DNA from: Ensifer adhaerens
GTDB lineage: Bacteria; Pseudomonadota; Alphaproteobacteria; Rhizobiales; Rhizobiaceae
Direction of reading: 5' to 3'
Assembly: GCF_001270265.1 (NCBI RefSeq)
Contig: NZ_LGAP01000009.1
Location: 1 to 64,000, forward strand
DNA: 64,000 bases
Shown: positions 1-64,000 of the stretch, in pieces
Layout: every line of letters begins with the position of its first letter
Numbering within the stretch: the first letter of the stretch is position 1
Program-made: the position numbers and the translations under genes
Notes under the pieces: model-generated
Seen by the model: the letters and a program-made list of their open reading frames with translations, nothing else
Told to the model about the DNA's origin: nothing
Database searches by the model: none

Positions 1-55
1 GCGATATCCGCTCCCACTGCTCGTCCCGAAGGATCAGACGATCCAAAACACCCAT
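1..55 (-). mobile_element. IS5-type transposase, N-terminal fragment cut by window edge
   Basis: The minus strand opens with ATG at 55 and reads MGVLDRLILRDEQWERIS up to the window edge. This is the familiar N-terminus of IS5-group transposases common in rhizobia (DDE transposases of short insertion sequences). Only 18 codons are inside the window, so completeness cannot be judged. The roughly 185 bp between it and the next gene should hold the end of the element, but I could not define a terminal inverted repeat or target duplication. Confidence 0.6.
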
Positions 56-241
56 GACTGCCTCCAAAAGACAGTCTTGAATCTGATTTGCTCACCCTTG
101 GAAATCCCAAGAGTCCACACGACCTAGCCCCAGGAAGAAAATCTGGTCGGACAGAAACATGCATCTGCTAATCAAGCCTTAAGGGGCCTCCCCAGGTCTA
201 GGGATTGCATTGGCAAGGCTTCACTACGCAGACGCGCACGG

Positions 242-1126
242 TCAGTGCTTGGGCCGGCCCTTTTCGGCGATGGTGATGCCGCCGAGAACAAGCAGCAGGG
301 CGATGAAATGGAAGGTATGGAATGTCTCGCCGACCAGCATCACCGACAGCAACGTGCCGAAGACCGGGATGGCATTGATGAAGAGGCCAGCCCGGTTGGC
401 GCCGATCATCTCGACGCCGCGCACATAAAGCACCTGCGACATCAACGACGGGAAGATGGCGGCATAGAGCACGATAACCCAGCCGGTCATATCAGGGGCG
501 ATCGCCGTGCCGTTGCCGATTTCCCAAAAGAGCAGCGGAATGGCGCTGATGAGGGCGCCAAAGGCGGGTGCGGCGATAAAACTCTGCCAATGCATCGTGG
601 GCTTCCAGCGCAGTGCCACGGTGTAAGCGGCATAAACGATGCAGGCCGCAATCATCAGGGCGTCGCCGAAGTTGAATTCCAGCTGCAAGAGGCTGGCGAT
701 ATCGCCGTGCGCGGCGGTGATCAGCACGCCGAGCAGCGTCACGGTGAAGCCGATCACCTGGGCGATCGAGGCGCGGGTCCGAAACAGCATGAAATTGAAC
801 AGGAAGATCAGCATCGGAATGCCGGCCTGCAGGATGACCGCGTTGATCGCGCTCGTATATTTCAGCGCGGAATAGAGCAGGGCGTTGAAGGTGGTGAAGC
901 CGATCGCCCCATAGGCCAGCAGCTGCAGCCAGTGTTGCTTGATCTTGTCCCAGTCGCGACGGATCTGCGGCGTCATCAGCACGAGGATGACGAGGAGCGC
1001 AAACACCCAGCGAAGGGTTGTGAGCATCATCGGGCTCACATGCCCGACGGCCATTTTTCCGGCCACGGAATTGCCGCCCCAGAAGAGTGCTGTAACGCAG
1101 AGATAGAAATAGGCCCTGGAATTCAC
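242..1126 (-). CDS. EamA/DMT-superfamily permease
   Basis: A 294-residue integral membrane protein of the drug/metabolite transporter superfamily. It has about ten hydrophobic helices in two EamA-like halves; the first begins right after the start (YFYLCVTALFWGGNSVAGK) and the second is around residues 155-285. The conserved tryptophan-glycine-glycine-asparagine start of EamA proteins is present. Members of this superfamily usually export amino acids or metabolites, but the substrate cannot be read from sequence. It stands alone, divergent from purA with about 200 bp between them. The C-terminus is short and basic. Length is normal for the family. Confidence 0.85.
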   Translation of the reverse strand: MNSRAYFYLCVTALFWGGNSVAGKMAVGHVSPMMLTTLRWVFALLVILVLMTPQIRRDWDKIKQHWLQLLAYGAIGFTTFNALLYSALKYTSAINAVILQAGIPMLIFLFNFMLFRTRASIAQVIGFTVTLLGVLITAAHGDIASLLQLEFNFGDALMIAACIVYAAYTVALRWKPTMHWQSFIAAPAFGALISAIPLLFWEIGNGTAIAPDMTGWVIVLYAAIFPSLMSQVLYVRGVEMIGANRAGLFINAIPVFGTLLSVMLVGETFHTFHFIALLLVLGGITIAEKGRPKH

Positions 1127-1333
1127 GGTGCTGCAACCTGCTGGGATGACGGGGATCGATTGCCGCGAGGGCGGGAGAGACGCCAGATATAGGCGCTAAA
1201 TCCAGCGCTTGTCATGCAAAAAGGGCGGAACGCCCGTCATAACGGGGTCGCTTTCCCGGAGACAACACAGTATAGATGCGCGGGTTTTGAGAACAGCGCA
1301 ACCCTACTTGCGCCCGTCAACAGGAAGAGAATT

Positions 1334-2632
1334 ATGACGAATGTCGTGGTGGTCGGATCCCAGTGGGGTGATGAAGGCAAAGGCAAGATTGTAGATTGGC
1401 TCTCGGAACGCGCGGATATCGTCGTGCGCTTTCAGGGCGGTCACAACGCCGGCCATACCCTGGTGATCGACGGCGTCAGCTACAAGCTGTCGCTGCTCCC
1501 GTCCGGCGTCGTGCGTCCCGGCAAGCTCGCCGTCATCGGCAACGGCGTCGTCATCGACCCGCATGCGCTGATCGCCGAGATCGACAAGCTCGGCAAGCAG
1601 GGCGTCACGATCACCCCGGAGAACCTGCGCGTTGCCGACAACGCCACGCTCATTCTCTCGCTGCACCGCGAACTCGACGGCTTCCGCGAAGACGCCGCCT
1701 CCAACAGCGGCACCAAGATCGGCACCACCCGCCGCGGCATCGGCCCGGCCTATGAAGACAAGGTCGGTCGCCGTGCGATCCGCGTGATGGACCTTGCCGA
1801 TCTCGAAACCCTGCCGGCCAAGGTCGATCGCCTGCTGACGCACCACAACGCGCTGCGTCGCGGCCTCGGCGAGCCGGAGATCAGCCATGATGCGATCATG
1901 CTCGAACTGTCTTCGGTTGCCGACAAGGTGCTGCCGTTCATGGACACCGTCTGGGTGCTGCTCGACAAGGCGCGGCGCAAGGGCGCGCGCATCCTGTTCG
2001 AAGGCGCACAGGGCACATTGCTCGACATCGACCACGGCACCTATCCGTTCGTCACCTCGTCCAACACCGTTGCCGGCCAGGCAGCTGCCGGTTCGGGCAT
2101 GGGTCCTGGCTCGCTCGGCTACATCCTCGGCATCACCAAGGCCTATACGACGCGCGTCGGCGAGGGACCGTTCCCGACCGAGCTGCATGACGAGATCGGC
2201 CAGTTCCTCGGCGAACGCGGCCACGAGTTCGGCACGGTTACCGGGCGCAAGCGCCGCTGCGGCTGGTTCGATGCGGCGCTCGTGCGCCAGTCGGTTGCCG
2301 CCAACGGCATCACCGGTATCGCCCTGACCAAGCTCGACGTGCTTGATGGCCTCGATGAACTGAAGATCTGCGTCGGATATACTCTCGACGGACAGCAGAT
2401 CGACCATCTTCCGGCAAGCCAGGCGCAGCAAGCTTCGGCAAAGCCAGTCTATATTACACTCGAAGGCTGGAAGGAATCGACTGTCGGCGCACGCAGCTGG
2501 GCAGATCTTCCGGCACAGGCGATCAAGTATGTTCGCCAGGTCGAAGAACTCATCGGTGCACCGGTGGCTCTTCTTTCCACCAGCCCGGAGCGGGACGACA
2601 CAATACTTGTGACGGACCCCTTTGAGGACTAG
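1334..2632 (+). CDS. purA: Adenylosuccinate synthetase
   Basis: Converts IMP and aspartate to adenylosuccinate with GTP, the first committed step from IMP to AMP; cytoplasmic. The N-terminal GTP-binding signature [11 protein letters not shown] is at residues 8-18, with the catalytic Asp and Lys, followed by the switch motif QGGHNAGHT. Arg-rich substrate loops ([14 protein letters not shown]) and the C-terminal guanine-binding TKLDVLD region are intact. The start at 1334 gives 432 residues, normal for alphaproteobacterial PurA. An in-frame upstream extension to 1214 is possible, but it encodes sequence unlike the family and is not used. It precedes an unrelated membrane-protein gene by 63 bp. 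Confidence 0.97.
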
Positions 2633-2695
2633 TGTCGGCGGACTGACATTGCGTCGTGATCGCAAACACATGCCTGAGCGTATGAGAAAGTTCTG

Positions 2696-4924
2696 ATGGC
2701 GGATTTTGTTGCAGTTATTCGCAGGACCGTTGACGGCCTGTCGGAAAACACACCTGAAATGCGGGATAAGGTCTACGAGAAGGCGCGCGCCGCCGTGCGT
2801 CGCCAGCTCGAGAACATGAATCCGCGTCCGTCGGACGATATGATCAATCGTCAGCTGGCGAAGCTCGAAAACGCGATCGGGGAGGTCGACAGCGAATATG
2901 CTGAGGCCCTCCCGGCGATCGACCGGGTCGAGCCAGAGGCTGAAGTTGTGGAAGCGGCCGAGCCGGTGGCGGCGGAGCCGGAACCGGTGGAAGCTGTCGA
3001 ACAGGTCGCGGCTGAGAGCGAGCCGGCGCCGGAAGCCGTCAGCGATGCCGAGCCGGCTTATGCCGAGAGTGGTGAGCAGGCGGACGACTATGCCGAGCCC
3101 CTGCCGGTCGAAGCACCGGCTGACGCCGAGGTAGCAGCCGAACAGGTCGAAGCCGCCGAGGAGCAGCCCGTGACGACCTGGGAGCCGCCCGTCGAGGACG
3201 AGCTGCCGGTCGCTGCGCAGGCGCACGACGAGGAAATCGTCGCGGCCGCCGAGCCTGTGGCTGAAGATGGCTATGACCACGCTCCGGTTGCCCCGGCAAT
3301 CGAGCCTGAACCCGAGCCTGTTCAGGAAGTGACGTGGGATGCGCCCGCTGCCGAACCTGCCGCAGAGACGCCGGCGCGCTCGGAATGGGAACTGCCCGAC
3401 TGGGAAGACACGAAGCCCGCTCACGCGCCTGCCGCGCTGGATGCAAGACCGGCCGACGTGGTTGACGATGCCGGCACGCCTGAGCTTCTGGGCATGCATC
3501 CGGTCGAGGCAAAGCCTGTAGAAATCGAGCCGGCGGCGCCGAAGGCGGATGCCAGCCGTTCGTGGTCGTTCGACGACGACGATCCCTTTGCCTCGATTAC
3601 CGAACGTCCCGCGCAGAAGGCCAGCGACGCCGAAATTTCCGATTGGTCATGGCCGGTCGAAAAGACATCGCCGGCGCCAGCCGCAGGCCCGGCCGAGACC
3701 GCAAGCCAACAGGAGCGTGCGGGTACGGCCTGGGATCACATCGACGATCTTCTCGGTCTGGAAGGTGGTGCGACCACGGCGGCGGGAGCCGCAATGGGCA
3801 AGGATGCCGATCGCGGCATCGAGATGCCAGCAGCTGCCCCTTCGCGCCCCACGTCTTACCGCACGACACCGAAGCCTTCGCGCTTCAGCGTCAAGCGCCT
3901 GGCGATTGCCGCCGGCCTGCTGCTCGTGCTCGGTGGCGGCGGATTTGCCTACTGGCAGAACCGGGAAGCGGGCAATGCCTGGATCTCCGGCATGGTGGCA
4001 TCGATAACGTCGGCTGTTTCCGGCAACGGCGAGACACCCGCGGAACAGAGCACGCCCCCGGCGCAGACCGGCGAGACCGCGACGCAACAGCCCGGCGCGC
4101 ATGACGACACGGCTGTCCCTGACAACGCGTCGACGAAATTTACCCAGCGCCTGCTTGCCGATGGCTCGGAAACGGATGATGGCCCAGCTGTCCTGAACGG
4201 TGAAAGTGCCGCACAGGAAGGCAAGTCCGTCGCGCCGCAGACCGAAGCTGGAAAGCCGCAGGAAAATGCTGCCGGCACGCCAGGTGCCGAAGCCGGAACG
4301 CCTGCCGCAGGCCAGCAGCCCGGCGCACAGCCGGCGCAGCCGGATGTTGCTGTTGCCAACGGCGAGAAGATGTTCCTCTATGAAGAGCGGCTCGGCCAAT
4401 CCTCTCCGACGGCCATTCCGGGAACGGTCGCCTGGTCGGTCAAGGAGGAGTCTCCGGGTGGCGACGCCAAGCCGGAACCGGCAATCCAGGCTCAGATCAC
4501 CGTCCCGGACCGCGGGCTGACGGCTCTGATGACGATCAAGCGCAATGCGGATCCGTCCCTGCCGGCGAGCCACGTGGTCGAGTTCGTCTTCTCGCTGCCG
4601 CAGAACTTCGAGGGCGGCGCCATCGACGGCGTGCAGCGTGTTTCGATGAAGCGGACGGAGCAGGATCGCGGCGATGCGCTGATCGCAGTGCCCGCCAAGA
4701 TCACCGACGACTTCCACATGATCGCGCTCAACGACTTTGCCGAAGCCGTCGGCAGCAACACCGAGCTGCTGCGCAGCCGCGGCTGGATCGATATCCCGCT
4801 GACATACCGCAATGGCCGTCGCGCACTGCTGACGCTCGAAAAGGGCCAGAGCGGCAACGAGGCTTTCAGCCAGGCGATGCGCGCCTGGGGATCGTCAGGC
4901 AACACGGCCGCGACCGGGCAATAG
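2696..4924 (+). CDS. Large acidic single-span membrane protein of unknown function
   Basis: A 742-residue protein I cannot assign. Residues 1-65 form a conserved-looking helical head (MADFVAVIRRTVDGLSENTP) rich in Arg and Glu. Residues about 70-390 are low complexity and dominated by Ala, Pro, Glu and Val, presumably disordered. One hydrophobic span lies at about 402-421 (RLAIAAGLLLVLGGGGFAYW). After a second low-complexity linker, the last about 190 residues are an ordinary globular domain. The layout suggests a cytoplasmic head and disordered arm, a membrane anchor and a periplasmic C-terminal domain. It lies between purA and rpoH and ends at a strong terminator shared with rpoH. Confidence 0.8.
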   Translation: MADFVAVIRRTVDGLSENTPEMRDKVYEKARAAVRRQLENMNPRPSDDMINRQLAKLENAIGEVDSEYAEALPAIDRVEPEAEVVEAAEPVAAEPEPVEAVEQVAAESEPAPEAVSDAEPAYAESGEQADDYAEPLPVEAPADAEVAAEQVEAAEEQPVTTWEPPVEDELPVAAQAHDEEIVAAAEPVAEDGYDHAPVAPAIEPEPEPVQEVTWDAPAAEPAAETPARSEWELPDWEDTKPAHAPAALDARPADVVDDAGTPELLGMHPVEAKPVEIEPAAPKADASRSWSFDDDDPFASITERPAQKASDAEISDWSWPVEKTSPAPAAGPAETASQQERAGTAWDHIDDLLGLEGGATTAAGAAMGKDADRGIEMPAAAPSRPTSYRTTPKPSRFSVKRLAIAAGLLLVLGGGGFAYWQNREAGNAWISGMVASITSAVSGNGETPAEQSTPPAQTGETATQQPGAHDDTAVPDNASTKFTQRLLADGSETDDGPAVLNGESAAQEGKSVAPQTEAGKPQENAAGTPGAEAGTPAAGQQPGAQPAQPDVAVANGEKMFLYEERLGQSSPTAIPGTVAWSVKEESPGGDAKPEPAIQAQITVPDRGLTALMTIKRNADPSLPASHVVEFVFSLPQNFEGGAIDGVQRVSMKRTEQDRGDALIAVPAKITDDFHMIALNDFAEAVGSNTELLRSRGWIDIPLTYRNGRRALLTLEKGQSGNEAFSQAMRAWGSSGNTAATGQ

Positions 4925-4951
4925 CGCCGGACAGGTCGAACGGAAGACAAC

Positions 4952-4985
4952 AAAAAAACCCGGCGAGAACCTCGCCGGGTTTTTT
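4952..4985. terminator. Bidirectional intrinsic terminator between the acidic membrane protein gene and rpoH
   Basis: A GC-rich stem (AACCCGGCGAG paired with CTCGCCGGGTT) with a three-base loop is flanked by an A run on the left and a T run on the right. It can therefore stop transcription from both converging genes. Confidence 0.9.
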
Positions 4986-5009
4986 AGTTTCGTTTTATGC
5001 AAATCTGAC

Positions 5010-5915
5010 TTATGCGCCTTCAACAACGCGCAAGGCTTGGGCATTCTCCAGCGCCGCCTTGCGGACGGCATCCTGGACCTTTTCAAAGGCCCTCACTTCG
5101 ATCTGGCGCACGCGCTCACGGCTGATATCGAACTCGGTCGACAGGTCTTCCAGCGTCAACGGATCTTCGGTGAGGCGACGTGCTTCGAAGATGCGGCGTT
5201 CACGATCGTTGAGAACCTTCATCGCGTTTGCGAGCAACGCCTTGCGGCTGTCGAGCTCGTCCTGCTCGATCAGGATCTGCTCCTGGTTGTCGTGGTCGTC
5301 GACGAGCCAATCCTGCCATTGTCCGGATTCGCCTTCGCTCGCCTTGATCGGGGCGTTCAGCGAAGCATCGCCGGACAGGCGACGGTTCATCGAGATGACT
5401 TCGTCCTCGCTGACCTTCAAGGTCGTTGCGATTTCCCTGACATGTTCGGGCTTCAGGTCGCCTTCGTCGAGCGCCTGGATCTTGCCCTTGAGGCGACGCA
5501 GGTTGAAGAACAGCCGCTTCTGGTTGGCGGTGGTGCCCATCTTTACCAGAGACCAGGAGCGCAGGATGTATTCCTGGATCGCAGCCTTGATCCACCACAT
5601 CGCGTAGGTGGCGAGGCGGAAGCCGCGATCGGGCTCGAACTTCTTGACGGCCTGCATCAGGCCGACGTTGCCTTCAGACACGACTTCGCCGATCGGCAGG
5701 CCATAGCCGCGATAACCCATCGCGATCTTGGCGACGAGGCGCAGGTGGCTGGTGACGAGCTTGTGAGCGGCATTGCGGTCGTCATGCTCCTGATACCGCT
5801 TGGCGAGCATGTACTCTTCCTGCGGCTCGAGCATGGGAAATTTGCGGATTTCGTCGAGGTAACGATTGAGGCCGCCTTCACCAGCGGCAATAGACGGCAA
5901 ATTGTTTCGGGCCAT
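5010..5915 (-). CDS. rpoH: RNA polymerase heat-shock sigma factor (sigma-32)
   Basis: Directs core RNA polymerase to heat-shock promoters. Of 301 residues, region 1.2 and region 2 (about 15-125) include the -10 recognition helix around FRLATYAMWWIKAAIQEY. The RpoH box QKRLFFNLR sits at 132-140 and separates RpoH from RpoD-type factors. Region 4 (about 225-285) has the LTLEDLSTEFDISRERVRQIE helix-turn-helix. It starts at 5915 behind a G-rich ribosome binding site. Rhizobia often carry more than one RpoH, and this copy looks like the main type. Its own promoter and a 5' hairpin are listed separately. Confidence 0.96.
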   Translation of the reverse strand: MARNNLPSIAAGEGGLNRYLDEIRKFPMLEPQEEYMLAKRYQEHDDRNAAHKLVTSHLRLVAKIAMGYRGYGLPIGEVVSEGNVGLMQAVKKFEPDRGFRLATYAMWWIKAAIQEYILRSWSLVKMGTTANQKRLFFNLRRLKGKIQALDEGDLKPEHVREIATTLKVSEDEVISMNRRLSGDASLNAPIKASEGESGQWQDWLVDDHDNQEQILIEQDELDSRKALLANAMKVLNDRERRIFEARRLTEDPLTLEDLSTEFDISRERVRQIEVRAFEKVQDAVRKAALENAQALRVVEGA

Positions 5916-5966
5916 GAAGCACCCCCCTTTATAGTCTCCGGCCTCCGGGCGGCAGGCCGGGCATGT

Positions 5967-5984
5967 GGGTCTTCGTCAAGACCC
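5967..5984 (-). promoter_or_regulatory. Stem-loop near the predicted 5' end of the rpoH mRNA
   Basis: GGGTCTT and AAGACCC arms of seven base pairs enclose a four-base loop. If transcription starts about seven bases after the -10 box described below, this hairpin sits at the very 5' end of the message, about 50 nt before the start codon. It does not cover the ribosome binding site. Confidence 0.5.
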
Positions 5985-5995
5985 CACGAGGCTAC

Positions 5996-6024
5996 AAAAT
6001 AAGTACGGCGAAAGCATGATTCAA
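5996..6024 (-). promoter_or_regulatory. Candidate housekeeping promoter of rpoH
   Basis: On the minus strand TTGAAT (6024-6019), a 17-base spacer and TATTTT (6001-5996) match a sigma-70 type promoter. A GANTC site overlaps the -35 box. This is a prediction from sequence only. Confidence 0.5.
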
Positions 6025-6112
6025 GGAGTCCGGTTTCACTAACATGTGACGCCGGAGGCAAGACAGATCACGAATAGAGGCGCATCTAAGATTGGAATCG
6101 CCCGGCCGAATT

Positions 6113-7153
6113 TCAAGGGGAGCGTTGCGCTCCACCCCGCAGGGCCTCGACCAGGGCTTCCATGTCTTCAGGCATCGGGGCCTCGAAGTGCATGGTCTCG
6201 CCGGTCGACGGATGCTCGAACTGCAGCATGAAGGCGTGCAGGGCCTGGCGATGAAACTGATTGACCACCGACTTTGCCGCCTCCGGCAGGAGATTGGCCT
6301 TGGTGCGGAAGGCTGCGCCATATTCCGGGTCGCCGATCAGCGGATGGCCGATATGGGCCATGTGCACGCGGATCTGGTGGGTGCGTCCGGTCTCGAGGTG
6401 GCATTCGACTGTTGATGCCAGGCTGGTGCCGTCGGGCTTTTCCAGATAGCGCTCGACAACTTCGTAATGGGTGATCGCCTCACGGGCGTCGTCGCTGTCC
6501 TCGCGCTTCACGGCTCGCTTGGTGCGGTCTCCTGCCCGGCCGAGAGGGGCGTCGATGGTCCCCTTCAATTGGCGCGGGCGCCCCCAGACGACCGCCCGGT
6601 AGGCGCGCTCCAAGGGGCCGGTGCGGCCGTGGTCGGCAAACTGGTCCGACAGGTGGCGGTGGGCGGCATCGTTCTTGGCGACGACCATGACCCCGCTCGT
6701 TTCCTTGTCGAGACGATGGACGATGCCGGGCCGCTTGACGCCGCCGATGCCCGAGAGGCTGTTGCCGCAATGGTGGATGAGGGCATTGACGAGCGTGCCC
6801 GTCCAGTTGCCGGCGCCGGGATGTACGACGAGGCCGGCCGGTTTGCACAGGACGATGAGATGGTCGTCCTCATAGAGCACGTCGAGCGGGATGTCCTCGC
6901 CCTTCGGCTCCGGATCTTCCGGCTCGGGCAGGTCGATCTCGAAGTGATCGCCAGGCTGGACCTTCTTCTTCGGCTCCGTCACCGGCTTGCCGTTGATCGA
7001 AACGGCACCCTGCTCGATCAGGCTCTTGATCCGGTTGCGGGAGAATTCGCCCGAAAGCGCCTCGGTCAGGAAGGAATCGAGCCGCCCTGCGGCGTCCTCG
7101 CCCGCCGTCAGGACTTTCCTATTGGCTGCTGCTTGTTTAAAGGGGTCGTTCAT
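6113..7153 (-). CDS. rluD: RluA-family 23S rRNA pseudouridine synthase (RluD type)
   Basis: Isomerises uridines to pseudouridine in large-subunit rRNA. Of 346 residues, an S4 RNA-binding domain lies at about 22-75 (RLDSFLTEAL...RIKSLIEQGAVSING), followed by the catalytic domain. The signature HRLDKETSG is at 146-154 and contains the catalytic Asp149. The C-terminal GRTHQIRVHMAHIGHP motif is present. The assignment to RluD rather than RluC rests on the S4 domain and chromosomal setting and is not certain. The start lies only 29 bp from the start of the divergent gene at 7183. Confidence 0.9.
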   Translation of the reverse strand: MNDPFKQAAANRKVLTAGEDAAGRLDSFLTEALSGEFSRNRIKSLIEQGAVSINGKPVTEPKKKVQPGDHFEIDLPEPEDPEPKGEDIPLDVLYEDDHLIVLCKPAGLVVHPGAGNWTGTLVNALIHHCGNSLSGIGGVKRPGIVHRLDKETSGVMVVAKNDAAHRHLSDQFADHGRTGPLERAYRAVVWGRPRQLKGTIDAPLGRAGDRTKRAVKREDSDDAREAITHYEVVERYLEKPDGTSLASTVECHLETGRTHQIRVHMAHIGHPLIGDPEYGAAFRTKANLLPEAAKSVVNQFHRQALHAFMLQFEHPSTGETMHFEAPMPEDMEALVEALRGGAQRSP

Positions 7154-7182
7154 TCCGTTTTAAATCCGATAAAAGGCCAGCC

Positions 7183-7566
7183 ATGACCGCGACCGCGCCC
7201 GATGACCAGGAAGACAAGCCGCTAGACCCGGCGATGGAGAATGTTCGCCGCAAGATGGTGCGGCTGCAGCTCGTCTCGGCAGGCGTGATGTTGGTCATGC
7301 TTATGGCTGTCCTCGGAACGATTGTCTACAAGCTGACCCGGACCGACGAAACGGCACAGGCGCAATCCGCGGCCATTGCCGTTCCGAGCGAGGCGCCGGT
7401 CAATGCGGTCGCAGCCCTTCCTGCCGGGTTCACGGTGACCAACGTCGCGCTGTCGGGCTCGCAGGTGCTTTTCTACGGCAATCTGCCCGGCGCCGAGCCG
7501 CGTGCCATCGTCTTCGACATCGGTGCTGGCCGCATCATTGCCGACATCACCGTCAGGACCAACTGA
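7183..7566 (+). CDS. Small single-span membrane protein
   Basis: A 127-residue protein of unknown function. A charged N-terminus of about 28 residues precedes one membrane helix (LVSAGVMLVMLMAVLGTIVYKL, about 30-51). A periplasmic tail of about 75 residues follows, including an Ala-rich linker and a small beta-rich domain. It resembles short alphaproteobacterial proteins annotated as domains of unknown function, possibly DUF6476; I am not sure of that name. It is followed after 4 bp by the RNA methyltransferase gene, so both are probably one transcript, and the partnership with neighbouring RNA-modification genes may be meaningful. Confidence 0.75.
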   Translation: MTATAPDDQEDKPLDPAMENVRRKMVRLQLVSAGVMLVMLMAVLGTIVYKLTRTDETAQAQSAAIAVPSEAPVNAVAALPAGFTVTNVALSGSQVLFYGNLPGAEPRAIVFDIGAGRIIADITVRTN

Positions 7567-7570
7567 CGGT

Positions 7571-8407
7571 ATGGTCTCAAGCGCCTCGCCCCTGATCCGC
7601 ATCGATGATCCGGCAGATCCGCGCATCGCCGGGTTCGTATCGATCAAGGAACGGGACCTGACGGGCCGGCAGGGACGTTTCATCGCCGAAGGCACGGTGG
7701 TGCTGCGCATGCTGGCGGCTGCGCATAACACCGGCCGCGGGCTTGCGGCCGAGGCCATTCTGCTTCTTGAAAGCCGCGTGGCCGGCGTAGAGGACATTCT
7801 GGCGGGATTTCCCGCGGATGTGCCCGTTTATGTCGCGGCGGCACCGGTGTTCGACGCGATCGCCGGTTTCAACATGCACCGTGGAGTGCTGGCGCTTGGG
7901 CGCCGTGACGGCATTGCCGGCCGCGACGCGCTTCTCGCCTCGCTTCCCGCTTCAAGCCTGGTGCTCGCCGCCTGCGGCATCTCCAATCACGACAATATGG
8001 GCTCGCTGTTTCGCAATGCGGCCGCCTTCGGCGTCGACGCGGTGCTGATGGACGAGACGAGCTGCGATCCGATGTACCGCAAGGCGATCCGCGTTTCCGT
8101 CGGCTCGGTGCTGACGGTGCCGTTTGCGCGCGAGGGGTCGGCGGCGTCGCTGATCGAACGGCTGCAGCACGAAGGGTTTGCGATCTGGGGCCTCTCGCCG
8201 GCCGGCGAAACCGATATCGGTGGTATACCGCCGGCCAAGCGCACCGCCTTGCTCGTCGGGACGGAAGGGGAGGGGTTGCCGCCGGCCATCCTGAAATCCG
8301 TCCGCACCGCGCGCATCCGCCAGCGGCCGGGGCTAGACAGCCTCAATGTCTCGATGGCAGCCGGCATCGCGCTGCATCAGGTCGCCTTGATCAACGACCG
8401 GATCTGA
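7571..8407 (+). CDS. TrmH/SpoU-family RNA 2'-O-methyltransferase
   Basis: A 278-residue SAM-dependent methyltransferase that should methylate a ribose in tRNA or rRNA. The N-terminal substrate-binding part is about 1-115, and the SPOUT knot domain fills the C-terminal half. Motif 1 with Asn and Arg (GISNHDNMGSLFRNAAAFG), motif 2 (LVGTEGEGLP) and motif 3 (SLNVSMAAGIALH) are all present, so the active site looks complete. The target base cannot be told from sequence. The start at 7571 lies just after the upstream stop; an earlier in-frame start inside the preceding gene is unlikely. Confidence 0.88.
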   Translation: MVSSASPLIRIDDPADPRIAGFVSIKERDLTGRQGRFIAEGTVVLRMLAAAHNTGRGLAAEAILLLESRVAGVEDILAGFPADVPVYVAAAPVFDAIAGFNMHRGVLALGRRDGIAGRDALLASLPASSLVLAACGISNHDNMGSLFRNAAAFGVDAVLMDETSCDPMYRKAIRVSVGSVLTVPFAREGSAASLIERLQHEGFAIWGLSPAGETDIGGIPPAKRTALLVGTEGEGLPPAILKSVRTARIRQRPGLDSLNVSMAAGIALHQVALINDRI

Positions 8408-8425
8408 GCTGCGCGGAACGCGCGT

Positions 8426-8532
8426 ATAAAGCGTGTCGCGATCTCTAGGATTCGCTTACTGCGCTCTAAGCTCCTTTATTTGCGCATGTCGTTATCGCAA
8501 AACCGCTGCACACTTTTGCGCGATATGCTTTA
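8426..8532. repeat. Intergenic palindromic repeat of rhizobial type
   Basis: An imperfect palindrome lies between convergent genes. The core at 8484-8528 pairs GCATGTCG...TCGCAAAA with TTTTGCGCGA...ATATGC around a short loop. Its style matches the RIME-like repeats scattered between rhizobial genes. It overlaps the last codon of the coiled-coil gene on the minus strand and may serve as its transcript end. Confidence 0.55.
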
Positions 8533-9711
8533 TTCCCGCGGCAGGATTTCCTTCGCCCGCTTTGCCAGGCTCCTGCGGCCTGCCGCGTCGTTCTTTTCGT
8601 CAGCTGCGAGCAGGCTGAGGATCGGTGAGGCCGCACCTTCGCGTGTGGCCGTCAGCGCCACCATTCCGGCAGCGATTTCAGCAACCTCTTCGCGCAAGGC
8701 ATCGTCATGGGCGGCGGTCTTGGATTTGGTCAGTCGCTCCGACAGCGCGGTTGCGCGGTTCTTGAGGTCGTCGGAAAGAGCCGCAGGTTCCAGCGGCTGT
8801 GCGGCGGGCTGATCGGCGACTTGCGCAGGGCGGGCCACAGCGCTTTCCGAAGCGTCGTTGCCGCTCGCGCGACGGTCCTTGCGCGCCGGGAAGGCGACAC
8901 CTGCTGCGCGCAGCACCTTGGCTGCATCCCGCATTTCCTGGTTCACGTCTTTCACCTTGGTCTTTAGGCGCTCGATCTCATCGGCGCGCCGTTCGAGTGC
9001 GCTCTCGCGGTCGGCGCTGGTCGCCATTTCCCGCGCAAGCTTGTCCTCCAGCCGCAGCAGTCGGCTCCCGTCTCGGGCGAGGCGGAGTTCCATTTCCTTG
9101 GCGTGGGCGCTTTCCGTCTTCAAATCCGCGCGCAGCGCCTCGCGCTCGTCGCGCAGGGCCGCGATCCGGCTCTTGAGGTTCTCCATTTCGGTCTCGCGCG
9201 CGGCGAGATCGAGGCGCAGATTGTCAATATCGGTGGCCTGTTGCGCCAACTGGTTGGCGAGCGTCTTGATATTCTCGGTCTTGCTGACATTATCGCGCTC
9301 GACGCTTTCGAGCGATGCCTTCATGCGCTCCAGCCGCTGGTCGAACTGGCGGATCGCCGAACGCATGTCGGCGGCCTCGACGTTCATGTCGGCAAGCTGG
9401 GCGTGCAGGTCGGCATTCTCGCCACTCACGCGGCGGGCCTCCTGCAGCATCTTTTCGTTGGTGAGCATCAGTGACACGCCCTTGTCGCGCTCGCGCTTCA
9501 GGGCCTGAAGCGTGCGGGCGTTCTCGGCGGCATAGGTGGCGCGGGCGGCATCTTTCTGCGCCCGCACTTCCTGGGGGCTGAGCGGCATGGTCGCCTTCAG
9601 GCGATCCTCGGCAAAGCGCACGATGCGGCGGTGAATGGCCGGCGCAACGAGAAGGCCGATGATGATCGCCGTCAGGAAGCCCAGGGCAAAGAGGAGCGAG
9701 AATTCAATCAC
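8530..9711 (-). CDS. Membrane-anchored coiled-coil protein
   Basis: A 393-residue protein of unknown function. An N-terminal hydrophobic helix at about 4-26 (SLLFALGFLTAIIIGLLVAPAI) is followed by a long run of heptad-like, charged sequence to about residue 270. Examples are LQALKRERDKGVSLMLTNEKM and repeated Leu-x-Glu/Arg patterns. The C-terminal 120 residues are Ala-rich and less regular. Such proteins often act as envelope or division scaffolds, but nothing here fixes a role. It lies upstream of the eipA-chpT-ctrA block on the same strand as eipA, separated by 260 bp containing a repeat. Confidence 0.8.
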   Translation of the reverse strand: MIEFSLLFALGFLTAIIIGLLVAPAIHRRIVRFAEDRLKATMPLSPQEVRAQKDAARATYAAENARTLQALKRERDKGVSLMLTNEKMLQEARRVSGENADLHAQLADMNVEAADMRSAIRQFDQRLERMKASLESVERDNVSKTENIKTLANQLAQQATDIDNLRLDLAARETEMENLKSRIAALRDEREALRADLKTESAHAKEMELRLARDGSRLLRLEDKLAREMATSADRESALERRADEIERLKTKVKDVNQEMRDAAKVLRAAGVAFPARKDRRASGNDASESAVARPAQVADQPAAQPLEPAALSDDLKNRATALSERLTKSKTAAHDDALREEVAEIAAGMVALTATREGAASPILSLLAADEKNDAAGRRSLAKRAKEILPRE

Positions 9712-9864
9712 GAGCTGGCCGTTTCAAAGCTGGACCGGAAGCAAACGCCCCGCCCGACCGTTACAGCCAGGGCAAGGCGCTTCATATTACTTCGCTGCAC
9801 TAAACATGACGTTTCGTGCGCTGCAAGTATTTGAGGCGGGATTTCGCCGAAGCGGACCCGCCAT

Positions 9865-9968
9865 CTACAGCGCCGCGCGTCTTATCAGACGCGCAAAGGT
9901 CGCTGTAGCACTTTTAATTGCTGCATGATTTTATCCTTAGATCGGATAGGATTTAAGGAAACATGCAG
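9865..9968 (+). repeat. Rhizobial intergenic repeat, full-length copy
   Basis: The first half is a palindrome beginning CTACAGCGCCGCGCGTCTTA and closing with GGTCGCTGTAG. The second half contains TGCATGATTTTATCC and ends AAGGAAACATGCAG. Parts of the same unit recur in inverted orientation at 16278-16322 (first half) and 60264-60326 (second half), which is what identifies it as a dispersed repeat. Confidence 0.75.
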
Positions 9969-9972
9969 TGGA

Positions 9973-10560
9973 TCAGAAGGGGTTCCAGGTCGGATTCTGC
10001 GTCATCTTGAGATAGCCGACATTGATGCCGAGCCGGGCGCCGATGCCGGTGCGGATCGGAACGACGACGATCTGTTCGTCGGTCAGCACCGTCATGCCGA
10101 CGCCGGCCACGACATAGGCCGAACCCGAGACGCCACCGAACCGCTTGTAGAGCGACGGCACGCTCGGCAGGTTGTAGACCAGCATCATGGCGCGGCTGCC
10201 TTGTCCGCCCCAGTCGATGCCGAGCGACGGGCCTTGCCAGAAGACATTGTGCTGACCGGCGTTCTTGGTGTTGAGCTCGCCTTCTCCGTAGGTCAGGCCG
10301 GCGATGAAGGCGCCGGAGCCTTCCTGGCCGAGAATGTAGCCGTTCGGGAGGCCGTAGCGCTCAAAGGCGCGCTCCACCACCTTGGCGAGACCGCCAGATG
10401 TTTCACCGAAGAAACCGTGACCGGCATCGACGATCTCCTGCATCGAATACTGGCTGTTTGCCTGCTGGGCCTGGGCGGCGGATATGGCGCCTGCCATCAG
10501 GAACATCGTCGCCAGGATAGCGCGGCTGGCCGTCGTGGCTGCCTTCATGATCTGCTGCAT
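9973..10560 (-). CDS. eipA: EipA-type periplasmic envelope integrity protein (DUF1134)
   Basis: A 195-residue exported protein. A signal peptide with a basic start and hydrophobic core (ILATMFLMAGAISAAQA) ends near residue 31. The rest is a single glycine- and aromatic-rich beta domain typical of DUF1134. In Brucella this family is EipA, a periplasmic protein needed for envelope stress resistance, and its gene lies beside chpT as here. The start at 10560 has a GGAGG ribosome binding site. A one-mismatch CtrA-like box lies upstream at 10679-10693. Function is inferred from the family and conserved position. Confidence 0.85.
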   Translation of the reverse strand: MQQIMKAATTASRAILATMFLMAGAISAAQAQQANSQYSMQEIVDAGHGFFGETSGGLAKVVERAFERYGLPNGYILGQEGSGAFIAGLTYGEGELNTKNAGQHNVFWQGPSLGIDWGGQGSRAMMLVYNLPSVPSLYKRFGGVSGSAYVVAGVGMTVLTDEQIVVVPIRTGIGARLGINVGYLKMTQNPTWNPF

Positions 10561-10678
10561 CGTTTCCTCCGTCAGGCGCGAAAATCACTCGCTTGCGGGT
10601 TTGCTATGGCCGGCATCGCCTGTGATGGCGCGGCCAGCGGGGGTCTGGACCATTTCCCTGCAATTTGAACCGATGGTC

Positions 10679-10693
10679 TTAACAATCGGTTTA
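10679..10693. promoter_or_regulatory. Weak CtrA-like box between eipA and chpT
   Basis: TTAA, seven bases, then TTTA, one mismatch from the TTAA-N7-TTAA CtrA consensus. It is placed 119 bp before the eipA start and 145 bp before chpT. Brucella eipA is reported to be a CtrA target, which makes the site plausible, but a single mismatch box is weak evidence. Confidence 0.3.
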
Positions 10694-10837
10694 CCAAATG
10701 TGGTGTCATTATGATCCACTGATGAACGGCTGCGCCGAGCAGCCCATGGCTTGCGTCTGTGCGCCTGAGGCATTATCGGCTCTGCCCGAGCGCGTGCCTC
10801 ATGTCCGCATGCCGATGGAACCGAACAAGGAAAGACG

Positions 10838-11491
10838 ATGGCAACGAATCCGAACCTGACATTGACGGGACCCGATCTGGCCGCGCTTCTGTGCAGCCGG
10901 GTTTGCCACGACGTTATCTCGCCGGTCGGCGCCATCAACAATGGCCTGGAACTTCTCGACGAGGGCGGTGCCGACGCCGACGCCATGGACCTCATCCGCA
11001 CCAGCGCACTCAACGCGTCGGTCCGCTTGAAGTTCGCGCGTCTCGCCTTCGGCGCATCCGGCTCGGTCGGTGCATCGATCGACACCGGCGAAGCGGAAAA
11101 GGCGGCCAAGGATTTTGCTGCGGCCGAGAAGAAGACCGAGGTCAACTGGCACGGGCCACGCGCCATCATCGCCAAGAACCGGGTCAAGCTGCTCTTGAAC
11201 CTCTTCCTCATCGCCTATGGCGCGATCCCGCGCGGGGGCGTCATCGACATCACGCTCGAAAATCCCGAGCTCGATGCGGTGTTCACGCTGGTCTGCAGGG
11301 GCCGGATGATGCGCGTGCCGCCGCGGCTGGTCGAACTTCTGTCCGGCACGCCGGAAGAAGCGGTCGATGCGCACTCGATCCAGCCCTACTACACGGTGCT
11401 GCTCGGCGAAGAAGCCGGCATGACGATCGACGTCGTTTCCACCGGCGAGGAAATCATCTTCACCGCGCGCATGACCCCGGCTGAAGCTTAA
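10838..11491 (+). CDS. chpT: Histidine phosphotransferase ChpT
   Basis: Carries phosphate from the CckA hybrid kinase to CtrA and CpdR, so it gates the alphaproteobacterial cell cycle. Of 217 residues, the dimerisation/phosphotransfer helix holds the phospho-His at position 24 in SRVCHDVISPVGAINNGLE. A degenerate histidine-kinase ATPase-like domain follows (about 85-215), as in characterised ChpT. An AAGGA ribosome binding site precedes the start. The neighbours eipA, a receiver and ctrA match the conserved arrangement known from Brucella. Confidence 0.92.
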   Translation: MATNPNLTLTGPDLAALLCSRVCHDVISPVGAINNGLELLDEGGADADAMDLIRTSALNASVRLKFARLAFGASGSVGASIDTGEAEKAAKDFAAAEKKTEVNWHGPRAIIAKNRVKLLLNLFLIAYGAIPRGGVIDITLENPELDAVFTLVCRGRMMRVPPRLVELLSGTPEEAVDAHSIQPYYTVLLGEEAGMTIDVVSTGEEIIFTARMTPAEA

Positions 11492-11521
11492 GGCCGGCAC
11501 TAGTTTTTTCTGTTTTGATAC

Positions 11522-11560
11522 ATGTCGGGCGCGGCGTGGCAATGGCCCCGCGCCGGACAT
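11522..11560 (+). terminator. Possible terminator hairpin after chpT
   Basis: A 13-base-pair stem with one mismatch (ATGTCGGGCGCGG against CCGCGCCGGACAT) starts about 30 bp after the chpT stop. The T tail is poor, so termination is uncertain. Confidence 0.35.
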
Positions 11561-11756
11561 TTGCGTGCCCGCAGCTTGAACGGTCCGCTTTTGCCAGCTT
11601 TTGACCCGCTCACTGAAATATTAATGTTTTCAGCGCGTTAAAAGTCTCCGGAAAGCCCGCATTAAGCAAACTCCGTAACGAAATCTTTGCCAAATTTGTA
11701 TAGGGTTGTTCCAAGCGTGCGAGCACGCGTATAGGTAAGTCATGAAGGAGTTGGAC

Positions 11757-12119
11757 ATGCGGCGCTTGATGATTGCCGACGGCTCGGATGTCGTCAGGAA
11801 GGTTGGGAAACGTATCCTGTCCGGCATGGGCTTCCTTGTCTACGAAGCGCCGAGCGGCCTTGAGGCGCTGGTGCGCTGTGAGGCCGAGCTGCCGAATATT
11901 CTCGTGGTCGATGCCGGCCTGGAGGGCGCTCTGGATCTCATCGCCAATATAAGGCGGCTGCCCAATGGCGCTTCGGTTCGCATCTACTACTGCGTCGTCG
12001 AGGCGGACCTGAAGAAGATGATGGCAGGCAAGCGCGCCGGCGCTGACGATTTCCTGCTGAAGCCGTTCGATCGCAAGATCCTGACGAGCGTCTTTGCCAG
12101 CCAGTCGATGGCGGCCTGA
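11757..12119 (+). CDS. Degenerate single-domain receiver protein
   Basis: A 120-residue stand-alone receiver domain with no output domain. The start at 11757 is set by AAGGAG six bases upstream; an ATG at 11742 lies before that site and is rejected. The phosphoacceptor Asp52 (NILVVDAG) and the conserved Lys102 (LLKPF) are present. However, the acidic pair that binds magnesium is D8-G9 instead of Asp-Asp, and the switch Thr/Ser is replaced by Cys/Val (RIYYCVVE). It may be a pseudo-receiver that binds partners without normal phosphorylation. It is not CpdR by sequence. Its place between chpT and ctrA suggests a cell-cycle role, by inference only. Confidence 0.85.
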   Translation: MRRLMIADGSDVVRKVGKRILSGMGFLVYEAPSGLEALVRCEAELPNILVVDAGLEGALDLIANIRRLPNGASVRIYYCVVEADLKKMMAGKRAGADDFLLKPFDRKILTSVFASQSMAA

Positions 12120-12149
12120 CGCGAACCGCATCTCTTTTCCGGACTGAAC

Positions 12150-12177
12150 AAGCCGCGGCAATTGCTGCGGCTTTTTG
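12150..12177 (+). terminator. Intrinsic terminator after the receiver gene
   Basis: AAGCCGC and GCGGCTT arms, extended through an inner GCAATTGC palindrome, are followed by a run of T. It lies 31 bp after the stop codon. Confidence 0.75.
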
Positions 12178-12324
12178 CTGTCCCGTCGTCGCGCTTTTAC
12201 GTGGTGCCAACGACCAGGGCCGAGGGGCAGGTGGGTGTGGCCACTTCCTCCGCGCTTCGCTGCCGTCCTTTGCCCGGTGACGGCCCGGTACGCGCGCCAG
12301 TGGCAAGCGAGGAGCCAAAGCCGC

Positions 12325-12358
12325 AACGAAAAAACCCGCCTCGAAGGGCGGGTTCGTT
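12325..12358 (-). terminator. Intrinsic terminator after ctrA
   Basis: Read on the minus strand, AACCCGCC, a six-base loop, GGCGGGTT and a T run. It starts about 70 bp after the ctrA stop. The about 145 bp between this and the receiver-gene terminator holds no gene that I can see. Confidence 0.85.
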
Positions 12359-12426
12359 CAAAAAGTGTCCGTTGGCGTCATGCCTGGATATGCGGGTCCA
12401 CGCCGCGCCCGGAAAAGAGCCTGAAA

Positions 12427-13128
12427 TCAGGCAGTTTCGGCGTATTCGGCACCATCCGGCTCGCGCAGAACGTAGCCGCGGCCCCAGACAGTTTCGATGT
12501 AGTTGGCGCCACCGGCGGCATTGGCAAGCTTCTTGCGCAGCTTGCAGATGAAGACGTCGATGATCTTGAGTTCCGGCTCGTCCATACCGCCGTAGAGGTG
12601 GTTGAGGAACATTTCCTTGGTGAGCGTCGTGCCCTTGCGCAGCGAGAGCAGCTCGAGCATCTGGTATTCCTTGCCGGTGAGGTGGACGCGCTGTCCGCCG
12701 ACTTCCACCGTCTTGGCATCGAGATTGACGATCAGTTCGCCGGTCGAGATGACCGACTGGGCATGACCTTTGGAACGGCGGACGATCGCATGGATGCGCG
12801 CCACCAGCTCGTCCTTGTGGAACGGCTTGGTCATGTAGTCGTCGGCGCCGAAGCCGAGACCGCGAACCTTGTCTTCAATTCCGGCCATGCCGGAGAGAAT
12901 GAGGATCGGCGTCTTCACCTTGGAAAGACGCAGGGTTCTCAAGACCTCGTAACCGGACATGTCCGGAAGGTTGAGGTCGAGAAGGATGATGTCGTAGTCA
13001 TAGAGCTTGCCGAGATCGACGCCTTCCTCACCGAGATCGGTGGTGTAAACGTTGAAACTCTCGGACTTGAGCATCAGCTCAATGCTTTGAGCCGTTGCGC
13101 TATCGTCTTCAATTAGTAGAACCCGCAT
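12427..13128 (-). CDS. ctrA: Cell-cycle master response regulator CtrA
   Basis: An OmpR-class DNA-binding response regulator that controls replication, division, flagellar and envelope genes in alphaproteobacteria. Of 233 residues, the receiver domain (1-118) has acidic residues Asp8 and Asp9, phosphoacceptor Asp51 (LLDLNLPD) and the conserved Lys in MTKPF near 103. The winged-helix domain (about 128-225) includes [17 protein letters not shown] and [10 protein letters not shown]. It ends in a short hydrophilic tail with a terminal Ala. The promoter region is large (441 bp) and holds four GANTC methylation sites and a CtrA half-site, consistent with autoregulation and CcrM control. Confidence 0.97.
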
Positions 13129-13569
13129 ATTCTTCCCCTTTTCCGCCGCCCAAGGTCATCGTGGCCCCCTTACGCGATACGGATCCAGTCGTTGCCTGAT
13201 TTGGAGGCTGCCATTAAATGGTTAACAAATTCTGATTCACTCTGGCAAGGTGTATCGAGATTGTTAAATATTTTTAGCAGTTCCCTGATTTCAAACGTGA
13301 ATCCAAAATGGCACTTTTCATGCGAAACATGAGGAAATGCCGCTATCTGACTCTTCTGACTCGTTAATGCCGGGGCCGTCATATTTCGTGCCTCAGTATT
13401 TACGGAGCCTTAAATCATCACCCCTATGATTAACGATGCCCGTAAACGAAAGGTTACCAGCGGTAGGCTTTTGTTAATATCGCTGTCGATTTTTCGTTTT
13501 CTGCCTGCTGGGCAGGCTCGACGGGCCAAATCAGTAACCGGGGTCTCGGTATCCACGGGAGTATTGCGT
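13129..13569. promoter_or_regulatory. Divergent control region between ctrA and the FliJ-like gene
   Basis: A 441 bp AT-richer gap without a gene. It has four GANTC sites (13234, 13299, 13349, 13358) within 130 bp; GANTC is the target of the cell-cycle methylase CcrM. On the minus strand GTTAACCAT (13226-13218) matches the TTAACCAT CtrA motif described for Sinorhizobium. Caulobacter ctrA is known to be controlled by GANTC methylation and by CtrA itself, so this looks like the same logic. Confidence 0.6.
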
Positions 13570-13920
13570 ATGAAAGCACGTGAGAGCCTTGTCCGCCTGA
13601 AGGAATTTCAGGTCAGGGAGAAGCAGCGTCAGCTGAGCCAGCTTCAGATGATGATGGCTGAGTTCGAACGGATGACCAAGGATCTGGAAAATCAGATTGT
13701 TTTCGAGGAAAAGAAGTCGGGCATTTCCGATCCCTCGCATTTTGCCTATCCCACTTTCGCCAAGGCTGCTCGTCAAAGAGCCGACAATCTTCAGGTCTCC
13801 ATTCGTGAGCTGAAGGCGCAGCAGGACGCTGCCGAACTCGCGCTCGAAGAAGTGCAGGCCGAATATGCGAAGGCGGCGGCGCTCGAGGAACGGGACACGA
13901 CGACGCGTCTGCGGGCATAA
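13570..13920 (+). CDS. fliJ: FliJ-like flagellar export protein
   Basis: A 116-residue, highly charged, almost wholly helical protein. The coiled-coil start MKARESLVRLKEFQVREKQRQ resembles FliJ/YscO-type export chaperones, which help the flagellar ATPase complex. The assignment rests on fold-like pattern, length and the conserved position divergent from ctrA in rhizobia and Brucella; there is no diagnostic motif. The start at 13570 is preferred over the longer frame from 13426, whose first 48 codons lie in the regulatory gap. It ends before a strong terminator. Confidence 0.6.
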   Translation: MKARESLVRLKEFQVREKQRQLSQLQMMMAEFERMTKDLENQIVFEEKKSGISDPSHFAYPTFAKAARQRADNLQVSIRELKAQQDAAELALEEVQAEYAKAAALEERDTTTRLRA

Positions 13921-14011
13921 GCCTGTAGGTCGTTTCGAGGCAGATGATTTTCATTCTTTGTCGGGCGATGCCGATGGCGTGGCCCGATCCGGCACGATTA
14001 TCTCAAGCATG

Positions 14012-14048
14012 AAAAACCCGCCCGACGGCAAGCTGTCGGGCGGGTTTT
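14012..14048. terminator. Bidirectional intrinsic terminator
   Basis: AAAACCCGCCCGAC pairs perfectly with GTCGGGCGGGTTTT around an eight-base loop. It lies between the convergent FliJ-like and GNAT genes. Confidence 0.9.
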
Positions 14049-14085
14049 CCCATTTTGACATTCGCTGAAAGCGAAGGCAGCGGTC

Positions 14086-14367
14086 TCAGGCCTGGATGAC
14101 ATCCTGCCAATCGGGATGGCGCAGCGTCTGCGCGCGCATGAACGGGCAGAGCGGGATGATCTTCCAGCCGCCTTTGCGCGCTTCGTCGATCGCATGTTTT
14201 GCCAGCGCCTGGCCGACGCCCTTGCCGCGCAGCGCGTCGGGAACCAGGGTGTGATCGACGATGATCAGTTTCGGCGATGACCGGGAATAGGTCATCTCAC
14301 CGGTATGTCCCTCGACTGATGTCGAGTAGCGGCCGTGCGATCCAATTTCTTCATGCACGATATCCAT
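14086..14367 (-). CDS. Small GNAT-like acetyltransferase (YjdJ type)
   Basis: A 93-residue minimal GNAT fold. The acetyl-CoA loop is seen as VPDALRGKGVGQALAKHAID (about 42-61), matching the R/Q-x-x-G-x-G/A signature. The final PFMRAQTLRHP is typical of the short YjdJ subgroup. The substrate is unknown. An AAGGG ribosome binding site precedes 14367. It stands between ctrA and sciP, but nothing ties it to the cell cycle. Confidence 0.8.
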   Translation of the reverse strand: MDIVHEEIGSHGRYSTSVEGHTGEMTYSRSSPKLIIVDHTLVPDALRGKGVGQALAKHAIDEARKGGWKIIPLCPFMRAQTLRHPDWQDVIQA

Positions 14368-14626
14368 GGCGGCGTCCCTTCACATTCAACGTTTGCGTGT
14401 TGCCGACGATGCTATCGCATGGCTGCAACGTTCGAAACCGGTTTGGCTGATATGGAGAGGAAACGCACTGTCGCCGAAATGCCGCTTGTGGGAAGCCGGC
14501 ACAGCAACGAGGGAGCAATGCGCATCAGGTGAAGCCCGCTGACGTGGCATGCTTGGCGCGAAAACGAAGGCGGCGGCCACCGGAAACCCGGAGCCGCCGT
14601 TCAACCTATGGCCCTGTGGTGGGCTT

Positions 14627-14902
14627 TTAGTGGCGATATTGCTGGATGCGTGTCGTGCGCAGGCCGGCCAGACCGTGATCGTTGATGGAGGACTGCCAGG
14701 AAAGGAATTCCTCGACAGTGAGGGTATAGCGTTCGCACGCTTCCTCAAGGCTCAAAAGGCCACCGCGGACAGCGGCAACCACCTCAGCCTTCCTGCGGAT
14801 AACCCAGCGCCGGGTATTCGCCGGCGGCAGATCCGCAATCGTCAGAGGACTGCCATCGGGGCCGATGACATATTTTACACGTGGTCGCATCATTTCGGTC
14901 AT
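14627..14902 (-). CDS. sciP: CtrA inhibitory protein SciP (DUF1153)
   Basis: A 91-residue DNA-binding protein. The core RRWVIRRKAEVVAAVRGGLL plus SLEEACERYTLTVEEFLSWQ is the DUF1153 helix-turn-helix of SciP, which in Caulobacter binds CtrA and blocks CtrA-dependent transcription in early G1. Length and motif match closely. A GANTC site at 14905-14909 overlaps the ribosome binding site, only three bases before the start codon. Its closeness to ctrA (1.5 kb) keeps both arms of the circuit in one block. Confidence 0.92.
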   Translation of the reverse strand: MTEMMRPRVKYVIGPDGSPLTIADLPPANTRRWVIRRKAEVVAAVRGGLLSLEEACERYTLTVEEFLSWQSSINDHGLAGLRTTRIQQYRH

Positions 14903-15389
14903 GGGACTCTCTACACAAACTCAAGACCATATGAGGCTGACCTTAGCCCGCCACATTTAACATTTGCCTAAGCCGTCAGTAACGATTTGCTCATAATTTT
15001 AAATACTTCCGCACACTCCCTCGATCATTTCCGCAACGTCTCGCCGGCGATCGCGACGCCTGTCGCACTCGACAATAGCCGCCCTATTGCCCGGAAAGCT
15101 CTGGATTATCGCGGAATTTACATGGGAGCCATGCAATTACCACATTTCACTTTAACTAAAATTCTTGGTAACGAGGCGCCGAAATAAAGGATGAGCGACG
15201 TTTGTGCGCTCCCGATTCATTCTTGGTGCATCGTCATATTTTCACAACCGGTCGCGTTGCTTTCGCGAGCATGCCGGCGAGGGTGGCTGTATTCTGGCTG
15301 CCGGGTGAAGTTCATGCGCCGGATGATTTTCGGGGCCGTTTGTATTCTCTCGACCAGGTGCGTTGGCACTGGTGATGTGGTGATCAGAG
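14903..15389. other. Intergenic gap upstream of sciP and the LuxR gene
   Basis: A 487 bp stretch between divergent genes. The left 110 bp are AT-rich, include a GANTC site at 14905 and probably hold the sciP promoter. I see no convincing gene: short open frames here lack ribosome binding sites and sensible composition. Confidence 0.5.
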
Positions 15390-16139
15390 ATGAAGGAATC
15401 GAATGAACCAGCCTTGCTGCGCGAGGCTGAGACGGCGGACATGTTTTCCGAAATCGATACGGCTGCCGTCCGCACGGAGTACGAACTTCTGCATTTGCTG
15501 CGGCGGCTGATCGCGCGTTACGGCTTCGGCCATTTCATGATTGCGCGCCTGCCGCTGGCCGAGCAGCAGAGGTTTTCCGAACGGCTGGTGCTCAGCAACT
15601 GGCCTTCAGAGCTGGTGCGCCAGTACGACGCCTGCGAGACCTTTCAGTCGAGCGTGCTGGTCGAGCGCCTGCGCGCGACCAAGCTGCCGGTAACCGGTGG
15701 CGCCGAGCTGCTCGACGTGGCCGGCAAGCCGGTCGATGAGGCGATGGTGCATCGCCTGCTGGCGCATCCGGAGATGGCTCGCCATTTCGCCGTCCAGTTG
15801 CATACCAGCAGCGGCGATCCGTTCGTCGCCATGCTCTCCGGCCGGCGCGAGGCGCCCGTCGGTGTCGAGCAGGCGACGCTTTATCTCTCCCTCGTTCAGC
15901 TGTTCGAATGCCTCGAGCGCACCTTCGATACCGGCAGCTCGGCGCGCGAAAAGCTGTCGAGCCGCGAGATCGAGTGCCTGCGCTGGGCGGCCGCCGGCAA
16001 GAGCAGCGACGAGATCGCCATCATCCTCGGCATCTCCACCTATACGGTCAGCAGCTATTTCAAGAGCGCGACCCGCAAGCTCGACGCCGTCAACCGCATG
16101 CAGGCGATCGCCCGCGCCATGCGGCTGAAACTGATCTGA
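15390..16139 (+). CDS. LuxR-family transcriptional regulator
   Basis: A 249-residue regulator. The N-terminal about 165 residues resemble an autoinducer-binding-like sensor domain (TEYELLHLLRRLIARYGFGHFMIARLP) but I see no strict acyl-homoserine-lactone pocket signature. The C-terminal LuxR helix-turn-helix is clear at about 185-245: LSSREIECLRWAAAGKSSDE and ISTYTVSSYFKSATRKL. No lactone synthase gene is near, so it could be an orphan receptor or respond to something else. It is a single gene followed by a repeat and mnmA. Confidence 0.88.
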   Translation: MKESNEPALLREAETADMFSEIDTAAVRTEYELLHLLRRLIARYGFGHFMIARLPLAEQQRFSERLVLSNWPSELVRQYDACETFQSSVLVERLRATKLPVTGGAELLDVAGKPVDEAMVHRLLAHPEMARHFAVQLHTSSGDPFVAMLSGRREAPVGVEQATLYLSLVQLFECLERTFDTGSSAREKLSSREIECLRWAAAGKSSDEIAIILGISTYTVSSYFKSATRKLDAVNRMQAIARAMRLKLI

Positions 16140-16277
16140 AACGGATCTGCTTTGACCGGCCTGGCGCCGAGCGCCGCCCTTGCCGCGGGGCGGACAAGTT
16201 TCTATATGTCGGCGACCAGAGCATCCCGCTTTCAAGCGGAACTGCAGAAAGCGGAGGATGTTTAGGAAAATGTAGTG

Positions 16278-16322
16278 CTACAGCGACCCTTGCGCGACGG
16301 ATTAAGACGCGCGGCGCTGTAG
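16278..16322 (-). repeat. Rhizobial intergenic repeat, half copy
   Basis: CTACAGCG...CGCTGTAG palindrome, the inverted copy of the first half of the repeat at 9865-9968. It lies in the 285 bp gap between the LuxR gene and mnmA, which otherwise shows no gene. Confidence 0.7.
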
Positions 16323-16424
16323 AAGCCGAGAGCGTGCCGTGTGCTACTGCCCGGCATTGCATCGCATGAAGCGTGAAACAGGGGCAGGTGCTATTGACGC
16401 CGCCCGAAGGCCGGATTGGATCCC

Positions 16425-17621
16425 GTGAATAGTCTCGATTTTGACCGCAAGCCCGAAGATACGCGTGTCGTCGTCGCCATGTCCGGCGGTGTCGATAGTT
16501 CCGTCGTCGCCGGCCTGCTCAAACGCGAGGGTTACGACGTTCTCGGTATCACGCTGCAACTCTACGATCATGGCGCTGCCGTGCACCGTGCCGGCTCCTG
16601 CTGCGCCGGCCAGGACATCGACGATGCCCGCCGCGTCTGCGAAACGCTCGGCGTTCCGCACTATGTGCTCGATTACGAAGCGCGCTTCCGCGAAACGGTG
16701 ATCAATCCGTTTGCCGAAAGCTATGTCGCCGGCGAAACGCCGATCCCCTGCGTTGCCTGCAACCAGACGGTCAAGTTCGCCGATCTACTTGCGACCGCCA
16801 AGGAACTCGGTGCCGATGCGCTGGCGACCGGCCACTACATCCGTTCGCGCCCGAGCCCGAACCCGCGCTATGCCGGCCAGCGGGCGCTCTATCGCCCGAC
16901 GGATGCCGATCGCGACCAGAGCTACTTTCTCTTTGCCACCACGCAGGAGCAGATCGACTATCTGCGCTTCCCGCTCGGCCACCTGTCCAAGGCCGAGACG
17001 CGGGTGCTGGCCGAAGAGATGGGCCTTGTCGTCGCCCAGAAGGCCGACAGCCAGGACATCTGCTTCGTGCCGCAGGGCAAGTACAGCGACATCGTTTCGA
17101 AGCTGAAGCCGAATGCGGCGCTTGCCGGCGAGATCGTGCATCTCGACGGCCGCGTGCTCGGCAGCCATGATGGCATTTTGCACTACACGATCGGCCAGCG
17201 CCGCGGCATCGGCATCGCCACCGGCGAGCCGCTCTACGTCGTCTATCTTGACGCCCGCTCGCGCCGCGTCATTGTCGGCCCGAAGGAAGCGCTGGAAACG
17301 CGCCGCGTTTATCTGCGCGACGTCAACTGGCTGGGCGACGAAGATCTCGAAGAGGTGGCAACGACGGGCTTCGACTGTTTCGCCAAGGTCCGCTCCACCC
17401 GCCAGCCGGCGCCCGCCATCCTGAAGCGCGACGCCGAGGGCCTTTATGTCGAGCTTGCCGAGGGCGAGGCCGGCATCGCGCCGGGCCAGGCCTGCGCGCT
17501 CTATTCCGGCGTCGGCGAAGACGCCCGCGTCTACGGCGGCGGCTTCATCCGCAAATCCGAGCGCGAGGCCGGTGCGGAGGCCGCATTGAAGGTGCTTCTG
17601 GCGGCGCCTGCGGCGGCTTGA
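16425..17621 (+). CDS. mnmA: tRNA-specific 2-thiouridylase
   Basis: Thiolates U34 of Lys, Glu and Gln tRNAs, taking sulfur from a persulfide relay. Of 398 residues, the PP-loop SGGVDSS lies near 22-28 and binds ATP. The catalytic pair is Cys in [10 protein letters not shown] and Cys in [12 protein letters not shown]. The C-terminal beta domain with [12 protein letters not shown] is complete. I chose GTG at 16425, which gives the family N-terminus; a TTG nine bases earlier is also in frame. The tusA gene at 56.2 kb could feed sulfur to it, but this is only a possible link. Confidence 0.95.
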
Positions 17622-17674
17622 GGCAGACATTTCCGATCGCGCGGGAAAACTTCACATTTTCCCCGCGACTTGGC

Positions 17675-17703
17675 TTGACACTTGGCTGAACCGGGCCTTA
17701 TAA
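17675..17703 (+). promoter_or_regulatory. Promoter of the tRNA-Met gene
   Basis: A perfect TTGACA (17675-17680), a 17-base spacer and TTATAA (17698-17703) form a strong sigma-70 type promoter about 54 bp before the tRNA. Confidence 0.75.
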
Positions 17704-17756
17704 GCCGCCCGTCCAGTCAAGACGGCTTCGCCTTCGAAGCCTTGACGCGGTACCCG

Positions 17757-17832
17757 GCGGAGTAGCTCAGTAGGTTAGAGCAGAGGAATCATAATCCTTG
17801 TGTCGGGGGTTCGAATCCCTCCTCCGCTACCA
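17757..17832 (+). tRNA. tRNA-Met (anticodon CAT)
   Basis: A cloverleaf can be folded by hand. The acceptor is GGCGGAG with CTCCGCT, the D arm starts GCTC, and the anticodon stem GAGGA/TCCTT has loop ATCATAA (CAT). The T arm is GGGGG-TTCGAAT-CCCTC, followed by discriminator A and an encoded CCA. It lacks the C-A mismatch of the initiator, so it is elongator Met or possibly the Ile-CAT tRNA whose C34 is modified to lysidine. Confidence 0.93.
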
Positions 17833-17963
17833 ACGTTACCACCGACAGCTCCTATTGGATCAGGCTTGAGCGATAGCCCCTGTAGCTCGCCGCGATTTTC
17901 CGGAATTTTGACACCCAAAACCGGAAAAACTGAAATTCCGCCAAGGCTGTTAAATGTCACCTC

Positions 17964-18212
17964 TCATAGAGCGATAATTTGTAGCTCATAAGGCCAGTGC
18001 CTCTCCACTCCGCAGTCATATAAAATCACGGCATCCAACAATAGGCAGTAAGCCTCCTCAGTCGAGATGCCGAGCACCTCGGTCATTACCGCCAGGCACA
18101 TAAGCAGTTGGTCCTCGATGACGATCTGTGGCCCGCCGACAACGCGCATGGCGACGTGGATCCGTTGGTCGCTGTCCAAGCCGGGGAGGCTTTGTGAGCA
18201 AACCTCGATCAT
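17964..18212 (-). CDS. Hypothetical small protein in accessory patch
   Basis: An 82-residue acidic protein with no family I recognise. It begins MIEVCSQSLPGLDSDQ and ends in a hydrophobic Ile-Ile-Ala-Leu. The ribosome binding site is weak (AGGT nine bases upstream). It lies 33 bp downstream of the membrane protein at 18246 on the same strand, so the two may be one operon. Base composition is less GC-rich than the flanks, in keeping with acquired DNA next to a tRNA. Confidence 0.5.
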   Translation of the reverse strand: MIEVCSQSLPGLDSDQRIHVAMRVVGGPQIVIEDQLLMCLAVMTEVLGISTEEAYCLLLDAVILYDCGVERHWPYELQIIAL

Positions 18213-18245
18213 AAGGGTCTACCTAAGCGGGCTGAGAGGGCTCGG

Positions 18246-18671
18246 TCATCCACCACCAAGGCGCCTCCAGAGAACGATGCATGTGATCTGCGCCACAGCA
18301 CCAATCGCCCCGGCAAGCAAAATGAACGTGATATCGTCTTGCAACGTAGACCCTAGCATCATCGCGTAAAGCGCCGTTGCAAGAAAGCCAGAGAGTACTG
18401 CAAGGGGTAGCCGCACGGACCACCTCTGTGAACTGATCACCACGCACCAGACCAGCAACACAGACATAATCGCGGGTACTAAACCCAGAGCGTGAGCGAA
18501 GATTGCCCCTTGTACAAAGAGGGAAACATCGAAGCCAAAATTTGCCGCCGCGGCAAAGAAGTAGCTACAAGAGTATCCAACCAAAGGACCAATAAGGAGG
18601 GTCAAAAGGAAGAGCAGCCAGACCCTCTTGGGCAGCACAAACTCTCCACGGTGATCTGTTGTCTCGCCCAT
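18246..18671 (-). CDS. Hypothetical four-helix membrane protein
   Basis: About 141 residues from the preferred ATG at 18671; a longer frame to 18728 is possible. Four hydrophobic stretches are visible: VWLLFLLTLLIGPLVGYSC, LFVQGAIFAHALGLVPAIM, then LPLAVLSGFLATALYAMML and FILLAGAIGAVAQITCIVL. No family is recognised and no good ribosome binding site is seen. It is part of the patch between tRNA-Met and the DMT permease. Confidence 0.5.
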   Translation of the reverse strand: MGETTDHRGEFVLPKRVWLLFLLTLLIGPLVGYSCSYFFAAAANFGFDVSLFVQGAIFAHALGLVPAIMSVLLVWCVVISSQRWSVRLPLAVLSGFLATALYAMMLGSTLQDDITFILLAGAIGAVAQITCIVLWRRLGGG

Positions 18672-18809
18672 CGAATTGGCCCGTTGCCCCAGCGCAGCTA
18701 CTATCAGCGGTGTTGGGGTAACGTGCAACCTAGGATCCGGCTACAGCCTGAGTTTCCCGCCCTAAAGCCCTCTTGCTGGCGCCGACCCGGCCGGCGCCAG
18801 CCATTATTC

Positions 18810-19202
18810 TCACCCTACAATGATCAGTTCATGTGCCGGCGTGCCCCTCCCGGCGCTCACCGAATAGGTCAGCTCTGCCTCATGCAGCGCAAAGCCGGCG
18901 AAAGTTTTGCGGATCTCCGGTACGTCATTTATCGAGAGAATGAAGCGCCCTCGAAGACGCCTCAACCGTTCCGCCAAAGCTGCGAACTGGTCTCGGCCGA
19001 AGAGGGCTTTTCCATGGTCATCCTCGCTCCCAAAATAGGGCGGGTCGAGGTAGAACAGTGTCCCCGGCCGGTCGTAGCGATCGAGGAAGGCAGGTCCGTC
19101 AGGGTCGCAAGCCTTCGCGCGTTCGAGCTCGCGGCGGTTGGTGATCTGGAATTTCAGCGTACTGTGAACTGCGGATAACGCCGTCGACCAATTTTTGCTC
19201 AC
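18810..19202 (-). pseudogene. Remnant of a Dam-type DNA adenine methylase
   Basis: A 130-residue fragment matching the C-terminal part of D12-class adenine-N6 methylases of phage type. The catalytic motif DPPY (TLFYLDPPYFGSEDDHGKAL) and the following LRGRFILSINDVPEI block are good. The N-terminal SAM-binding motif (the D12 start) is absent, and residues about 18-35 (LKFQITNRRELERAKACDP) do not fit the family, suggesting an internal deletion or frameshift. The fragment's 5' end overlaps the stop of the DMT gene. Full members are about 270 residues, so it is almost surely non-functional. Its place near a tRNA suggests decay of a prophage or island. Confidence 0.75.
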
Positions 19203-20260
19203 CCATGACTATGCCGATGATGCAGGTCCGGATAGTGCGGGTGCTTATGCCGCATCGGTTCGTGCCGGTGCCAGTGGGAATGCGGCTCGGTAATCGGGCC
19301 GTCGTGGCTGTGGGTGTGGTGTTCGTCGTGGATGTGGGCGTGTTCGTGTTCGAGCGCTTCGTGGGCATGTTCGTGGTCGTGGCGCTCTGCCAGGTGCATC
19401 CACAGGCCGAAGGCCATCAGCAGGCCGGCTGAGAGGAACTGTAGGGTGATGGCGTCGCGGAAGAGGGCGATCGAAAGAAGCGCGCCGATGAACGGGGCGA
19501 GCGAGAAATAGGCGCCCGTTCGCGCCGTGCCGAGGTGGCGGAGGCCGAGCATGAACAAAACGAGGCTGATGCCGACGCCGAGGAAGCCGACGAGGGCGGC
19601 GCTGGCGGTGAGGCCGGCGGACGGCAGCGACGCGCCGAGCGCCAGGGCAAGCACAAGGTTTGTGGCGCCGGCGGCCAGGCCCTTGATCATGGCGATCTGG
19701 ACGGGATCGGCGGATGAAAGCTTGCGCGTCAGATTGTTGTCGATGCCCCAGGCAAGGCAGGCGGCCGCGATCAGCAGGCTGCCGCGATCGAGGCTCAGGC
19801 CCGCACCATTCCACGACAGGAGAACCGCGCCGCAGAAAATTGCCGCGGCACCCGAGAGCAGGCGGCGATCGACATTCTCGCGAAACACCAGCCAGGCGAT
19901 GGCCATCGTCGCCAATCCTTCCAGGTTCAGGAGCAACGACCCCGAGGCGGCCGTGGTCTGGGATAGGCCGAACATCAGGAGCAGCGGGCCGAGTACGCCA
20001 CCGAACAGGATGACGGTGATCAACCAGGGAATATCGGCGCGCGCCAGCGGCGCTTCGACGCCATCAAGCCCCACCCAGGCGCGGGCGCGGTGGACGATCG
20101 CGAGACCAAGCCCGGCGCCGAGATAAAGCATGCCCGCCAATAGCCAGGGATCGACGGAGCCAAGCAGAAGCTTCGAAAGCGGCGTCGAGGCGCCGAAGAG
20201 AACAGCCGAGCCCAGAGCAAGCGGAACGCCGGGCCAGAGGTGGGAGTGGTCGCTCGACAT
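19199..20260 (-). CDS. DMT-superfamily permease with histidine-rich tail
   Basis: A 353-residue EamA/DMT protein with about ten helices across residues 8-295 (first: GVPLALGSAVLFGASTPLSK). The last about 60 residues form a cytoplasmic-like tail packed with His, Asp and Glu (HDHEHAHEALEHEHAHIHDE and more). His-rich tails suggest binding of zinc, nickel or cobalt, either for transport or for sensing, but the superfamily mostly moves organic metabolites, so the substrate is open. The start at 20260 gives MSSDHSHLWPG; upstream codons are not DMT-like. The 265 bp upstream gap holds no gene that I could support. Confidence 0.87.
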   Translation of the reverse strand: MSSDHSHLWPGVPLALGSAVLFGASTPLSKLLLGSVDPWLLAGMLYLGAGLGLAIVHRARAWVGLDGVEAPLARADIPWLITVILFGGVLGPLLLMFGLSQTTAASGSLLLNLEGLATMAIAWLVFRENVDRRLLSGAAAIFCGAVLLSWNGAGLSLDRGSLLIAAACLAWGIDNNLTRKLSSADPVQIAMIKGLAAGATNLVLALALGASLPSAGLTASAALVGFLGVGISLVLFMLGLRHLGTARTGAYFSLAPFIGALLSIALFRDAITLQFLSAGLLMAFGLWMHLAERHDHEHAHEALEHEHAHIHDEHHTHSHDGPITEPHSHWHRHEPMRHKHPHYPDLHHRHSHG

Positions 20261-20525
20261 CGGAAACTTTCTGGCAGTGGGTGGGCATCGGCCATGAGGC
20301 GGCCGGTGCGTTCCATCCAAGCAGCAAAGTTTTGCCAGGGGAAGCCTTTGTTGAGGCAAAGGGAGGGATGGGCTGAGCTTCGCCCGCGTCTCGCCAGCCG
20401 ATCGTTCGAGCGTTGGTGTTGGCGACAGGGTGCCATGTCGGATGGCGGAGAGGAGATGCTGCTGGTGCCGCCGGCGCTCAGGCGGCGAAGGGTGATGGTC
20501 GCCGTGCTGGCGCCCGTGGTTGCAG

Positions 20526-20672
20526 CTATTCGTGGATCGACGAGGTGATCACGCTGTAGTCGGGCGCGCTGATATCCGTGCGGTATTGGGACAGGGCAAC
20601 ATGCATGAAGGCGATCACTGCGACCGAGAAGGCCAGCACGGTGATGGAAACGCCGAAACCGGTCTTGATCAT
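20526..20672 (-). CDS. 48-residue single-span membrane protein
   Basis: Too short for usual gene calling. It begins MIKTGFGVSITVLAFSVAVI, one membrane helix, and ends with a polar tail of about 20 residues (YRTDISAPDYSVITSSIHE). A strong GGAGG ribosome binding site lies eight bases before the start. No family is recognised. It stands between the His-tailed DMT permease and a GNAT gene. Confidence 0.65.
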   Translation of the reverse strand: MIKTGFGVSITVLAFSVAVIAFMHVALSQYRTDISAPDYSVITSSIHE

Positions 20673-21092
20673 GTCCGTATCCTCCAAGCCTTACGTTTGT
20701 TGATGAGAGACTGTCAAACCGTGGCATGGAGACTATCGTGTGGCGTCGAATGCGCTGTTCCCCGGGTAACACGCCGTATGGTTACTGATTTCTGAACGGA
20801 GAATGCCGTCGCTGATCCCGTCTGCATGTCGGCAAGGCCATCGCCCGATCGGCACATGGAGATCGCAGTGGCGTGAGACGGGAACGGGGTTGGCGCGGCC
20901 GTTTGTTGAAGGCAAGAGCGGCAGCAGCTTGAAGAATTCGCTTTCGTGGCTATTGTCGCGAGCCCTTGCGCACGCGTTCCGCGATGGCGCCATTGTCTTC
21001 CATTGCTGTTTGCGCCGGTGACACTCGCCAGAAGCCTTGCCCTCGTCGGTGGTTCACGAAAGCGAACGGCCATTTCTATAGTGATTTCTCAG

Positions 21093-21533
21093 ATGACGAT
21101 TTCCATTCGTTCTTCCCGTCCGTCCGATTTTTCGCGCACGCTCGATATCTGGCGCAGCGCCGTCGTTGCGACTCATCGCTTTCTCTTAGGTGAGAATTTC
21201 GCCGCCATCGAAGAGATGGTCGCCACCCAGTACCTGCCGCAGGCGGAGCTGTGGATTGCTGCCGATGCCGACGATGTCGCCCTTGGGTTCATGGGCATGA
21301 CCGAGGCGCAGATCGACAGCCTGTTCGTCCATGCCGATGCGCGTGGTGCCGGCGTCGGGCGCGCGCTGGTCGAGCATGCGGCCAAGCTGCATCCGGTGCT
21401 GACGGTTGATGTCAACGAGCAGAATCTTTCCGGCGCCGGTTTCTACGCCCGCATGGGGTTTGAAACCACCGGTCGCTCGCCGGTCGACGATGACGGCAGG
21501 CCCTATCCGCTGCTGCACCTGCGCCGGGCGTAA
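21093..21533 (+). CDS. GNAT-family N-acetyltransferase
   Basis: A 146-residue acetyltransferase. The order of elements is normal for GNAT: beta strands, then the acetyl-CoA loop DARGAGVGRALVEHA (about 83-97), then NEQNLSGAGFYARMGFETTG. This resembles YafP/YjaB-type enzymes; the substrate is unknown. The start at 21093 gives MTISIRSSRPSDF, the usual N-terminal strand; the longer frame from 20946 is not needed. Confidence 0.82.
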   Translation: MTISIRSSRPSDFSRTLDIWRSAVVATHRFLLGENFAAIEEMVATQYLPQAELWIAADADDVALGFMGMTEAQIDSLFVHADARGAGVGRALVEHAAKLHPVLTVDVNEQNLSGAGFYARMGFETTGRSPVDDDGRPYPLLHLRRA

Positions 21534-21566
21534 TCCGGGCGCCAACCGCTGGCGGTGTTCCCGGTG

Positions 21567-22151
21567 TCAGACGCCCTGCGCCGTGTCGATCTCGATGAAA
21601 AACAACTTGCACCGTGCGGGTGCCTTTAACGTGGCGGTAAGCGGCCCGGAGAGCATCAAGGCGTCGCCGGCCGAAAGCACCATCGTCTGACCGTTGGCAT
21701 CCAGCGTCACTGCGCCGCGATGGCAAAAGAGCACGGCGGTGGCTGCCTCGCTCACGAGCGAATCTTCGCCCTCGATCGCGAGCCTGCGCACGTGATGCGT
21801 GAGCTTGCCTCTGCGCGTCATGACGTTGAGGTCGACGATCGTACCGTCGATCAGGCTCGCCGATGTGGCGACGTCGGCGGGAAAGGCGAGGGGTGCATCC
21901 ACCTCAGTCAATCGGGCCGGATCGCGCCCGTCGATCAGAAGCGTCATGCCGTTGCCTTCGAGGATCGACAGCGTGCGGTCGATGCCGGGAAAGGCGGAGA
22001 ATGGGCCGTCGCTTGCGACGGTCGCCATGCTCACCCGCCAGTCAAATTCCGAGAGGGACGCACTCTCCGGAAAGACTGATATCTCGATGGTTTCGCCACC
22101 GCCGTTTTTCCAGGGCATGCGCTTGTGGCCGGAGGCAGGCAGGAGCTTCAT
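21567..22151 (-). CDS. hutD: HutD-family protein
   Basis: A 194-residue cupin-like protein. The opening PASGHKRMPWKNGGGETIEI is the HutD/Ves signature. HutD is found in many histidine-utilisation operons and has been proposed to limit the pathway flux; its biochemical role is still uncertain. Its start overlaps the hutH stop by four bases (ATGA), so translation is coupled. It is the last gene of the hut operon on this strand. Confidence 0.9.
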   Translation of the reverse strand: MKLLPASGHKRMPWKNGGGETIEISVFPESASLSEFDWRVSMATVASDGPFSAFPGIDRTLSILEGNGMTLLIDGRDPARLTEVDAPLAFPADVATSASLIDGTIVDLNVMTRRGKLTHHVRRLAIEGEDSLVSEAATAVLFCHRGAVTLDANGQTMVLSAGDALMLSGPLTATLKAPARCKLFFIEIDTAQGV

Positions 22152-23635
22152 GGCGTGCTTTCCTGAATGACGAGGCGCATCCGGTCGAAATCCTCGTTCA
22201 TCGGCCGGTCGTCGGCATAGATGGGAATGGCGGCGCGGATGCGTTGGTAGAGCGCCTCTGTGCGTTTCGCCTTGGCGGTGGCGCGCGGCTGCAGGTCATA
22301 GGCCTGTGCGGCGGCGAGCAGTTCGATCGCGAGGATGCGTTCGAGGTTGTCGACGATGGCGAGCGCCTTCCAGGCGGCGGGCGTGGCGTGCGTCAGGATA
22401 TCCTCCTGCAGCGCCGAGGTGATGCCGCCATCGAGGCTTGCGGGTGCTGCCAGCCGGCGGTTTTCCGCGGCAAGGGCGGCGGCCGTGTACTGGGCGATCA
22501 TGTAGCCGGAGGAGACGCCGCTGTCGCCGGCGAGAAAGGCGGGCAGGCCGCTGACGAGCGGGTTCACCAGCCGGTCGATGCGACGCTCCGATATGGCCGC
22601 AACTTCGGCGACGGCGACCGCCAGGCTGTCCATGGCAAGGCCGAGCGCTGCTCCAACCGCATGGGCCTGCGAGTGCACCTCCGGCGCTTCCGGGGTGCCG
22701 GATACGGCCGGGTTGTCGGTGAGGCTTGCCAGTTCCCGGTTCACCACTTCCGCGACATGGTCGAAGGCGTCGCGCGCCGCGCCGTGCACATGCGGCACGG
22801 CGCGCAGGCTCAAGGGATCCTGGGTGCGCGTGCCCGCGCTTGCCGCCAGCATCGGGCTATCCGCGAGAAAATCGCGCAGCGTCTCGCCGACCGCCTGCAG
22901 TCCCGCAGATTGGCGCAGCGCCAGCGGCCCGGCGGCAAAGGCATTGGCCTGGCTGCCGAGATTTTCATAGGTCAGCGCCGCTGCCGCATCCGCCCAGGCG
23001 AAGAGTTTTTTTGCGCGCGACAGCGCCAGGGCTGCCAAGCCGGTGGCGCAAGGCGTGCCGTTGACGAGGCTCAAGCCCTCCTTGGCCTGCAGGCGCAGGG
23101 GCTGGAGGCCAAGCCGGCGCAGCGCCTCGGCGCCGCTCAAGGTTTGCTTGCCGTCGTTTACCTGGCCATGGCCGATCAGCACGAGGCCGATCGAAGCGGC
23201 ATGGGTGAGATAGCCGACCGAACCACGCGACGGGATGTTGGGGATGAGACCGGCATTGAGCAGCGCCGTGAGCGCCTCGACCGTCTCGATGCGAACGCCG
23301 GAGTAGCCATGGGCAAAGTTGGCGATCTGGGCGGCCATTACCGCCCGTGCCTCAGCCCGCCCGAGCGGCTCGCCGACGCCGCAGGCATGGCTGAGGATGA
23401 TGTTGCGCGACAGCGCCTCCTGGTTTTCCCTGTCGATGATGACATCGCAAAGCGCGCCGACGCCGGTGTTGATGCCGTAGCCGCGAATGCCGCGATCGAC
23501 CAGCGCCTCGACCACGGCACGGGCATTGACGATGCGCGTACGGGCGGCTTCGGAAAGCGTCAGGTGTGCGCCGGTTGCGACCGCGGCGATTTCCGCCCAG
23601 TCTGCCGGTCCATCAAGGGTGATGGTTTCAGTCAT
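22148..23635 (-). CDS. hutH2: HutH-type (HAL/PAL family) lyase lacking the MIO motif
   Basis: A 495-residue protein of the histidine/aromatic ammonia-lyase superfamily. The fold-specific YGINTGVG (53-60) and QDPLSLRAVP motifs are kept. However, at residues 138-150 the sequence reads GSVGYLTHAASIG where canonical enzymes have GSVG followed by Ala-Ser-Gly, the tripeptide that forms the MIO electrophile. The DNA reading here is unambiguous. In Sinorhizobium meliloti a hutH2 gene occupies the same place beside hutXWV. Activity as a normal histidine ammonia-lyase is doubtful. The start overlaps hutV by eight bases. Confidence 0.85.
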   Translation of the reverse strand: MTETITLDGPADWAEIAAVATGAHLTLSEAARTRIVNARAVVEALVDRGIRGYGINTGVGALCDVIIDRENQEALSRNIILSHACGVGEPLGRAEARAVMAAQIANFAHGYSGVRIETVEALTALLNAGLIPNIPSRGSVGYLTHAASIGLVLIGHGQVNDGKQTLSGAEALRRLGLQPLRLQAKEGLSLVNGTPCATGLAALALSRAKKLFAWADAAAALTYENLGSQANAFAAGPLALRQSAGLQAVGETLRDFLADSPMLAASAGTRTQDPLSLRAVPHVHGAARDAFDHVAEVVNRELASLTDNPAVSGTPEAPEVHSQAHAVGAALGLAMDSLAVAVAEVAAISERRIDRLVNPLVSGLPAFLAGDSGVSSGYMIAQYTAAALAAENRRLAAPASLDGGITSALQEDILTHATPAAWKALAIVDNLERILAIELLAAAQAYDLQPRATAKAKRTEALYQRIRAAIPIYADDRPMNEDFDRMRLVIQESTP

Positions 23636-24455
23636 GCGCTTCCGGCCTTCCCTGGCGACGTTGGACGAACCGGGCGACATAGTCGTTGGCGGGCTTGTCG
23701 AGAATATCGTCCGGCGTTCCGACCTGCACCACCTGGCCGTCCTTGAGGATGGCGATTTCCGAACCGATGCGCAAAGCCTCGTCGAGGTCATGGGTGATGA
23801 AGACGATGGTCTTCGACAGGTTCTGCTGCAGCTGCAGCAGCTGGTCCTGCATGTCGGCGCGGATCAGCGGATCGAGCGCCGAGAAGGCTTCGTCCATCAG
23901 GATGACATCGGTATCGGCGGCAAGCGCCCGGGCAAGCCCGACGCGCTGCTTCATGCCGCCCGACAGCTGATGCGGGAACTTGGCGTCGTAGCCGGAAAGA
24001 CCGACGGTCTCGATCCACTTCATGCCAATGTCGCGGCTGTCTGCCTTGGAGAGGCCCCGCACGCGCTGGCCGTAGACGACATTCTGCAACACGGTGCGAT
24101 GCGGCATCAGCGCGAAGCTCTGGAACACCATGCTGACGCGGTGCATGCGGAAGGTGCGAAGCGCCTTGGCGTCGAGGTCGAGGATGTTGCTGCCGTCGAA
24201 GACCACTTGGCCGCTGGTCGGTTCGATCAGCCGGTTGATGTGGCGCACCAGCGTCGACTTGCCCGAACCGGACAGGCCCATGATGACGAAGATCTTGCCG
24301 GCGCCGATCGTCAGGCTGACGTCGTTGAGGCCGACGCTGCAGCCGGAGCGGGCAAGGATCTCCGATTTATCGAGGCCGTCCTTGGCCATGGCGAGCGCGG
24401 CCTTGGCGTCTTGGCCGAAGATCTTGTAGACGTTGCGGATCTCGATATCAGCCAT
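23628..24455 (-). CDS. hutV: Histidine/betaine ABC transporter ATPase
   Basis: A 275-residue ATP-binding subunit of the ProV/OpuA class. Walker A GLSGSGKST, the Q-loop in MVFQSFALMPHRTV, signature LSGGMKQRVGLARAL and Walker B VILMDEAFSALD are intact. A characteristic insert before Walker A (LAMAKDGLDKSEIL) marks the glycine-betaine/proline subgroup. No C-terminal CBS domains follow. In S. meliloti, HutXWV imports histidine, proline and betaines; assignment here is by family and order. It overlaps hutH and hutW slightly. Confidence 0.92.
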   Translation of the reverse strand: MADIEIRNVYKIFGQDAKAALAMAKDGLDKSEILARSGCSVGLNDVSLTIGAGKIFVIMGLSGSGKSTLVRHINRLIEPTSGQVVFDGSNILDLDAKALRTFRMHRVSMVFQSFALMPHRTVLQNVVYGQRVRGLSKADSRDIGMKWIETVGLSGYDAKFPHQLSGGMKQRVGLARALAADTDVILMDEAFSALDPLIRADMQDQLLQLQQNLSKTIVFITHDLDEALRIGSEIAILKDGQVVQVGTPDDILDKPANDYVARFVQRRQGRPEAHD

Positions 24456-25305
24456 TGCGGGGATCCTCCGTCCGGCTCTTGCCGAAACCTTGCGTGATGC
24501 GGTCGAGTACGATTGCCAGAATGACGATGCCGATGCCGGCTTCCAGGCCCTTGCCGACGTCGAGCGTCTGGATGCCGTTCAGCACCTGCTCGCCGAGGCC
24601 GCGCGCGCCGATCATCGAGGCGACGACCACCATCGACAGCGCCATCATGATCGTCTGGTTGAGACCGGCCATGATCGTCGGGGTCGCGAGCGGCAGTTCG
24701 ACGCCGAAGAGGATCTGGTTGGGGCTGCCGCCGAAGGCGGTTGCCGCTTCGACGACTTCGTGATCGACCTGGCGGATGCCAAGATCAGTGAGGCGGATCA
24801 GCGGCGGCACGGCATAGATGATGGTCGCAAGGATCGCCGGAACCTTGCCGAGGCCGAAGAGCATGAGCGCCGGGATCAGATAGACGAAGCTCGGCATGGT
24901 CTGCATCACGTCGAGCACCGGCAGCGTGATGTTGCGCACCAGCCGGCTCTTGGCGACGAGAATGCCCATGGGCACGCCGATGGCAACCGACACCAGCGTC
25001 GCCATCAGCATCAGTGCCAGCGTCTGCATGGTGAGGTCCCAGAGACCGAGCACCCCGACGAAGAACAGGAGCGCGCCGACGGCGACCGTCAGCGTCCAGC
25101 GCTTGGAACTCTGCCAGGCGAGCGCCATGAAGGCGAGGATGACGACCCACCAGGGCAGGCCGCGCAGGATCCATTCGATGAAGAGAACGGCTTTCAGGAT
25201 CACCGCGCTGATCGCCTTGAAGACCCAGCCATAGCTGCTGACCAGCGTCTGGATGAACTCGTTCACCGGCGCGCGGATGGAGAGATTGAGGGAATCCGGA
25301 AACAT
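24448..25305 (-). CDS. hutW: Histidine/betaine ABC transporter permease
   Basis: A 285-residue membrane subunit of the ProW/OpuAB type with five to six helices. The EAA-like loop that contacts the ATPase (DHEVVEAATAFGGSPNQILF, about 187-206) is conserved. The N-terminal amphipathic region of about 40 residues precedes the first helix. It overlaps hutV by eight bases and lies 162 bp downstream of hutX. A small CTGTCTcAGACAG palindrome in that gap might lower expression of the membrane subunit relative to the binding protein. Confidence 0.92.
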   Translation of the reverse strand: MFPDSLNLSIRAPVNEFIQTLVSSYGWVFKAISAVILKAVLFIEWILRGLPWWVVILAFMALAWQSSKRWTLTVAVGALLFFVGVLGLWDLTMQTLALMLMATLVSVAIGVPMGILVAKSRLVRNITLPVLDVMQTMPSFVYLIPALMLFGLGKVPAILATIIYAVPPLIRLTDLGIRQVDHEVVEAATAFGGSPNQILFGVELPLATPTIMAGLNQTIMMALSMVVVASMIGARGLGEQVLNGIQTLDVGKGLEAGIGIVILAIVLDRITQGFGKSRTEDPRNG

Positions 25306-25467
25306 CGGATGTCGTTCCTTGCTCGGGCCATGGACGGGCGCAATTCTGCGGCCGATGGCGCTTGCCTCGGGGTGTCGAAGGTCGGGGCCGGCGCGGATCC
25401 GATAGGACCGCCCTGTCTCAGACAGAGGCGAGGCGCATCAGAGCCGCGTCGGCCGACCGAACGGACT

Positions 25468-26502
25468 TTACTTCAGGCTGGCTTCGATCTTGCCGCGGGC
25501 CTCGTCGGAGACCCACTTGCCCCAGACGTCGCCCTTGGTCTGCAGGAACTCGGCCGCTGCCGCCACGGCATCGACCTTGTTGTCGGTCATGTAGGCCAGG
25601 CTGCCGTTGACGTCTTCGAGCGGGAAGGTCGCCTTTTCCAGGATGGCGATGATTTCGGGGGCTTCCTGGGCGAAGGTGCTGTTGACGCCGTAGGAGACGT
25701 CTACGGACGGGAAGGCGCAGCCCTGGTCGCGCTTGCCGGTGGCGCTCGAAAGCTCCTTCCAGCAGGCTTCGTTGTAGGCCGGCTCTTCAAGCTGCACGAG
25801 CTTGAACTTGCCCATGATCGCCGTCGGCGACCAGTAGTAGAACAGGATCGGCTCGCCCTGCAGGTAGGCCGAGGTGATGGCGGAATCGAGCGCGGTGCCG
25901 GTGCCGGGGCGGAAGTTCACATAGGTCTCGCCGAGTTTGTAGGCATCGAGCTTGGCAGTGCTGACGCCCTCGCAGGTCCAGCCGGAGGGGCAATTGAGGA
26001 AGCGGCCCTTGGACGGCTCCTCCGGATCGGCGAAGATCTCGACGATCTTGGCGTCGGAAAGCTGCGAGACGCTCTTCAGATCCGGGGCCTTCGCCTCGAT
26101 GTTGCGGCTGGCGTCGCCCTTGATGACGTATTCCGGCACGAACCAGCCTTCGCTGGCGCCGACGAAGGTCTTGCCGACGGCGACGACCTTCTTTTCCTCG
26201 ACGGCCTTGTTCCAGATGTCGGAGCGGCCGAGCCATTCCTCGGCGAAGATCTGCACGTCGTTGTTGGCGGTCGCCTGTTCGAGCGTCACCGAATTGCCGG
26301 GGATCGAATCCACCTGGCAGTCGTAGCCCTTGGAGAGAATGGTTTTCATCACTTCGGTGATGAAGGCGCCGCTTTCCCAGTCGATGCCGGCGAAGGTGAC
26401 GGTCTTGCCGTCGCCGCAATAGGAGGCGCTGGCGTTGCCGGCTGAAGCGCCAAGCACGAGGCCGGTGGCGGCGAGGGTGAGTTTCAGTTTGCTGATCGAC
26501 AT
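25468..26502 (-). CDS. hutX: Histidine/betaine ABC transporter binding protein
   Basis: A 344-residue periplasmic protein. The signal peptide LTLAATGLVLGASAGNASA is followed by the OpuAC/ProX fold, including the CGDGKTVTFAGIDWESGAF strand and Trp-rich segments that form an aromatic cage in this family. It delivers histidine or betaines to HutW-HutV. Its stop lies 162 bp before hutW and its start lies 34 bp after the hutF stop on the same strand, which supports a single long operon starting at hutF. Confidence 0.9.
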   Translation of the reverse strand: MSISKLKLTLAATGLVLGASAGNASASYCGDGKTVTFAGIDWESGAFITEVMKTILSKGYDCQVDSIPGNSVTLEQATANNDVQIFAEEWLGRSDIWNKAVEEKKVVAVGKTFVGASEGWFVPEYVIKGDASRNIEAKAPDLKSVSQLSDAKIVEIFADPEEPSKGRFLNCPSGWTCEGVSTAKLDAYKLGETYVNFRPGTGTALDSAITSAYLQGEPILFYYWSPTAIMGKFKLVQLEEPAYNEACWKELSSATGKRDQGCAFPSVDVSYGVNSTFAQEAPEIIAILEKATFPLEDVNGSLAYMTDNKVDAVAAAAEFLQTKGDVWGKWVSDEARGKIEASLK

Positions 26503-26536
26503 GCGTATTCCCCTTTTTTGATATTCGCTGCGATTG

Positions 26537-27910
26537 CTACTTCAGTTTCATAAGCACCCGCGCGAAGGCGCGGTCGATGTCTTCCTCCCGGTCGTGGCGT
26601 CCGTTGCGGATCTTCCACTGTCCGGCGACCATGACGTCGCGGACGGTCTCGCCACCGAGTGCAAACAGCCAGCGGTCGAGAATCTGATTGCCGCTTGCGG
26701 CGGCGATGTACGGATTGGAGCCGTCGAGCACGACGAAATCGGCGCGCGCGCCGACCGCGATGCCGGCGGTCTTGTGGCCGACCGCCTGGGCGCCGCCCTT
26801 GAGTGCCGCATCGAAAATAGTGTGGCCGACCGAGGCGCCCGGGCCGGCAAGCCGGTTGCGACGGCGATCACGCAGGCGCTGGCCATATTCGAGCAGCCGC
26901 AGTTCTTCGGCAACGCTGGTTGCCACATGGCTGTCGGTGCCGATGCCGAGGCGTCCGCCTTCGGCCATGTAATCGACCGCCGGAAAAATGCCGTCACCGA
27001 GATTGGCTTCCGTTGCCGGGCAGAGGCCGGCAACCGCGCCGGATCGTGCCAGGCGCTGTCTCTCCTCGTCGGTCAGATGGGTGGCGTGGATCAAGCACCA
27101 GCGCTCGTCGACGGGCATTTCGTCGAGCAACCACTGAACCGGGCGACGACCGCTCCAGGCGAGGCTGTCCTCGACTTCCTTGGTCTGCTCAGCGACGTGA
27201 ATGTGGATTGGCCCGTCGACGGGCGCGCGTTCGAGGATCGTGCGCATCTCCTCCGGCGTCGCGGCGCGCAGCGAATGGATGGCGTAGCCGAGTGTCTGGC
27301 CATTGTCGCCGCAGATCGGCGCCAGTCGCTCCAGCAGCGCGAGGAACTGATCGGGATCATGCAGGAAGGGGCGCTGGCCGGCATTCGGGGCGACGCCGCC
27401 GAAATTGGCGTGGGCGTAGAAAACCGGCAGATGCGCGAGGCCGATACCGGTCGACTGCGCGGCAGCGAGAATGCGCAGCGACATTTCGGCCGGGTCGGAA
27501 TAGGGCGTGCCGTCGGCCGTGTGATGCAGGTAATGGAATTCGGCAACATGGCCGAAGCCGCCCTTCAGCATCTCCATATAGAGCTTGGCGGCGATCGCCT
27601 CGACGTCGTCGGGGTTCACCAGGCCGACGGTGCGGTACATTTCTTCCCGCCAGGTCCAGAAGCTGTCGTTGCCGCTGCCGGCGACTTCGGCAAGCCCCGC
27701 CATGGCGCGCTGGAAGGCATGGGAATGCAGGTTGGTGATGGCTGGAATGAGCGGTCCGGCAACGCGCTCGTCGCCATCGGCGATCGTCTGATCGGTCTCG
27801 ATGGAGACGATGCCGCCGGACGCGTCGAGCGCAATGGCGACATTCTGCGCCCAGCCGGTCGGCAGAAGCGCATAGTCGGCGAAGAGCCGGTTGACGGGAA
27901 AAGTTGCCAT
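26537..27910 (-). CDS. hutF: Formimidoylglutamate deiminase
   Basis: Converts N-formimino-L-glutamate to N-formyl-L-glutamate and ammonia in the five-step histidine pathway. Of 457 residues, the amidohydrolase metal motif HSHAFQR is at about 62-68. The later HVAEQ, HATHL and GIGTDSH segments supply the remaining metal and catalytic residues. It is the first gene of the operon and reads away from hutC. hutU, hutI and a classical hutG are not in this window, so the pathway must be completed elsewhere. Confidence 0.92.
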   Translation of the reverse strand: MATFPVNRLFADYALLPTGWAQNVAIALDASGGIVSIETDQTIADGDERVAGPLIPAITNLHSHAFQRAMAGLAEVAGSGNDSFWTWREEMYRTVGLVNPDDVEAIAAKLYMEMLKGGFGHVAEFHYLHHTADGTPYSDPAEMSLRILAAAQSTGIGLAHLPVFYAHANFGGVAPNAGQRPFLHDPDQFLALLERLAPICGDNGQTLGYAIHSLRAATPEEMRTILERAPVDGPIHIHVAEQTKEVEDSLAWSGRRPVQWLLDEMPVDERWCLIHATHLTDEERQRLARSGAVAGLCPATEANLGDGIFPAVDYMAEGGRLGIGTDSHVATSVAEELRLLEYGQRLRDRRRNRLAGPGASVGHTIFDAALKGGAQAVGHKTAGIAVGARADFVVLDGSNPYIAAASGNQILDRWLFALGGETVRDVMVAGQWKIRNGRHDREEDIDRAFARVLMKLK

Positions 27911-27921
27911 GTTGCGATTTT

Positions 27922-27945
27922 CCTGTACGTAGTTGTATATGGAAC
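27922..27945. promoter_or_regulatory. Candidate HutC operator
   Basis: Two half-matches to the HutC site (core TTGTATNTACAA) lie in tandem: CCTGTACGTAG and TTGTATATGGAA. They sit directly in front of hutF and about 130 bp before the hutC start, so binding could repress both. Known HutC is released by urocanate. Confidence 0.4.
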
Positions 27946-28074
27946 TATAGATATTTTACGGTGGCGCGCAAGCGCGAAATGAACGAAAAGAATCATTGCC
28001 GGATACGCATGATTTGTTCGGCATCCGAAAAGACGGGGCAAAAGCCGATGACGGCACTCAGGCGAAGGAACGAC

Positions 28075-28791
28075 ATGGCCGCATTCGAGGACGGACCGGT
28101 GCCACGCTACGAGGCGGTGAAGCAGTTCATCCGCACCCGCATCGACAGCGGGGAATGGCCGGCACATCACCGCATCCCTTCCGAAAACGAGATCGTCGCC
28201 GATCTCGGCGTCAGCCGCATGACTGCCAACCGGGCGCTGCGCGAGTTGGCAACCGAGGGTGCTATTACCCGCGTCCAGGGGGTCGGGTCGTTCGTCGCTG
28301 CACACAAGGGCAGCACGGCGCTGCTTGAAGTGCGCAATATCGCCGACGAAATCCGCGAGCGCGGCCATGCGCACACCTCGCGCATGACGCTGATGCAGGA
28401 AGAGGTCGCGCCGTCGGAAATTGGCTATGCGCTTGGGCTTGTGACCGGTGCGCGGGTTTTCCATTCGATCATGGTTCACTCGGAAAACGGCCTGCCGATC
28501 CAGATTGAGGATCGCTTCGTCAACCCGGCCATCTGCCCGAAATATATGGAGCAGGATTTCCGCGACATGACGCCGAACGCCTATCTGACGGCGGTCGCAC
28601 CGATCACCCGCACCGAACAGATCGTCGAGGCGGTATCGCCGCAGCCATGGGAATGCAAGCTGCTCGGCATCGATCGCAACGAGCCCTGCCTGATGATCCG
28701 GCGTCGCACCTGGTCCGACACCGCCAATGTGACGACGGCGCGCCTTCTCTACCCTGGGACGCGCTATCGCCTTGAAGGTGTGTCGCAATAG
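28075..28791 (+). CDS. hutC: GntR-family histidine utilisation repressor
   Basis: A 238-residue regulator from the start at 28075, which has AAGGA six bases upstream; earlier in-frame starts are less likely. The N-terminal GntR winged helix is clear (YEAVKQFIRTRIDSGEWPAH, then IPSENEIVADLGVSRMTANR, about 10-75). The UTRA ligand domain fills the rest, with ARVFHSIMVHSENGLPIQIE. HutC binds urocanate in characterised systems. It is divergent from hutF, with the candidate operator between them. Confidence 0.92.
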   Translation: MAAFEDGPVPRYEAVKQFIRTRIDSGEWPAHHRIPSENEIVADLGVSRMTANRALRELATEGAITRVQGVGSFVAAHKGSTALLEVRNIADEIRERGHAHTSRMTLMQEEVAPSEIGYALGLVTGARVFHSIMVHSENGLPIQIEDRFVNPAICPKYMEQDFRDMTPNAYLTAVAPITRTEQIVEAVSPQPWECKLLGIDRNEPCLMIRRRTWSDTANVTTARLLYPGTRYRLEGVSQ

Positions 28792-28854
28792 CCGGGAGAC
28801 CCGCTCGGTCGATTCGGAGGTCGGCATGGTGCCGGATGTGAGGGAGGCAACACT

Positions 28855-31782
28855 ATGGTTGAAGACGCGCTGAAGCTTCGCACGCAGCTGCCAAGGCCCG
28901 ATGTGACGCCTGAGGACGTGGCGCGCATTCTTTCGGAGCATTTCGGCCTCTCCGGCGCCTTGACCGAACTGGGAAGCCAGCAGGATCGCAACTACCGGAT
29001 CGACACCGACGAGGCCCGTTTCGTGCTGAAGATCTGCCAGGCGGCCTATGACCTGCAGGAGCTGCAGGCCCAGAACGCCGCCTTGCTGCATCTCGCCCGT
29101 CAGGCCGGCTCGGTGCGGGCGTCGCAGGTCGTGCGGGCGCTCGACGGCAACGACATCGTCGACGTGACGGTGCGTGGCGAGGCCTATCGCGTTCGTCTGC
29201 TCACCTATCTCGATGGCGTGCCGTTGACGCGGCGCAAGTATCTGGCGGCCGAAACCGTGGCTGCGCTTGGCGACATCGCCGGGCGGCTGGCGGTCGCGCT
29301 TCGTGATTTCGATCATCCGGGCCTTGACCGTGAACTGCAATGGGACCTGCGGCACGCCGCCCCGGTCGCACTGCACCTGCTTGCCGCCATGACCGACGAG
29401 GGCCTGAAGAAACGAATTGCCGAGGCCATGGTCGGGGCCATGCGCCGGCTGCAGCCGCTGACCGCCGATCTGCGCATCCAGGCCATCCACCACGACGTGA
29501 CCGATGACAATGTCGTCGGTCAGCCGGATGCCGCCGGCCGGCCGATTCCGGATGGCGTCATTGATTTCGGCGATATTCTGAAGGGCTGGCTCGTCGCGGA
29601 ACTGGCGGTAACCTGTGCCTCGCTGCTGCACCATGCCGATGGCGATCCTCTCTTCATTCTGCCGGCCGTCCGGGCCTTTCACGCGGTCTGCCCGCTTGAG
29701 GAAAGCGAACTGAAGGCGTTATGGCCGCTGATCGTCGCGCGCGCTGCGGTCCTGGTCGCCAGTTCCGAACAGCAGCTCACCATCGACCCTGATAACGCCT
29801 ATGTGCAGGGTAACGCCGCGCATGAACGCGAGATCTTCGACGTTGCCGTCTCCGTGCCGCCGGCCCTGATGCAACATGCGATCCTGCGCGCCGTTGGTGC
29901 TGCACCGGAGGCGACGACGCCGGTGGTGGGCGAGGGACTGCTCATCGAGATAGAGCCGGCCGGCGTGCGCCAGATCGATCTTTCGATCCTCAGCCCCTTG
30001 CTTCCCGAGGAGCGCTGGCAGCACGGTGGCCTTCCGACCTCGCTGCTGCAGACGGCAGCGCATGCGATCGGGATGGCGTCGACCCGCTATGGCGAGTATC
30101 GGCTGACCGAGAGCGCACTTCGGGCGTCAGTGCCTACGCCAACCTTTGCCCTGCATGTCGATCTCTGCTTGCCGACCGGGACCATGGTCAGGGCACCCTT
30201 TGCCGGCCGGATCGAATGGCATGCCGAGCGGATGGCTCTGAACGGCGGGGCGGGCGTTCTCCACCTCTCCGGTCTCGAGCCGCCTGAAGATACCGATGAG
30301 ACGGTCGCCGCCGGCATGCCGATAGGCGTGGTGGTCGAGGCCGGCCACGGGCTCGGCCTGATGCGGGTGCAGCTCTGCCGCGAACCGGGGCTGATGCCGC
30401 CGCTGTTTGTCCCGGCCCATCAGGCGGACGCCTGGCGCGTGCTCTGCCCGTCACCATCAGGCATTCTCGGTTTCGACTGCGATGCACAGACGCCGCATTC
30501 GACCGAGCTGCTTGATCGCCGCCAGCAGCATTTCGCCAGGCCGCAGAAGAACTACTACCGCACGCCGCCGCAGATCGAGCGCGGCTGGAAGGAACACCTG
30601 TTCGACGTCGAGGGCAGGGTCTATCTCGACATGGTCAACAACGTCACCATCCTTGGCCACGGCCATCCGCGGCTGGCGGCCGCGGTCGGCCGGCAATGGT
30701 CGCTGCTCAACACCAATTCACGTTTCCACTATGCCTCGGTCGCCGAGTTTTCCGAACGGCTTGCCGCACTGGCGCCTGATGACCTCGATACGGTCTTCCT
30801 CGTCAACAGCGGCTCGGAAGCCAACGATCTCGCCCTGCGGCTTGCCTGGGCTTTTTCCGGCCAGCGCAACGTCGTCAGCCTGCTCGAGGCCTATCACGGC
30901 TGGACGGTGGCGAGCGACGCGGTCTCGACATCGATCGCCGACAACCCGCAGGCGCTCAGCACCCGCCCGGACTGGGTGCATGCCGTGGTGGCGCCCAACA
31001 CCTATCGTGGCCCGTTCCGCGGCTCCGACACGACCGACAATTATGTGCGGTCGGTGGCCACCAAGCTGCGCGAACTGGAGGATGAGGGCCAAGGGCTTGC
31101 CGGCTTCATCTGCGAGCCGGTCTATGGCAATGCCGGCGGCATCCCGTTGCCGAAAGGCTATCTCGATGCAGTCTATGCCATGGTCCGGCAGCGCGGCGGT
31201 GTCTGCATCGCCGACGAGGTGCAGGTCGGCTACGGCAGGCTCGGCGACTATTTCTGGGGTTTTGAGGAGCAGGGCGTGGTGCCCGATATCATCACCATCG
31301 CCAAGGGCATGGGCAACGGCCATCCGCTCGGAGCCGTCATCACCCGGCGCGAGATTGCCGATGCGCTGGAGAAGGAAGGCTATTTCTTCTCGTCAGCCGG
31401 TGGCAGTCCCGTGAGCTCCGTTGTTGGGCAGACGGTGCTCGACCTTATCGAAGAGGAAAAACTGCAGGAAAACGCGCGCGTCGTCGGCGGCTACCTCAAG
31501 ACGAGGCTCGAAGCGCTGGAGCAGCGGTTTCCGCTCGTCGGTGCCGTGCACGGCATGGGGCTCTATCTCGGCGTCGAGTTCGTCCGCGATCGCGAAACGC
31601 TGGAGCCGGCAACGGAGGAGACCGCTGCCATCTGCGATCGGCTTCTTCAACTTGGTGTCATCATGCAGCCGACCGGCGACCATCTGAACGTCTTGAAGAT
31701 CAAACCGCCGCTCTGCCTCAGCCGGGAAAGCGCCGACTTCTTCGCCGACATGCTGACGCGCGTGCTGGAAGAGGGTTGGTAG
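28855..31782 (+). CDS. Trimodular kinase - degenerate M23-like - class III aminotransferase protein
   Basis: A 975-residue fusion. Residues about 30-310 are an APH-type kinase with catalytic HHDVTDDN (His212-Asp214) and the metal-binding VIDFGD. Residues about 370-540 align with an M23 peptidase domain but lack its ligands: the first His is Ala, and the final His-x-His is Met503-Arg-Val505. Residues about 555-975 are a class III PLP enzyme with TIAKGMGNGHP (Lys817). In animals, hydroxylysine kinase and the phospho-lyases AGXT2L1/2 belong to the two end families, and kinase-lyase fusions have been noted in bacteria. The likely reaction is phosphorylation then elimination of an amino alcohol. 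It follows hutC by 63 bp. Confidence 0.85.
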   Translation: MVEDALKLRTQLPRPDVTPEDVARILSEHFGLSGALTELGSQQDRNYRIDTDEARFVLKICQAAYDLQELQAQNAALLHLARQAGSVRASQVVRALDGNDIVDVTVRGEAYRVRLLTYLDGVPLTRRKYLAAETVAALGDIAGRLAVALRDFDHPGLDRELQWDLRHAAPVALHLLAAMTDEGLKKRIAEAMVGAMRRLQPLTADLRIQAIHHDVTDDNVVGQPDAAGRPIPDGVIDFGDILKGWLVAELAVTCASLLHHADGDPLFILPAVRAFHAVCPLEESELKALWPLIVARAAVLVASSEQQLTIDPDNAYVQGNAAHEREIFDVAVSVPPALMQHAILRAVGAAPEATTPVVGEGLLIEIEPAGVRQIDLSILSPLLPEERWQHGGLPTSLLQTAAHAIGMASTRYGEYRLTESALRASVPTPTFALHVDLCLPTGTMVRAPFAGRIEWHAERMALNGGAGVLHLSGLEPPEDTDETVAAGMPIGVVVEAGHGLGLMRVQLCREPGLMPPLFVPAHQADAWRVLCPSPSGILGFDCDAQTPHSTELLDRRQQHFARPQKNYYRTPPQIERGWKEHLFDVEGRVYLDMVNNVTILGHGHPRLAAAVGRQWSLLNTNSRFHYASVAEFSERLAALAPDDLDTVFLVNSGSEANDLALRLAWAFSGQRNVVSLLEAYHGWTVASDAVSTSIADNPQALSTRPDWVHAVVAPNTYRGPFRGSDTTDNYVRSVATKLRELEDEGQGLAGFICEPVYGNAGGIPLPKGYLDAVYAMVRQRGGVCIADEVQVGYGRLGDYFWGFEEQGVVPDIITIAKGMGNGHPLGAVITRREIADALEKEGYFFSSAGGSPVSSVVGQTVLDLIEEEKLQENARVVGGYLKTRLEALEQRFPLVGAVHGMGLYLGVEFVRDRETLEPATEETAAICDRLLQLGVIMQPTGDHLNVLKIKPPLCLSRESADFFADMLTRVLEEGW

Positions 31783-31808
31783 GGAACGGTCTTGCCGGCG
31801 GGCAGCCT

Positions 31809-33128
31809 TTACCAGCCGGCAAAGTCGGCAAGCACCGCGTCGGAAACCCGGCCGGCTGCGACATCGCCGAAGGCGCGGTCGAGAATGTCGAGCGCCTGAT
31901 CGATGTCCGCGTCCGATATGGTCAGCGGCGGCGTCATTTCCAGAACGTTTGAGTTCATGCCGACATAATAGACGACGAGGCCGAGCTCATAGGCGCGGTA
32001 GATCAGCTTGGCGGTTTCCTTTGCTGCTGGCGCGCGGCTTTCGCAGTCGACAACCAGCTCCACGCCCGAGGCAAGGCCGCGTCCGCGCACGTCGCCGATC
32101 AGGGCGTGGCGCCCGGAAAGTTGCCGCAGGCCCTCGCGCAGGCGCTCGCCCTTTCGATGGGCGGCCTCGGCGAGACCCTCTCGCTCGATGGTTTCGAGCA
32201 CGGCGAGGCCGGCCGCCGTCGAGACCGGGTTGCCGTGCAGGGTCTGCATCGCAAAGGCGGTGGCGCAGTCCAAAATCTCGGCCGGGCCGATCGCTGCCGA
32301 AAGCGGCAGGCCGCCGCCGAGCCCTTTGCCGATCGTCAGGATATCGGGCACGAAATCCTCGTGCTCGAAGCAATGCATCTTGCCGCTGCGGCCGAGACCG
32401 ACCTTGACCTCGTCGCAGACGACGAGAATGCCGTGTTGCCTGCAGAGATCGGTGAACTTTTTGAAGAACCCCTTCGGCGGGACGATCAGCCCGCCGTCCG
32501 ACTGGATCGGCTCGATGAAGGCGCAGCCGATCCGTTCCGGCGGCGCCGTCGTCGCGAACTGCTGTTTCAAGAGATCGAGGATCGCTTCGCCGCTGACGTC
32601 GCCCTGGAAGGGCCGGTAGGGGTCGGGGTAGGGCAGCAGGATCAGGCCCTCCGCCTTGGTCGCATCTGACTGGACGCTGTGCCCGGAAAAGGCCATCGAA
32701 CCGATGGTGCAGCCGTGATAGGCGCCGACAAAGGAGATGACGCCGCTGCGGCCGGTAGCCTTCGCAACCGCCCGGAAGACCGCTTCGTTGGCGTCCGAGC
32801 CGGAATGGCCGAACCAGACCTTGTTGCGTCCCATGCCAGGGAAAAGGCTGAGCAGTTTTTCCGCAAGAGCGGTCGCGGGTGCATTGGCGGCGGACAGCAC
32901 GCTCGCGCCCGCCGGGTTGGCGACGGCGCGCGATACCGCCTCGACCAGTGCGGGATGGCCATAGCCAAGGCTGGCAGCCCCCCACGTGCCGGAAAGATCG
33001 ATCAGTTCACGACCGTTGTCCTCGACGAGGCGTGCACCATAGCCGCCGGCGATGGCAAGCGGAAAGAACCGCAGTTTTTGCATGTTGGCGATCGCTTGTC
33101 CGTCCCTCGCATAGAGGCCCTCGGTCAC
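31809..33128 (-). CDS. Class III aminotransferase, aspartate aminotransferase family
   Basis: A 439-residue PLP enzyme of the GABA/beta-alanine/diamine aminotransferase group. The PLP lysine is in DILTIGKGLGGGLP, and the CDEVKVGLGRSG and GSDANEAVFRA motifs are normal. I chose GTG at 33128: it has AAGGAG eight bases upstream and forms a GTGA overlap with the preceding stop; an ATG at 33161 lies inside that upstream gene. It is coupled to the amidohydrolase-like gene, so it probably removes an amino group from the product of that enzyme. The exact substrate is unknown. Confidence 0.88.
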   Translation of the reverse strand: MTEGLYARDGQAIANMQKLRFFPLAIAGGYGARLVEDNGRELIDLSGTWGAASLGYGHPALVEAVSRAVANPAGASVLSAANAPATALAEKLLSLFPGMGRNKVWFGHSGSDANEAVFRAVAKATGRSGVISFVGAYHGCTIGSMAFSGHSVQSDATKAEGLILLPYPDPYRPFQGDVSGEAILDLLKQQFATTAPPERIGCAFIEPIQSDGGLIVPPKGFFKKFTDLCRQHGILVVCDEVKVGLGRSGKMHCFEHEDFVPDILTIGKGLGGGLPLSAAIGPAEILDCATAFAMQTLHGNPVSTAAGLAVLETIEREGLAEAAHRKGERLREGLRQLSGRHALIGDVRGRGLASGVELVVDCESRAPAAKETAKLIYRAYELGLVVYYVGMNSNVLEMTPPLTISDADIDQALDILDRAFGDVAAGRVSDAVLADFAGW

Positions 33129-33946
33129 GGGTGGCACTCCTTGAGGCTCGTCTGGAGACAACGGGTCAGTCGTTCACCCCAGGCCTTTACGCCTACACCG
33201 GTATCGATCAGGTCATGCCTGACTTCGATCAGCACGCCCGGCAGCTTGCGCGCGTCGGCATGCACCGGCACAGTGTAGTCCTCGTCCGGATGAATATTGT
33301 AGGGCTCGTTGTCGCCGATCGTCAGCTGCTCGTCGCTGCTCAAGTCCCGGATCAAAGACTGTGCGAAAGCCTCGGCGTCGCGATAGAGAATGCCCGCCTG
33401 CCACGGCCGTGGCTTGCCGAAATAGACGGGGGTGAAGCTGTGTACGCCGACGACGAACGGCCGCTCGCCTTTCGCTTCTAGCAGGTCGAGGCGTCGTGCA
33501 ACGGCATCGGCGAAGGGCTTGAACAGCGTGTCCACCCGCTGCTTTCGCTCCATCTCGCTCAGATCCCGGTTTGCCGGGATCTCCGTCGTTTCGCTCACTT
33601 CCGGAATGAAGGACGGCGCTGAAAGCGGGCGATTACAGTCGATCACCAGCCTGGAATAGTTGGTAAAGAACAGCGGCGCGTCGAGGCTGAGGCTCAAATG
33701 CTGGGCGAGCGCCAGCGCACCGATGTCCCAGGCGATATGGCGCCGGCGCTCGTGTTCGGGCAGGCCCATGTCGCCGAGTGCGCGCGGCATGCGGTTGGAC
33801 GCATGCTCGCACAAGAGCAGGAACGGCGACTTGCCGTCCGGGTTGAACACCGCATAGGGCGGCGGCTCGTCGATCGCCAGAAGCGGCTGGCGCGGGTCGT
33901 GCCGTCCGTGTCGGTCGGGGCTCTTGATGGCCGTTGTCGAAGTCAT
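33125..33946 (-). CDS. N-formylglutamate amidohydrolase-like protein
   Basis: A 273-residue member of the predicted N-formylglutamate amidohydrolase family. Its LLLCEHASNRMPRALGDMGL start, the HIAWDIGA block, NYSRLVIDCNRP and VGVHSFTPVYFGK are typical, with His and Glu for a zinc site. It is the divergent group of this family rather than the classical HutG, so deformylase activity is not proven. Because it is coupled to an aminotransferase and near a GS-like ligase, it may instead cleave a gamma-glutamyl or another N-acyl bond. Confidence 0.82.
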   Translation of the reverse strand: MTSTTAIKSPDRHGRHDPRQPLLAIDEPPPYAVFNPDGKSPFLLLCEHASNRMPRALGDMGLPEHERRRHIAWDIGALALAQHLSLSLDAPLFFTNYSRLVIDCNRPLSAPSFIPEVSETTEIPANRDLSEMERKQRVDTLFKPFADAVARRLDLLEAKGERPFVVGVHSFTPVYFGKPRPWQAGILYRDAEAFAQSLIRDLSSDEQLTIGDNEPYNIHPDEDYTVPVHADARKLPGVLIEVRHDLIDTGVGVKAWGERLTRCLQTSLKECHP

Positions 33947-33961
33947 GGGAGCCTATCCGTA

Positions 33962-35308
33962 TCAGTAGACGGCCGCGTAGCGGGCGCAGAGTTCGTCGGG
34001 CGAGAGGCCGTCGACGATCTCGATTTCCTTGCGCTTCATCGCGACGTAGCAATCGAGGAAGTCCTTGGCGAACCAGCCGGTCACCACCGTGTCTTCAGCA
34101 AGCGTTTCGAGTGCTTCCGGCAGGCTGGAAGGCAGCCGGCGGATGCCGAGCTTCTTCTGGTCCTCGTCGGAAAAATTGGAAGGATCCGAGTTGATCAGCG
34201 GCGGCTGTTCGAGCCCGGCCCGGATGCCTTCGAGTCCGGCCTTGAGCAGGACGGCCAGCGACAGATGCGGGCTCGCGCAGGCGTCGGCGGCGCGGTACTC
34301 CATATTGAACTGTTTGGCCGGGTTGCTGCCGGGCAGGTCGAGCGTCGGGCAGATCCGGAGCGTCGCCTCGCGGTTCTTCTCGCCAAGGCAGGTATAGGCA
34401 GCGCTCCAGTGATGCGGCACGAGCCGCATATAGGACAGCACTGACGGGGCGGTGAAGGCGGTCAGCGCCGGCAGGTGGCGGATGACACCGGCCGCGAAAG
34501 AGCCGGCAACTTTTGACAGGCGACCCGGGCGCGACGCGTCGAAGGTGACGGGGTTGCCGCTGAGATCGGTGAAGCTGACATGCAGATGTACGCCGTTGCC
34601 GACCCCGTTGGCGCTCGTCTTCGGCGCGAAGCTGGCGTTCCAGCCGAAGAGGGCGGCCACTTCCTTGGTGATGGCGCGGATCGTCGCGCCACGGTCGGCC
34701 GCCGTCAGCGCATCCGCCGGTCGGCAGGTGATCTCGAACTGGTCCTTGCCGTATTCCGGCAGGAACATTTCCGGCTCGGCGCCCGCCTCCTGCAGCGCCG
34801 TCATCAACAGCGGGCCGAAGGGTTCGGCACGGCGCTGGGCGCGCAGGCCGAAGGACGGCGCGTCGGGCCAGTCGACGCCGAGAAGCTGGAACTCCTGCTC
34901 GACGGCGGAGATGACCTTCAGGCCGGCCTCGCGCTCGAACTCTTCAAGCGTGCGCTTGAGGAAACTGCGCACGCAGCACTCCCACGGGTCGCCTTTGAGG
35001 TCGGTGATATCGGAATGATAGAAATGCAGCGGCGTGACGTCGGGCAGGCAGGTGACGCGCGCCTTGCTGGCGGGGTCGGCCATCAGCCGCAGGTCGCCGG
35101 AAGAGCCCCAGGGATTGTTCTCGGCGATCTGGTCGAACGGCGTCAGCGCCAGATTGGCGGGCACCCAGCCGACACCCTTGCGCAGATAGTCGTCGATCTG
35201 CGCGGCGGCGAAGCTGCGGCCGCGGGTGATGCCGGCGATGTCGGTGGTGACGAAGGTCGCGAGTTCCGTCAGCGCGGAATGAGCCTTGCCGTTGTTGTTC
35301 TCGGTCAT
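33962..35308 (-). CDS. Glutamine synthetase-like ligase (PuuA/GlnT group)
   Basis: A 448-residue protein of the glutamine synthetase fold. The N-terminal beta-grasp domain (about 20-110) leads into the catalytic domain with EQEFQLL, NGVGNGVHLHVS (the ammonia and glutamate-binding His) and the NREATLRICP arginine segment. It is shorter than housekeeping GlnA and lacks the Tyr adenylylation loop context. Relatives make gamma-glutamyl amines (putrescine, ethylamine and similar), so its substrate is probably an amine, not ammonia. It heads an operon-like run with the two genes downstream. Confidence 0.85.
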   Translation of the reverse strand: MTENNNGKAHSALTELATFVTTDIAGITRGRSFAAAQIDDYLRKGVGWVPANLALTPFDQIAENNPWGSSGDLRLMADPASKARVTCLPDVTPLHFYHSDITDLKGDPWECCVRSFLKRTLEEFEREAGLKVISAVEQEFQLLGVDWPDAPSFGLRAQRRAEPFGPLLMTALQEAGAEPEMFLPEYGKDQFEITCRPADALTAADRGATIRAITKEVAALFGWNASFAPKTSANGVGNGVHLHVSFTDLSGNPVTFDASRPGRLSKVAGSFAAGVIRHLPALTAFTAPSVLSYMRLVPHHWSAAYTCLGEKNREATLRICPTLDLPGSNPAKQFNMEYRAADACASPHLSLAVLLKAGLEGIRAGLEQPPLINSDPSNFSDEDQKKLGIRRLPSSLPEALETLAEDTVVTGWFAKDFLDCYVAMKRKEIEIVDGLSPDELCARYAAVY

Positions 35309-35344
35309 GAATTCCCCTCTTGTCTCAAGATCTTTGGCGGCGGC

Positions 35345-36007
35345 TCAGGCTTGACGCAGGCCCTGAAGGCGGTTGACGACGGTGTCGGTATCGGTGGTCC
35401 AGCAGTAGCCGGAGTAGGCGCGAAGGGCGCCTTCGTGGCGCTCGGGGCTGTAGGTCGCGCAGGCGTCGTTGACGACGGTGACGAGGTAGCCGCGGTCGGC
35501 AGCATCGCGCACCGCCATGTCGACGCACTGGTCGGTGATGACGCCGGCGATGATCAGGTAGCGGGTGTTGAGGTTGCGCAGGATGTAGTCGATGTTGGTG
35601 GAGTTGAAGACGCCGGACGAGGTCTTCGGCAGCACGATCTCGTTGTCTACAGGCGCCAGCTCGGGAATGACCTGGCCCTCGGGCGAGCCCTTCGGCACAT
35701 GCATGTCGGACAGCTTGTGGTCGAGCGAGCGGTCGCGGCCGTCGAGCGTCAGGCTCTCGATGATGGTGTGCAGCACTTCGCAGCCGGCCTTGCGGGCAGC
35801 TTCGAGGATGCGGACCTGGTTGGGGATCACCGTCTGGCGCAGCCGCTTGTGGTAGTAGCTGTCGGCGTCCTGCGGATGGGTCGGATCGAGATTGGGTTCG
35901 CACCAGATGCGCTGCATGTCGACGAACAGCACGGAGGTGCGGCCGCGCTCGTAATCGCTGTCGCGTCTCAGCATGTCGTCCCCGACCTTGACTGTAACGG
36001 CACTCAT
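35345..36007 (-). CDS. Isochorismatase-like cysteine hydrolase
   Basis: A 220-residue hydrolase. The catalytic triad of the family is visible: Asp in VLFVDMQR, Lys in LPKTSSGVF and Cys in VITDQCVDMAVRDAADRG. Relatives are nicotinamidase, ureidoacrylate amidase and biuret or N-carbamoyl amide hydrolases. With a GS-like ligase, N-acyl hydrolase and aminotransferase next to it, a role in cleaving an amide or ureido bond of a nitrogen substrate is likely. It begins at 36007 and is 40 bp from the RpiR regulator gene on the same strand. Confidence 0.88.
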   Translation of the reverse strand: MSAVTVKVGDDMLRRDSDYERGRTSVLFVDMQRIWCEPNLDPTHPQDADSYYHKRLRQTVIPNQVRILEAARKAGCEVLHTIIESLTLDGRDRSLDHKLSDMHVPKGSPEGQVIPELAPVDNEIVLPKTSSGVFNSTNIDYILRNLNTRYLIIAGVITDQCVDMAVRDAADRGYLVTVVNDACATYSPERHEGALRAYSGYCWTTDTDTVVNRLQGLRQA

Positions 36008-36047
36008 TCGGATTCTCCTCGGTTGTGGTTTTCGCCGGGCAAGCGTG

Positions 36048-36929
36048 TCAGCGGCCGTCGTCGACGTTCGGGTTGAGAGCGTCTTCAGTGATGGCGTAGC
36101 CGCGGCGCAGCTCCTCCATCCGCTCGATGCGGGCGCGCGATTGGGTGGCGAGACGGGCGGTGAGCGCCGCGATCAGCGCCTCCGTCTGGGCGATCGCCGG
36201 CACCATCGTGTCATAGGGCGAGACCGTATCGACCGGCGCCGTCAGCGTGACGGTGGCGAAATCGGCGATCGGCGAAATCCACCGGTCGGTGAACAGCACG
36301 ATGCGTGCGCCCTGTGCCGCCGCCTGCCGGGCGAAGCGAATGGTGTCGTTCTGGTAGCGGCGGTAATCGTAGACGAAGAGCACGTCGCGTTTGCCGAGAT
36401 CGACGAGCTGGTCGACCTGGTCTGCCTGGCTGCCGTTGATCCAGCGGGTATCACCGCGCAGCTGCTTCATATGCGACCAGAGCAGGCCGGCGAGAAAGCC
36501 GCTGAAACGGCCGCCGAGGCAATGCGCGCGCGCGCTCATGTCTGCGGCTGCATCAACCGCTGCCTCGAAATCTTCCGACGGCAGCATCTGCATCGAAGCT
36601 TCGAGCGCATGGATGCTGGCGCGCAGGAAGTACTGGTAGAAATTCTCCTGCTCCAGCGACGGCCGCCGCTCATCGAGCATCGACAGCGGCGAACTCATGC
36701 GCTCCTGCACTTCGCCGAGCAGCGCCTTCTGAAACTCCGGATAACCCTCGAAACCAAGCTTGTTGGCAAAGCGCACGACGGTCGGATTGCTGACCCCCGC
36801 CGACGAGGCCAGATAGGCAACGGTATTCAGTCCCGCTGCCGGATAGTTCGACAGGAGCTGCCGCACGATCTTCAGTTCCGATCGTGTGAAGGTAATAGCC
36901 CCGTCTGTCAGTCGATCCCGGATTGCCAC
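36048..36929 (-). CDS. MurR/RpiR-family transcriptional regulator
   Basis: A 293-residue regulator. I chose GTG at 36929 because GGAGG lies eight bases upstream; an upstream ATG at 37025 would add 32 residues without family likeness. The N-terminal RpiR helix-turn-helix (about 5-80: LIVR-like core GVSNPTVVRFANKLGFEGYP) is followed by the SIS domain, usually binding sugar phosphates or other ligands. It lies divergent from the ABC transporter starting at 37108 and probably controls both directions. Confidence 0.87.
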   Translation of the reverse strand: MAIRDRLTDGAITFTRSELKIVRQLLSNYPAAGLNTVAYLASSAGVSNPTVVRFANKLGFEGYPEFQKALLGEVQERMSSPLSMLDERRPSLEQENFYQYFLRASIHALEASMQMLPSEDFEAAVDAAADMSARAHCLGGRFSGFLAGLLWSHMKQLRGDTRWINGSQADQVDQLVDLGKRDVLFVYDYRRYQNDTIRFARQAAAQGARIVLFTDRWISPIADFATVTLTAPVDTVSPYDTMVPAIAQTEALIAALTARLATQSRARIERMEELRRGYAITEDALNPNVDDGR

Positions 36930-37107
36930 GATTTCCGCCTCCCAAAAATGATGGCTTGAACCCCAGTTTCTAATTTTTGTTACATAATTGCTAGCAGAGA
37001 ATGTTTTTTGAAACAAGATTGACATTTGATCGAGATGGGATAACTTTCATTTCGGGAACTGGCCCGAGCCAAAAACAACGGCGGGTCGACAATTCGGGGG
37101 AATGCAG

Positions 37108-38985
37108 ATGGTCCGCGTCAGGCGAGAAACCGTCGTCGGTATCCTTTTAACGTCATTGCCGCTTTTGGTGGCCGCTGCCGTCGCCTCGCTGGTCTTTCCG
37201 GGGAGTGGCGAGCGCCTCGTGACGCTGTTCATGATCAACGTGATCGCGGTGCTCGGCATCGGCATGTATGCCGGCAATTCGGGCATCGTTTCCTTCGGCC
37301 ATGTCGGCTTCATGGCAATCGGCGCCTATGCGTCGGGCCTTCTGACCATCAACCCGATCGTCCAGAAGACGGCGCTGCCGCACCTGCCGGAATGGCTGGC
37401 AGGCATCGGCATGCCGTTCCTGCCGGCACTTGCGGTGGCGCTGGTGGTCGTGGCGCTGGTCGCCGTCCTGATCGGCATTCCCGTCGCCCGCCTTGCCGGT
37501 TCATCGGCGTCGATCGCGACGCTCGGCTTTCTCGTGATCGTCCATGTGGTGCTTGTCGCCTCGACGGATATCACCCGCGGCAGCCAGACCTTCTTCGGCA
37601 TCCCGCGTGCGGTCAATCTGTGGGTGGCGCTGCCTTTTGCGGTCGCCGCAATCGCCATTGCCCGTCTCTATCGGGACTCTAGCGCGGGCCTGAAGCTCAG
37701 GGCTTCACGCGAGGACGAGATCGCCTCGACTGCCGTTGGGGTCAACGTCAAGCTCCATCGTTTTGTCGGCTGGGTGCTCGGCGCCGTTCTGGCAGGCGCT
37801 GCCGGCGCGCTGCTGGCGCATTTCCTCGGCGCCTTCTCGCCCAAGGACTTTTATTTCAATCTGACCTTCGTGCTGCTCGCCATGCTGATCCTCGGCGGCG
37901 TCACCACCGTTTCGGGTGCCGTCGGCGGAACCGCAGTGATCATGCTGATCGTCGAGCTTCTGCGCAAACTCGAAGGCGGCGTCGATCTTGGCTTCGTCAC
38001 GCTGCCGACCGTTTTCGGTCTCACGGATATCGGCATCGGCGTCGCGATCCTGGTGGTGATGTACCGCCTGCAGGACGGGCTCTTCGGCGTCAGGGAGCTG
38101 GACGAGCGTCTCGGTTGGTTGAAGCGCTTTGCCTCGAAGCCTGCGGTATCGTCTGACGGCGCGCAAAAGATTGCGGCAATCCCGCCAGGCGGAACGCTGA
38201 AGGTTGAAAATCTCGGCAAGAAATTCGCTGGCCTCGTGGCGCTGGAAAACGCCAACTTCGAGATCAAGCCGGGCCTCGTTACCGGCCTGATCGGCCCGAA
38301 CGGAGCCGGCAAGTCGACCCTGATCAACAGTGTCTCCGGCGTCGTTCCGCCGTCGAGCGGCCGCGTGCTGATCGACAGCAAGGATATAGCGTCGTTGCCG
38401 GTCCACGCCGTACCCGTTGCCGGCCTTGCGCGCACCTTCCAGAATATCCGCCTGTTCAAGAACCTGACGGTGCTTGAGAACGTCACGGTCGCGGCAAGCG
38501 CGCTGAACGGCAATGGCGAGGACCCGATGGAAAGCGCCCGGCTGGTGCTGGCCGAGGTTGGTCTCGACAGCTTTTCCGATCAGCTTGCCGGCACGCTTTC
38601 CTATGGCGCGCAACGCCGTCTCGAGATCGCCCGCGCACTGGCCCTGAAGCCGCGCTACCTGCTGCTCGACGAGCCGGCGGCCGGCATGAACCCTGCCGAA
38701 ACGCAGGAGCTGATGCACGTGCTCGACCGCATCCGCACGAAATACCGCCTCGGCCTGCTCGTCGTCGAGCACGACCTGAAGCTGATCATGCGGCTCTGCG
38801 ACATCGTCGTCGTCCTGAACAAGGGCCAGCAGATCGCCATCGGGACGCCGGCGGAGATCCAAGCCAACCCGGCTGTAATCGAAGCCTATATCGGTCGTCG
38901 CCGCTCGTCGGCGCAGGCGCAGCGCGAGGTTGTCGAGGCCGGCGGCCTCCAGCCGGGCGCGAGCGGCCTCCACAATCCAGCTTGA
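37108..38985 (+). CDS. Branched-chain-type ABC permease-ATPase fusion (LivM-LivG)
   Basis: A 625-residue fusion. The N-terminal about 320 residues form a LivM-type permease (GNSGIVSFGHVGFMAIGAYA and eight or more helices). After a short linker, residues about 365-600 are a LivG-type ATPase with Walker A GPNGAGKST, signature LSYGAQRRLEIARAL and Walker B LLLDEPAAGMNP. The start at 37108 is favoured by GGGGGA seven bases upstream. It forms one operon with a binding protein, LivF and LivH. The substrate is probably the nitrogen compound degraded by the divergent genes. Confidence 0.9.
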   Translation: MVRVRRETVVGILLTSLPLLVAAAVASLVFPGSGERLVTLFMINVIAVLGIGMYAGNSGIVSFGHVGFMAIGAYASGLLTINPIVQKTALPHLPEWLAGIGMPFLPALAVALVVVALVAVLIGIPVARLAGSSASIATLGFLVIVHVVLVASTDITRGSQTFFGIPRAVNLWVALPFAVAAIAIARLYRDSSAGLKLRASREDEIASTAVGVNVKLHRFVGWVLGAVLAGAAGALLAHFLGAFSPKDFYFNLTFVLLAMLILGGVTTVSGAVGGTAVIMLIVELLRKLEGGVDLGFVTLPTVFGLTDIGIGVAILVVMYRLQDGLFGVRELDERLGWLKRFASKPAVSSDGAQKIAAIPPGGTLKVENLGKKFAGLVALENANFEIKPGLVTGLIGPNGAGKSTLINSVSGVVPPSSGRVLIDSKDIASLPVHAVPVAGLARTFQNIRLFKNLTVLENVTVAASALNGNGEDPMESARLVLAEVGLDSFSDQLAGTLSYGAQRRLEIARALALKPRYLLLDEPAAGMNPAETQELMHVLDRIRTKYRLGLLVVEHDLKLIMRLCDIVVVLNKGQQIAIGTPAEIQANPAVIEAYIGRRRSSAQAQREVVEAGGLQPGASGLHNPA

Positions 38986-39020
38986 TCAGCAAACGAAAAT
39001 CAGAAAGAGGGAGCTTACCG

Positions 39021-40184
39021 ATGAAATCCAATCTCAGGGCCCTGTGCCTCACCACCGTTCTTGGCGGCTTCATGCTGTCGCCGTTGCCGGCGCTCGCCGA
39101 AGACCTGGTCATCGGCCTTGCAACCGCTCAGACCGGCGGTCTTGCTCCCTATGACCAGCCGTCGCTGAAGGGCCTGGAAATGGCCGTCGAGGAGATCAAC
39201 GCGGCCGGGGGGGCTGCCGGCAAGTTCCCGATCAAGCTCGTGGCCAAGGATACCCGCTCGGATGCGGCCCAGACGGCGCTGGTGGCGCAGGAACTGGTCG
39301 ACCAGGGCGTCAAGATCATGATCACGCCCTGCGATGCCGATCCATCGATCGCCGCCGGCCAGGTGACGCAGGCCGCCCAGATCCCGGCCTTTTCGTTCTG
39401 CGCCACGACCCCGACCATGCCGCTTGCCGTCGGCGACTACATGTTCGGCAACTATCCCGCCGACAACGTCCAGGCCGCGGTGCTTGCCACCTATGCCGTC
39501 GAGAAGGGCTATAAGAAGGCCTACATCCTCAAGTCTCCGGATAGCGCCTATACGCTGAAGCTCCCGGAGTATTTCGGCGAAGCCTTCAAGGCCAAGGGCG
39601 GCGAGCTTCTCGGTGAAGGCACGTTCAGCATGGGTCAGCAGGATTTCGGCGCCGAAGTCACCAAGATCAAGGCGATGAACCCGGCGCCCGACGTCATCAT
39701 GACCGCGGCCTACGAGCCCGATTTCCCGGCCTTCATCCGCCAGCTGCGCGGCGCCGGTGTGACCATCCCGATCCTCGGCAGCGACGGCATCGACTCGCCG
39801 ACGACCTTCGGCCTTGGCGCGACGGTCGATGGCGTGGTCTTCACCACGGCCGGCTTTGCCAGTGAAGGCAGCCCGCTCGCCGACTTCAACGTGAAGTACA
39901 AGGAGAAGTTCGGCCAGGAGCCGGACACCGTCTACATCGCCAATGGCTATGATCTCGGCAAGGTCATCGACGCTGCTGTCACCGAAGCCAACAGCATTGA
40001 CCCGGTCGCCATCCGCAACGCCATCGCCTCGCTCGAAAATGTCCAGGGCGTTACCGGCCCGATCAGCTATGCCGGCACGCAAGGCATGCCGTTGCGCTCG
40101 GTCTCGCTGGTGCGCATCGGAGGCGGAAACCGCGAACTGATCAGCCAGGGCGTTCCGGCCGCGGCCGACATTCCGGCCCCCTGA
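39021..40184 (+). CDS. Periplasmic binding protein of LivK type
   Basis: A 387-residue exported protein. The signal peptide TTVLGGFMLSPLPALA ends before EDLVIGLATAQTGGLAPYDQ, a type I periplasmic-binding fold. The start at 39021 is supported by GAGGGA upstream. It belongs to the leucine/amide/urea-binding group, but which ligand it holds cannot be told. Note its position inside the transporter operon between the fused LivMG and LivF, which is a common but not universal order. Confidence 0.88.
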   Translation: MKSNLRALCLTTVLGGFMLSPLPALAEDLVIGLATAQTGGLAPYDQPSLKGLEMAVEEINAAGGAAGKFPIKLVAKDTRSDAAQTALVAQELVDQGVKIMITPCDADPSIAAGQVTQAAQIPAFSFCATTPTMPLAVGDYMFGNYPADNVQAAVLATYAVEKGYKKAYILKSPDSAYTLKLPEYFGEAFKAKGGELLGEGTFSMGQQDFGAEVTKIKAMNPAPDVIMTAAYEPDFPAFIRQLRGAGVTIPILGSDGIDSPTTFGLGATVDGVVFTTAGFASEGSPLADFNVKYKEKFGQEPDTVYIANGYDLGKVIDAAVTEANSIDPVAIRNAIASLENVQGVTGPISYAGTQGMPLRSVSLVRIGGGNRELISQGVPAAADIPAP

Positions 40185-40287
40185 ACCGTCGCTACTTGAG
40201 ACCTCCGGCGAGGGCGCCGGAGATCGCCCGGCCGCAACCGACTCCTCGCAATGCCGTATCGCAATCCATGGCAAGGACTTTGCCCCG

Positions 40288-41025
40288 ATGATGCACAGTG
40301 AAATTCCCGCTCAGAAGCCCTTGCTCGAAGTCAGCGGTCTCAAGGTCGCCTATGGTGCCGTCGAGGCGCTGAAGGGTGTCGATCTCACCGTCGGCAAAGG
40401 GCAAATCGTCACGCTGCTCGGGGCCAACGGTGCCGGCAAGAGCTCGACGCTGAATGCGCTGGTGGGGCTGGCGGCAAAGAAGGCGGGGCGGGTCTCCTTC
40501 AACGGCCAGGATATTTCCGGCCTGCCGCCGGAGCAGATCGTCCGGCTCGGCATGACGCTGACGCCGGAAGGCCGACGCATCTTTCCAAGCCTGACGGTGG
40601 ACGAACATCTGCTGCTCGGCGGCGCCATGCACAAGGCACGCGGTGCGATCTCCGAGGTGCGGGACGACATGCTGTCGCGCTTCCCGATCCTGAAAGAACG
40701 TCTTGGCCAGAAGGCCGGTTCGCTTTCCGGCGGTGAGCAGCAGATGCTGGCGATCGCCCGCTCGATGATGTCGTCGCCCGACCTGCTGCTGCTCGACGAA
40801 CCTTCGCTTGGCCTTGCGCCACAGATCGTTGACCTGATCTTCGACCTGATTGCCGGCCTGCGCCAGAAGGGGCTGACGATCCTGCTCGTCGAGCAGAACG
40901 TCGCCCTTTCGCTCGAAATCGCCGACGCCGGCTATGTCATGGCGAACGGACGCATCGTGCTCTCCGGTACCGCGGCCGAGCTTCGCAACTCAACCGAAAT
41001 CCAGGGCGCCTATCTCGGCGCTTGA
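40288..41025 (+). CDS. Branched-chain-type ABC ATPase (LivF)
   Basis: A 245-residue ATPase. Walker A GANGAGKSST, the Q-loop, signature LSGGEQQMLAIARSM and Walker B LLLLDEPSLGLAP are intact, and the C-terminal YLGA is typical of LivF. It begins 103 bp after the binding-protein gene and is followed closely by LivH. With the fused ATPase, the transporter has the usual two different ATP-binding subunits. Confidence 0.9.
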   Translation: MMHSEIPAQKPLLEVSGLKVAYGAVEALKGVDLTVGKGQIVTLLGANGAGKSSTLNALVGLAAKKAGRVSFNGQDISGLPPEQIVRLGMTLTPEGRRIFPSLTVDEHLLLGGAMHKARGAISEVRDDMLSRFPILKERLGQKAGSLSGGEQQMLAIARSMMSSPDLLLLDEPSLGLAPQIVDLIFDLIAGLRQKGLTILLVEQNVALSLEIADAGYVMANGRIVLSGTAAELRNSTEIQGAYLGA

Positions 41026-41050
41026 GGCCGGAGGCAAAGAGGTCATAACG

Positions 41051-41938
41051 ATGGACATGTTCCTGCAGCAGCTGGTCAATGCGCTGAGCCTCGGCGGCAC
41101 CTATGCGCTTCTCGCACTTGGGCTTGCGGTCGTCTTCTCGATCATGGGGCTGATCAATTTCGCCCATGGCGAACTGATGACGGCGGCCGGCTACGGGCTG
41201 TGCTTCGCCCTTTTGCTGGGGCTGCCCTTTCCGCTCGCCATCTTCGGCGCGCTGATGATCGCCGTAGTGCTTGCCATGCTGATGGAGCGTGTCGCCTTCC
41301 GGCCGGTGCGGGGTGCCAGCGGCACGACGCTGCTTCTCACCAGCTTTGCCGTCAGCGCCATCCTGCGCGTCATCTTCCAGAACTTCATTTCGGCGCGGCC
41401 GAAACCGGTGCCGATGCCGGAGAGCTTTTCCGGGGCGATCGAGATCGGCGGCCTGCATCTCGGCCTGATCCAGGGCACGTCGATCCTGGTCACCGTCATC
41501 ATGCTCGTCGGGCTCAACCTCTTCCTGCGCACGACCGTTCTTGGCCGGGCGATGCGGGCGGCCTCGGAGGACTTCGCCATTGTCCGGCTGATGGGCATTC
41601 GCGCCAATGCCGTGGTGGCGACCGCCTTTGCGATTTCGGGGCTGCTCGCGGGTGTGGCAGGCATCCTCTGGGTGGCCCAGCGCGGCAGCGTCGATCCGCT
41701 GATGGGCTTCCTGCCGGTGTTGAAGGCTTTCATCGCCGCAATCATCGGCGGGCTCGGCAGCCTCTCCGGCGCGGTTGCCGGCGGCTTCCTGCTCGGCTTC
41801 ATCGAGGTGTTCCTGCAGGCCTATCTGCCGGAAAGCCTGCTCAGCTACCGCGATGCCTTCACCATCCTGCTCGTCATCGGTGTGCTTCTCTTTGCGCCGC
41901 AGGGGCTGCTTGCGCGCAAGACGATCGTCAAGCTCTGA
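41051..41938 (+). CDS. Branched-chain-type ABC permease (LivH)
   Basis: A 295-residue membrane subunit with about eight helices. LGLAVVFSIMGLINFAHGEL near the start and the EAA-like GANAVVATAFAISGLLAGVA-type loop are LivH features. The start at 41051 has AGAGG eight bases upstream; the longer frame from 40934 overlaps livF. It closes the operon and a strong terminator follows. Together the four genes make a complete importer. Confidence 0.9.
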   Translation: MDMFLQQLVNALSLGGTYALLALGLAVVFSIMGLINFAHGELMTAAGYGLCFALLLGLPFPLAIFGALMIAVVLAMLMERVAFRPVRGASGTTLLLTSFAVSAILRVIFQNFISARPKPVPMPESFSGAIEIGGLHLGLIQGTSILVTVIMLVGLNLFLRTTVLGRAMRAASEDFAIVRLMGIRANAVVATAFAISGLLAGVAGILWVAQRGSVDPLMGFLPVLKAFIAAIIGGLGSLSGAVAGGFLLGFIEVFLQAYLPESLLSYRDAFTILLVIGVLLFAPQGLLARKTIVKL

Positions 41939-41968
41939 TCGCCAGAGCGATCATTTCAGATCGAATGC

Positions 41969-42010
41969 AAAGCCGCGAGGGTTTCCCTCGCGGCCTTTGC
42001 TTTTGTTTGA
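41969..42010 (+). terminator. Terminator of the branched-chain-type transporter operon
   Basis: AGCCGCGAGGG and CCCTCGCGGC arms close a three-base loop, followed by CTTTGCTTTTGTTT. It is about 30 bp after the last stop. Confidence 0.85.
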
Positions 42011-42113
42011 AATCTTCCTTCCGGCGAATGTCCTGTGCGGGACGAGCCGGCCCAAAGAATGCAGGCGCGGGGCAGTGGACCGCTTGCCGTCGCCGACGGT
42101 TGCGCCGAGCGCT

Positions 42114-42149
42114 AAAACAAAAACGCCGCGGGGAGGAGCCCGCGACGTT
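42114..42149 (-). terminator. Terminator of the polar amino-acid binding protein gene
   Basis: On the minus strand CGTCGCGGG, a six-base loop, CCCGCGGCG and a T-rich tail lie about 20 bp after the stop at 42171. Confidence 0.75.
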
Positions 42150-42170
42150 CGATGGTGTGGAGCTGTGCGG

Positions 42171-43181
42171 TCAGCGTGCCGGCGGCGCGTACATCAGGCC
42201 GCCCTGGCTCCACAGCTTGTTGAGGCCGCGGTCGATCTTGAGTGCGCTGTCCTTGCCCAAGTGTTTTTCGAAAACCTCGCCGTAGTTGCCGACGGCGGAG
42301 ATTGCCTGGAAGGCCCATGTCGGGCCGAGGCCCAGCGCCTTGCCGGCTTCGTTGTCGATGCCGAGGAAACGCCTCTGGCCGACGGTGCCGCTTTCCTGCA
42401 TCTTGGCCGCATTCTCCTTGGTGATGCCAAGCTCTTCGGCTTCGATCATCGCGAACAATGTCCAGCGCACGACCTTGAACCACTGCTCGTCGCCCTGGCG
42501 CACGGCCGGTCCGAGCGGCTCCTTGGATATGACTTCGGGCAGGACGACGAAGCGCTCCGGGTCGTTCAGGGTCAGGCGCTGGGCGTAGAGCGCCGAGGCA
42601 TCGGTCGAGTAGACGTCGCAACGTGCGGTGTTGAAGGCCTGGATCGTCTGGTCGGGTTTCTCGAAAGCGATGACCTGGTACTGGATGTTGTTGGAGCTGA
42701 AGTAGTCGGCCATGTTCTGCTCGGTCGTCGTGCCGGTTTCCGTGCAGACGGAGGCGCCCGAGAGTTCCTTGACGCTCTTCACGCCGAGGTCGTTGCGCAC
42801 CATGAACGCCTGGCCGTCATAATAGTTGACGCCGACGAAGCTCATGCCGAGATCGCTGTCGCGCGACAGCGTCCAGGTGGTCTGGCGCGACAGAAGATCG
42901 ACTTCGCCCGACTGCAACGCGGTGAAGCGCTCCTTGGTCGAGAGCGGCACGTATTTCACCTTGTCCGGGTTGCCGAGCGTGGCAGCGGCGGCCGCCCGGC
43001 AGAAGTCGATGTCGAAGCCGCTCCACTCGCCCTTGTCGTTCGGCGCGGAAAAGCCGAGCACGCCCTGGCTGACGCCGCAGCGAAGCTCGCCCCGTTCCTT
43101 CACGACATCGAGCGTGGCGGCGCTGGCGGCCGTTCCAGCGAGAAATGCCGCACTTGCAAGTGCTAGAATTCCTGATTTCAT
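42171..43181 (-). CDS. Polar amino acid ABC binding protein (AapJ type)
   Basis: A 336-residue periplasmic protein. The signal peptide ILALASAAFLAGTAASA precedes a type II binding fold, with VVKERGELRCGVSQGVLGFS typical of AapJ/general amino acid binding proteins. The permease and ATPase (aapQMP type) are not in the window, so it may use the transporter of another locus. It is 106 bp from the second trimodular gene on the same strand and could be co-expressed with it. Confidence 0.88.
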   Translation of the reverse strand: MKSGILALASAAFLAGTAASAATLDVVKERGELRCGVSQGVLGFSAPNDKGEWSGFDIDFCRAAAAATLGNPDKVKYVPLSTKERFTALQSGEVDLLSRQTTWTLSRDSDLGMSFVGVNYYDGQAFMVRNDLGVKSVKELSGASVCTETGTTTEQNMADYFSSNNIQYQVIAFEKPDQTIQAFNTARCDVYSTDASALYAQRLTLNDPERFVVLPEVISKEPLGPAVRQGDEQWFKVVRWTLFAMIEAEELGITKENAAKMQESGTVGQRRFLGIDNEAGKALGLGPTWAFQAISAVGNYGEVFEKHLGKDSALKIDRGLNKLWSQGGLMYAPPAR

Positions 43182-43287
43182 TGTCCTGTTCTCCTCTTGT
43201 TATGCAGTTATAAGGCACGCGTCATCGCTGCCGGGGCGCGCGCGTCCCGGCCAACTGGCTATCGTTTCGGCGGTATCGGGCCCGGTC

Positions 43288-46200
43288 CTAACCGAGCTTC
43301 TTGCTCACATCCGCAAAGGTCTCTTCGAGAACCGCGAGCAGATGATCGGCGTCGCGTTTCGAGAAGATCATCGGCGGTCGCATCTTCAAGACGTTGTCAT
43401 GCGGCCCTTCGGTTCCCATCAGCACGCCGCGCTGGCGCGCACCGTTGGAAACGGCACGGGCAAATTCGGTGGCGGGTGCCTTGGTCTTCCGGTCGCTGAC
43501 CAACTCTATGCCGAGGAACAGGCCCATGCCACGCACGTCGCCGATCACTTCGTAACGCGCCTGCATCGCCTTGAAGGAGGAGATGAGATAGTTGCCTATG
43601 GAAAGTGCGTTGCCGCGCAGATCCTGCCCCTCGATGACATCGAGCACGGCAAGGCCGACGGCGCAGGAAACCGGGTTTCCGCCGAAGGTGTTGAAGTACT
43701 CCATGCCGTTGTTGAAGCTGTCGGTGACCTCGCGGGTGGTGACGACGGCGGCCAGCGGATGCCCGTCTCCGATCGGTTTGCCCATGGTGACGATATCGGG
43801 AACCACGCCTTGGGCCTCGAACGCCCACCAGTGGCTGCCGACACGGCCGAAGCCGACCTGGACCTCGTCGGCGATGCAGACGCCGCCGGCTTCGCGCACC
43901 AGGCGATAGACTTCCTTGAGATAGCCGTCCGGCAGGAACACCTGGCCGGCGACGCTCGGGATCGATTCCGCGATGAAGAAGCCCGGGCCTTCGCCCTTCG
44001 CCTGCATGGCCGCGATCAGTTCGGCGACGCTTTCAGCAAAACGCCTGCCGTGTTCCTCGGCCGGCCAGTCGGCGGGGGCACGATAGCTGTCGGGAACATC
44101 AGCGACGTGGATGTGCGGCTTCGGTCCCTTGCCGCCCTTGCGACGGAACTTGTAGGGGCTGATATCGATCAGCTCTTGCGTCGTGCCGTGATAGGACCAG
44201 TCGAGCGTGATGGCGTTTTCGCGGCCGGTATGGGCGCGCATCAGGCGCAGCGCCAGGCTGTTTGCCTCCGAGCCGCTGTTGACGAAACCGGCTACCGTCA
44301 ATTCCCCAGGCAGCGTCGCCGTCAGCCGTTCCGCATAGGCGACGATGTTGTCGTGCAGGTAGCGGGTATTGGTATTGAGCGTCGCCGCCTGCTTCGCCAT
44401 CGCCTCGACGACTGCCGGATGGGCATGGCCGATGTGGCAGACATTGTTGAAGCAGTCGAGATAGGCGCGGCCGCTGTCGTCGATCAGCCAGACGCCTTCG
44501 CCGCGCACGAACTTGATCGGCTTCTCGTAGGAGATCGACAGGTTCGGCAGCAGCAATTCCTTGCGCAGCTTGACGATCTCGTCATGCGCGCGTCCGCTTT
44601 TCGCGTAAAACTCGTCGGCAATGCCGGCAAAGGTGCGCGCGTCGGGGAAGAGCTCGGCCCAGACGTCGAGATATTGCGGTTCGCCGACGCCGAGGATTTC
44701 TGTTGCCGAGAGGCTGGTATCGACGGAGAGCTGCAGGTGAAGATGCGGCGCCCAGCCGCCGTTTTCCTTCGGCGCTCCCATTTCGCCGACGAGCGCACCG
44801 GCTTCGAGCCGGTCGCCGGCCTTGATCCGGTCCATCGCCTCGTGGGCCAGATGGCCCCAGAGCGACACGAAGGGAGGGCAGCCCTCGGGCTCGTGGCGAA
44901 GCGAAATCAGGCAGCCGTAACCGAGCGGGTCCTTTTCGATCTCGACGCTGACCACCGTGGCGGCGATCGGCGTGAAAACCTTGGTTCCGGCCGCCATGAA
45001 CAGGTCGAGGCCGAGATGGCGGGTGCGGCGGGTATCCTCGATCAGTCGCGAGACGAACATCTCGCCGGAATAGACAGTGCGGGCTTCACCCCATGGGCCG
45101 ATGCCGAGATCGATGCCGTTCTCGCGGCAATAGTCTTCCCAGATCGCCTGTGCTTCATCCGGCTGTTCGCCGGCGGATTTGACCGTCATCGGATGGTTCG
45201 GGTCGCCATAGGGCACGAGTGCTGCCGGATAGGTCGCGGCCGGGCGTTCGAGCAACGGTGCAAGCGTCTTGCGGTTGCCGGCAATCCAGGCGGTAACGCC
45301 GTCCGCGCCGGGTGCTGCGGCAAAGCCGCAGGCCTTGCGCAGGATCGCGGTGGCGAAGCGCCGATTCATCCGGTCGAGCTTGCGCAGCAGCGTCCAGGCC
45401 GGCTTTTCGCTGATCGCGAGATAGGGGTTATCGGCCGTGTGGGCGCGGCGCGAGGCCGAGATCGTCACTGAGGTGACGAGCCGCATGGCGACAAGGTCGA
45501 AGAGAAGATCGACTTCTTCCTCAAGCAGCGGATACTCGGCGTGGTAGCCGCGGGCGATGGCGGCCGTGGCGCCGATCGGATCGGGATGGTCGAGGCCGGC
45601 ATAGGCGGCGGCGATAGCGACTTCGGCGATGACAGGCGCATAGAGCGCGTCGCCGAAATCGATCAGGCCGGAGATACGGTCATGATCCGCCTTGTCGACC
45701 AGCACGTTCCAGTCGTTGGCGTCATTGTGGATTACAGCCGAACGTAGCGTCGCCAGTTTCGGCTCGACCGTCTTTGCAAAGCGGGCAAGGAAACGCTCGA
45801 GCAGCGCCCGGTCTTCCGGTTCGGAGACATGGTCCAGCCTGTCCCTGGAGCGGCCGGCCTTGCGGATGTCCCAGTCGAGATCGCGCAGCGCCCCCGGATG
45901 CATGAAGCCTTTCAGCGAGGCGTCGAAGCGGCCGAGCATTTGGCCGAGCGATTGGAGCGCGCCGGCGCTGCGGCCGGTTTCGGCAAGCGGAAGACCCGAG
46001 ACCCAGCTGACGAGACGCAGCCTGTGGCGGGCTCCGTGGGTGCTGGTGGTTTCGGCAAGGCTGGCGCCCGTCAATGTCGTCCGGATGTGCGGCACCGGCA
46101 ATTCGGCGGCGAAAGTACTGACATGGCTGAGCAGCGCCGTCTGGAAGTCGCTTTCGATCTCCGGCTCGGCGCCATTGACTACCTTCAGGATATAGGTGGC

Positions 46201-46344
46201 ACCGTCTGCTGCCTCGACCTTGAAGTTCTGGTCGCGTTCGCTGGCGAGCAGCGAAAGCGTGCCGGCAAGGCCGTAATGCTGCTTCAGTAGTGCCGCTGCC
46301 TGGTCGATGGAAAAATCTGGTGTCGTCTTCAGCATGTCGTTCAT
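43288..46344 (-). CDS. Trimodular kinase - M23 domain - class III aminotransferase protein
   Basis: A 1018-residue homologue of the protein at 28855, with the same order of domains. The APH kinase has [10 protein letters not shown] (His206, Asp208) and LIDFGDALY. The central M23-type domain keeps likely zinc ligands: His-x-x-x-Asp in [16 protein letters not shown] and HLHLQL (His534, His536). The class III PLP domain has [11 protein letters not shown] (Lys856). No signal peptide exists, so a cell-wall peptidase role in the cytoplasm makes little sense. It may act on a small amide. The start at 46344 is preferred over 46392. It is divergent from an Lrp regulator, which may control it. Confidence 0.87.
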
Positions 46345-46396
46345 TGGGAGCCCTTTGTCTTGCAGGCAGAGTTGCACGAGCGGCCGAGGCATGCAT

Positions 46397-46411
46397 CCGG
46401 CAATATGCCGG
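46397..46411. promoter_or_regulatory. Perfect palindrome in the divergent promoter of the Lrp and trimodular genes
   Basis: CCGGCAATATGCCGG is a 15-base inverted repeat, centred midway between start codons at 46344 and 46473. It is a reasonable operator for the adjacent Lrp-type protein, unproven. Confidence 0.35.
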
Positions 46412-46472
46412 TTGCACCGACATTATGTTTATAATAACCGTCATCTTGTCGGCGCGCTCGGAGGCGGAAACC

Positions 46473-46907
46473 ATGCAGGACATCGACGCGATCGACCGGA
46501 CGATCCTGAGCATCCTGTCTCGGGAAGCGCGCATCCCCATGAAGTCGCTGGCAGGCCGGATCGGGCTTTCCAGAAGTGCAACGACCGAGCGCGTCACCCG
46601 TCTGGAAAAGGCGGGCATCATCCGCGGCTACCGCGCCGATATCGGGCAGCTTGAAGAGGGGCAGATCCAGGCTTTCCTGCTCGTCACCTTGCAGCGCACG
46701 CCATCGATCGGCGTGCTCGATCGGCTCGCCGGCTTCTCGTCCGTACGCAAGGTTTCGTCCGTCAGCGGCCAGCTCGATCTGGTCGTCGAGGTCGAGGTCG
46801 GTTCCATCAACGCGTTGAACGAACTACGCAACGAGGTGGCGACCATGGACAATGTCGAGGATCTGACGACGTCGATCGTGCTCAGGCGGGGTATCGAAAG
46901 AAGCTGA
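46473..46907 (+). CDS. Lrp/AsnC-family regulator
   Basis: A 144-residue regulator with GGAGG before the start. The N-terminal helix-turn-helix (IDAIDRTILSILSREARIPM, then SLAGRIGLSRSATTERVTRL) is followed by the RAM ligand-binding domain. It is divergent from the second trimodular gene, as such regulators often are from their amino-acid catabolic target, and so may sense the substrate of that enzyme. Confidence 0.9.
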   Translation: MQDIDAIDRTILSILSREARIPMKSLAGRIGLSRSATTERVTRLEKAGIIRGYRADIGQLEEGQIQAFLLVTLQRTPSIGVLDRLAGFSSVRKVSSVSGQLDLVVEVEVGSINALNELRNEVATMDNVEDLTTSIVLRRGIERS

Positions 46908-46919
46908 GGTTCTGGCGCC

Positions 46920-47861
46920 TCAGCCTTCGCTCAGCATCTCCGCCTCACCGGAGAAGCGCTCGACCAGCGTGCGGCGCATGCGGCCGATGTCGCGCATCGG
47001 CGGCTCGCCGAAGTGGCGGGCGTATTCGCGGCTGAACTGCGACTGGCTCTCGTAGCCGACCTGATGGCCGGCATCTCCGGCGTCGAGGCGTTCTTCCAGC
47101 ATCAGGCGCCGCGCCTCCTGCAGGCGCAGCTGCTTCTGGTACTGCAACGGGCTCATCGCGGTGATTGCCTTGAAATGGTGGTGCAGCGACGAAACGCTCA
47201 TCGAGACGCGGCTTGCCAGGTCGTCGATGCGCAGCGGCCGGGAATAGTGCTCCTTCAGCCAGGCGACGGCGCGACCGACCTGATGTGGTTGGCTCTCGAC
47301 GGTTGCCATCTGGCGAAGCCGATGGCCGTGCGGGCCGGTGACCAGCCGATAGAGAATTTCTTGCTCGACCAGCGGCAGGAGTGCCGGAATATCGTCAGGC
47401 CTGTCGAGCAGGCGCAAGAGCCGGAGCGCGGCATCTTCGAGATCGGGCGTGATCTTGCTGACGGTCATGCCACGCGACGAGGCGGAAGTCGACATGGGGC
47501 CTTGGGCCAGAAAGTCGAGCAATGCCGGGATCTTGGCCGTATCGATCTGGAAGGCGAAGCTGAGATAGGGTTCTTCGGCGGAGGCCTTGCAGACCTGCGA
47601 CAGGACAGGCAGGTCGATCGACGTCAGCAGATAGTCGGATGCCCCATAGATCAGCGTCTCGTCGCCGAGCACCACGCGCTTGGCGCCCTGGACGATGATC
47701 GCCAGGCTCGGTTTGTAGGCCGCGCAGTTGACAGGCGCGTCGCCGGAATGGCGGTGGATGCTCAAACCTGGGATTGCGGTCTGGTGGTCTCCGTCTCGCT
47801 CGGCGATCCGGGCAATGACGTCGATCATGTCCTGTCTGGCGGTCTGTCGCATGGCTGTCAT
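46920..47861 (-). CDS. AraC-family regulator
   Basis: A 313-residue regulator from the likely start at 47861; an upstream ATG at 47942 is in frame but lacks a ribosome binding site. The N-terminal part resembles the AraC_N (AraC-type arabinose-binding-like) domain of the group acting on alcohol/aldehyde dehydrogenase genes (CAAYKPSLAIIVQGAKRVVL). The C-terminal double helix-turn-helix is clear (IDDLASRVSMSVSSLHHHFK and AGHQVGYESQSQFSREYARH). It is divergent from the alcohol dehydrogenase gene and probably controls it. Confidence 0.85.
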   Translation of the reverse strand: MTAMRQTARQDMIDVIARIAERDGDHQTAIPGLSIHRHSGDAPVNCAAYKPSLAIIVQGAKRVVLGDETLIYGASDYLLTSIDLPVLSQVCKASAEEPYLSFAFQIDTAKIPALLDFLAQGPMSTSASSRGMTVSKITPDLEDAALRLLRLLDRPDDIPALLPLVEQEILYRLVTGPHGHRLRQMATVESQPHQVGRAVAWLKEHYSRPLRIDDLASRVSMSVSSLHHHFKAITAMSPLQYQKQLRLQEARRLMLEERLDAGDAGHQVGYESQSQFSREYARHFGEPPMRDIGRMRRTLVERFSGEAEMLSEG

Positions 47862-48081
47862 ATTCTGTGGTCTTTCCAGCGGCTTAGCATTGTCTGAGAC
47901 AACGCTCAAATAGGGCTTCGAGGCGCTATTGCCATTATGCATTTTTCAATCTTGCAGGATCGGGCAAAAACTTTGCAGGATCGCGATAACGCTTTTGTCG
48001 GTGGCGAACGCATAGTCCCTGCCTGCGATCTGCCGGTAACGCACCGGCCCTTTCGCATCTCCCAAAATGAAGGACAGACTG

Positions 48082-49131
48082 ATGGCCATTGCAAGAGGAT
48101 ATGCGGCGACCGACGCGTCGAAACCGCTTACGCCCTTCACCTTCGAACGTCGCGAGCCGCGCGACGACGACGTGGTGATCGACATCAAATATTGCGGCGT
48201 CTGCCACTCCGACATTCACCAGGCACGCAACGAATGGGGCAACTCGGTCTTCCCGATGGTCCCCGGCCACGAAATCGTCGGCATCGTCACCGCCGTCGGC
48301 TCCAAGGTCACCAAGTTTAAGGTGGGTGATCGCGCCGGCGTCGGCTGCTTCGTCGATTCCTGCACCACCTGCGCGACCCGCGACCTCGACCTGGAACATT
48401 ACCTGCCGGGTCTGGTGGTGACGTATAACGGCGTCGAGGCGGACGGCAAGACCGCAACGCAGGGCGGATACTCCGACAGCATCGTCGTGAGGGAAGGCTA
48501 TGTGCTGTCGATCCCGGAAAACCTGCCGCTCGATGCGGCAGCACCACTGCTGTGCGCCGGCATCACGCTCTATTCGCCGCTTCGCCACTGGAAGGCCGGT
48601 CCCGGCAAGAAGGTCGCGATCGTCGGCATGGGCGGCCTCGGCCACATGGGCGTGAAGATCGCCCACGCCATGGGTGCAGAGGTGACGGTGCTGAGCCAGA
48701 GCCTGTCGAAGAAGGAAGACGGGCTGAAACTCGGCGCCGACCACTACTTCGCCACCAACGATCCGGAAACCTTCAAGACGCTTCAGGGCCATTTCGACCT
48801 GATCATCTGCACGGTTGCGGCCGAGATCGACTGGAACGCTTACCTCAACCTGCTGAAGGTCGACGGCGATTTCGTGCTGGTCGGCATTCCGGAAAATGCC
48901 GTGCCGGTGCATGCCTTCGCGCTGGTTCCTGCCCGCCGCAGCATTTCCGGATCGATGATCGGCTCGATCAAGGAAACCCAGGAAATGCTCGACTTCTGCG
49001 GCGAGCACAACATCGTCTCGGAGATCGAAACGATCAAGATCCAGCAGATCAACGAAGCCTATGAGCGGGTCGTCAAGAGCGACGTGCGTTACCGCTTCGT
49101 CATCGACATGGCGTCGCTCGACGCGGCGTAA
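48082..49131 (+). CDS. Zinc-type alcohol dehydrogenase (YahK-like) with altered structural site
   Basis: A 349-residue member of the medium-chain NAD(P) alcohol dehydrogenase group. The catalytic zinc ligands are kept: Cys41 in CGVCHSD, His63 in GHE and Cys in LLCAGITLY. The Rossmann glycine motif is [11 protein letters not shown]. The structural zinc lobe normally has four Cys; here Cys94 and Cys97 remain, but Arg100 and Leu108 occupy the third and fourth places. The start at 48082 is supported by AAGGA. It may reduce or oxidise aldehydes from the catabolic region, by inference from position. Confidence 0.85.
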
Positions 49132-49140
49132 ACTTGTCAG

Positions 49141-49184
49141 AAATGGCCCCGGGATCCCACCGGCCCCCGGGGCCATTTTCTTTG
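49141..49184. terminator. Strong terminator after the alcohol dehydrogenase gene
   Basis: AAATGGCCCCGGG pairs with CCCGGGGCCATTT around a 12-base loop, with TTTTCTTT after it. The A-rich left side means it may also serve the converging Lrp gene. Confidence 0.85.
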
Positions 49185-49187
49185 GTC

Positions 49188-49652
49188 TCAGACGAGGGGC
49201 AGCGGCCCGTCGTTCTTGATCTCTTCCATCACCGCATAGGTGCGGGTTTCCTTGACCCCCGGCAGCGTCCAGAGCACCTGACCGAGGAAGTTGCGGTAGG
49301 CCGCCATGTCCTCGAAGCGGGTCTTGACGAGATAGTCGAAGCCGCCGGCGACCATGTGACATTCCAGAACAGCCGGTGCCTGCTTGATCGCGATCGCGAA
49401 CTGGTGGAAGACATCGGGCGTCGTCTTGTCGAGCATGACCTCGATGAAGACGAGCAGGCCGAAACCGAGCTTCTGCGGATCGAGGCGGGCGCCGAAGCCC
49501 GAAACATACCCTTCCTTCAACAGCCGGCGCAGCCTTTCGCTGGTCGCCGTCGGCGACAGGCCGATGCGATCGGCAAGCTCCAGATTGGTGATCCGGCCAT
49601 CCGCCTGCAGGATGTTGAGGATTCTACGGTCTATTTTGTCGATCTGATGCAT
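49188..49652 (-). CDS. Lrp/AsnC-family regulator
   Basis: A 154-residue regulator from 49652 with GGAGG eight bases upstream. The helix-turn-helix (IDRRILNILQADGRITNLEL and IGLSPTATSERLRRLLKEG) and RAM domain (FGFGLLVFIEVMLDKT) are standard, of the Lrp/BkdR/PutR-like group. It lies 22 bp downstream of the M20 amidohydrolase gene on the same strand, so it could be part of its operon. Confidence 0.88.
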   Translation of the reverse strand: MHQIDKIDRRILNILQADGRITNLELADRIGLSPTATSERLRRLLKEGYVSGFGARLDPQKLGFGLLVFIEVMLDKTTPDVFHQFAIAIKQAPAVLECHMVAGGFDYLVKTRFEDMAAYRNFLGQVLWTLPGVKETRTYAVMEEIKNDGPLPLV

Positions 49653-49674
49653 CGTGCCGCCTCCCGCTCGCGCC

Positions 49675-50838
49675 TCAGGCGGCAAGTCGCGTTTCCGCGA
49701 GTTTCACCCAATAGGAAATCCCGTGCGGGATCGCCTCGTCGTTGAAGTCATAGGCCGGGTGGTGCAGCCCGGCGGTGTCGCCGTTGCCCATGAAGATGAA
49801 GGCGCCCGGGCGGGCGAGCAGCATGTAGGAGAAATCCTCGCCGCCCATCATCGGGTCGAGCGACGGCCTGACATTGCCTTCGCCGGCAATGTCCGCCGCG
49901 GCCTTCAGCGCGTAGGCCGTCTCGTCCTCATGATTGACGGTCACCGGATAGTTGCGGCTGTACCAGACGTCGACGGTCGCGCCATAGACGTCGGCGATGC
50001 CTTCGGCGATCAACCGGATGCGGGTCTCGCCGATATCGCGCACTTCCGGCTTCAGCGTGCGCACCGTGCCGCCGAGCACCGCCTCTTCCGGGATGACGTT
50101 GTGGGCGAAGCCGGCGTTGAACGTGGTGACCGAGACCACGACGGATGCGAGCGGATCGACCGTTCTCGACGCGATCGTCTGCAGCGCGGTGACGATCTGC
50201 GTGCCGATGACGATCGGGTCGATCGTCTTGTGCGGCTGGGCCGCATGGCCGCCGCGGCCCTTGATGGTGATGGTGAACTCGTCGGTCGAGGCCATGATCG
50301 GGCCGACGCGGCTGCCGAAATGACCGATGGGCATGCCCGGCATATTGTGCATGCCGTAGACTTCGGCGATGTCGAAGCGCTCCATCATGCCGTCCTTGAC
50401 CATCTCGTTGCCGCCGCCGCCGCCTTCTTCGGCCGGCTGGAAGATGACGGCGACGCTGCCGGCGAAGTTGCGGGTCTCGGCAAGGTACTTTGCCGCTCCG
50501 AGCAGCATCGCGGTGTGGCCGTCATGGCCGCAGGCGTGCATCTTGCCTGAGGTTTCCGATGCCCAGGGCTTGCCGGTCGTTTCGGTGATCGGCAGTGCAT
50601 CCATGTCGGCGCGAAGGCCGATCGTGCGGCCGGCACCGAGATTGCCCTTGATCAGACCGACGACGCCGGTCTGCCCAAGCCCGGTCACGATTTCGTCAAC
50701 GCCGAACTCCTTCAGTTTCAATTCGACGAAGGCTGCCGTATTTTCGACCGCGAACAGGAGCTCGGGGTTCTTGTGCAGATGACGCCGCCATTCGGTGACT
50801 TCGTTCTGGAGTTCGGCGGCTCGGTTGAGAATCGGCAT
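49675..50838 (-). CDS. M20-family amidohydrolase (HipO-like)
   Basis: A 387-residue metallo-amidohydrolase. The metal-binding ACGHDGHTAMLL, PAEEGGGGG and MHNMPGMPIG motifs, the dimerisation domain starting STDEFTITIKGRGGHAAQPH and the last MMGGEDFSYML are intact. Family members hydrolyse N-acyl amino acids such as hippurate or N-acetyl-diaminopimelate, and no signal peptide is present, so it works in the cytoplasm. It may release an amino acid for the neighbouring aminotransferases. Confidence 0.9.
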   Translation of the reverse strand: MPILNRAAELQNEVTEWRRHLHKNPELLFAVENTAAFVELKLKEFGVDEIVTGLGQTGVVGLIKGNLGAGRTIGLRADMDALPITETTGKPWASETSGKMHACGHDGHTAMLLGAAKYLAETRNFAGSVAVIFQPAEEGGGGGNEMVKDGMMERFDIAEVYGMHNMPGMPIGHFGSRVGPIMASTDEFTITIKGRGGHAAQPHKTIDPIVIGTQIVTALQTIASRTVDPLASVVVSVTTFNAGFAHNVIPEEAVLGGTVRTLKPEVRDIGETRIRLIAEGIADVYGATVDVWYSRNYPVTVNHEDETAYALKAAADIAGEGNVRPSLDPMMGGEDFSYMLLARPGAFIFMGNGDTAGLHHPAYDFNDEAIPHGISYWVKLAETRLAA

Positions 50839-51002
50839 GAGTTAAGTCCTGTCGGTCTGTTCGATCACATCTATCTGCGGTGGAATGGCGCAGCAGCCAA
50901 TGAATGGGCTTTGCCATCTCCTTGCCATATAGGCTAAATAGCCGGACGAGACGAGGCAACAGCGGAATTTCGAGGACTATGGTGGTGACAGCAGGATTTT
51001 TC

Positions 51003-52100
51003 ATGCGTGGCAAGGCAAGGGCAGTGGGTGTCGTGGCCGGTGCCTGCGCGAGCCTTCTCATGGCATTGCCGGCGGTTGCCAATCCGCGGCTTGTCGTCGA
51101 CGTCAATACGCTGAAGGTCTACGAGCACCAGGACATCTTCCAGAAATGGTATCCGGCGTCGCTGACCAAGCTGATGACGGCCTATACGACCTTCCGCGCG
51201 ATCAAGTCGGGACAACTGGCGCTGACAAGCCCTGTTGTGATGACCAAGAACGCCGCCTCCGAGCCGCCGAGCAAGATGTTCTACAAGCCCGGCCAGGCGA
51301 TGACGCTCGACAGCGCGCTGAAGATGATGCTGGTGAAGTCGGCAAACGACGTGGCGGTGGCGATCGCCGAAGCCGTCGGCGGTTCCGAGCCCGCCTTCAT
51401 CGACCGGATGAATTCCGAGGCGCGCCGCATCGGCATGACGTCGTCGCATTTCATCAATGCCAACGGCCTGCCGGGTCCCGGGCAGTACACCACCGCGCGC
51501 GACCTCGCCGTGCTGGCGATCACGCTGAAGCGCGAGTTTCCCGAATACGCATCCTATTTCTCGCTGGAAGGATTTACCACCGGCAAGAAGGACTATCCGA
51601 ACTACAACATGCTGATCGGCCGCTTCGAAGGCGCTGATGGCATGAAGACCGGTTTCATCTGCGCGTCCGGTTTCAACCAGGTCTCATCGGCGACGCGCGA
51701 TGGCCGCAGCGTTGTTTCCGTCGTGCTCGGCGAAGACAGTCTCGGCGCACGTGCCGACGAATCCGCACGCCTGCTGCAGACGGCGCTGACAACATCCGGA
51801 ACGGCCAAGCCGTCGCTGGTGCAGATTGCGCCCTATGGCGAAACGCGCGATCTGGTTGCCGATGTCAGCAAACAGATCTGCTCGAAGGCTGCCGCCAAGG
51901 TGCGCAGCGAAGGTCGAGATGAAGCCGGGCGGCAGAAGCTGCTCTCGCCGTTTATCCACGAGATCAACCGTCCGCTGAAGCTGGCCTTTGCCGGTCTCAT
52001 CCCCGGCAGCGGCGACAAGCTGGCCAAGGCGGGCGCTGATCCGGCCGGCCAGGGCGATGCCGCCAACGTGCCGATCCCGGTGCCGCGGCCGAGCCTCTGA
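51003..52100 (+). CDS. D-alanyl-D-alanine carboxypeptidase
   Basis: A 365-residue serine enzyme that trims peptidoglycan pentapeptides in the periplasm. From 51003 (AGGA six bases upstream) a signal peptide VGVVAGACASLLMALPAVA is present. The catalytic motifs are SLTK (Ser53, Lys56), SAND and KTG in GMKTGFI. An ATG at 50979 would add eight residues. The C-terminal region after about 280 is Lys/Pro-rich without the usual membrane helix, so anchoring may differ from DacA. It runs on into the CobW gene 12 bp later. Confidence 0.9.
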   Translation: MRGKARAVGVVAGACASLLMALPAVANPRLVVDVNTLKVYEHQDIFQKWYPASLTKLMTAYTTFRAIKSGQLALTSPVVMTKNAASEPPSKMFYKPGQAMTLDSALKMMLVKSANDVAVAIAEAVGGSEPAFIDRMNSEARRIGMTSSHFINANGLPGPGQYTTARDLAVLAITLKREFPEYASYFSLEGFTTGKKDYPNYNMLIGRFEGADGMKTGFICASGFNQVSSATRDGRSVVSVVLGEDSLGARADESARLLQTALTTSGTAKPSLVQIAPYGETRDLVADVSKQICSKAAAKVRSEGRDEAGRQKLLSPFIHEINRPLKLAFAGLIPGSGDKLAKAGADPAGQGDAANVPIPVPRPSL

Positions 52101-52112
52101 TCGGAGTTTCCA

Positions 52113-53267
52113 ATGGTTAGTCCACTGCCGGCGGTGCCGGTCTCGATCCTGACCGGTTTTCTCGGTGCGGGCAAAACGACGCTGCTCAACCGGCTTCTGA
52201 AGGACCCGGATCTCTCGGATACGGCCGTCATCATCAACGAATTCGGCGATGTCTCGATCGATCACCTGCTGGTTGAGGCCTCGAGCGACGGTGTCATCGA
52301 GCTTTCCGACGGTTGCCTGTGCTGCACGGTGCGCGGCGAACTGGTGGATACGCTTGCCGACCTTATGGACCGGATGCAGACCGGGCGCATCAAGCCGCTG
52401 AAGCGCGTCGTCATCGAAACGACCGGGCTTGCCGACCCGGCGCCGGTGCTGCAATCGGTGATCGGCAATCCTGTGATCGCCCAGAGCTTTCGTCTCGACG
52501 GCGTGGTGACCGTGGTGGATGCGGTCAACGGATTGCAGACGCTTGCCAACCACGAGGAAGCGGTAAAGCAGGTCGCGGTCGCCGATCGCATCGTCGTCAG
52601 CAAGGCGGGGCTCGCCGATCAGGCCCAATTGGATGAACTGCGGCTGCGTCTGAAGGCGCTCAATCCGCGTGCGCCGTTTGTCGACGGCGACAGTCCCGAA
52701 GCGGGACGGGGAGCGCTTTTTGCCTGCGGTCTTTACGACCCGGCGTCGAAGATCGCCGATGTCGGCCGCTGGCTGCAGGACGAGGCCGATCACGGGCATC
52801 ATCACCACGATCACCATCATCATGACGGCGATCACGACCACCATCACGATCACGATCATCACCACCATCACCACGATGCAACGCGCCATGGGGCGGACAT
52901 TCGTTCGTTCAGCATCATGCATGACAGGCCGATCGAACCGATGGCGCTCGACATGTTCATCGATCTCCTACGCTCGGCCCATGGCGAGAAGCTGTTGCGG
53001 ATGAAGGCGATCGTCGCAGTCTCCGATAATCCGGACCGCCCGCTGGTTCTGCATGGCGTGCAGAACGTTTTTCACACGCCGGAGCGGCTTTCCGCCTGGC
53101 CGGATCCGGCCGATCGGCGCACGCGCATGGTGCTGATCACCAAGGGTCTGAGCGAAGCTTTCGTGCGCGACCTTTTCGATGCCTTCACGGGAAAACCACG
53201 CATCGATCGCCCCGACGCTCAGGCGCTTTCTGATAACCCTCTGGTTGTACCCGGTATGAAGTTCTAG
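52113..53267 (+). CDS. CobW/COG0523 GTPase with His-rich linker
   Basis: A 384-residue metal-chaperone GTPase. The P-loop FLGAGKTT (about 16-23) and the metal-binding CxCC (Cys68-Leu-Cys70-Cys71) are present. A His/Asp-rich stretch at about 225-255 (HHHHDHHHHDGDHDHHHDHD and more) is likely a metal-storage linker. The guanine-binding motif is unusual: SKAG (163-166), where NKxD or SKxD is expected. COG0523 proteins help insert zinc, nickel or cobalt. Coupling with a D,D-carboxypeptidase suggests zinc limitation links, as in other bacteria, but no Zur box was found. Confidence 0.88.
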   Translation: MVSPLPAVPVSILTGFLGAGKTTLLNRLLKDPDLSDTAVIINEFGDVSIDHLLVEASSDGVIELSDGCLCCTVRGELVDTLADLMDRMQTGRIKPLKRVVIETTGLADPAPVLQSVIGNPVIAQSFRLDGVVTVVDAVNGLQTLANHEEAVKQVAVADRIVVSKAGLADQAQLDELRLRLKALNPRAPFVDGDSPEAGRGALFACGLYDPASKIADVGRWLQDEADHGHHHHDHHHHDGDHDHHHDHDHHHHHHDATRHGADIRSFSIMHDRPIEPMALDMFIDLLRSAHGEKLLRMKAIVAVSDNPDRPLVLHGVQNVFHTPERLSAWPDPADRRTRMVLITKGLSEAFVRDLFDAFTGKPRIDRPDAQALSDNPLVVPGMKF

Positions 53268-53697
53268 AATTGTTTGCCTGCGGTCGACCGCCTGTTGCTG
53301 CAGATGCCGTGAAAAAGGGTTAAAATCCGTAGTACTTTCGGGTGATGTTTCGCGGATCGGCCAAACATTTTTGGGCTAATATTTCGGCTTTACTTCCCAT
53401 CGCCGCAAGCGTTCGAAAAATGCTGCCGCGTGTGCCGCACACGCAGGATGGTGTCGGTCGACACTCAGGGTTAATCCTATAAGTATTTGATAATATTGCT
53501 GTATCCTGGAATTTTTCTGCTCCTTTGTATGCAGAGCTTATTGCTCTTCTAAATCATAGCGCGAATATTTGCGCTGCGGCACGGGACATTCTGTCGTGTA
53601 CTTCGTGCCCTTGCTAAATTAACTAGAAGTTAAGCGTCTTCTTTAAAACCGGAGGCCGATGAACTAGCATGTTTGTTGCGGAGGGAGAGCAACGACC
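53268..53697. promoter_or_regulatory. Promoter gap upstream of the NarL-type regulator, with CtrA box
   Basis: A 430 bp AT-rich gap without a gene. At 53619-53633 the sequence TTAA, seven bases, TTAA is a full match to the Caulobacter CtrA consensus, 64 bp before the regulator start. No other feature is clear in the rest of the gap. Confidence 0.45.
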
Positions 53698-54378
53698 ATG
53701 TCGATATCAGTTGCATTTGTTGACGACCATCCGATCCTTCTGGAAGGGCTGGTCAGTTTATATTCTGGAAAAAGTGACCTCGAAATCGTCGCGAAGGGCG
53801 AAAACGCGGTTGATGCTTTGAAAATAGTTGAAGAATTTTCACCTGAAGTTCTCGTGCTCGATTTGAGCATGCCCGGCGATGCCATTGCGGCTATCGAGCT
53901 GGTTGCGCAAAAATACAAAGACACGCGGATCATCGTCTTCACCGCAAATTCAAGCATTGAAACCGCGATACAAGTCCTGAACTACGGGGTCTCCGGCTAT
54001 GTGCTGAAAGGCAGCAGCGCCAGCGACCTGCACGAGGCCATACGCACGGTCTATGACGGCGAGACGTTCATCACGGCGGGGTTCGCGACCAAGGTCATCA
54101 TGGCGATGAAGACTGCGGAAATCCGTCGGCGGTCCCAGGCACAACGACGCCTGAGCCTGCGCGAAGAACAGATCGTTCGCCATCTCATGCGTGGCAGCAC
54201 GAACCGCGAAATAGCGGCCTGTCTTGATATCAGCGAAAAGACCGTCAAGCATTACATGACGGTCTTGATGCAGAAACTCGACGTCAGGAACCGCGTGGAA
54301 GTGGTGCTGGCAGCGCAGCGGCTGGATGTGTTGCCGGACGGCTCGGCCGAACGCAGCGCATCACGGCGCATCAATTAG
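53698..54378 (+). CDS. NarL/LuxR-type response regulator
   Basis: A 226-residue regulator. The receiver domain has the acidic pair in FVDDHP, phosphoacceptor Asp in VLVLDLSMPG (about 58) and the conserved Lys in YVLKGSSA. The C-terminal LuxR helix-turn-helix is LSLREEQIVRHLMRGSTNRE and ISEKTVKHYMTVLMQKL. It faces a NarX-type kinase gene immediately downstream (converging), so the two probably form a pair. The upstream CtrA box suggests cell-cycle control. Confidence 0.9.
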   Translation: MSISVAFVDDHPILLEGLVSLYSGKSDLEIVAKGENAVDALKIVEEFSPEVLVLDLSMPGDAIAAIELVAQKYKDTRIIVFTANSSIETAIQVLNYGVSGYVLKGSSASDLHEAIRTVYDGETFITAGFATKVIMAMKTAEIRRRSQAQRRLSLREEQIVRHLMRGSTNREIAACLDISEKTVKHYMTVLMQKLDVRNRVEVVLAAQRLDVLPDGSAERSASRRIN

Positions 54379-54400
54379 GCGATCGGATTCGATCGCTTAA

Positions 54401-54431
54401 GAACGCCGCATTCCGCGCGAATGCGGCGTTC
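54401..54431. terminator. Perfect 12-bp hairpin between converging two-component genes
   Basis: GAACGCCGCATT and AATGCGGCGTTC close a seven-base loop. The tails are weak in T, so it may work with another factor, but its place between converging genes fits a bidirectional stop. Confidence 0.55.
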
Positions 54432-54477
54432 AAGGCATTTCGGCCATTGCCGCCTGCGCGTGAGGTTTCATCCAAGC

Positions 54478-55971
54478 CTATTGGGGATCAAGCGAACCGC
54501 CGCTCTGATCGAGCGGCAGGACCGCCGTCACCACGGTCCCGTTCGGTCGACGGATCGTGCGCATGCGGCCGCCAAAGGCGCGAATGCGGCGTTTCTGCGT
54601 GATGGTGCCGAGCCCTGTGCGGCCGTTGCTGCGTGTCTTTGCTGATGCCGATGGTGCGACACCCACATCGGCCACCGTGATGAACAGGCGGTTATGGCGC
54701 GTGCCGTAACGCAGGTGCTGGCGGTTACCCGGCGCATGCCGCTCGCTGTTCATCAGGGCTTCCTGGATGAAGCGATAGACGCAGATGTTGAGGTGCGCAT
54801 CGACCTTCTGCGACGCGATCAACCCGACGACGTCGATGTCGCGGCCAATGAGATCCACATGCCGCCTTACCGCAAGCAGGATCGTGTTATCGAGGGACAT
54901 ATCGTCGAGTTCCGGCAGCACGAGATCCGTCGAAATGTTCCTCAGTTCCTCAAGCACGGCTGTGACGGTGCTGACCATCTTGTCGATATCCTGCGGCCTC
55001 ATCGGGTCCGTTGGTTGGCCGTCAGCCGGCTTCGAAGTCATGTCGCTCAGCTTCAGCTTGAGCAATGTCAGCAGTTGCACCGGACCGTCGTGCAGATCCG
55101 TACCGATCTGGTCGAGGATCATCTCATTGAGCTTGCCGGCTTCGAGCCGTGCGGTCTCAGCAGCCCCGCGCAGCCGTCGGTTCTGATTGGAAAGTTCGAG
55201 TGCCCGTCCAAGGCTATGGCGGATGGCGGCATGCTGACGATCAATGAGCCGGCTGCCGCTGCGCACGATCAGGAACAGCAGTGCGAGCATCGGCACCGAG
55301 ACCAGGAGTACGATGTCGATCGTCTCCCGCCAGGCCGTCGACAACTCACCTACCAGAAAATCGGGGCGTTCGTAAAATTCGCCGACAAGCAGCACCTTGC
55401 CCGCCTCGTCGCGCACGAGCGGCGCATAGACCTCGATGTACATGCCGCGCTGCTCGTCGCCGCTGTATTCGTGTTTCTCGATCATTGTGCGGGAAACGAC
55501 GATCTCGCCCCTAAGGGCGCGCTGTAGCTCGTCAAAGACAATCTCTTCGTCGATCATTTGGCCCGTAGTCGAATACATCAAGCTTCCGTTTGGCTCCCAG
55601 ATCTTCAGCTCGTGGACATGTTGGCCAAGTGCGCTGGTGCCGAGAAGTTGCTTCAGCTTGTCTTCGACGATCGGCGGAAGCGTTCCGCGTTTGATATCCT
55701 CATCAGAGATCAGCGGCGCAACGAATGTCTGGAGATAGGCGGCGCCGAGCGAGCCGACGCTATTGAACACGGTTCTCTCAAGGCGGTGCGTCGTCCAGAT
55801 CGTGAGGGCGATCATCAGCGCCACGACGACGAAGGAGGCAATGATGATGAACTGAACCTCGAGCCGCAGCCGCTGGAACGTCGACAGCAGGTTTCGCAAG
55901 ATGGCTGGCCGGCTCAAGTTCTGCAGGAAGGTTTGCTTGGCCGTTTCTGTGTCGTTCCTGGCGGAGTCCAT
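54478..55971 (-). CDS. NarX-type sensor histidine kinase
   Basis: A 497-residue membrane kinase. Two membrane helices (about 40-60 and 236-255) bound a periplasmic sensor of about 175 residues. The HisKA_3 domain has the phospho-His in DLHDGPVQLL, and the ATPase domain shows FIQEALMNSERHA and GRTGLGTITQKRRI; the glycine box is slightly degenerate. It should phosphorylate the NarL-type regulator encoded opposite. The signal is not evident from the sensor sequence. Confidence 0.88.
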   Translation of the reverse strand: MDSARNDTETAKQTFLQNLSRPAILRNLLSTFQRLRLEVQFIIIASFVVVALMIALTIWTTHRLERTVFNSVGSLGAAYLQTFVAPLISDEDIKRGTLPPIVEDKLKQLLGTSALGQHVHELKIWEPNGSLMYSTTGQMIDEEIVFDELQRALRGEIVVSRTMIEKHEYSGDEQRGMYIEVYAPLVRDEAGKVLLVGEFYERPDFLVGELSTAWRETIDIVLLVSVPMLALLFLIVRSGSRLIDRQHAAIRHSLGRALELSNQNRRLRGAAETARLEAGKLNEMILDQIGTDLHDGPVQLLTLLKLKLSDMTSKPADGQPTDPMRPQDIDKMVSTVTAVLEELRNISTDLVLPELDDMSLDNTILLAVRRHVDLIGRDIDVVGLIASQKVDAHLNICVYRFIQEALMNSERHAPGNRQHLRYGTRHNRLFITVADVGVAPSASAKTRSNGRTGLGTITQKRRIRAFGGRMRTIRRPNGTVVTAVLPLDQSGGSLDPQ

Positions 55972-56220
55972 GAGATTTGCCCGATCACGTGCTGGCGCCT
56001 TTATATGCTCTATTCCTTAAAAATGCCTCCGCCGATTCCGGCATCATCGACAAAAAGATTCCACAAACCGGACGGGTGCAAGGGAATTCTGCAGCCAATC
56101 AAATGGTTGACCTTTCCTCGAGGGGAAGGAGCTGCCCTGTGGTGATCGGCCCAGCTCGGCGCTGCAGCGGAATCGGACCTCGGCCAGCGGGCGGCTGATC
56201 GAGAACACTGTGGTTCCGCG

Positions 56221-56460
56221 TCAGGCGCCCTTGCGGATCAGGAAGCGATGCCCGCCTTCTGCCGGGCAAGCCGCTTCAAGGCTATGGCCGTCTTCCCGGC
56301 AGAAATGCGGGATATCGATCACCGCCATCGGGTCGGTGGTCTCGATCTCGAGCAGTGCGCCTGCGGCCATGGAGGCGATACGCTTGCGGGCCTTCAAAAC
56401 GGGAAGGGGGCATTTAAGCCCCCTGAGGTCGTAGACCGTCTTTCCTTCGTCAGGCATCAA
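56221..56460 (-). CDS. tusA: Sulfur carrier protein TusA
   Basis: A 79-residue sulfur carrier. The signature Cys-Pro-x-Pro is in DLRGLKCPLPVLKARKRIAS, and the fold pattern with a C-terminal RKGA is normal. It passes sulfur to molybdenum cofactor, tRNA thiolation and other systems. Its start overlaps the stop of the L,D-transpeptidase by four bases (ATGA), an odd pairing for a sulfur carrier. The 249 bp upstream of the kinase side holds no gene. Confidence 0.92.
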   Translation of the reverse strand: MMPDEGKTVYDLRGLKCPLPVLKARKRIASMAAGALLEIETTDPMAVIDIPHFCREDGHSLEAACPAEGGHRFLIRKGA

Positions 56461-57932
56461 TTGCCCCAGATCTTCCAGAATGGGCGCTTCTTCGGCGGTT
56501 CCTCGACGGCAACAGGTGCTTCAGCCGCTGGCGCCGCTGCGCCCTCAGCACTTGCGGATGCCATCGCGGCACTCTCAGGCTGAGCATTTTGAGGTGCTGC
56601 GGCCGACCGTGTCTGCTTTGCCGCTGCTCCTGCCGGCTGCACCTGCGGCTGAACGGCGGCCTGCTCATCCGGGGCCACAGCGACGGGCGCGGGTGCCTGC
56701 GCCTGTTCTGCGGCCTCGCCCTTGGAGAACAGGCTCCAGAAGGACTTCTTCGCCGGCTGCTGCTCGACGGCCGCCTGCAGTACGGGCTGAGGGATGGGAT
56801 TGGCGGCGGGAACGGGCACGTGGGTGCCACCCTTGGTCGCCTTTTCCAGTTCCTTCTTCTGGATCTCGACAGCCAGCTTGGTTTCTTCGGCTTCCTTCTG
56901 CTCGGCCAGCTTCTTCTCGAGGTCGCTCGCCTTCATCAGCTTGCCGGCATCGATCGAGTTGCCGGTCGGCGCGTAGGCAAGCTCGCGGCCGGCGCGCTGC
57001 TTGGCGACGATCGCCTTGCGCTCAGCTTCGCTCGGCTCATACCAGACCATGCCATCGTACTTCTTCATGGCCTTGTCGTAGTCGAGCTTATAGCCCTTCT
57101 CGAACGTCGACATGGCCATCTGCAAGGCAGGCGGGGTCGACATGGCCGGGCATGTTCCACCCGGATTGAAAGCGCCGCTGCCCTGTTGGTTGAAGACGTA
57201 TTTCTTCTCGCAGACATTGATCTCAGGCGGACGCTTGGTGACTTCGAACTGGTCGTAGCCGACCTTGAGCATGTTCCAGAAATCGATGTTCGGATTGTTG
57301 CGATGACGCGCCATGTTCTCGGCGGTCATGCGGAAGGGGAAAGCTTGCAGCTGGACGCTTTGCTGCCCGCCCTTGAAGGCGTCGCGTGCCATGGCGAAAA
57401 TTTCGATCATCTGCTCGTCGGTCATCGAGTAGCAGCCGGACGACGAACAGGCGCCGTGGATCATCAGATGCGTACCCTGACGACCGTTGGCGCGGTCATA
57501 GGTGTTGGGGTAGCCGGTGTTGATCGCCAGATAGTATTTCGAGTTGGGATTCAGCTGTTGCGGGAACAGCGGATAGAAGCCTTCCGGCGCCTGACGGTCG
57601 CCTTCCTTCACTTTCGGACCGAGTTTGCCCGACCAGGCGCAGATCTTGTAGCTCTTCAGCAGCTGGAAGCGGTTGGACGTGTTGGCCTTCCAGACCTCGA
57701 GCGTGCCTTCTTCCTTGAAGATGCGCAGGGCGATCGGGGATGTCTTCTGCATCCCGAGCTCGCTCATCTTGGCGCTCATCGTGCTTGAGAGCTGGTACTC
57801 GGTCTTGTTCTTGACAGCCGAAAGATCGACTGCCGCCGTATCCAGGGCATCGTTGGTGCAGCCGGCAAGCAGCGCGGCAACAGCGGCGGTGGCTACAAGG
57901 TTTCTCAAGCGCATCAGCGAAAGCCCGTTCAA
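56457..57932 (-). CDS. Lipoprotein L,D-transpeptidase (YafK-like)
   Basis: A 491-residue murein enzyme. A lipobox signal (TAAVAALLAGCTN) predicts anchoring to a membrane. The YkuD-type catalytic core lies at about 68-225 and includes HGACSSSGCYSM with the active Cys. The C-terminal 200 residues are a Lys/Ala/Glu helical stretch, then an Ala/Pro/Gln-rich tail ending FWKIWGN. Such enzymes cross-link peptidoglycan or attach lipoprotein. The extra low-complexity tail exceeds the typical length of about 250-300 residues for YafK. Confidence 0.88.
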   Translation of the reverse strand: MNGLSLMRLRNLVATAAVAALLAGCTNDALDTAAVDLSAVKNKTEYQLSSTMSAKMSELGMQKTSPIALRIFKEEGTLEVWKANTSNRFQLLKSYKICAWSGKLGPKVKEGDRQAPEGFYPLFPQQLNPNSKYYLAINTGYPNTYDRANGRQGTHLMIHGACSSSGCYSMTDEQMIEIFAMARDAFKGGQQSVQLQAFPFRMTAENMARHRNNPNIDFWNMLKVGYDQFEVTKRPPEINVCEKKYVFNQQGSGAFNPGGTCPAMSTPPALQMAMSTFEKGYKLDYDKAMKKYDGMVWYEPSEAERKAIVAKQRAGRELAYAPTGNSIDAGKLMKASDLEKKLAEQKEAEETKLAVEIQKKELEKATKGGTHVPVPAANPIPQPVLQAAVEQQPAKKSFWSLFSKGEAAEQAQAPAPVAVAPDEQAAVQPQVQPAGAAAKQTRSAAAPQNAQPESAAMASASAEGAAAPAAEAPVAVEEPPKKRPFWKIWGN

Positions 57933-58124
57933 ACCAAAACTCGTCAGTGCGAGCCGCGTCCGACGGGAGGGCTCTTAGGGAATCAGTAAGCCATTATACT
58001 TCACGAATTCTTAACCCTGCAGGATGCCCTGCGCACGCCGTTGTTCATGACCCCACGAATATGGCCAAGATTTGGCCACAGTCCGATTTGTGGTTGCGAA
58101 TTTTCGTCGAACAATCGCTTGGGC

Positions 58125-59078
58125 TCAGAGGTTCCGGCCGATATTCAGGTATTTCTGTCGGCGATCGCTACGCAGTTCGTCGCCGTTGCGTCCGGACAGT
58201 TCCTTCAGCGCATCGGCAATCACCGTTCCGGTGCGGGCGATGACCGACTGCGGGTCGCGGTGTGCGCCGCCGACCGGCTCGGGAATGATGCCGTCGATCA
58301 CGCCCAGCGCCTTCAGATCTTCAGACGTGATCTTCATGTTGCTGGCCGCTTCCTTGGCGCGGGTCGAATCGCGCCAGAGGATCGAGGCCGCACCTTCCGG
58401 CGAGATGACGCTGTAGATGGCATGCTCGAGCATATAGACGCGGTTGCCGGTGGCGATCGCGATGGCGCCGCCGGAGCCGCCTTCGCCGATGACGACGGTG
58501 ACGATCGGCACGCGCACGTTCAGGCACATTTCGGTCGAGCGGGCGATGGCTTCCGCCTGGCCGCGTTCTTCCGCGCCGACGCCGGGATAGGCACCGGCGG
58601 TGTCGATCAGCGTGATCAGCGGCAGGCTGAAGCGGTCGGCCATTTCCATGATGCGGATGGCCTTGCGATAGCCTTCAGGGCGCGGACTGCCGAAGTTGTG
58701 CTTGATGCGCGACTTGGTATCGCTGCCCTTTTCCTGGCCGAGGACGGCGACCGGCATGCCGCGGAAGCGCGCAAGCCCGGCCTGGATGGCCTCGTCGTTA
58801 CCATAGTTGCGGTCGCCGGCGAGCGGCGTGAACTCGGTGAAGAGTTCCGCGGAGTAGTCGAGGAAATGCGGACGCGAGGGGTGGCGGGCAACCTGGGTCT
58901 TCTGCCACGGCGTCAGCTTCGAATAGATCTCGGCCATCGCATCGCGGACGCGCGTCTCGAGCCGTTCGACCTCATCCGAAGTGTTCACACTCTCGTCTTC
59001 GCCGGCGAGCTTCTTCAATTCGAGAATCTTGCCTTCGAGGTCGGAGATAGGTTTTTCGAAATCGAGATAGTTGTGCAT
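58125..59078 (-). CDS. accA: Acetyl-CoA carboxylase carboxyltransferase alpha subunit
   Basis: Transfers the carboxyl group from biotin to acetyl-CoA in fatty acid synthesis, together with AccD. Of 317 residues from the start at 59078, the N-terminal coiled start MHNYLDFEKPISDLEGKILE leads into the crotonase-like core with TLIDTAGAYPGVGAEERGQ and IGEGGSGGAIAIATGN. This length is standard. It follows xerD by 64 bp on the same strand, an arrangement common in rhizobia. Confidence 0.97.
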   Translation of the reverse strand: MHNYLDFEKPISDLEGKILELKKLAGEDESVNTSDEVERLETRVRDAMAEIYSKLTPWQKTQVARHPSRPHFLDYSAELFTEFTPLAGDRNYGNDEAIQAGLARFRGMPVAVLGQEKGSDTKSRIKHNFGSPRPEGYRKAIRIMEMADRFSLPLITLIDTAGAYPGVGAEERGQAEAIARSTEMCLNVRVPIVTVVIGEGGSGGAIAIATGNRVYMLEHAIYSVISPEGAASILWRDSTRAKEAASNMKITSEDLKALGVIDGIIPEPVGGAHRDPQSVIARTGTVIADALKELSGRNGDELRSDRRQKYLNIGRNL

Positions 59079-59142
59079 GAGATGCGTTTCCGATCGTTTT
59101 GCGACAAGGACCTGCCGGCCGAAACCAGCCTGCCCGGCGGTC

Positions 59143-60105
59143 CTAATCCTGTTTTTTCGCCTGTTTGGCAAGAGGGTGATGGTTTTGCACGAGGTCGTGC
59201 AGCCGTTCTTCCAGAACATGTGTATAGATTTGTGTCGTGGAAATGTCCGAATGACCCAACAGTTCCTGCACGGCACGGAGGTCGGCGCCGTTGGCAAGCA
59301 GGTGGCTGGCGAAGGCATGGCGCAGCACATGTGGCGAGATTGTTGCCACGCGGATACCGGCACGCGCGGCGAGCGATTTCAACTCGCGGGCAAAGACCTG
59401 GCGAGGGAGAAAACCCGCCTTTGCAGACGACGGAAACAACCACGGGCTTTCGCGCTCGCCCTTGTCCGCTTTCGCAAACTCTTCAGCCAGAGCCGCACCG
59501 TAAAGCCGCATTGCGCGGATCGCTGCCTGGGACAGCGGTACCAGCCGCTCCTTGTTGCCCTTGCCGCGGATGACGAGAAAGCGTCCATCCTGGGCGAGCA
59601 CGCTTGCCGGCAGCGACACCAGTTCGCTGACGCGCATCCCGGTCGCGTAGAGAAGCTCCATCAAGGCATGCATGCGCAGCTTGGTAAACCGCTCCGGCCC
59701 GTCTGTCGTGGCCTCGGCTTCGGTCTCGGCCCGGCCGATCAGCCGTGAAACGTCGTCGACGCTCAGCGTCTTCGGCAGGCTTCTGCCCTTCTTCGGCGCA
59801 TCGAGGATGCCCGTCGGGTCGTCGCCGCGCAGGCCCTCGGCATAGAGAAACTTGTAGAACTGTCTGAGCGCCGACAGTCGCCGCGCCTGCGAGGACGGCT
59901 TGAAGCCTTGGCCCGCCAGATGGGCGAGATAATGCCGGAGATCGTCGGTTGCGGCGCTCGTGAGCCCCGTTCCTCGGCTGCGCATGTGGGACAATGCGTC
60001 TTCCAGATCGCGCTCGTAGGATTGCAGCGTATTGACGGCGGCGCCGCGTTCGGCGCTCATCATTTCGAGGAAGGCCTCGACATGTGCCGCGGAAAGATCG
60101 CTCAT
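59143..60105 (-). CDS. xerD: Site-specific tyrosine recombinase XerD
   Basis: Resolves chromosome dimers at dif with XerC. Of 320 residues, the N-terminal SAM-like domain (about 5-95) precedes the catalytic domain. Arg in [13 protein letters not shown], Lys in [22 protein letters not shown] and the nucleophile Tyr in TQIYTHV are all present. It is translationally coupled by an ATGA overlap to the small membrane-protein gene upstream. No dif site is visible in this window. Confidence 0.95.
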
Positions 60106-60251
60106 GGGGTCTTGTTGACCCGTTCGGAGGGGATCTTCACGGTCACGTTCCGCTCGACCGGCTCGACGAAGGTGACGAGCGCGATCATCGTGCCGTAGAT
60201 CAGCCCGGCGATGACGCCGCAGAAAAACAGGAACCGGAAGAGGGTGGGCAT
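60102..60251 (-). CDS. 49-residue membrane protein coupled to xerD
   Basis: Starts [20 protein letters not shown], one or one-and-a-half membrane helices, and ends with a basic-acidic tail [11 protein letters not shown] strong AGGAG lies six bases before the start. Its stop overlaps the xerD start (ATGA), so the two are translated together. No function is known to me. Confidence 0.75.
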
Positions 60252-60263
60252 TTCAGTCTCCTG

Positions 60264-60326
60264 TGCATGGTTCCTTAAACCGGAGCGAATTTAAGGATAA
60301 AATCATGCAGCCGTTGAATGTGCTAC
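60264..60326 (-). repeat. Rhizobial intergenic repeat, half copy
   Basis: An inverted copy of the second half of the repeat at 9865-9968, sharing TGCATGATTTTATCC and the TAGCACAT flank. It fills part of the gap between the small membrane-protein gene and aroK. Confidence 0.65.
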
Positions 60327-60492
60327 GGCAACCTTGTGCGCGTCGGACCGGACGCGCCGCACTTTGGCGGATGCTCGATCTATATGAACGCCCCTTTCGC
60401 CAAGTTCAAGAAGCATGCACGGACGCGCGCGACGGCTTGACGCTCCACCCCGATTTGTCGATACCGAAAGGGAATGGGGAATAAGAAGTCCA

Positions 60493-61083
60493 ATGAACGA
60501 CGTGATCGAACCGGTTTCCGCGACGCTTGCCGAACGGGCGAAGCTTGCGCTCGGTAAACGCAATCTCGTTTTCATCGGCCTGATGGGCGCCGGAAAATCG
60601 GCGATCGGCCGGCTGACGGCGCAGGCGCTCGGCATTCCCTTCGTCGATTCCGACCACGAGATCGAGCGCGTCTCGCGCATGACGATCAGCGATCTCTTCG
60701 CCCGTTATGGCGAGGACGAGTTTCGGGCGCTGGAAACGCGCGTGTTGAAACGCCTGCTGCGCACCGGCCCCCGCGTCGTTTCCACCGGCGGCGGCGCCTA
60801 TGTCAACGAGCGATCACGGCGCCCGATCAAGCGCGGCGGCCTGACGATCTGGCTCAACGCCGAACTGGACGTGCTCTGGGAGCGGGTCAACAAGCGCGAT
60901 ACGCGTCCGCTCTTGAAGACCGAAAACCCGAAGCAGACCCTCGAAAACCTGATGCGCGCCCGTTACCCGATCTACGCCGAGGCCGATCTGACGGTATTGT
61001 CGCGCGATGTGAACAAGGAGACGATGGTGGAAGAGGTTCTCACCGCCGTCATAGATTTCCGGAAAGTGCCAAATGATGACTAG
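60493..61083 (+). CDS. aroK: Shikimate kinase
   Basis: Phosphorylates shikimate in the chorismate pathway. Of 196 residues from the start at 60493, Walker A GLMGAGKSAIG is near 32-42. The shikimate-binding DSDHEIE, the GGG loop VVSTGGGAYV and the lid arginine in RDTRPLL are present. It overlaps aroB by 11 bp. An N-terminal extension of about 20 residues is usual in rhizobia. Confidence 0.96.
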   Translation: MNDVIEPVSATLAERAKLALGKRNLVFIGLMGAGKSAIGRLTAQALGIPFVDSDHEIERVSRMTISDLFARYGEDEFRALETRVLKRLLRTGPRVVSTGGGAYVNERSRRPIKRGGLTIWLNAELDVLWERVNKRDTRPLLKTENPKQTLENLMRARYPIYAEADLTVLSRDVNKETMVEEVLTAVIDFRKVPNDD

Positions 61084-62209
61084 CCATGTGATGCCCGCCG
61101 CCGAGCGCAAGGTTCGTGTCGATCTCGGCGACCGTTCCTACGACATTCTGATCGGCCCGGGGCTGATCGCTGCCGCGGGCAGCGAGATCGCCTCGCGCCT
61201 CAAGGGGCGCAAGGTGGCCGTCATCACCGACGAGAATGTGGCGCCTCGCTATCTCGATCAGTTGATGGCAAGCCTCAAGGGCAGGGATATCGAGGGCGTG
61301 TCGCTGGTGCTGCCCGCCGGCGAGAAGACGAAGAGCTTCGAGCATCTCATCCCGGTCTGCGAGACGGTGCTTGGCGCCCGGATCGAGCGCAACGACGCGG
61401 TGATCGCGCTCGGCGGCGGCGTCATCGGCGATCTGACCGGCTTTGCGGCGGGCATCGTGCGTCGCGGCTCGCGCTTCATCCAGATCCCGACATCGTTGCT
61501 GGCGCAGGTCGATTCTTCGGTCGGCGGCAAGACCGGCATCAATTCGCCGCACGGCAAGAACCTGATCGGCGTCTTCCACCAGCCGGATCTGGTGCTCGCC
61601 GACACGGACGTGCTCGACACGCTGAGCCCACGCGAGTTCCGCGCCGGCTATGCCGAGGTTGCGAAATACGGCCTGATCGACAAGCCGGACTTCTTCGCCT
61701 GGCTGGAGAAGAACTGGCAGGCGGTGTTTTCCGGCGGGGCCGCCCGCATCGAGGCGATCGCCGTCAGTTGCCAGGCCAAGGCTGATGTCGTGGCGGCGGA
61801 CGAGCGCGAGAACGGCCAGCGTGCGCTGCTCAATCTCGGCCACACCTTCGGCCACGCGCTGGAGGCCGCCACCGAATACGATAGCACCCGGCTGGTGCAT
61901 GGCGAAGGCGTGGCGATCGGCATGGTGCTGGCGCACCAGTTCTCGACGCGCATGAACCTTGCAAGCGCCGATGATGCGAGCCGGGTGGAAGCGCATTTGA
62001 GAGCCGTCGGCCTGCCGACGCGCATGTCCGAAATCCCCGGCCGCCTGCCGCCGGCCGAACGGCTGATGGACGCAATCGCCCAGGACAAGAAGGTCAAGGG
62101 CGGCAAGCTCACCTTCATCCTGACTAGGGGCATTGGCCAGTCCTTCGTCGCCGATGATGTGCCGTCCTCCGAGGTCCTGAGCTTCCTGGGGGAAAAACAC
62201 CCCCAATGA
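61073..62209 (+). CDS. aroB: 3-dehydroquinate synthase
   Basis: Makes the first ring of the shikimate pathway using NAD and zinc. Of 378 residues, the NAD region GGGVIGDLTGFAAGIVRRG, substrate residues in DSSVGGKTGINSPHGKN and zinc ligands in NLGHTFGHALEAATEY and HGEGVAIGM are complete. It is the second gene of an operon with aroK, and its stop overlaps the CorC gene start by four bases. Confidence 0.97.
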   Translation: MMTSHVMPAAERKVRVDLGDRSYDILIGPGLIAAAGSEIASRLKGRKVAVITDENVAPRYLDQLMASLKGRDIEGVSLVLPAGEKTKSFEHLIPVCETVLGARIERNDAVIALGGGVIGDLTGFAAGIVRRGSRFIQIPTSLLAQVDSSVGGKTGINSPHGKNLIGVFHQPDLVLADTDVLDTLSPREFRAGYAEVAKYGLIDKPDFFAWLEKNWQAVFSGGAARIEAIAVSCQAKADVVAADERENGQRALLNLGHTFGHALEAATEYDSTRLVHGEGVAIGMVLAHQFSTRMNLASADDASRVEAHLRAVGLPTRMSEIPGRLPPAERLMDAIAQDKKVKGGKLTFILTRGIGQSFVADDVPSSEVLSFLGEKHPQ

Positions 62210-63513
62210 CCGGCGAAGCGTTCCTGGCGTTTCTTGGCGAATACTGGCTGTCGATTACCGCGGTCTTCTGCCTGTTGTTGTTTTCCGCTTTCTTCTCGGG
62301 CTCCGAAACGGCGCTGACTGCGGCTTCGCGCTCGCGCATGCATTCGCTGGAGAACAACGGCGACGAGCGGGCGGGCATCGTCAATCGCCTGATCGAGCGC
62401 CGCGACAGGCTGATCGGCGCGCTGCTGATCGGCAACAATCTCGTCAACATTCTCGCCTCGTCCTTGGCGACGAGCCTGTTGATCGGCCTGCTCGGCAGTT
62501 CGGGCGTGGCGATCGCCACGGTCGTCATGACCGTGCTTTTGGTGATTTTCTCCGAAGTGCTGCCGAAGAGCTGGGCGATTGCGTCGCCGGATCGCTTCGC
62601 ACTTGCCGTCGCGCCGCTGGTTCGTCCTTTCGTCGCCGTGGTTGGGCCGCTTTCGAGCCTTGTCAACGGCATCGTTCGCCGCATCCTGTCGCTCTTCGGT
62701 GTCAGCCTTTCCTCCGAGATGTCGATGCTTTCGGCGCATGACGAACTGCGCGGCGCGGTCGACCTGCTGCATCGCGAAGGCTCGGTCATCAAGGCCGACC
62801 GGGATCGGCTCGGCGGTGTGCTCGATCTTGGGGAACTCGAGATCTCCGACATCATGATCCACCGCACCAACATGCGGGCGATCAATGCCGACGATCCGCC
62901 GGAAATCTGCGTGCGCGATATCCTGCAAAGCCCGTTCACGCGCTTGCCGCTGTGGCGGGGCGCCACCGACAACATCATCGGGGTGGTGCATTCCAAGGAT
63001 CTGCTGCGCGCGCTTGCAGAACCGGACGTCGAGCCCGAAAACCTCGACATCGTCAAGATCGCGCAGAAACCCTGGTTCGTTCCCGACACGACCAACCTCA
63101 AGGACCAGCTCAACGCCTTCCTGCGTCGCAAGCTGCATCTTGCCATCGTGGTCGACGAATATGGCCAGGTTCAGGGGCTGGTGACGCTCGAGGACATTCT
63201 GGAGGAGATCGTTGGTGATATCGCCGACGAGCACGACCTTGATATCCAGGGCGTTCGCCAGGAAGCCGACGGTTCGATCGTGGTCGATGGCTCGGTGCCG
63301 ATCCGCGACCTCAACCGCGCTCTCGACTGGTCGCTGCCCGATGAAGAGGCGACGACGGTCGCCGGTCTGGTGATCCACGAGTCGAAAAGCATCCCGGAGG
63401 AGCGTCAGGCCTTCACCTTCCACGGCAAGCGCTTCATCGTGATGAAGCGGGTGAAGAACCGGATCACGAAACTCAGGATCCGTCCGGCCGAGGACCAGAC
63501 GCCGATCGCCTGA
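62206..63513 (+). CDS. CNNM/CorC-type membrane protein with CBS domains
   Basis: A 435-residue protein of the HlyC/CorC group. A DUF21 (CNNM) domain with about four helices (residues 8-170) precedes two CBS domains (about 210-330) and a C-terminal CorC_HlyC domain. Relatives export magnesium or act in ion homeostasis; haemolysin function is only a historic name. It is translationally coupled to aroB (ATGA). Confidence 0.88.
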   Translation: MTGEAFLAFLGEYWLSITAVFCLLLFSAFFSGSETALTAASRSRMHSLENNGDERAGIVNRLIERRDRLIGALLIGNNLVNILASSLATSLLIGLLGSSGVAIATVVMTVLLVIFSEVLPKSWAIASPDRFALAVAPLVRPFVAVVGPLSSLVNGIVRRILSLFGVSLSSEMSMLSAHDELRGAVDLLHREGSVIKADRDRLGGVLDLGELEISDIMIHRTNMRAINADDPPEICVRDILQSPFTRLPLWRGATDNIIGVVHSKDLLRALAEPDVEPENLDIVKIAQKPWFVPDTTNLKDQLNAFLRRKLHLAIVVDEYGQVQGLVTLEDILEEIVGDIADEHDLDIQGVRQEADGSIVVDGSVPIRDLNRALDWSLPDEEATTVAGLVIHESKSIPEERQAFTFHGKRFIVMKRVKNRITKLRIRPAEDQTPIA

Positions 63514-63516
63514 TGC

Positions 63517-63798
63517 CTACCAGCGCGTCGGCTCGCCGGGGGCTGCCGGCTCCACCGCCAGCGCGTGCAGGCCGGCGTCGAGTTCGGGCTTCAACAGGTC
63601 GTTGATGGCGCGATGGCGCGCCACCCGGCTCATGCCGACAAAGGCCTCGGAAACAATGCGGATGCGCATATGGGTTTCGCCGCCGCCGTCGAAGTCCGGC
63701 TGATGGCCCGCATGCAGATGGCTTTCGTTGATCACGGCGAGCCGCTCGGGGTGGAAGGCGTCGGTCAATTTCTGTTCGATCGTGTCCCGCAGCGACAT
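63517..63798 (-). CDS. bolA: BolA-family protein
   Basis: A 93-residue protein. The BolA fold pattern, with VINESHLHAGH and the following GGGETHMRIRIVSEAFVGMS, is clear, including the His likely to bind an iron-sulfur cluster with a monothiol glutaredoxin. The start at 63798 gives MSLRDTIEQKLTDAFHP. It converges with the CorC gene and is divergent from a J-domain gene, an arrangement often seen in rhizobia. Confidence 0.9.
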   Translation of the reverse strand: MSLRDTIEQKLTDAFHPERLAVINESHLHAGHQPDFDGGGETHMRIRIVSEAFVGMSRVARHRAINDLLKPELDAGLHALAVEPAAPGEPTRW

Positions 63799-63950
63799 TC
63801 TTCCGTCCCATTTCCTTGGTTGCTGGGTGCCCTTGTGTTGGTCGGGTCCGGCAGCGCGGCCTTGGCGGCGCAAAATGCCCGCACAAAGCCAGCAACATTC
63901 CGCTTTGTCAATTCTTGTTGTGGCCCCGGCCAACCCCCATAATGAGCGCC

Positions 63951-64000
63951 ATGAGACTCGATTCAAAATACTTCGATCGCATTCGGACACGGCGCAAGGT
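63951..64000 (+). CDS. J-domain (DnaJ-like) protein, start only
   Basis: The reading MRLDSKYFDRIRTRRK runs into the window edge. The pattern fits the N-terminus of short J-domain proteins that lie next to bolA in rhizobia. Only 16 codons are inside, so the call is tentative; an in-frame ATG at 63942 is an alternative start. Confidence 0.4.
   Translation, partial: MRLDSKYFDRIRTRRK

What the first reader, a model, noticed from the sequence alone, without database searches (positions are those of the whole stretch)
28855..46344. Two kinase/M23-like/class III aminotransferase fusions flank a catabolic gene cluster
Proteins at 28855-31782 and 43288-46344 share the same three-domain order. The end domains have complete catalytic residues (HHDVTDDN and Lys817; [10 protein letters not shown] and Lys856). 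In animals, hydroxylysine kinase and the AGXT2L phospho-lyases match these end families, so one polypeptide may phosphorylate an amino alcohol and then eliminate phosphate and ammonia to an aldehyde. The central domain and the natural substrate are unknown, and finding two copies within 18 kb suggests a specialised route. This is the best candidate here for an undescribed system.
Basis: partly seen in the sequence, partly recalled or inferred. Interest (0 to 1): 0.72.

Follow-up and report, generated by a model that had tools for sequence, protein, structure and literature searches.

The report
Fused enzyme for collagen hydroxylysine
Two large three-part bacterial enzymes are really there; genome neighbourhoods suggest that the kind with an intact middle part breaks down hydroxylysine, the sugar-bearing amino acid of animal collagen, although nobody has tested this at the bench.

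Summary
Both proteins are real full-length kinase–middle–lyase polypeptides, but not two copies of one thing. P0002 (43288-46344, minus strand) is NCBIfam PRK06148; its middle domain keeps every M23 zinc-peptidase active-site residue. P0001 (28855-31782) is PRK06149; its middle domain is an eroded M23 that has lost two of three zinc ligands. Both lyase domains match human ethanolamine-phosphate phospho-lyase far better than any transaminase, so phosphorylate-then-eliminate chemistry is the best reading. The architecture is already curated and (recalled) guided the 2012 discovery of human hydroxylysine kinase. New here is the likely substrate. In several phyla PRK06148-type genes, or M23-less relatives, sit in operons with an alpha-glucosidase (GH63) and a beta-galactosidase-type enzyme (GH2, GH42, GH1), the two cuts needed for collagen's Glc(a1-2)Gal(b)-hydroxylysine, or with 4-hydroxyproline epimerase and D-amino-acid dehydrogenase. 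The hydroxyproline-epimerase family occurs in 10 of 10 PRK06148 genomes against 57 of 279 others (Alphaproteobacteria) and 23 of 27 against 8 of 53 (Bacteroidota). The window's own genome holds a GH63–GH42 operon around a second PRK06148 gene. P0002's own neighbours do not show this; P0001's substrate stays open. Nothing was assayed.

The parts
28855..31782 (+). P0001, PRK06149-type fusion (975 aa): kinase, eroded M23, phospho-lyase domain
28885..29829 (+). P0001 APH-type kinase domain (residues 11-325)
   Evidence: (Pfam 38-264)
29830..30498 (+). P0001 eroded M23 domain (residues 326-548): two of three zinc ligands and the HxH histidines lost
30499..31779 (+). P0001 class III aminotransferase-fold phospho-lyase domain
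43288..46344 (-). P0002, PRK06148-type fusion (1018 aa from ATG at 46344; longest frame starts at 46392)
45373..46332 (-). P0002 APH-type kinase domain (residues 21-340 of the long frame)
   Evidence: no PDB relative by sequence at E 0.01
44593..45207 (-). P0002 M23 metallopeptidase domain; H459, D463, H514, H550, H552 all present
43291..44580 (-).
42171..43181 (-). amino-acid ABC substrate-binding protein, 106 bp after P0002, same strand; same neighbour in 13 of 25 loci of P0002's group
46446..46907 (+). divergent Lrp/AsnC-family regulator (frame from 46290; start 46446 or 46473 likelier); same neighbour in 14 of 25 loci of P0002's group
27904..28791 (+). hutC-type regulator, 63 bp before P0001, same strand (true start probably inside the frame); adjacent at -1 in 5 of 23 PRK06149 loci

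Best explanation
The PRK06148 type (P0002, and the second copy at C4 in the same genome) is a cytoplasmic trifunctional catabolic enzyme for 5-hydroxylysine, the collagen amino acid. Proposed order: sugars are removed where needed by an alpha-glucosidase and a beta-galactosidase; the M23 domain splits a hydroxylysine-containing di- or small peptide; the APH-type kinase makes 5-phosphohydroxylysine; the PLP lyase eliminates phosphate and ammonia to 2-aminoadipate semialdehyde. Shown: domains, active-site residues, fold, neighbours, co-occurrence. Inferred: every reaction, the substrate and the role of M23. PRK06149 (P0001) keeps kinase and lyase, has lost the peptidase site, and probably takes a free hydroxylated amine or amino acid that is not identified.
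For: (1) Lyase: 6tor 467 bits (P0002) and 342 bits (P0001); best non-phospholyase in those lists 197 and 206 bits; model closest to 6tor. (2) M23: five active-site residues kept in 39 of 39 and 26 of 26 kinase-M23-lyase proteins and 2 of 2 M23-lyase proteins, and in 75 to 77 of 77 in the many-phyla set; the domain model (pLDDT 90.2) matches lysostaphin, LytM, ShyA and other M23 folds. (3) GH63 plus a beta-galactosidase-type enzyme in one locus: L143, L144, L124, L126 and the window's own C4 operon (GH63, GH42), L162, L207, L295 (GH63, GH2), L197, L204 (GH63, GH1), and the M23-less L277, L279, L280 (GH63, GH42). Collagen's glycan is alpha-Glc-(1-2)-beta-Gal-O-hydroxylysine (PMC11012932, passages). 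(4) 4-hydroxyproline epimerase (NF010578, 579 and 582 bits, cut-off 376) plus a D-amino-acid dehydrogenase beside it in L175 and L180; phmmer relatives of that pair in 5 of 26 loci of a fresh Bacteroidota sample. (5) Genome level: PF05544 in 10 of 10 against 57 of 279 (P 2.6e-7; 6e-6 with one per family label) and 23 of 27 against 8 of 53 (P 1.1e-9; 7e-7 in genomes of 3 Mb or more). (6) A Lys/Arg/Orn-type binding protein in the operon.
Against: No assay exists here. Most loci show neither sugar nor hydroxyproline genes: 7 of 39, 10 of 77 and 7 of 26 kinase-M23-lyase loci do. None of the 25 loci of P0002's own group has GH63, GH2, GH42 or hydroxyproline genes by phmmer; one (L133) has a GH1 4.9 kb away. 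The best solved lyase relative is the phosphoethanolamine enzyme; the hydroxylysine enzyme is not in the PDB lists seen. GH1 hits are named beta-glucosidase. The hydroxyproline-family gene of L221 is below every equivalog cut-off and nearest to trans-3-hydroxyproline dehydratase. PF05544 is also raised in genomes with other lyase-family genes (13 of 29), and PF05544 holds proline racemases too. The GH63 proximity test (7 of 52 rows within 6 kb, expected 0.12) used 50 genomes that I chose knowing most of the positives, and distances set afterwards. M23-less kinase-lyase fusions sit in the same kind of operon (3 of 5), so M23 is not needed where sugars are cut.
Confidence: 0.6

Rival explanations
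1. Ethanolamine (or 1-amino-2-propanol) utilisation: kinase makes O-phosphoethanolamine, lyase makes acetaldehyde; M23 is incidental.
For: Best solved relative of both lyase domains is human ethanolamine-phosphate phospho-lyase.
Against: Does not explain a strictly kept M23 site, hydroxyproline epimerase genes, paired alpha-glucosidase and beta-galactosidase, or Lys/Arg/Orn-type binding proteins. The human pair ETNPPL / PHYKPL are close paralogues (recalled), so similarity to 6tor does not separate them.
Confidence: 0.15
2. The family acts on another glycosylated or peptide-bound hydroxy-amine, for example a bacterial hydroxylysine lipid head group or another sugar-amino alcohol.
For: Hydroxylysine lipids were reported in the soil bacterium Pseudopedobacter saltans (PMC4484230, passages; their retention time suggested another hydroxyl position than C5). 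Neighbourhoods differ between groups, so substrates may too.
Against: The repeated link with 4-hydroxyproline genes and with exactly an alpha-glucosidase plus a beta-galactosidase points to collagen.
Confidence: 0.15
3. P0001 and P0002 are ordinary class III aminotransferases, as annotated, with a fused kinase of other function.
For: RefSeq and NCBIfam names ('aminotransferase').
Against: Bit-score gap between phospholyases and transaminases; the kinase is kept in the same chain and also occurs as a split gene next to the lyase (G266, own C23).
Confidence: 0.06
4. The M23 domain is only a scaffold or spacer between the two enzymes.
For: True or likely for PRK06149: H459 and H552 lost in 23 of 23. 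M23-less kinase-lyase fusions exist.
Against: For PRK06148 all five active-site residues are kept in sets from Alphaproteobacteria to Thorarchaeota.
Confidence: 0.2

Closest known systems
NCBIfam NF004799 (PRK06148.1, 'hypothetical protein') and NF004800 (PRK06149.1, 'aminotransferase')
   Same: P0002 and P0001 are full-length members over the curated cut-offs.
   Different: The models carry no reaction or substrate.
Human hydroxylysine kinase (HYKK/AGPHD1) and the phospho-lyases ETNPPL (AGXT2L1) and PHYKPL (AGXT2L2)
   Same: Kinase family and phospho-lyase family; AGXT2L1 and AGXT2L2 are lyases on phosphoethanolamine and phosphohydroxylysine (PMC9283133, passages).
   Different: In animals separate proteins and no M23 domain (recalled).
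Bacterial phospholyase A1RDF1 (5g4i)
   Same: Second-best solved relative of the lyase domain (354 and 262 bits).
   Different: A lone lyase of 446 residues in the PDB entry.
M23 peptidases lysostaphin, LytM, ShyA
   Same: Fold and active-site residues.
   Different: Those are cell-wall enzymes; here the domain is fused to two cytoplasmic enzymes.
Collagen-utilisation cluster of Colwellia (PMC7883544)
   Same: 4-hydroxyproline epimerase, D-hydroxyproline dehydrogenase and deaminase in one cluster (passages).
   Different: The word hydroxylysine does not occur in that main text; no kinase-lyase fusion in the passages seen.
PGGHG, the animal collagen glucosidase (GH65)
   Same: Removes the alpha-1,2 glucose of Glc-Gal-hydroxylysine (PMC11012932, passages).
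   Different: Here the candidate is a GH63-type enzyme (MGH1-like, best named relative alpha-glucosidase YgjK).

Membership tests
NCBIfam PRK06148 (NF004799) | P0002 over the curated full-length cut-off | tested here: met
   1654.9 bits, cut-off 1128
NCBIfam PRK06149 (NF004800) | P0001 over the curated full-length cut-off | tested here: met
   1571.5 bits, cut-off 973
M23 metallopeptidase | Pfam cut-off and HxxxD / GH / HxH site, P0002 | tested here: met
   45.6 bits against 28.7; all five residues; fold
M23 metallopeptidase | the same, P0001 | tested here: not met
   no Pfam match; H459 and H552 lost
M23 metallopeptidase | peptide bond hydrolysis | not testable with these tools
   needs assay
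AGXT2L-type phospho-lyase | nearest solved relatives are phospho-lyases, PLP lysine kept | tested here: met
AGXT2L-type phospho-lyase | phosphate and ammonia release from a phospho-amine | not testable with these tools
   needs assay
APH-type kinase / hydroxylysine kinase | APH fold family with catalytic Asp and Asn | tested here: met
   Pfam 81.8 and 101.6 bits, cut-off 23.2; motifs
APH-type kinase / hydroxylysine kinase | specificity for 5-hydroxylysine | not testable with these tools
   no solved relative by sequence at E 0.01
Collagen hydroxylysine catabolic operon | linked sugar or hydroxyproline genes at P0002's own locus | tested here: not met
Collagen hydroxylysine catabolic operon | linked GH63 and beta-galactosidase at the genome's second PRK06148 gene (C4) | tested here: met

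The most novel reading that the evidence does not exclude
PRK06148 is a one-polypeptide line for collagen: a cytoplasmic, possibly glycine-directed M23 peptidase frees hydroxylysine from collagen peptides, a kinase phosphorylates it and a PLP lyase opens it, fed by dedicated uptake and by an alpha-glucosidase / beta-galactosidase pair that strips Glc-Gal. It would be a bacterial and archaeal route for the second hallmark amino acid of collagen next to hydroxyproline, with the animal genes as its separated relatives.
Probability: 0.42. Interest if true: 0.8.

Novelty: new variant of a known kind. Interest (0 to 1): 0.62.

Why it matters
How microbes use hydroxylysine and its sugars, a constant part of animal collagen, did not turn up in any listing I saw. 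If right, two NCBIfam families named 'hypothetical protein' and 'aminotransferase' get a reaction, the odd M23 insert gets a reason, genomes across several phyla gain a readable marker for use of animal matrix, and the window's organism offers a direct genetic test through its C4 operon.

Tried and rejected
Plain aminotransferase reading: set aside because of the score gap to phospholyases. GPE/ethanolamine idea for the C4-type operon (a glycerophosphodiester pathway guessed from gene lengths): dropped when the genes proved to be an amino-acid ABC system, an SDR, a sugar ABC system and a GH63 enzyme. Hut-linked substrate for P0001: hutC adjacent in 6 of 23 PRK06149 loci (5 at -1), others show a PurU-type formyl transferase, amidohydrolase or oligopeptide transporter genes; no substrate follows. 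Kinase specificity from solved structures: no match. Separating ETNPPL-like from PHYKPL-like active sites: not possible, no PHYKPL structure seen in the lists. Second look by VIA-align: library absent. Literature for an existing description: (listings; open-licence papers only); none listed a bacterial hydroxylysine fusion.

Limits of the counts. Searches took 50 of those 80 loci. The operonic-neighbour Pfam tally used 70 of the 102 listed proteins. Gene calls are my own ORF heuristic, so neighbours can be missed. In one search the ten genomes include G161, full length but under the cut-off (1020 bits). In one search the 53 controls are the first non-matching genomes of the listing. GH63, GH1 and hydroxyproline P values are post hoc in distance; the Bacteroidota sample is the cleaner test, with G856 as the one genome known before.
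Full report
What is there. P0001 lies at 28855-31782 (+), P0002 at 43288-46344 on the minus strand. Pfam gives APH and Aminotran_3 in both and Peptidase_M23 in P0002 alone. NCBIfam places P0001 in NF004800/PRK06149 (1571 bits) and P0002 in NF004799/PRK06148 (1655 bits), full length and over the cut-offs. The organism belongs with Rhizobiaceae by inference: P0002 is 86% identical to a Shinella protein. Its genome (7.46 Mb, 99 contigs) also holds a second full PRK06148 gene on C4, a split kinase and lyase pair on C23 and a lone lyase on C13.

The lyase. The best solved relative of both C-terminal domains is human ethanolamine-phosphate phospho-lyase 6tor (342 bits for P0001, 467 for P0002), then the bacterial phospholyase 5g4i; the next entries, decarboxylases, racemases and transaminases, reach 206 and 197 bits. 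The AlphaFold2 model of P0002 (mean pLDDT 89.7, pTM 0.79) has 6tor and 5g4i as its first four Foldseek rows. Class III enzymes that catalyse such eliminations are few (PMC8154272, passages).

The middle domain. In P0002 the residues H459, D463, H514, H550 and H552 (numbering from 46392) are those of an M23 site. They are kept in 39 of 39 kinase-M23-lyase and 2 of 2 M23-lyase proteins of the first set and 26 of 26 of a Bacteroidota set, and in the many-phyla set in 77, 77, 77, 75 and 76 of 77; the exceptions are the actinomycetes L176 and L210. That set spans Alphaproteobacteria, Acidobacteria, Chloroflexi, Bacteroidetes, Gemmatimonadetes, Desulfobacterales, actinomycetes and Thorarchaeota by record title. 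The domain alone models well (pLDDT 90.2), and its 47 Foldseek matches at E 0.001 or better include lysostaphin, LytM, ShyA, Csd1-3, EnvC and SpoIIQ. In PRK06149, H459 and H552 are lost in 23 of 23; the Asp is kept in 14 of 23, P0001 among them. The 23 form one clade; its sister is three Bacteroidota proteins (L273-L275) that have also lost the site (FastTree, midpoint root). Architectures are mixed: kinase-M23-lyase, M23-lyase (L056, L057), kinase-lyase (for example L058, L061-L063, L276-L280) and separate genes (L046, L060). So the peptidase is a functional, separable module in PRK06148 and a relic in P0001.

Neighbours of P0002's own group. A divergent Lrp/AsnC regulator stands at -1 in 14 of 25 loci and an amino-acid binding protein at +1 in 13 of 25; both occur in the window. 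The binding protein is a Lys/Arg/Orn-family hit under its cut-off and closest to 4z9n. Sugar and hydroxyproline genes are not seen beside this group, apart from one GH1 4.9 kb away in L133.

Neighbours that point to collagen. The second own copy (C4) lies in an operon with LacI regulators, a Lys/Arg/Orn-type amino-acid ABC system, an SDR, a sugar ABC system, a GH63-type glycosidase (C4 89046-90752) and a GH42 beta-galactosidase (C4 85856-87904); its Ensifer counterpart matches the solved beta-galactosidase 1kwg with 758 bits. Related Rhizobiaceae loci L124, L126, L143 and L144 have both enzymes; L042 (S. meliloti 1021) has the GH42. In Bacteroidota, L162, L207 and L295 have GH63, fusion, GH2 beta-galactosidase in a row; L170 and L302 have fusion and GH2. 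In unnamed Pseudomonadota, L197 and L204 have GH63, fusion, Lys/Arg/Orn-type binding protein (L197) and GH1. Three of five M23-less Bacteroidota kinase-lyase loci (L277, L279, L280) have GH63 and a GH42 beta-galactosidase directly before the fusion, with a SusD gene in L277 and L279. Collagen carries alpha-Glc-(1-2)-beta-Gal on hydroxylysine (PMC11012932, passages of the main text; its abstract prints beta for the glucose), so an alpha-glucosidase and a beta-galactosidase are what a user of that unit needs.

The hydroxyproline link. After the first sugar result I noted hydroxyproline genes as a check. The operonic-neighbour tally then showed two proline-racemase-family genes: L175 and L180 have 4-hydroxyproline epimerase (579 and 582 bits, cut-off 376) and a D-amino-acid dehydrogenase before the fusion; L175 also has a DapA-family gene, as the hydroxyproline deaminase is (family placement recalled). 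L221 has a related gene below all cut-offs, and a GH63. In the fresh Bacteroidota sample, 5 of 26 fetched loci (L268, L269, L298, L299, L301) have relatives of the epimerase and the dehydrogenase beside the fusion, four of them with the DapA-family gene.

Co-occurrence. In 289 genomes of the class, PF05544 is found in 10 of 10 genomes with a full-length kinase-M23-lyase gene and 57 of 279 others (Fisher 2.6e-7); with one genome per family label P is 6e-6; genomes with other lyase-family genes stand at 13 of 29. In Bacteroidota it is 23 of 27 against 8 of 53 (1.1e-9), and 20 of 24 against 6 of 34 in genomes of at least 3 Mb. In 50 named genomes 40 have PF05544. Proximity: 7 of 52 GH63-family rows within 6 kb of the fusion (0.12 expected), 3 of 66 PF05544 rows within 2 kb (0.05 expected), 2 of 36 GH1 rows within 2 kb (0.02 expected, but one lineage only, P 0.02); these use chosen genomes and distances.

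What it most likely does. For PRK06148: hydroxylysine catabolism by hydrolysis, phosphorylation and phospho-elimination. The chemistry of kinase and lyase is the best-supported step, the substrate next, the role of M23 least. A preference of M23 relatives such as lysostaphin for glycine bonds is recalled and would suit collagen, where glycine follows hydroxylysine. For P0002 itself the assignment rests on family and on the paralogue, not on its own neighbours. For P0001 I claim only a kinase and phospho-lyase on a free hydroxy-amine.

Counts of loci with any of these sugar or hydroxyproline genes: 7 of 39 (L042, L044, L123, L124, L126, L127, L133), 10 of 77 (L143, L144, L162, L170, L175, L180, L197, L204, L207, L221) and 7 of 26 (L268, L269, L295, L298, L299, L301, L302) kinase-M23-lyase loci. 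Most loci therefore show none, which can mean scattered pathway genes or other substrates.

Known or new. Architecture: known. Kinase and lyase logic: known (2012 paper, recalled; its lyase result is cited in PMC9283133, passages). Not met in nine listings: a bacterial hydroxylysine pathway tied to these fusions, the intact and eroded M23 split, and the glycosidase and hydroxyproline linkage.

Noticed in passing
window 31809-41938: Cluster of class III aminotransferase, N-formylglutamate amidohydrolase family, glutamine-synthetase-like ligase, isochorismatase family, RpiR-type regulator and a branched-chain-type ABC transporter between the two fusions; related genes lie beside PRK06148 genes in L049, L050, L108, L110, L125 and L130. 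Substrate unknown.
   Followed up: partly
window 22148-28791: Histidine-utilisation type genes (HAL-like, transporter, hutF, hutC) directly before P0001; the order is shared with S. meliloti Ak57.
   Followed up: partly
L056 8717-10795 and L057 8444-10681: M23-lyase fusions without kinase; in L056 an oligopeptide-type ABC transporter (SBP_bac_5) is near.
   Followed up: partly
L273, L274, L275: Second fusion copies with an eroded M23 in Bacteroidota genomes that also hold an intact one (G926, G1023, G905), like the pair in the window.
   Followed up: partly
L158, L212: Kinase-M23-lyase type genes in records titled Thorarchaeota.
   Followed up: no
L267, L270, L300: Intact M23 but the histidine before the kinase catalytic Asp is replaced (NYND / IYND in place of IHND).
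   Followed up: no
L184: Record titled Bifidobacterium breve carries the fusion next to genes unlike that genus; possibly a mislabelled metagenome assembly.
   Followed up: no
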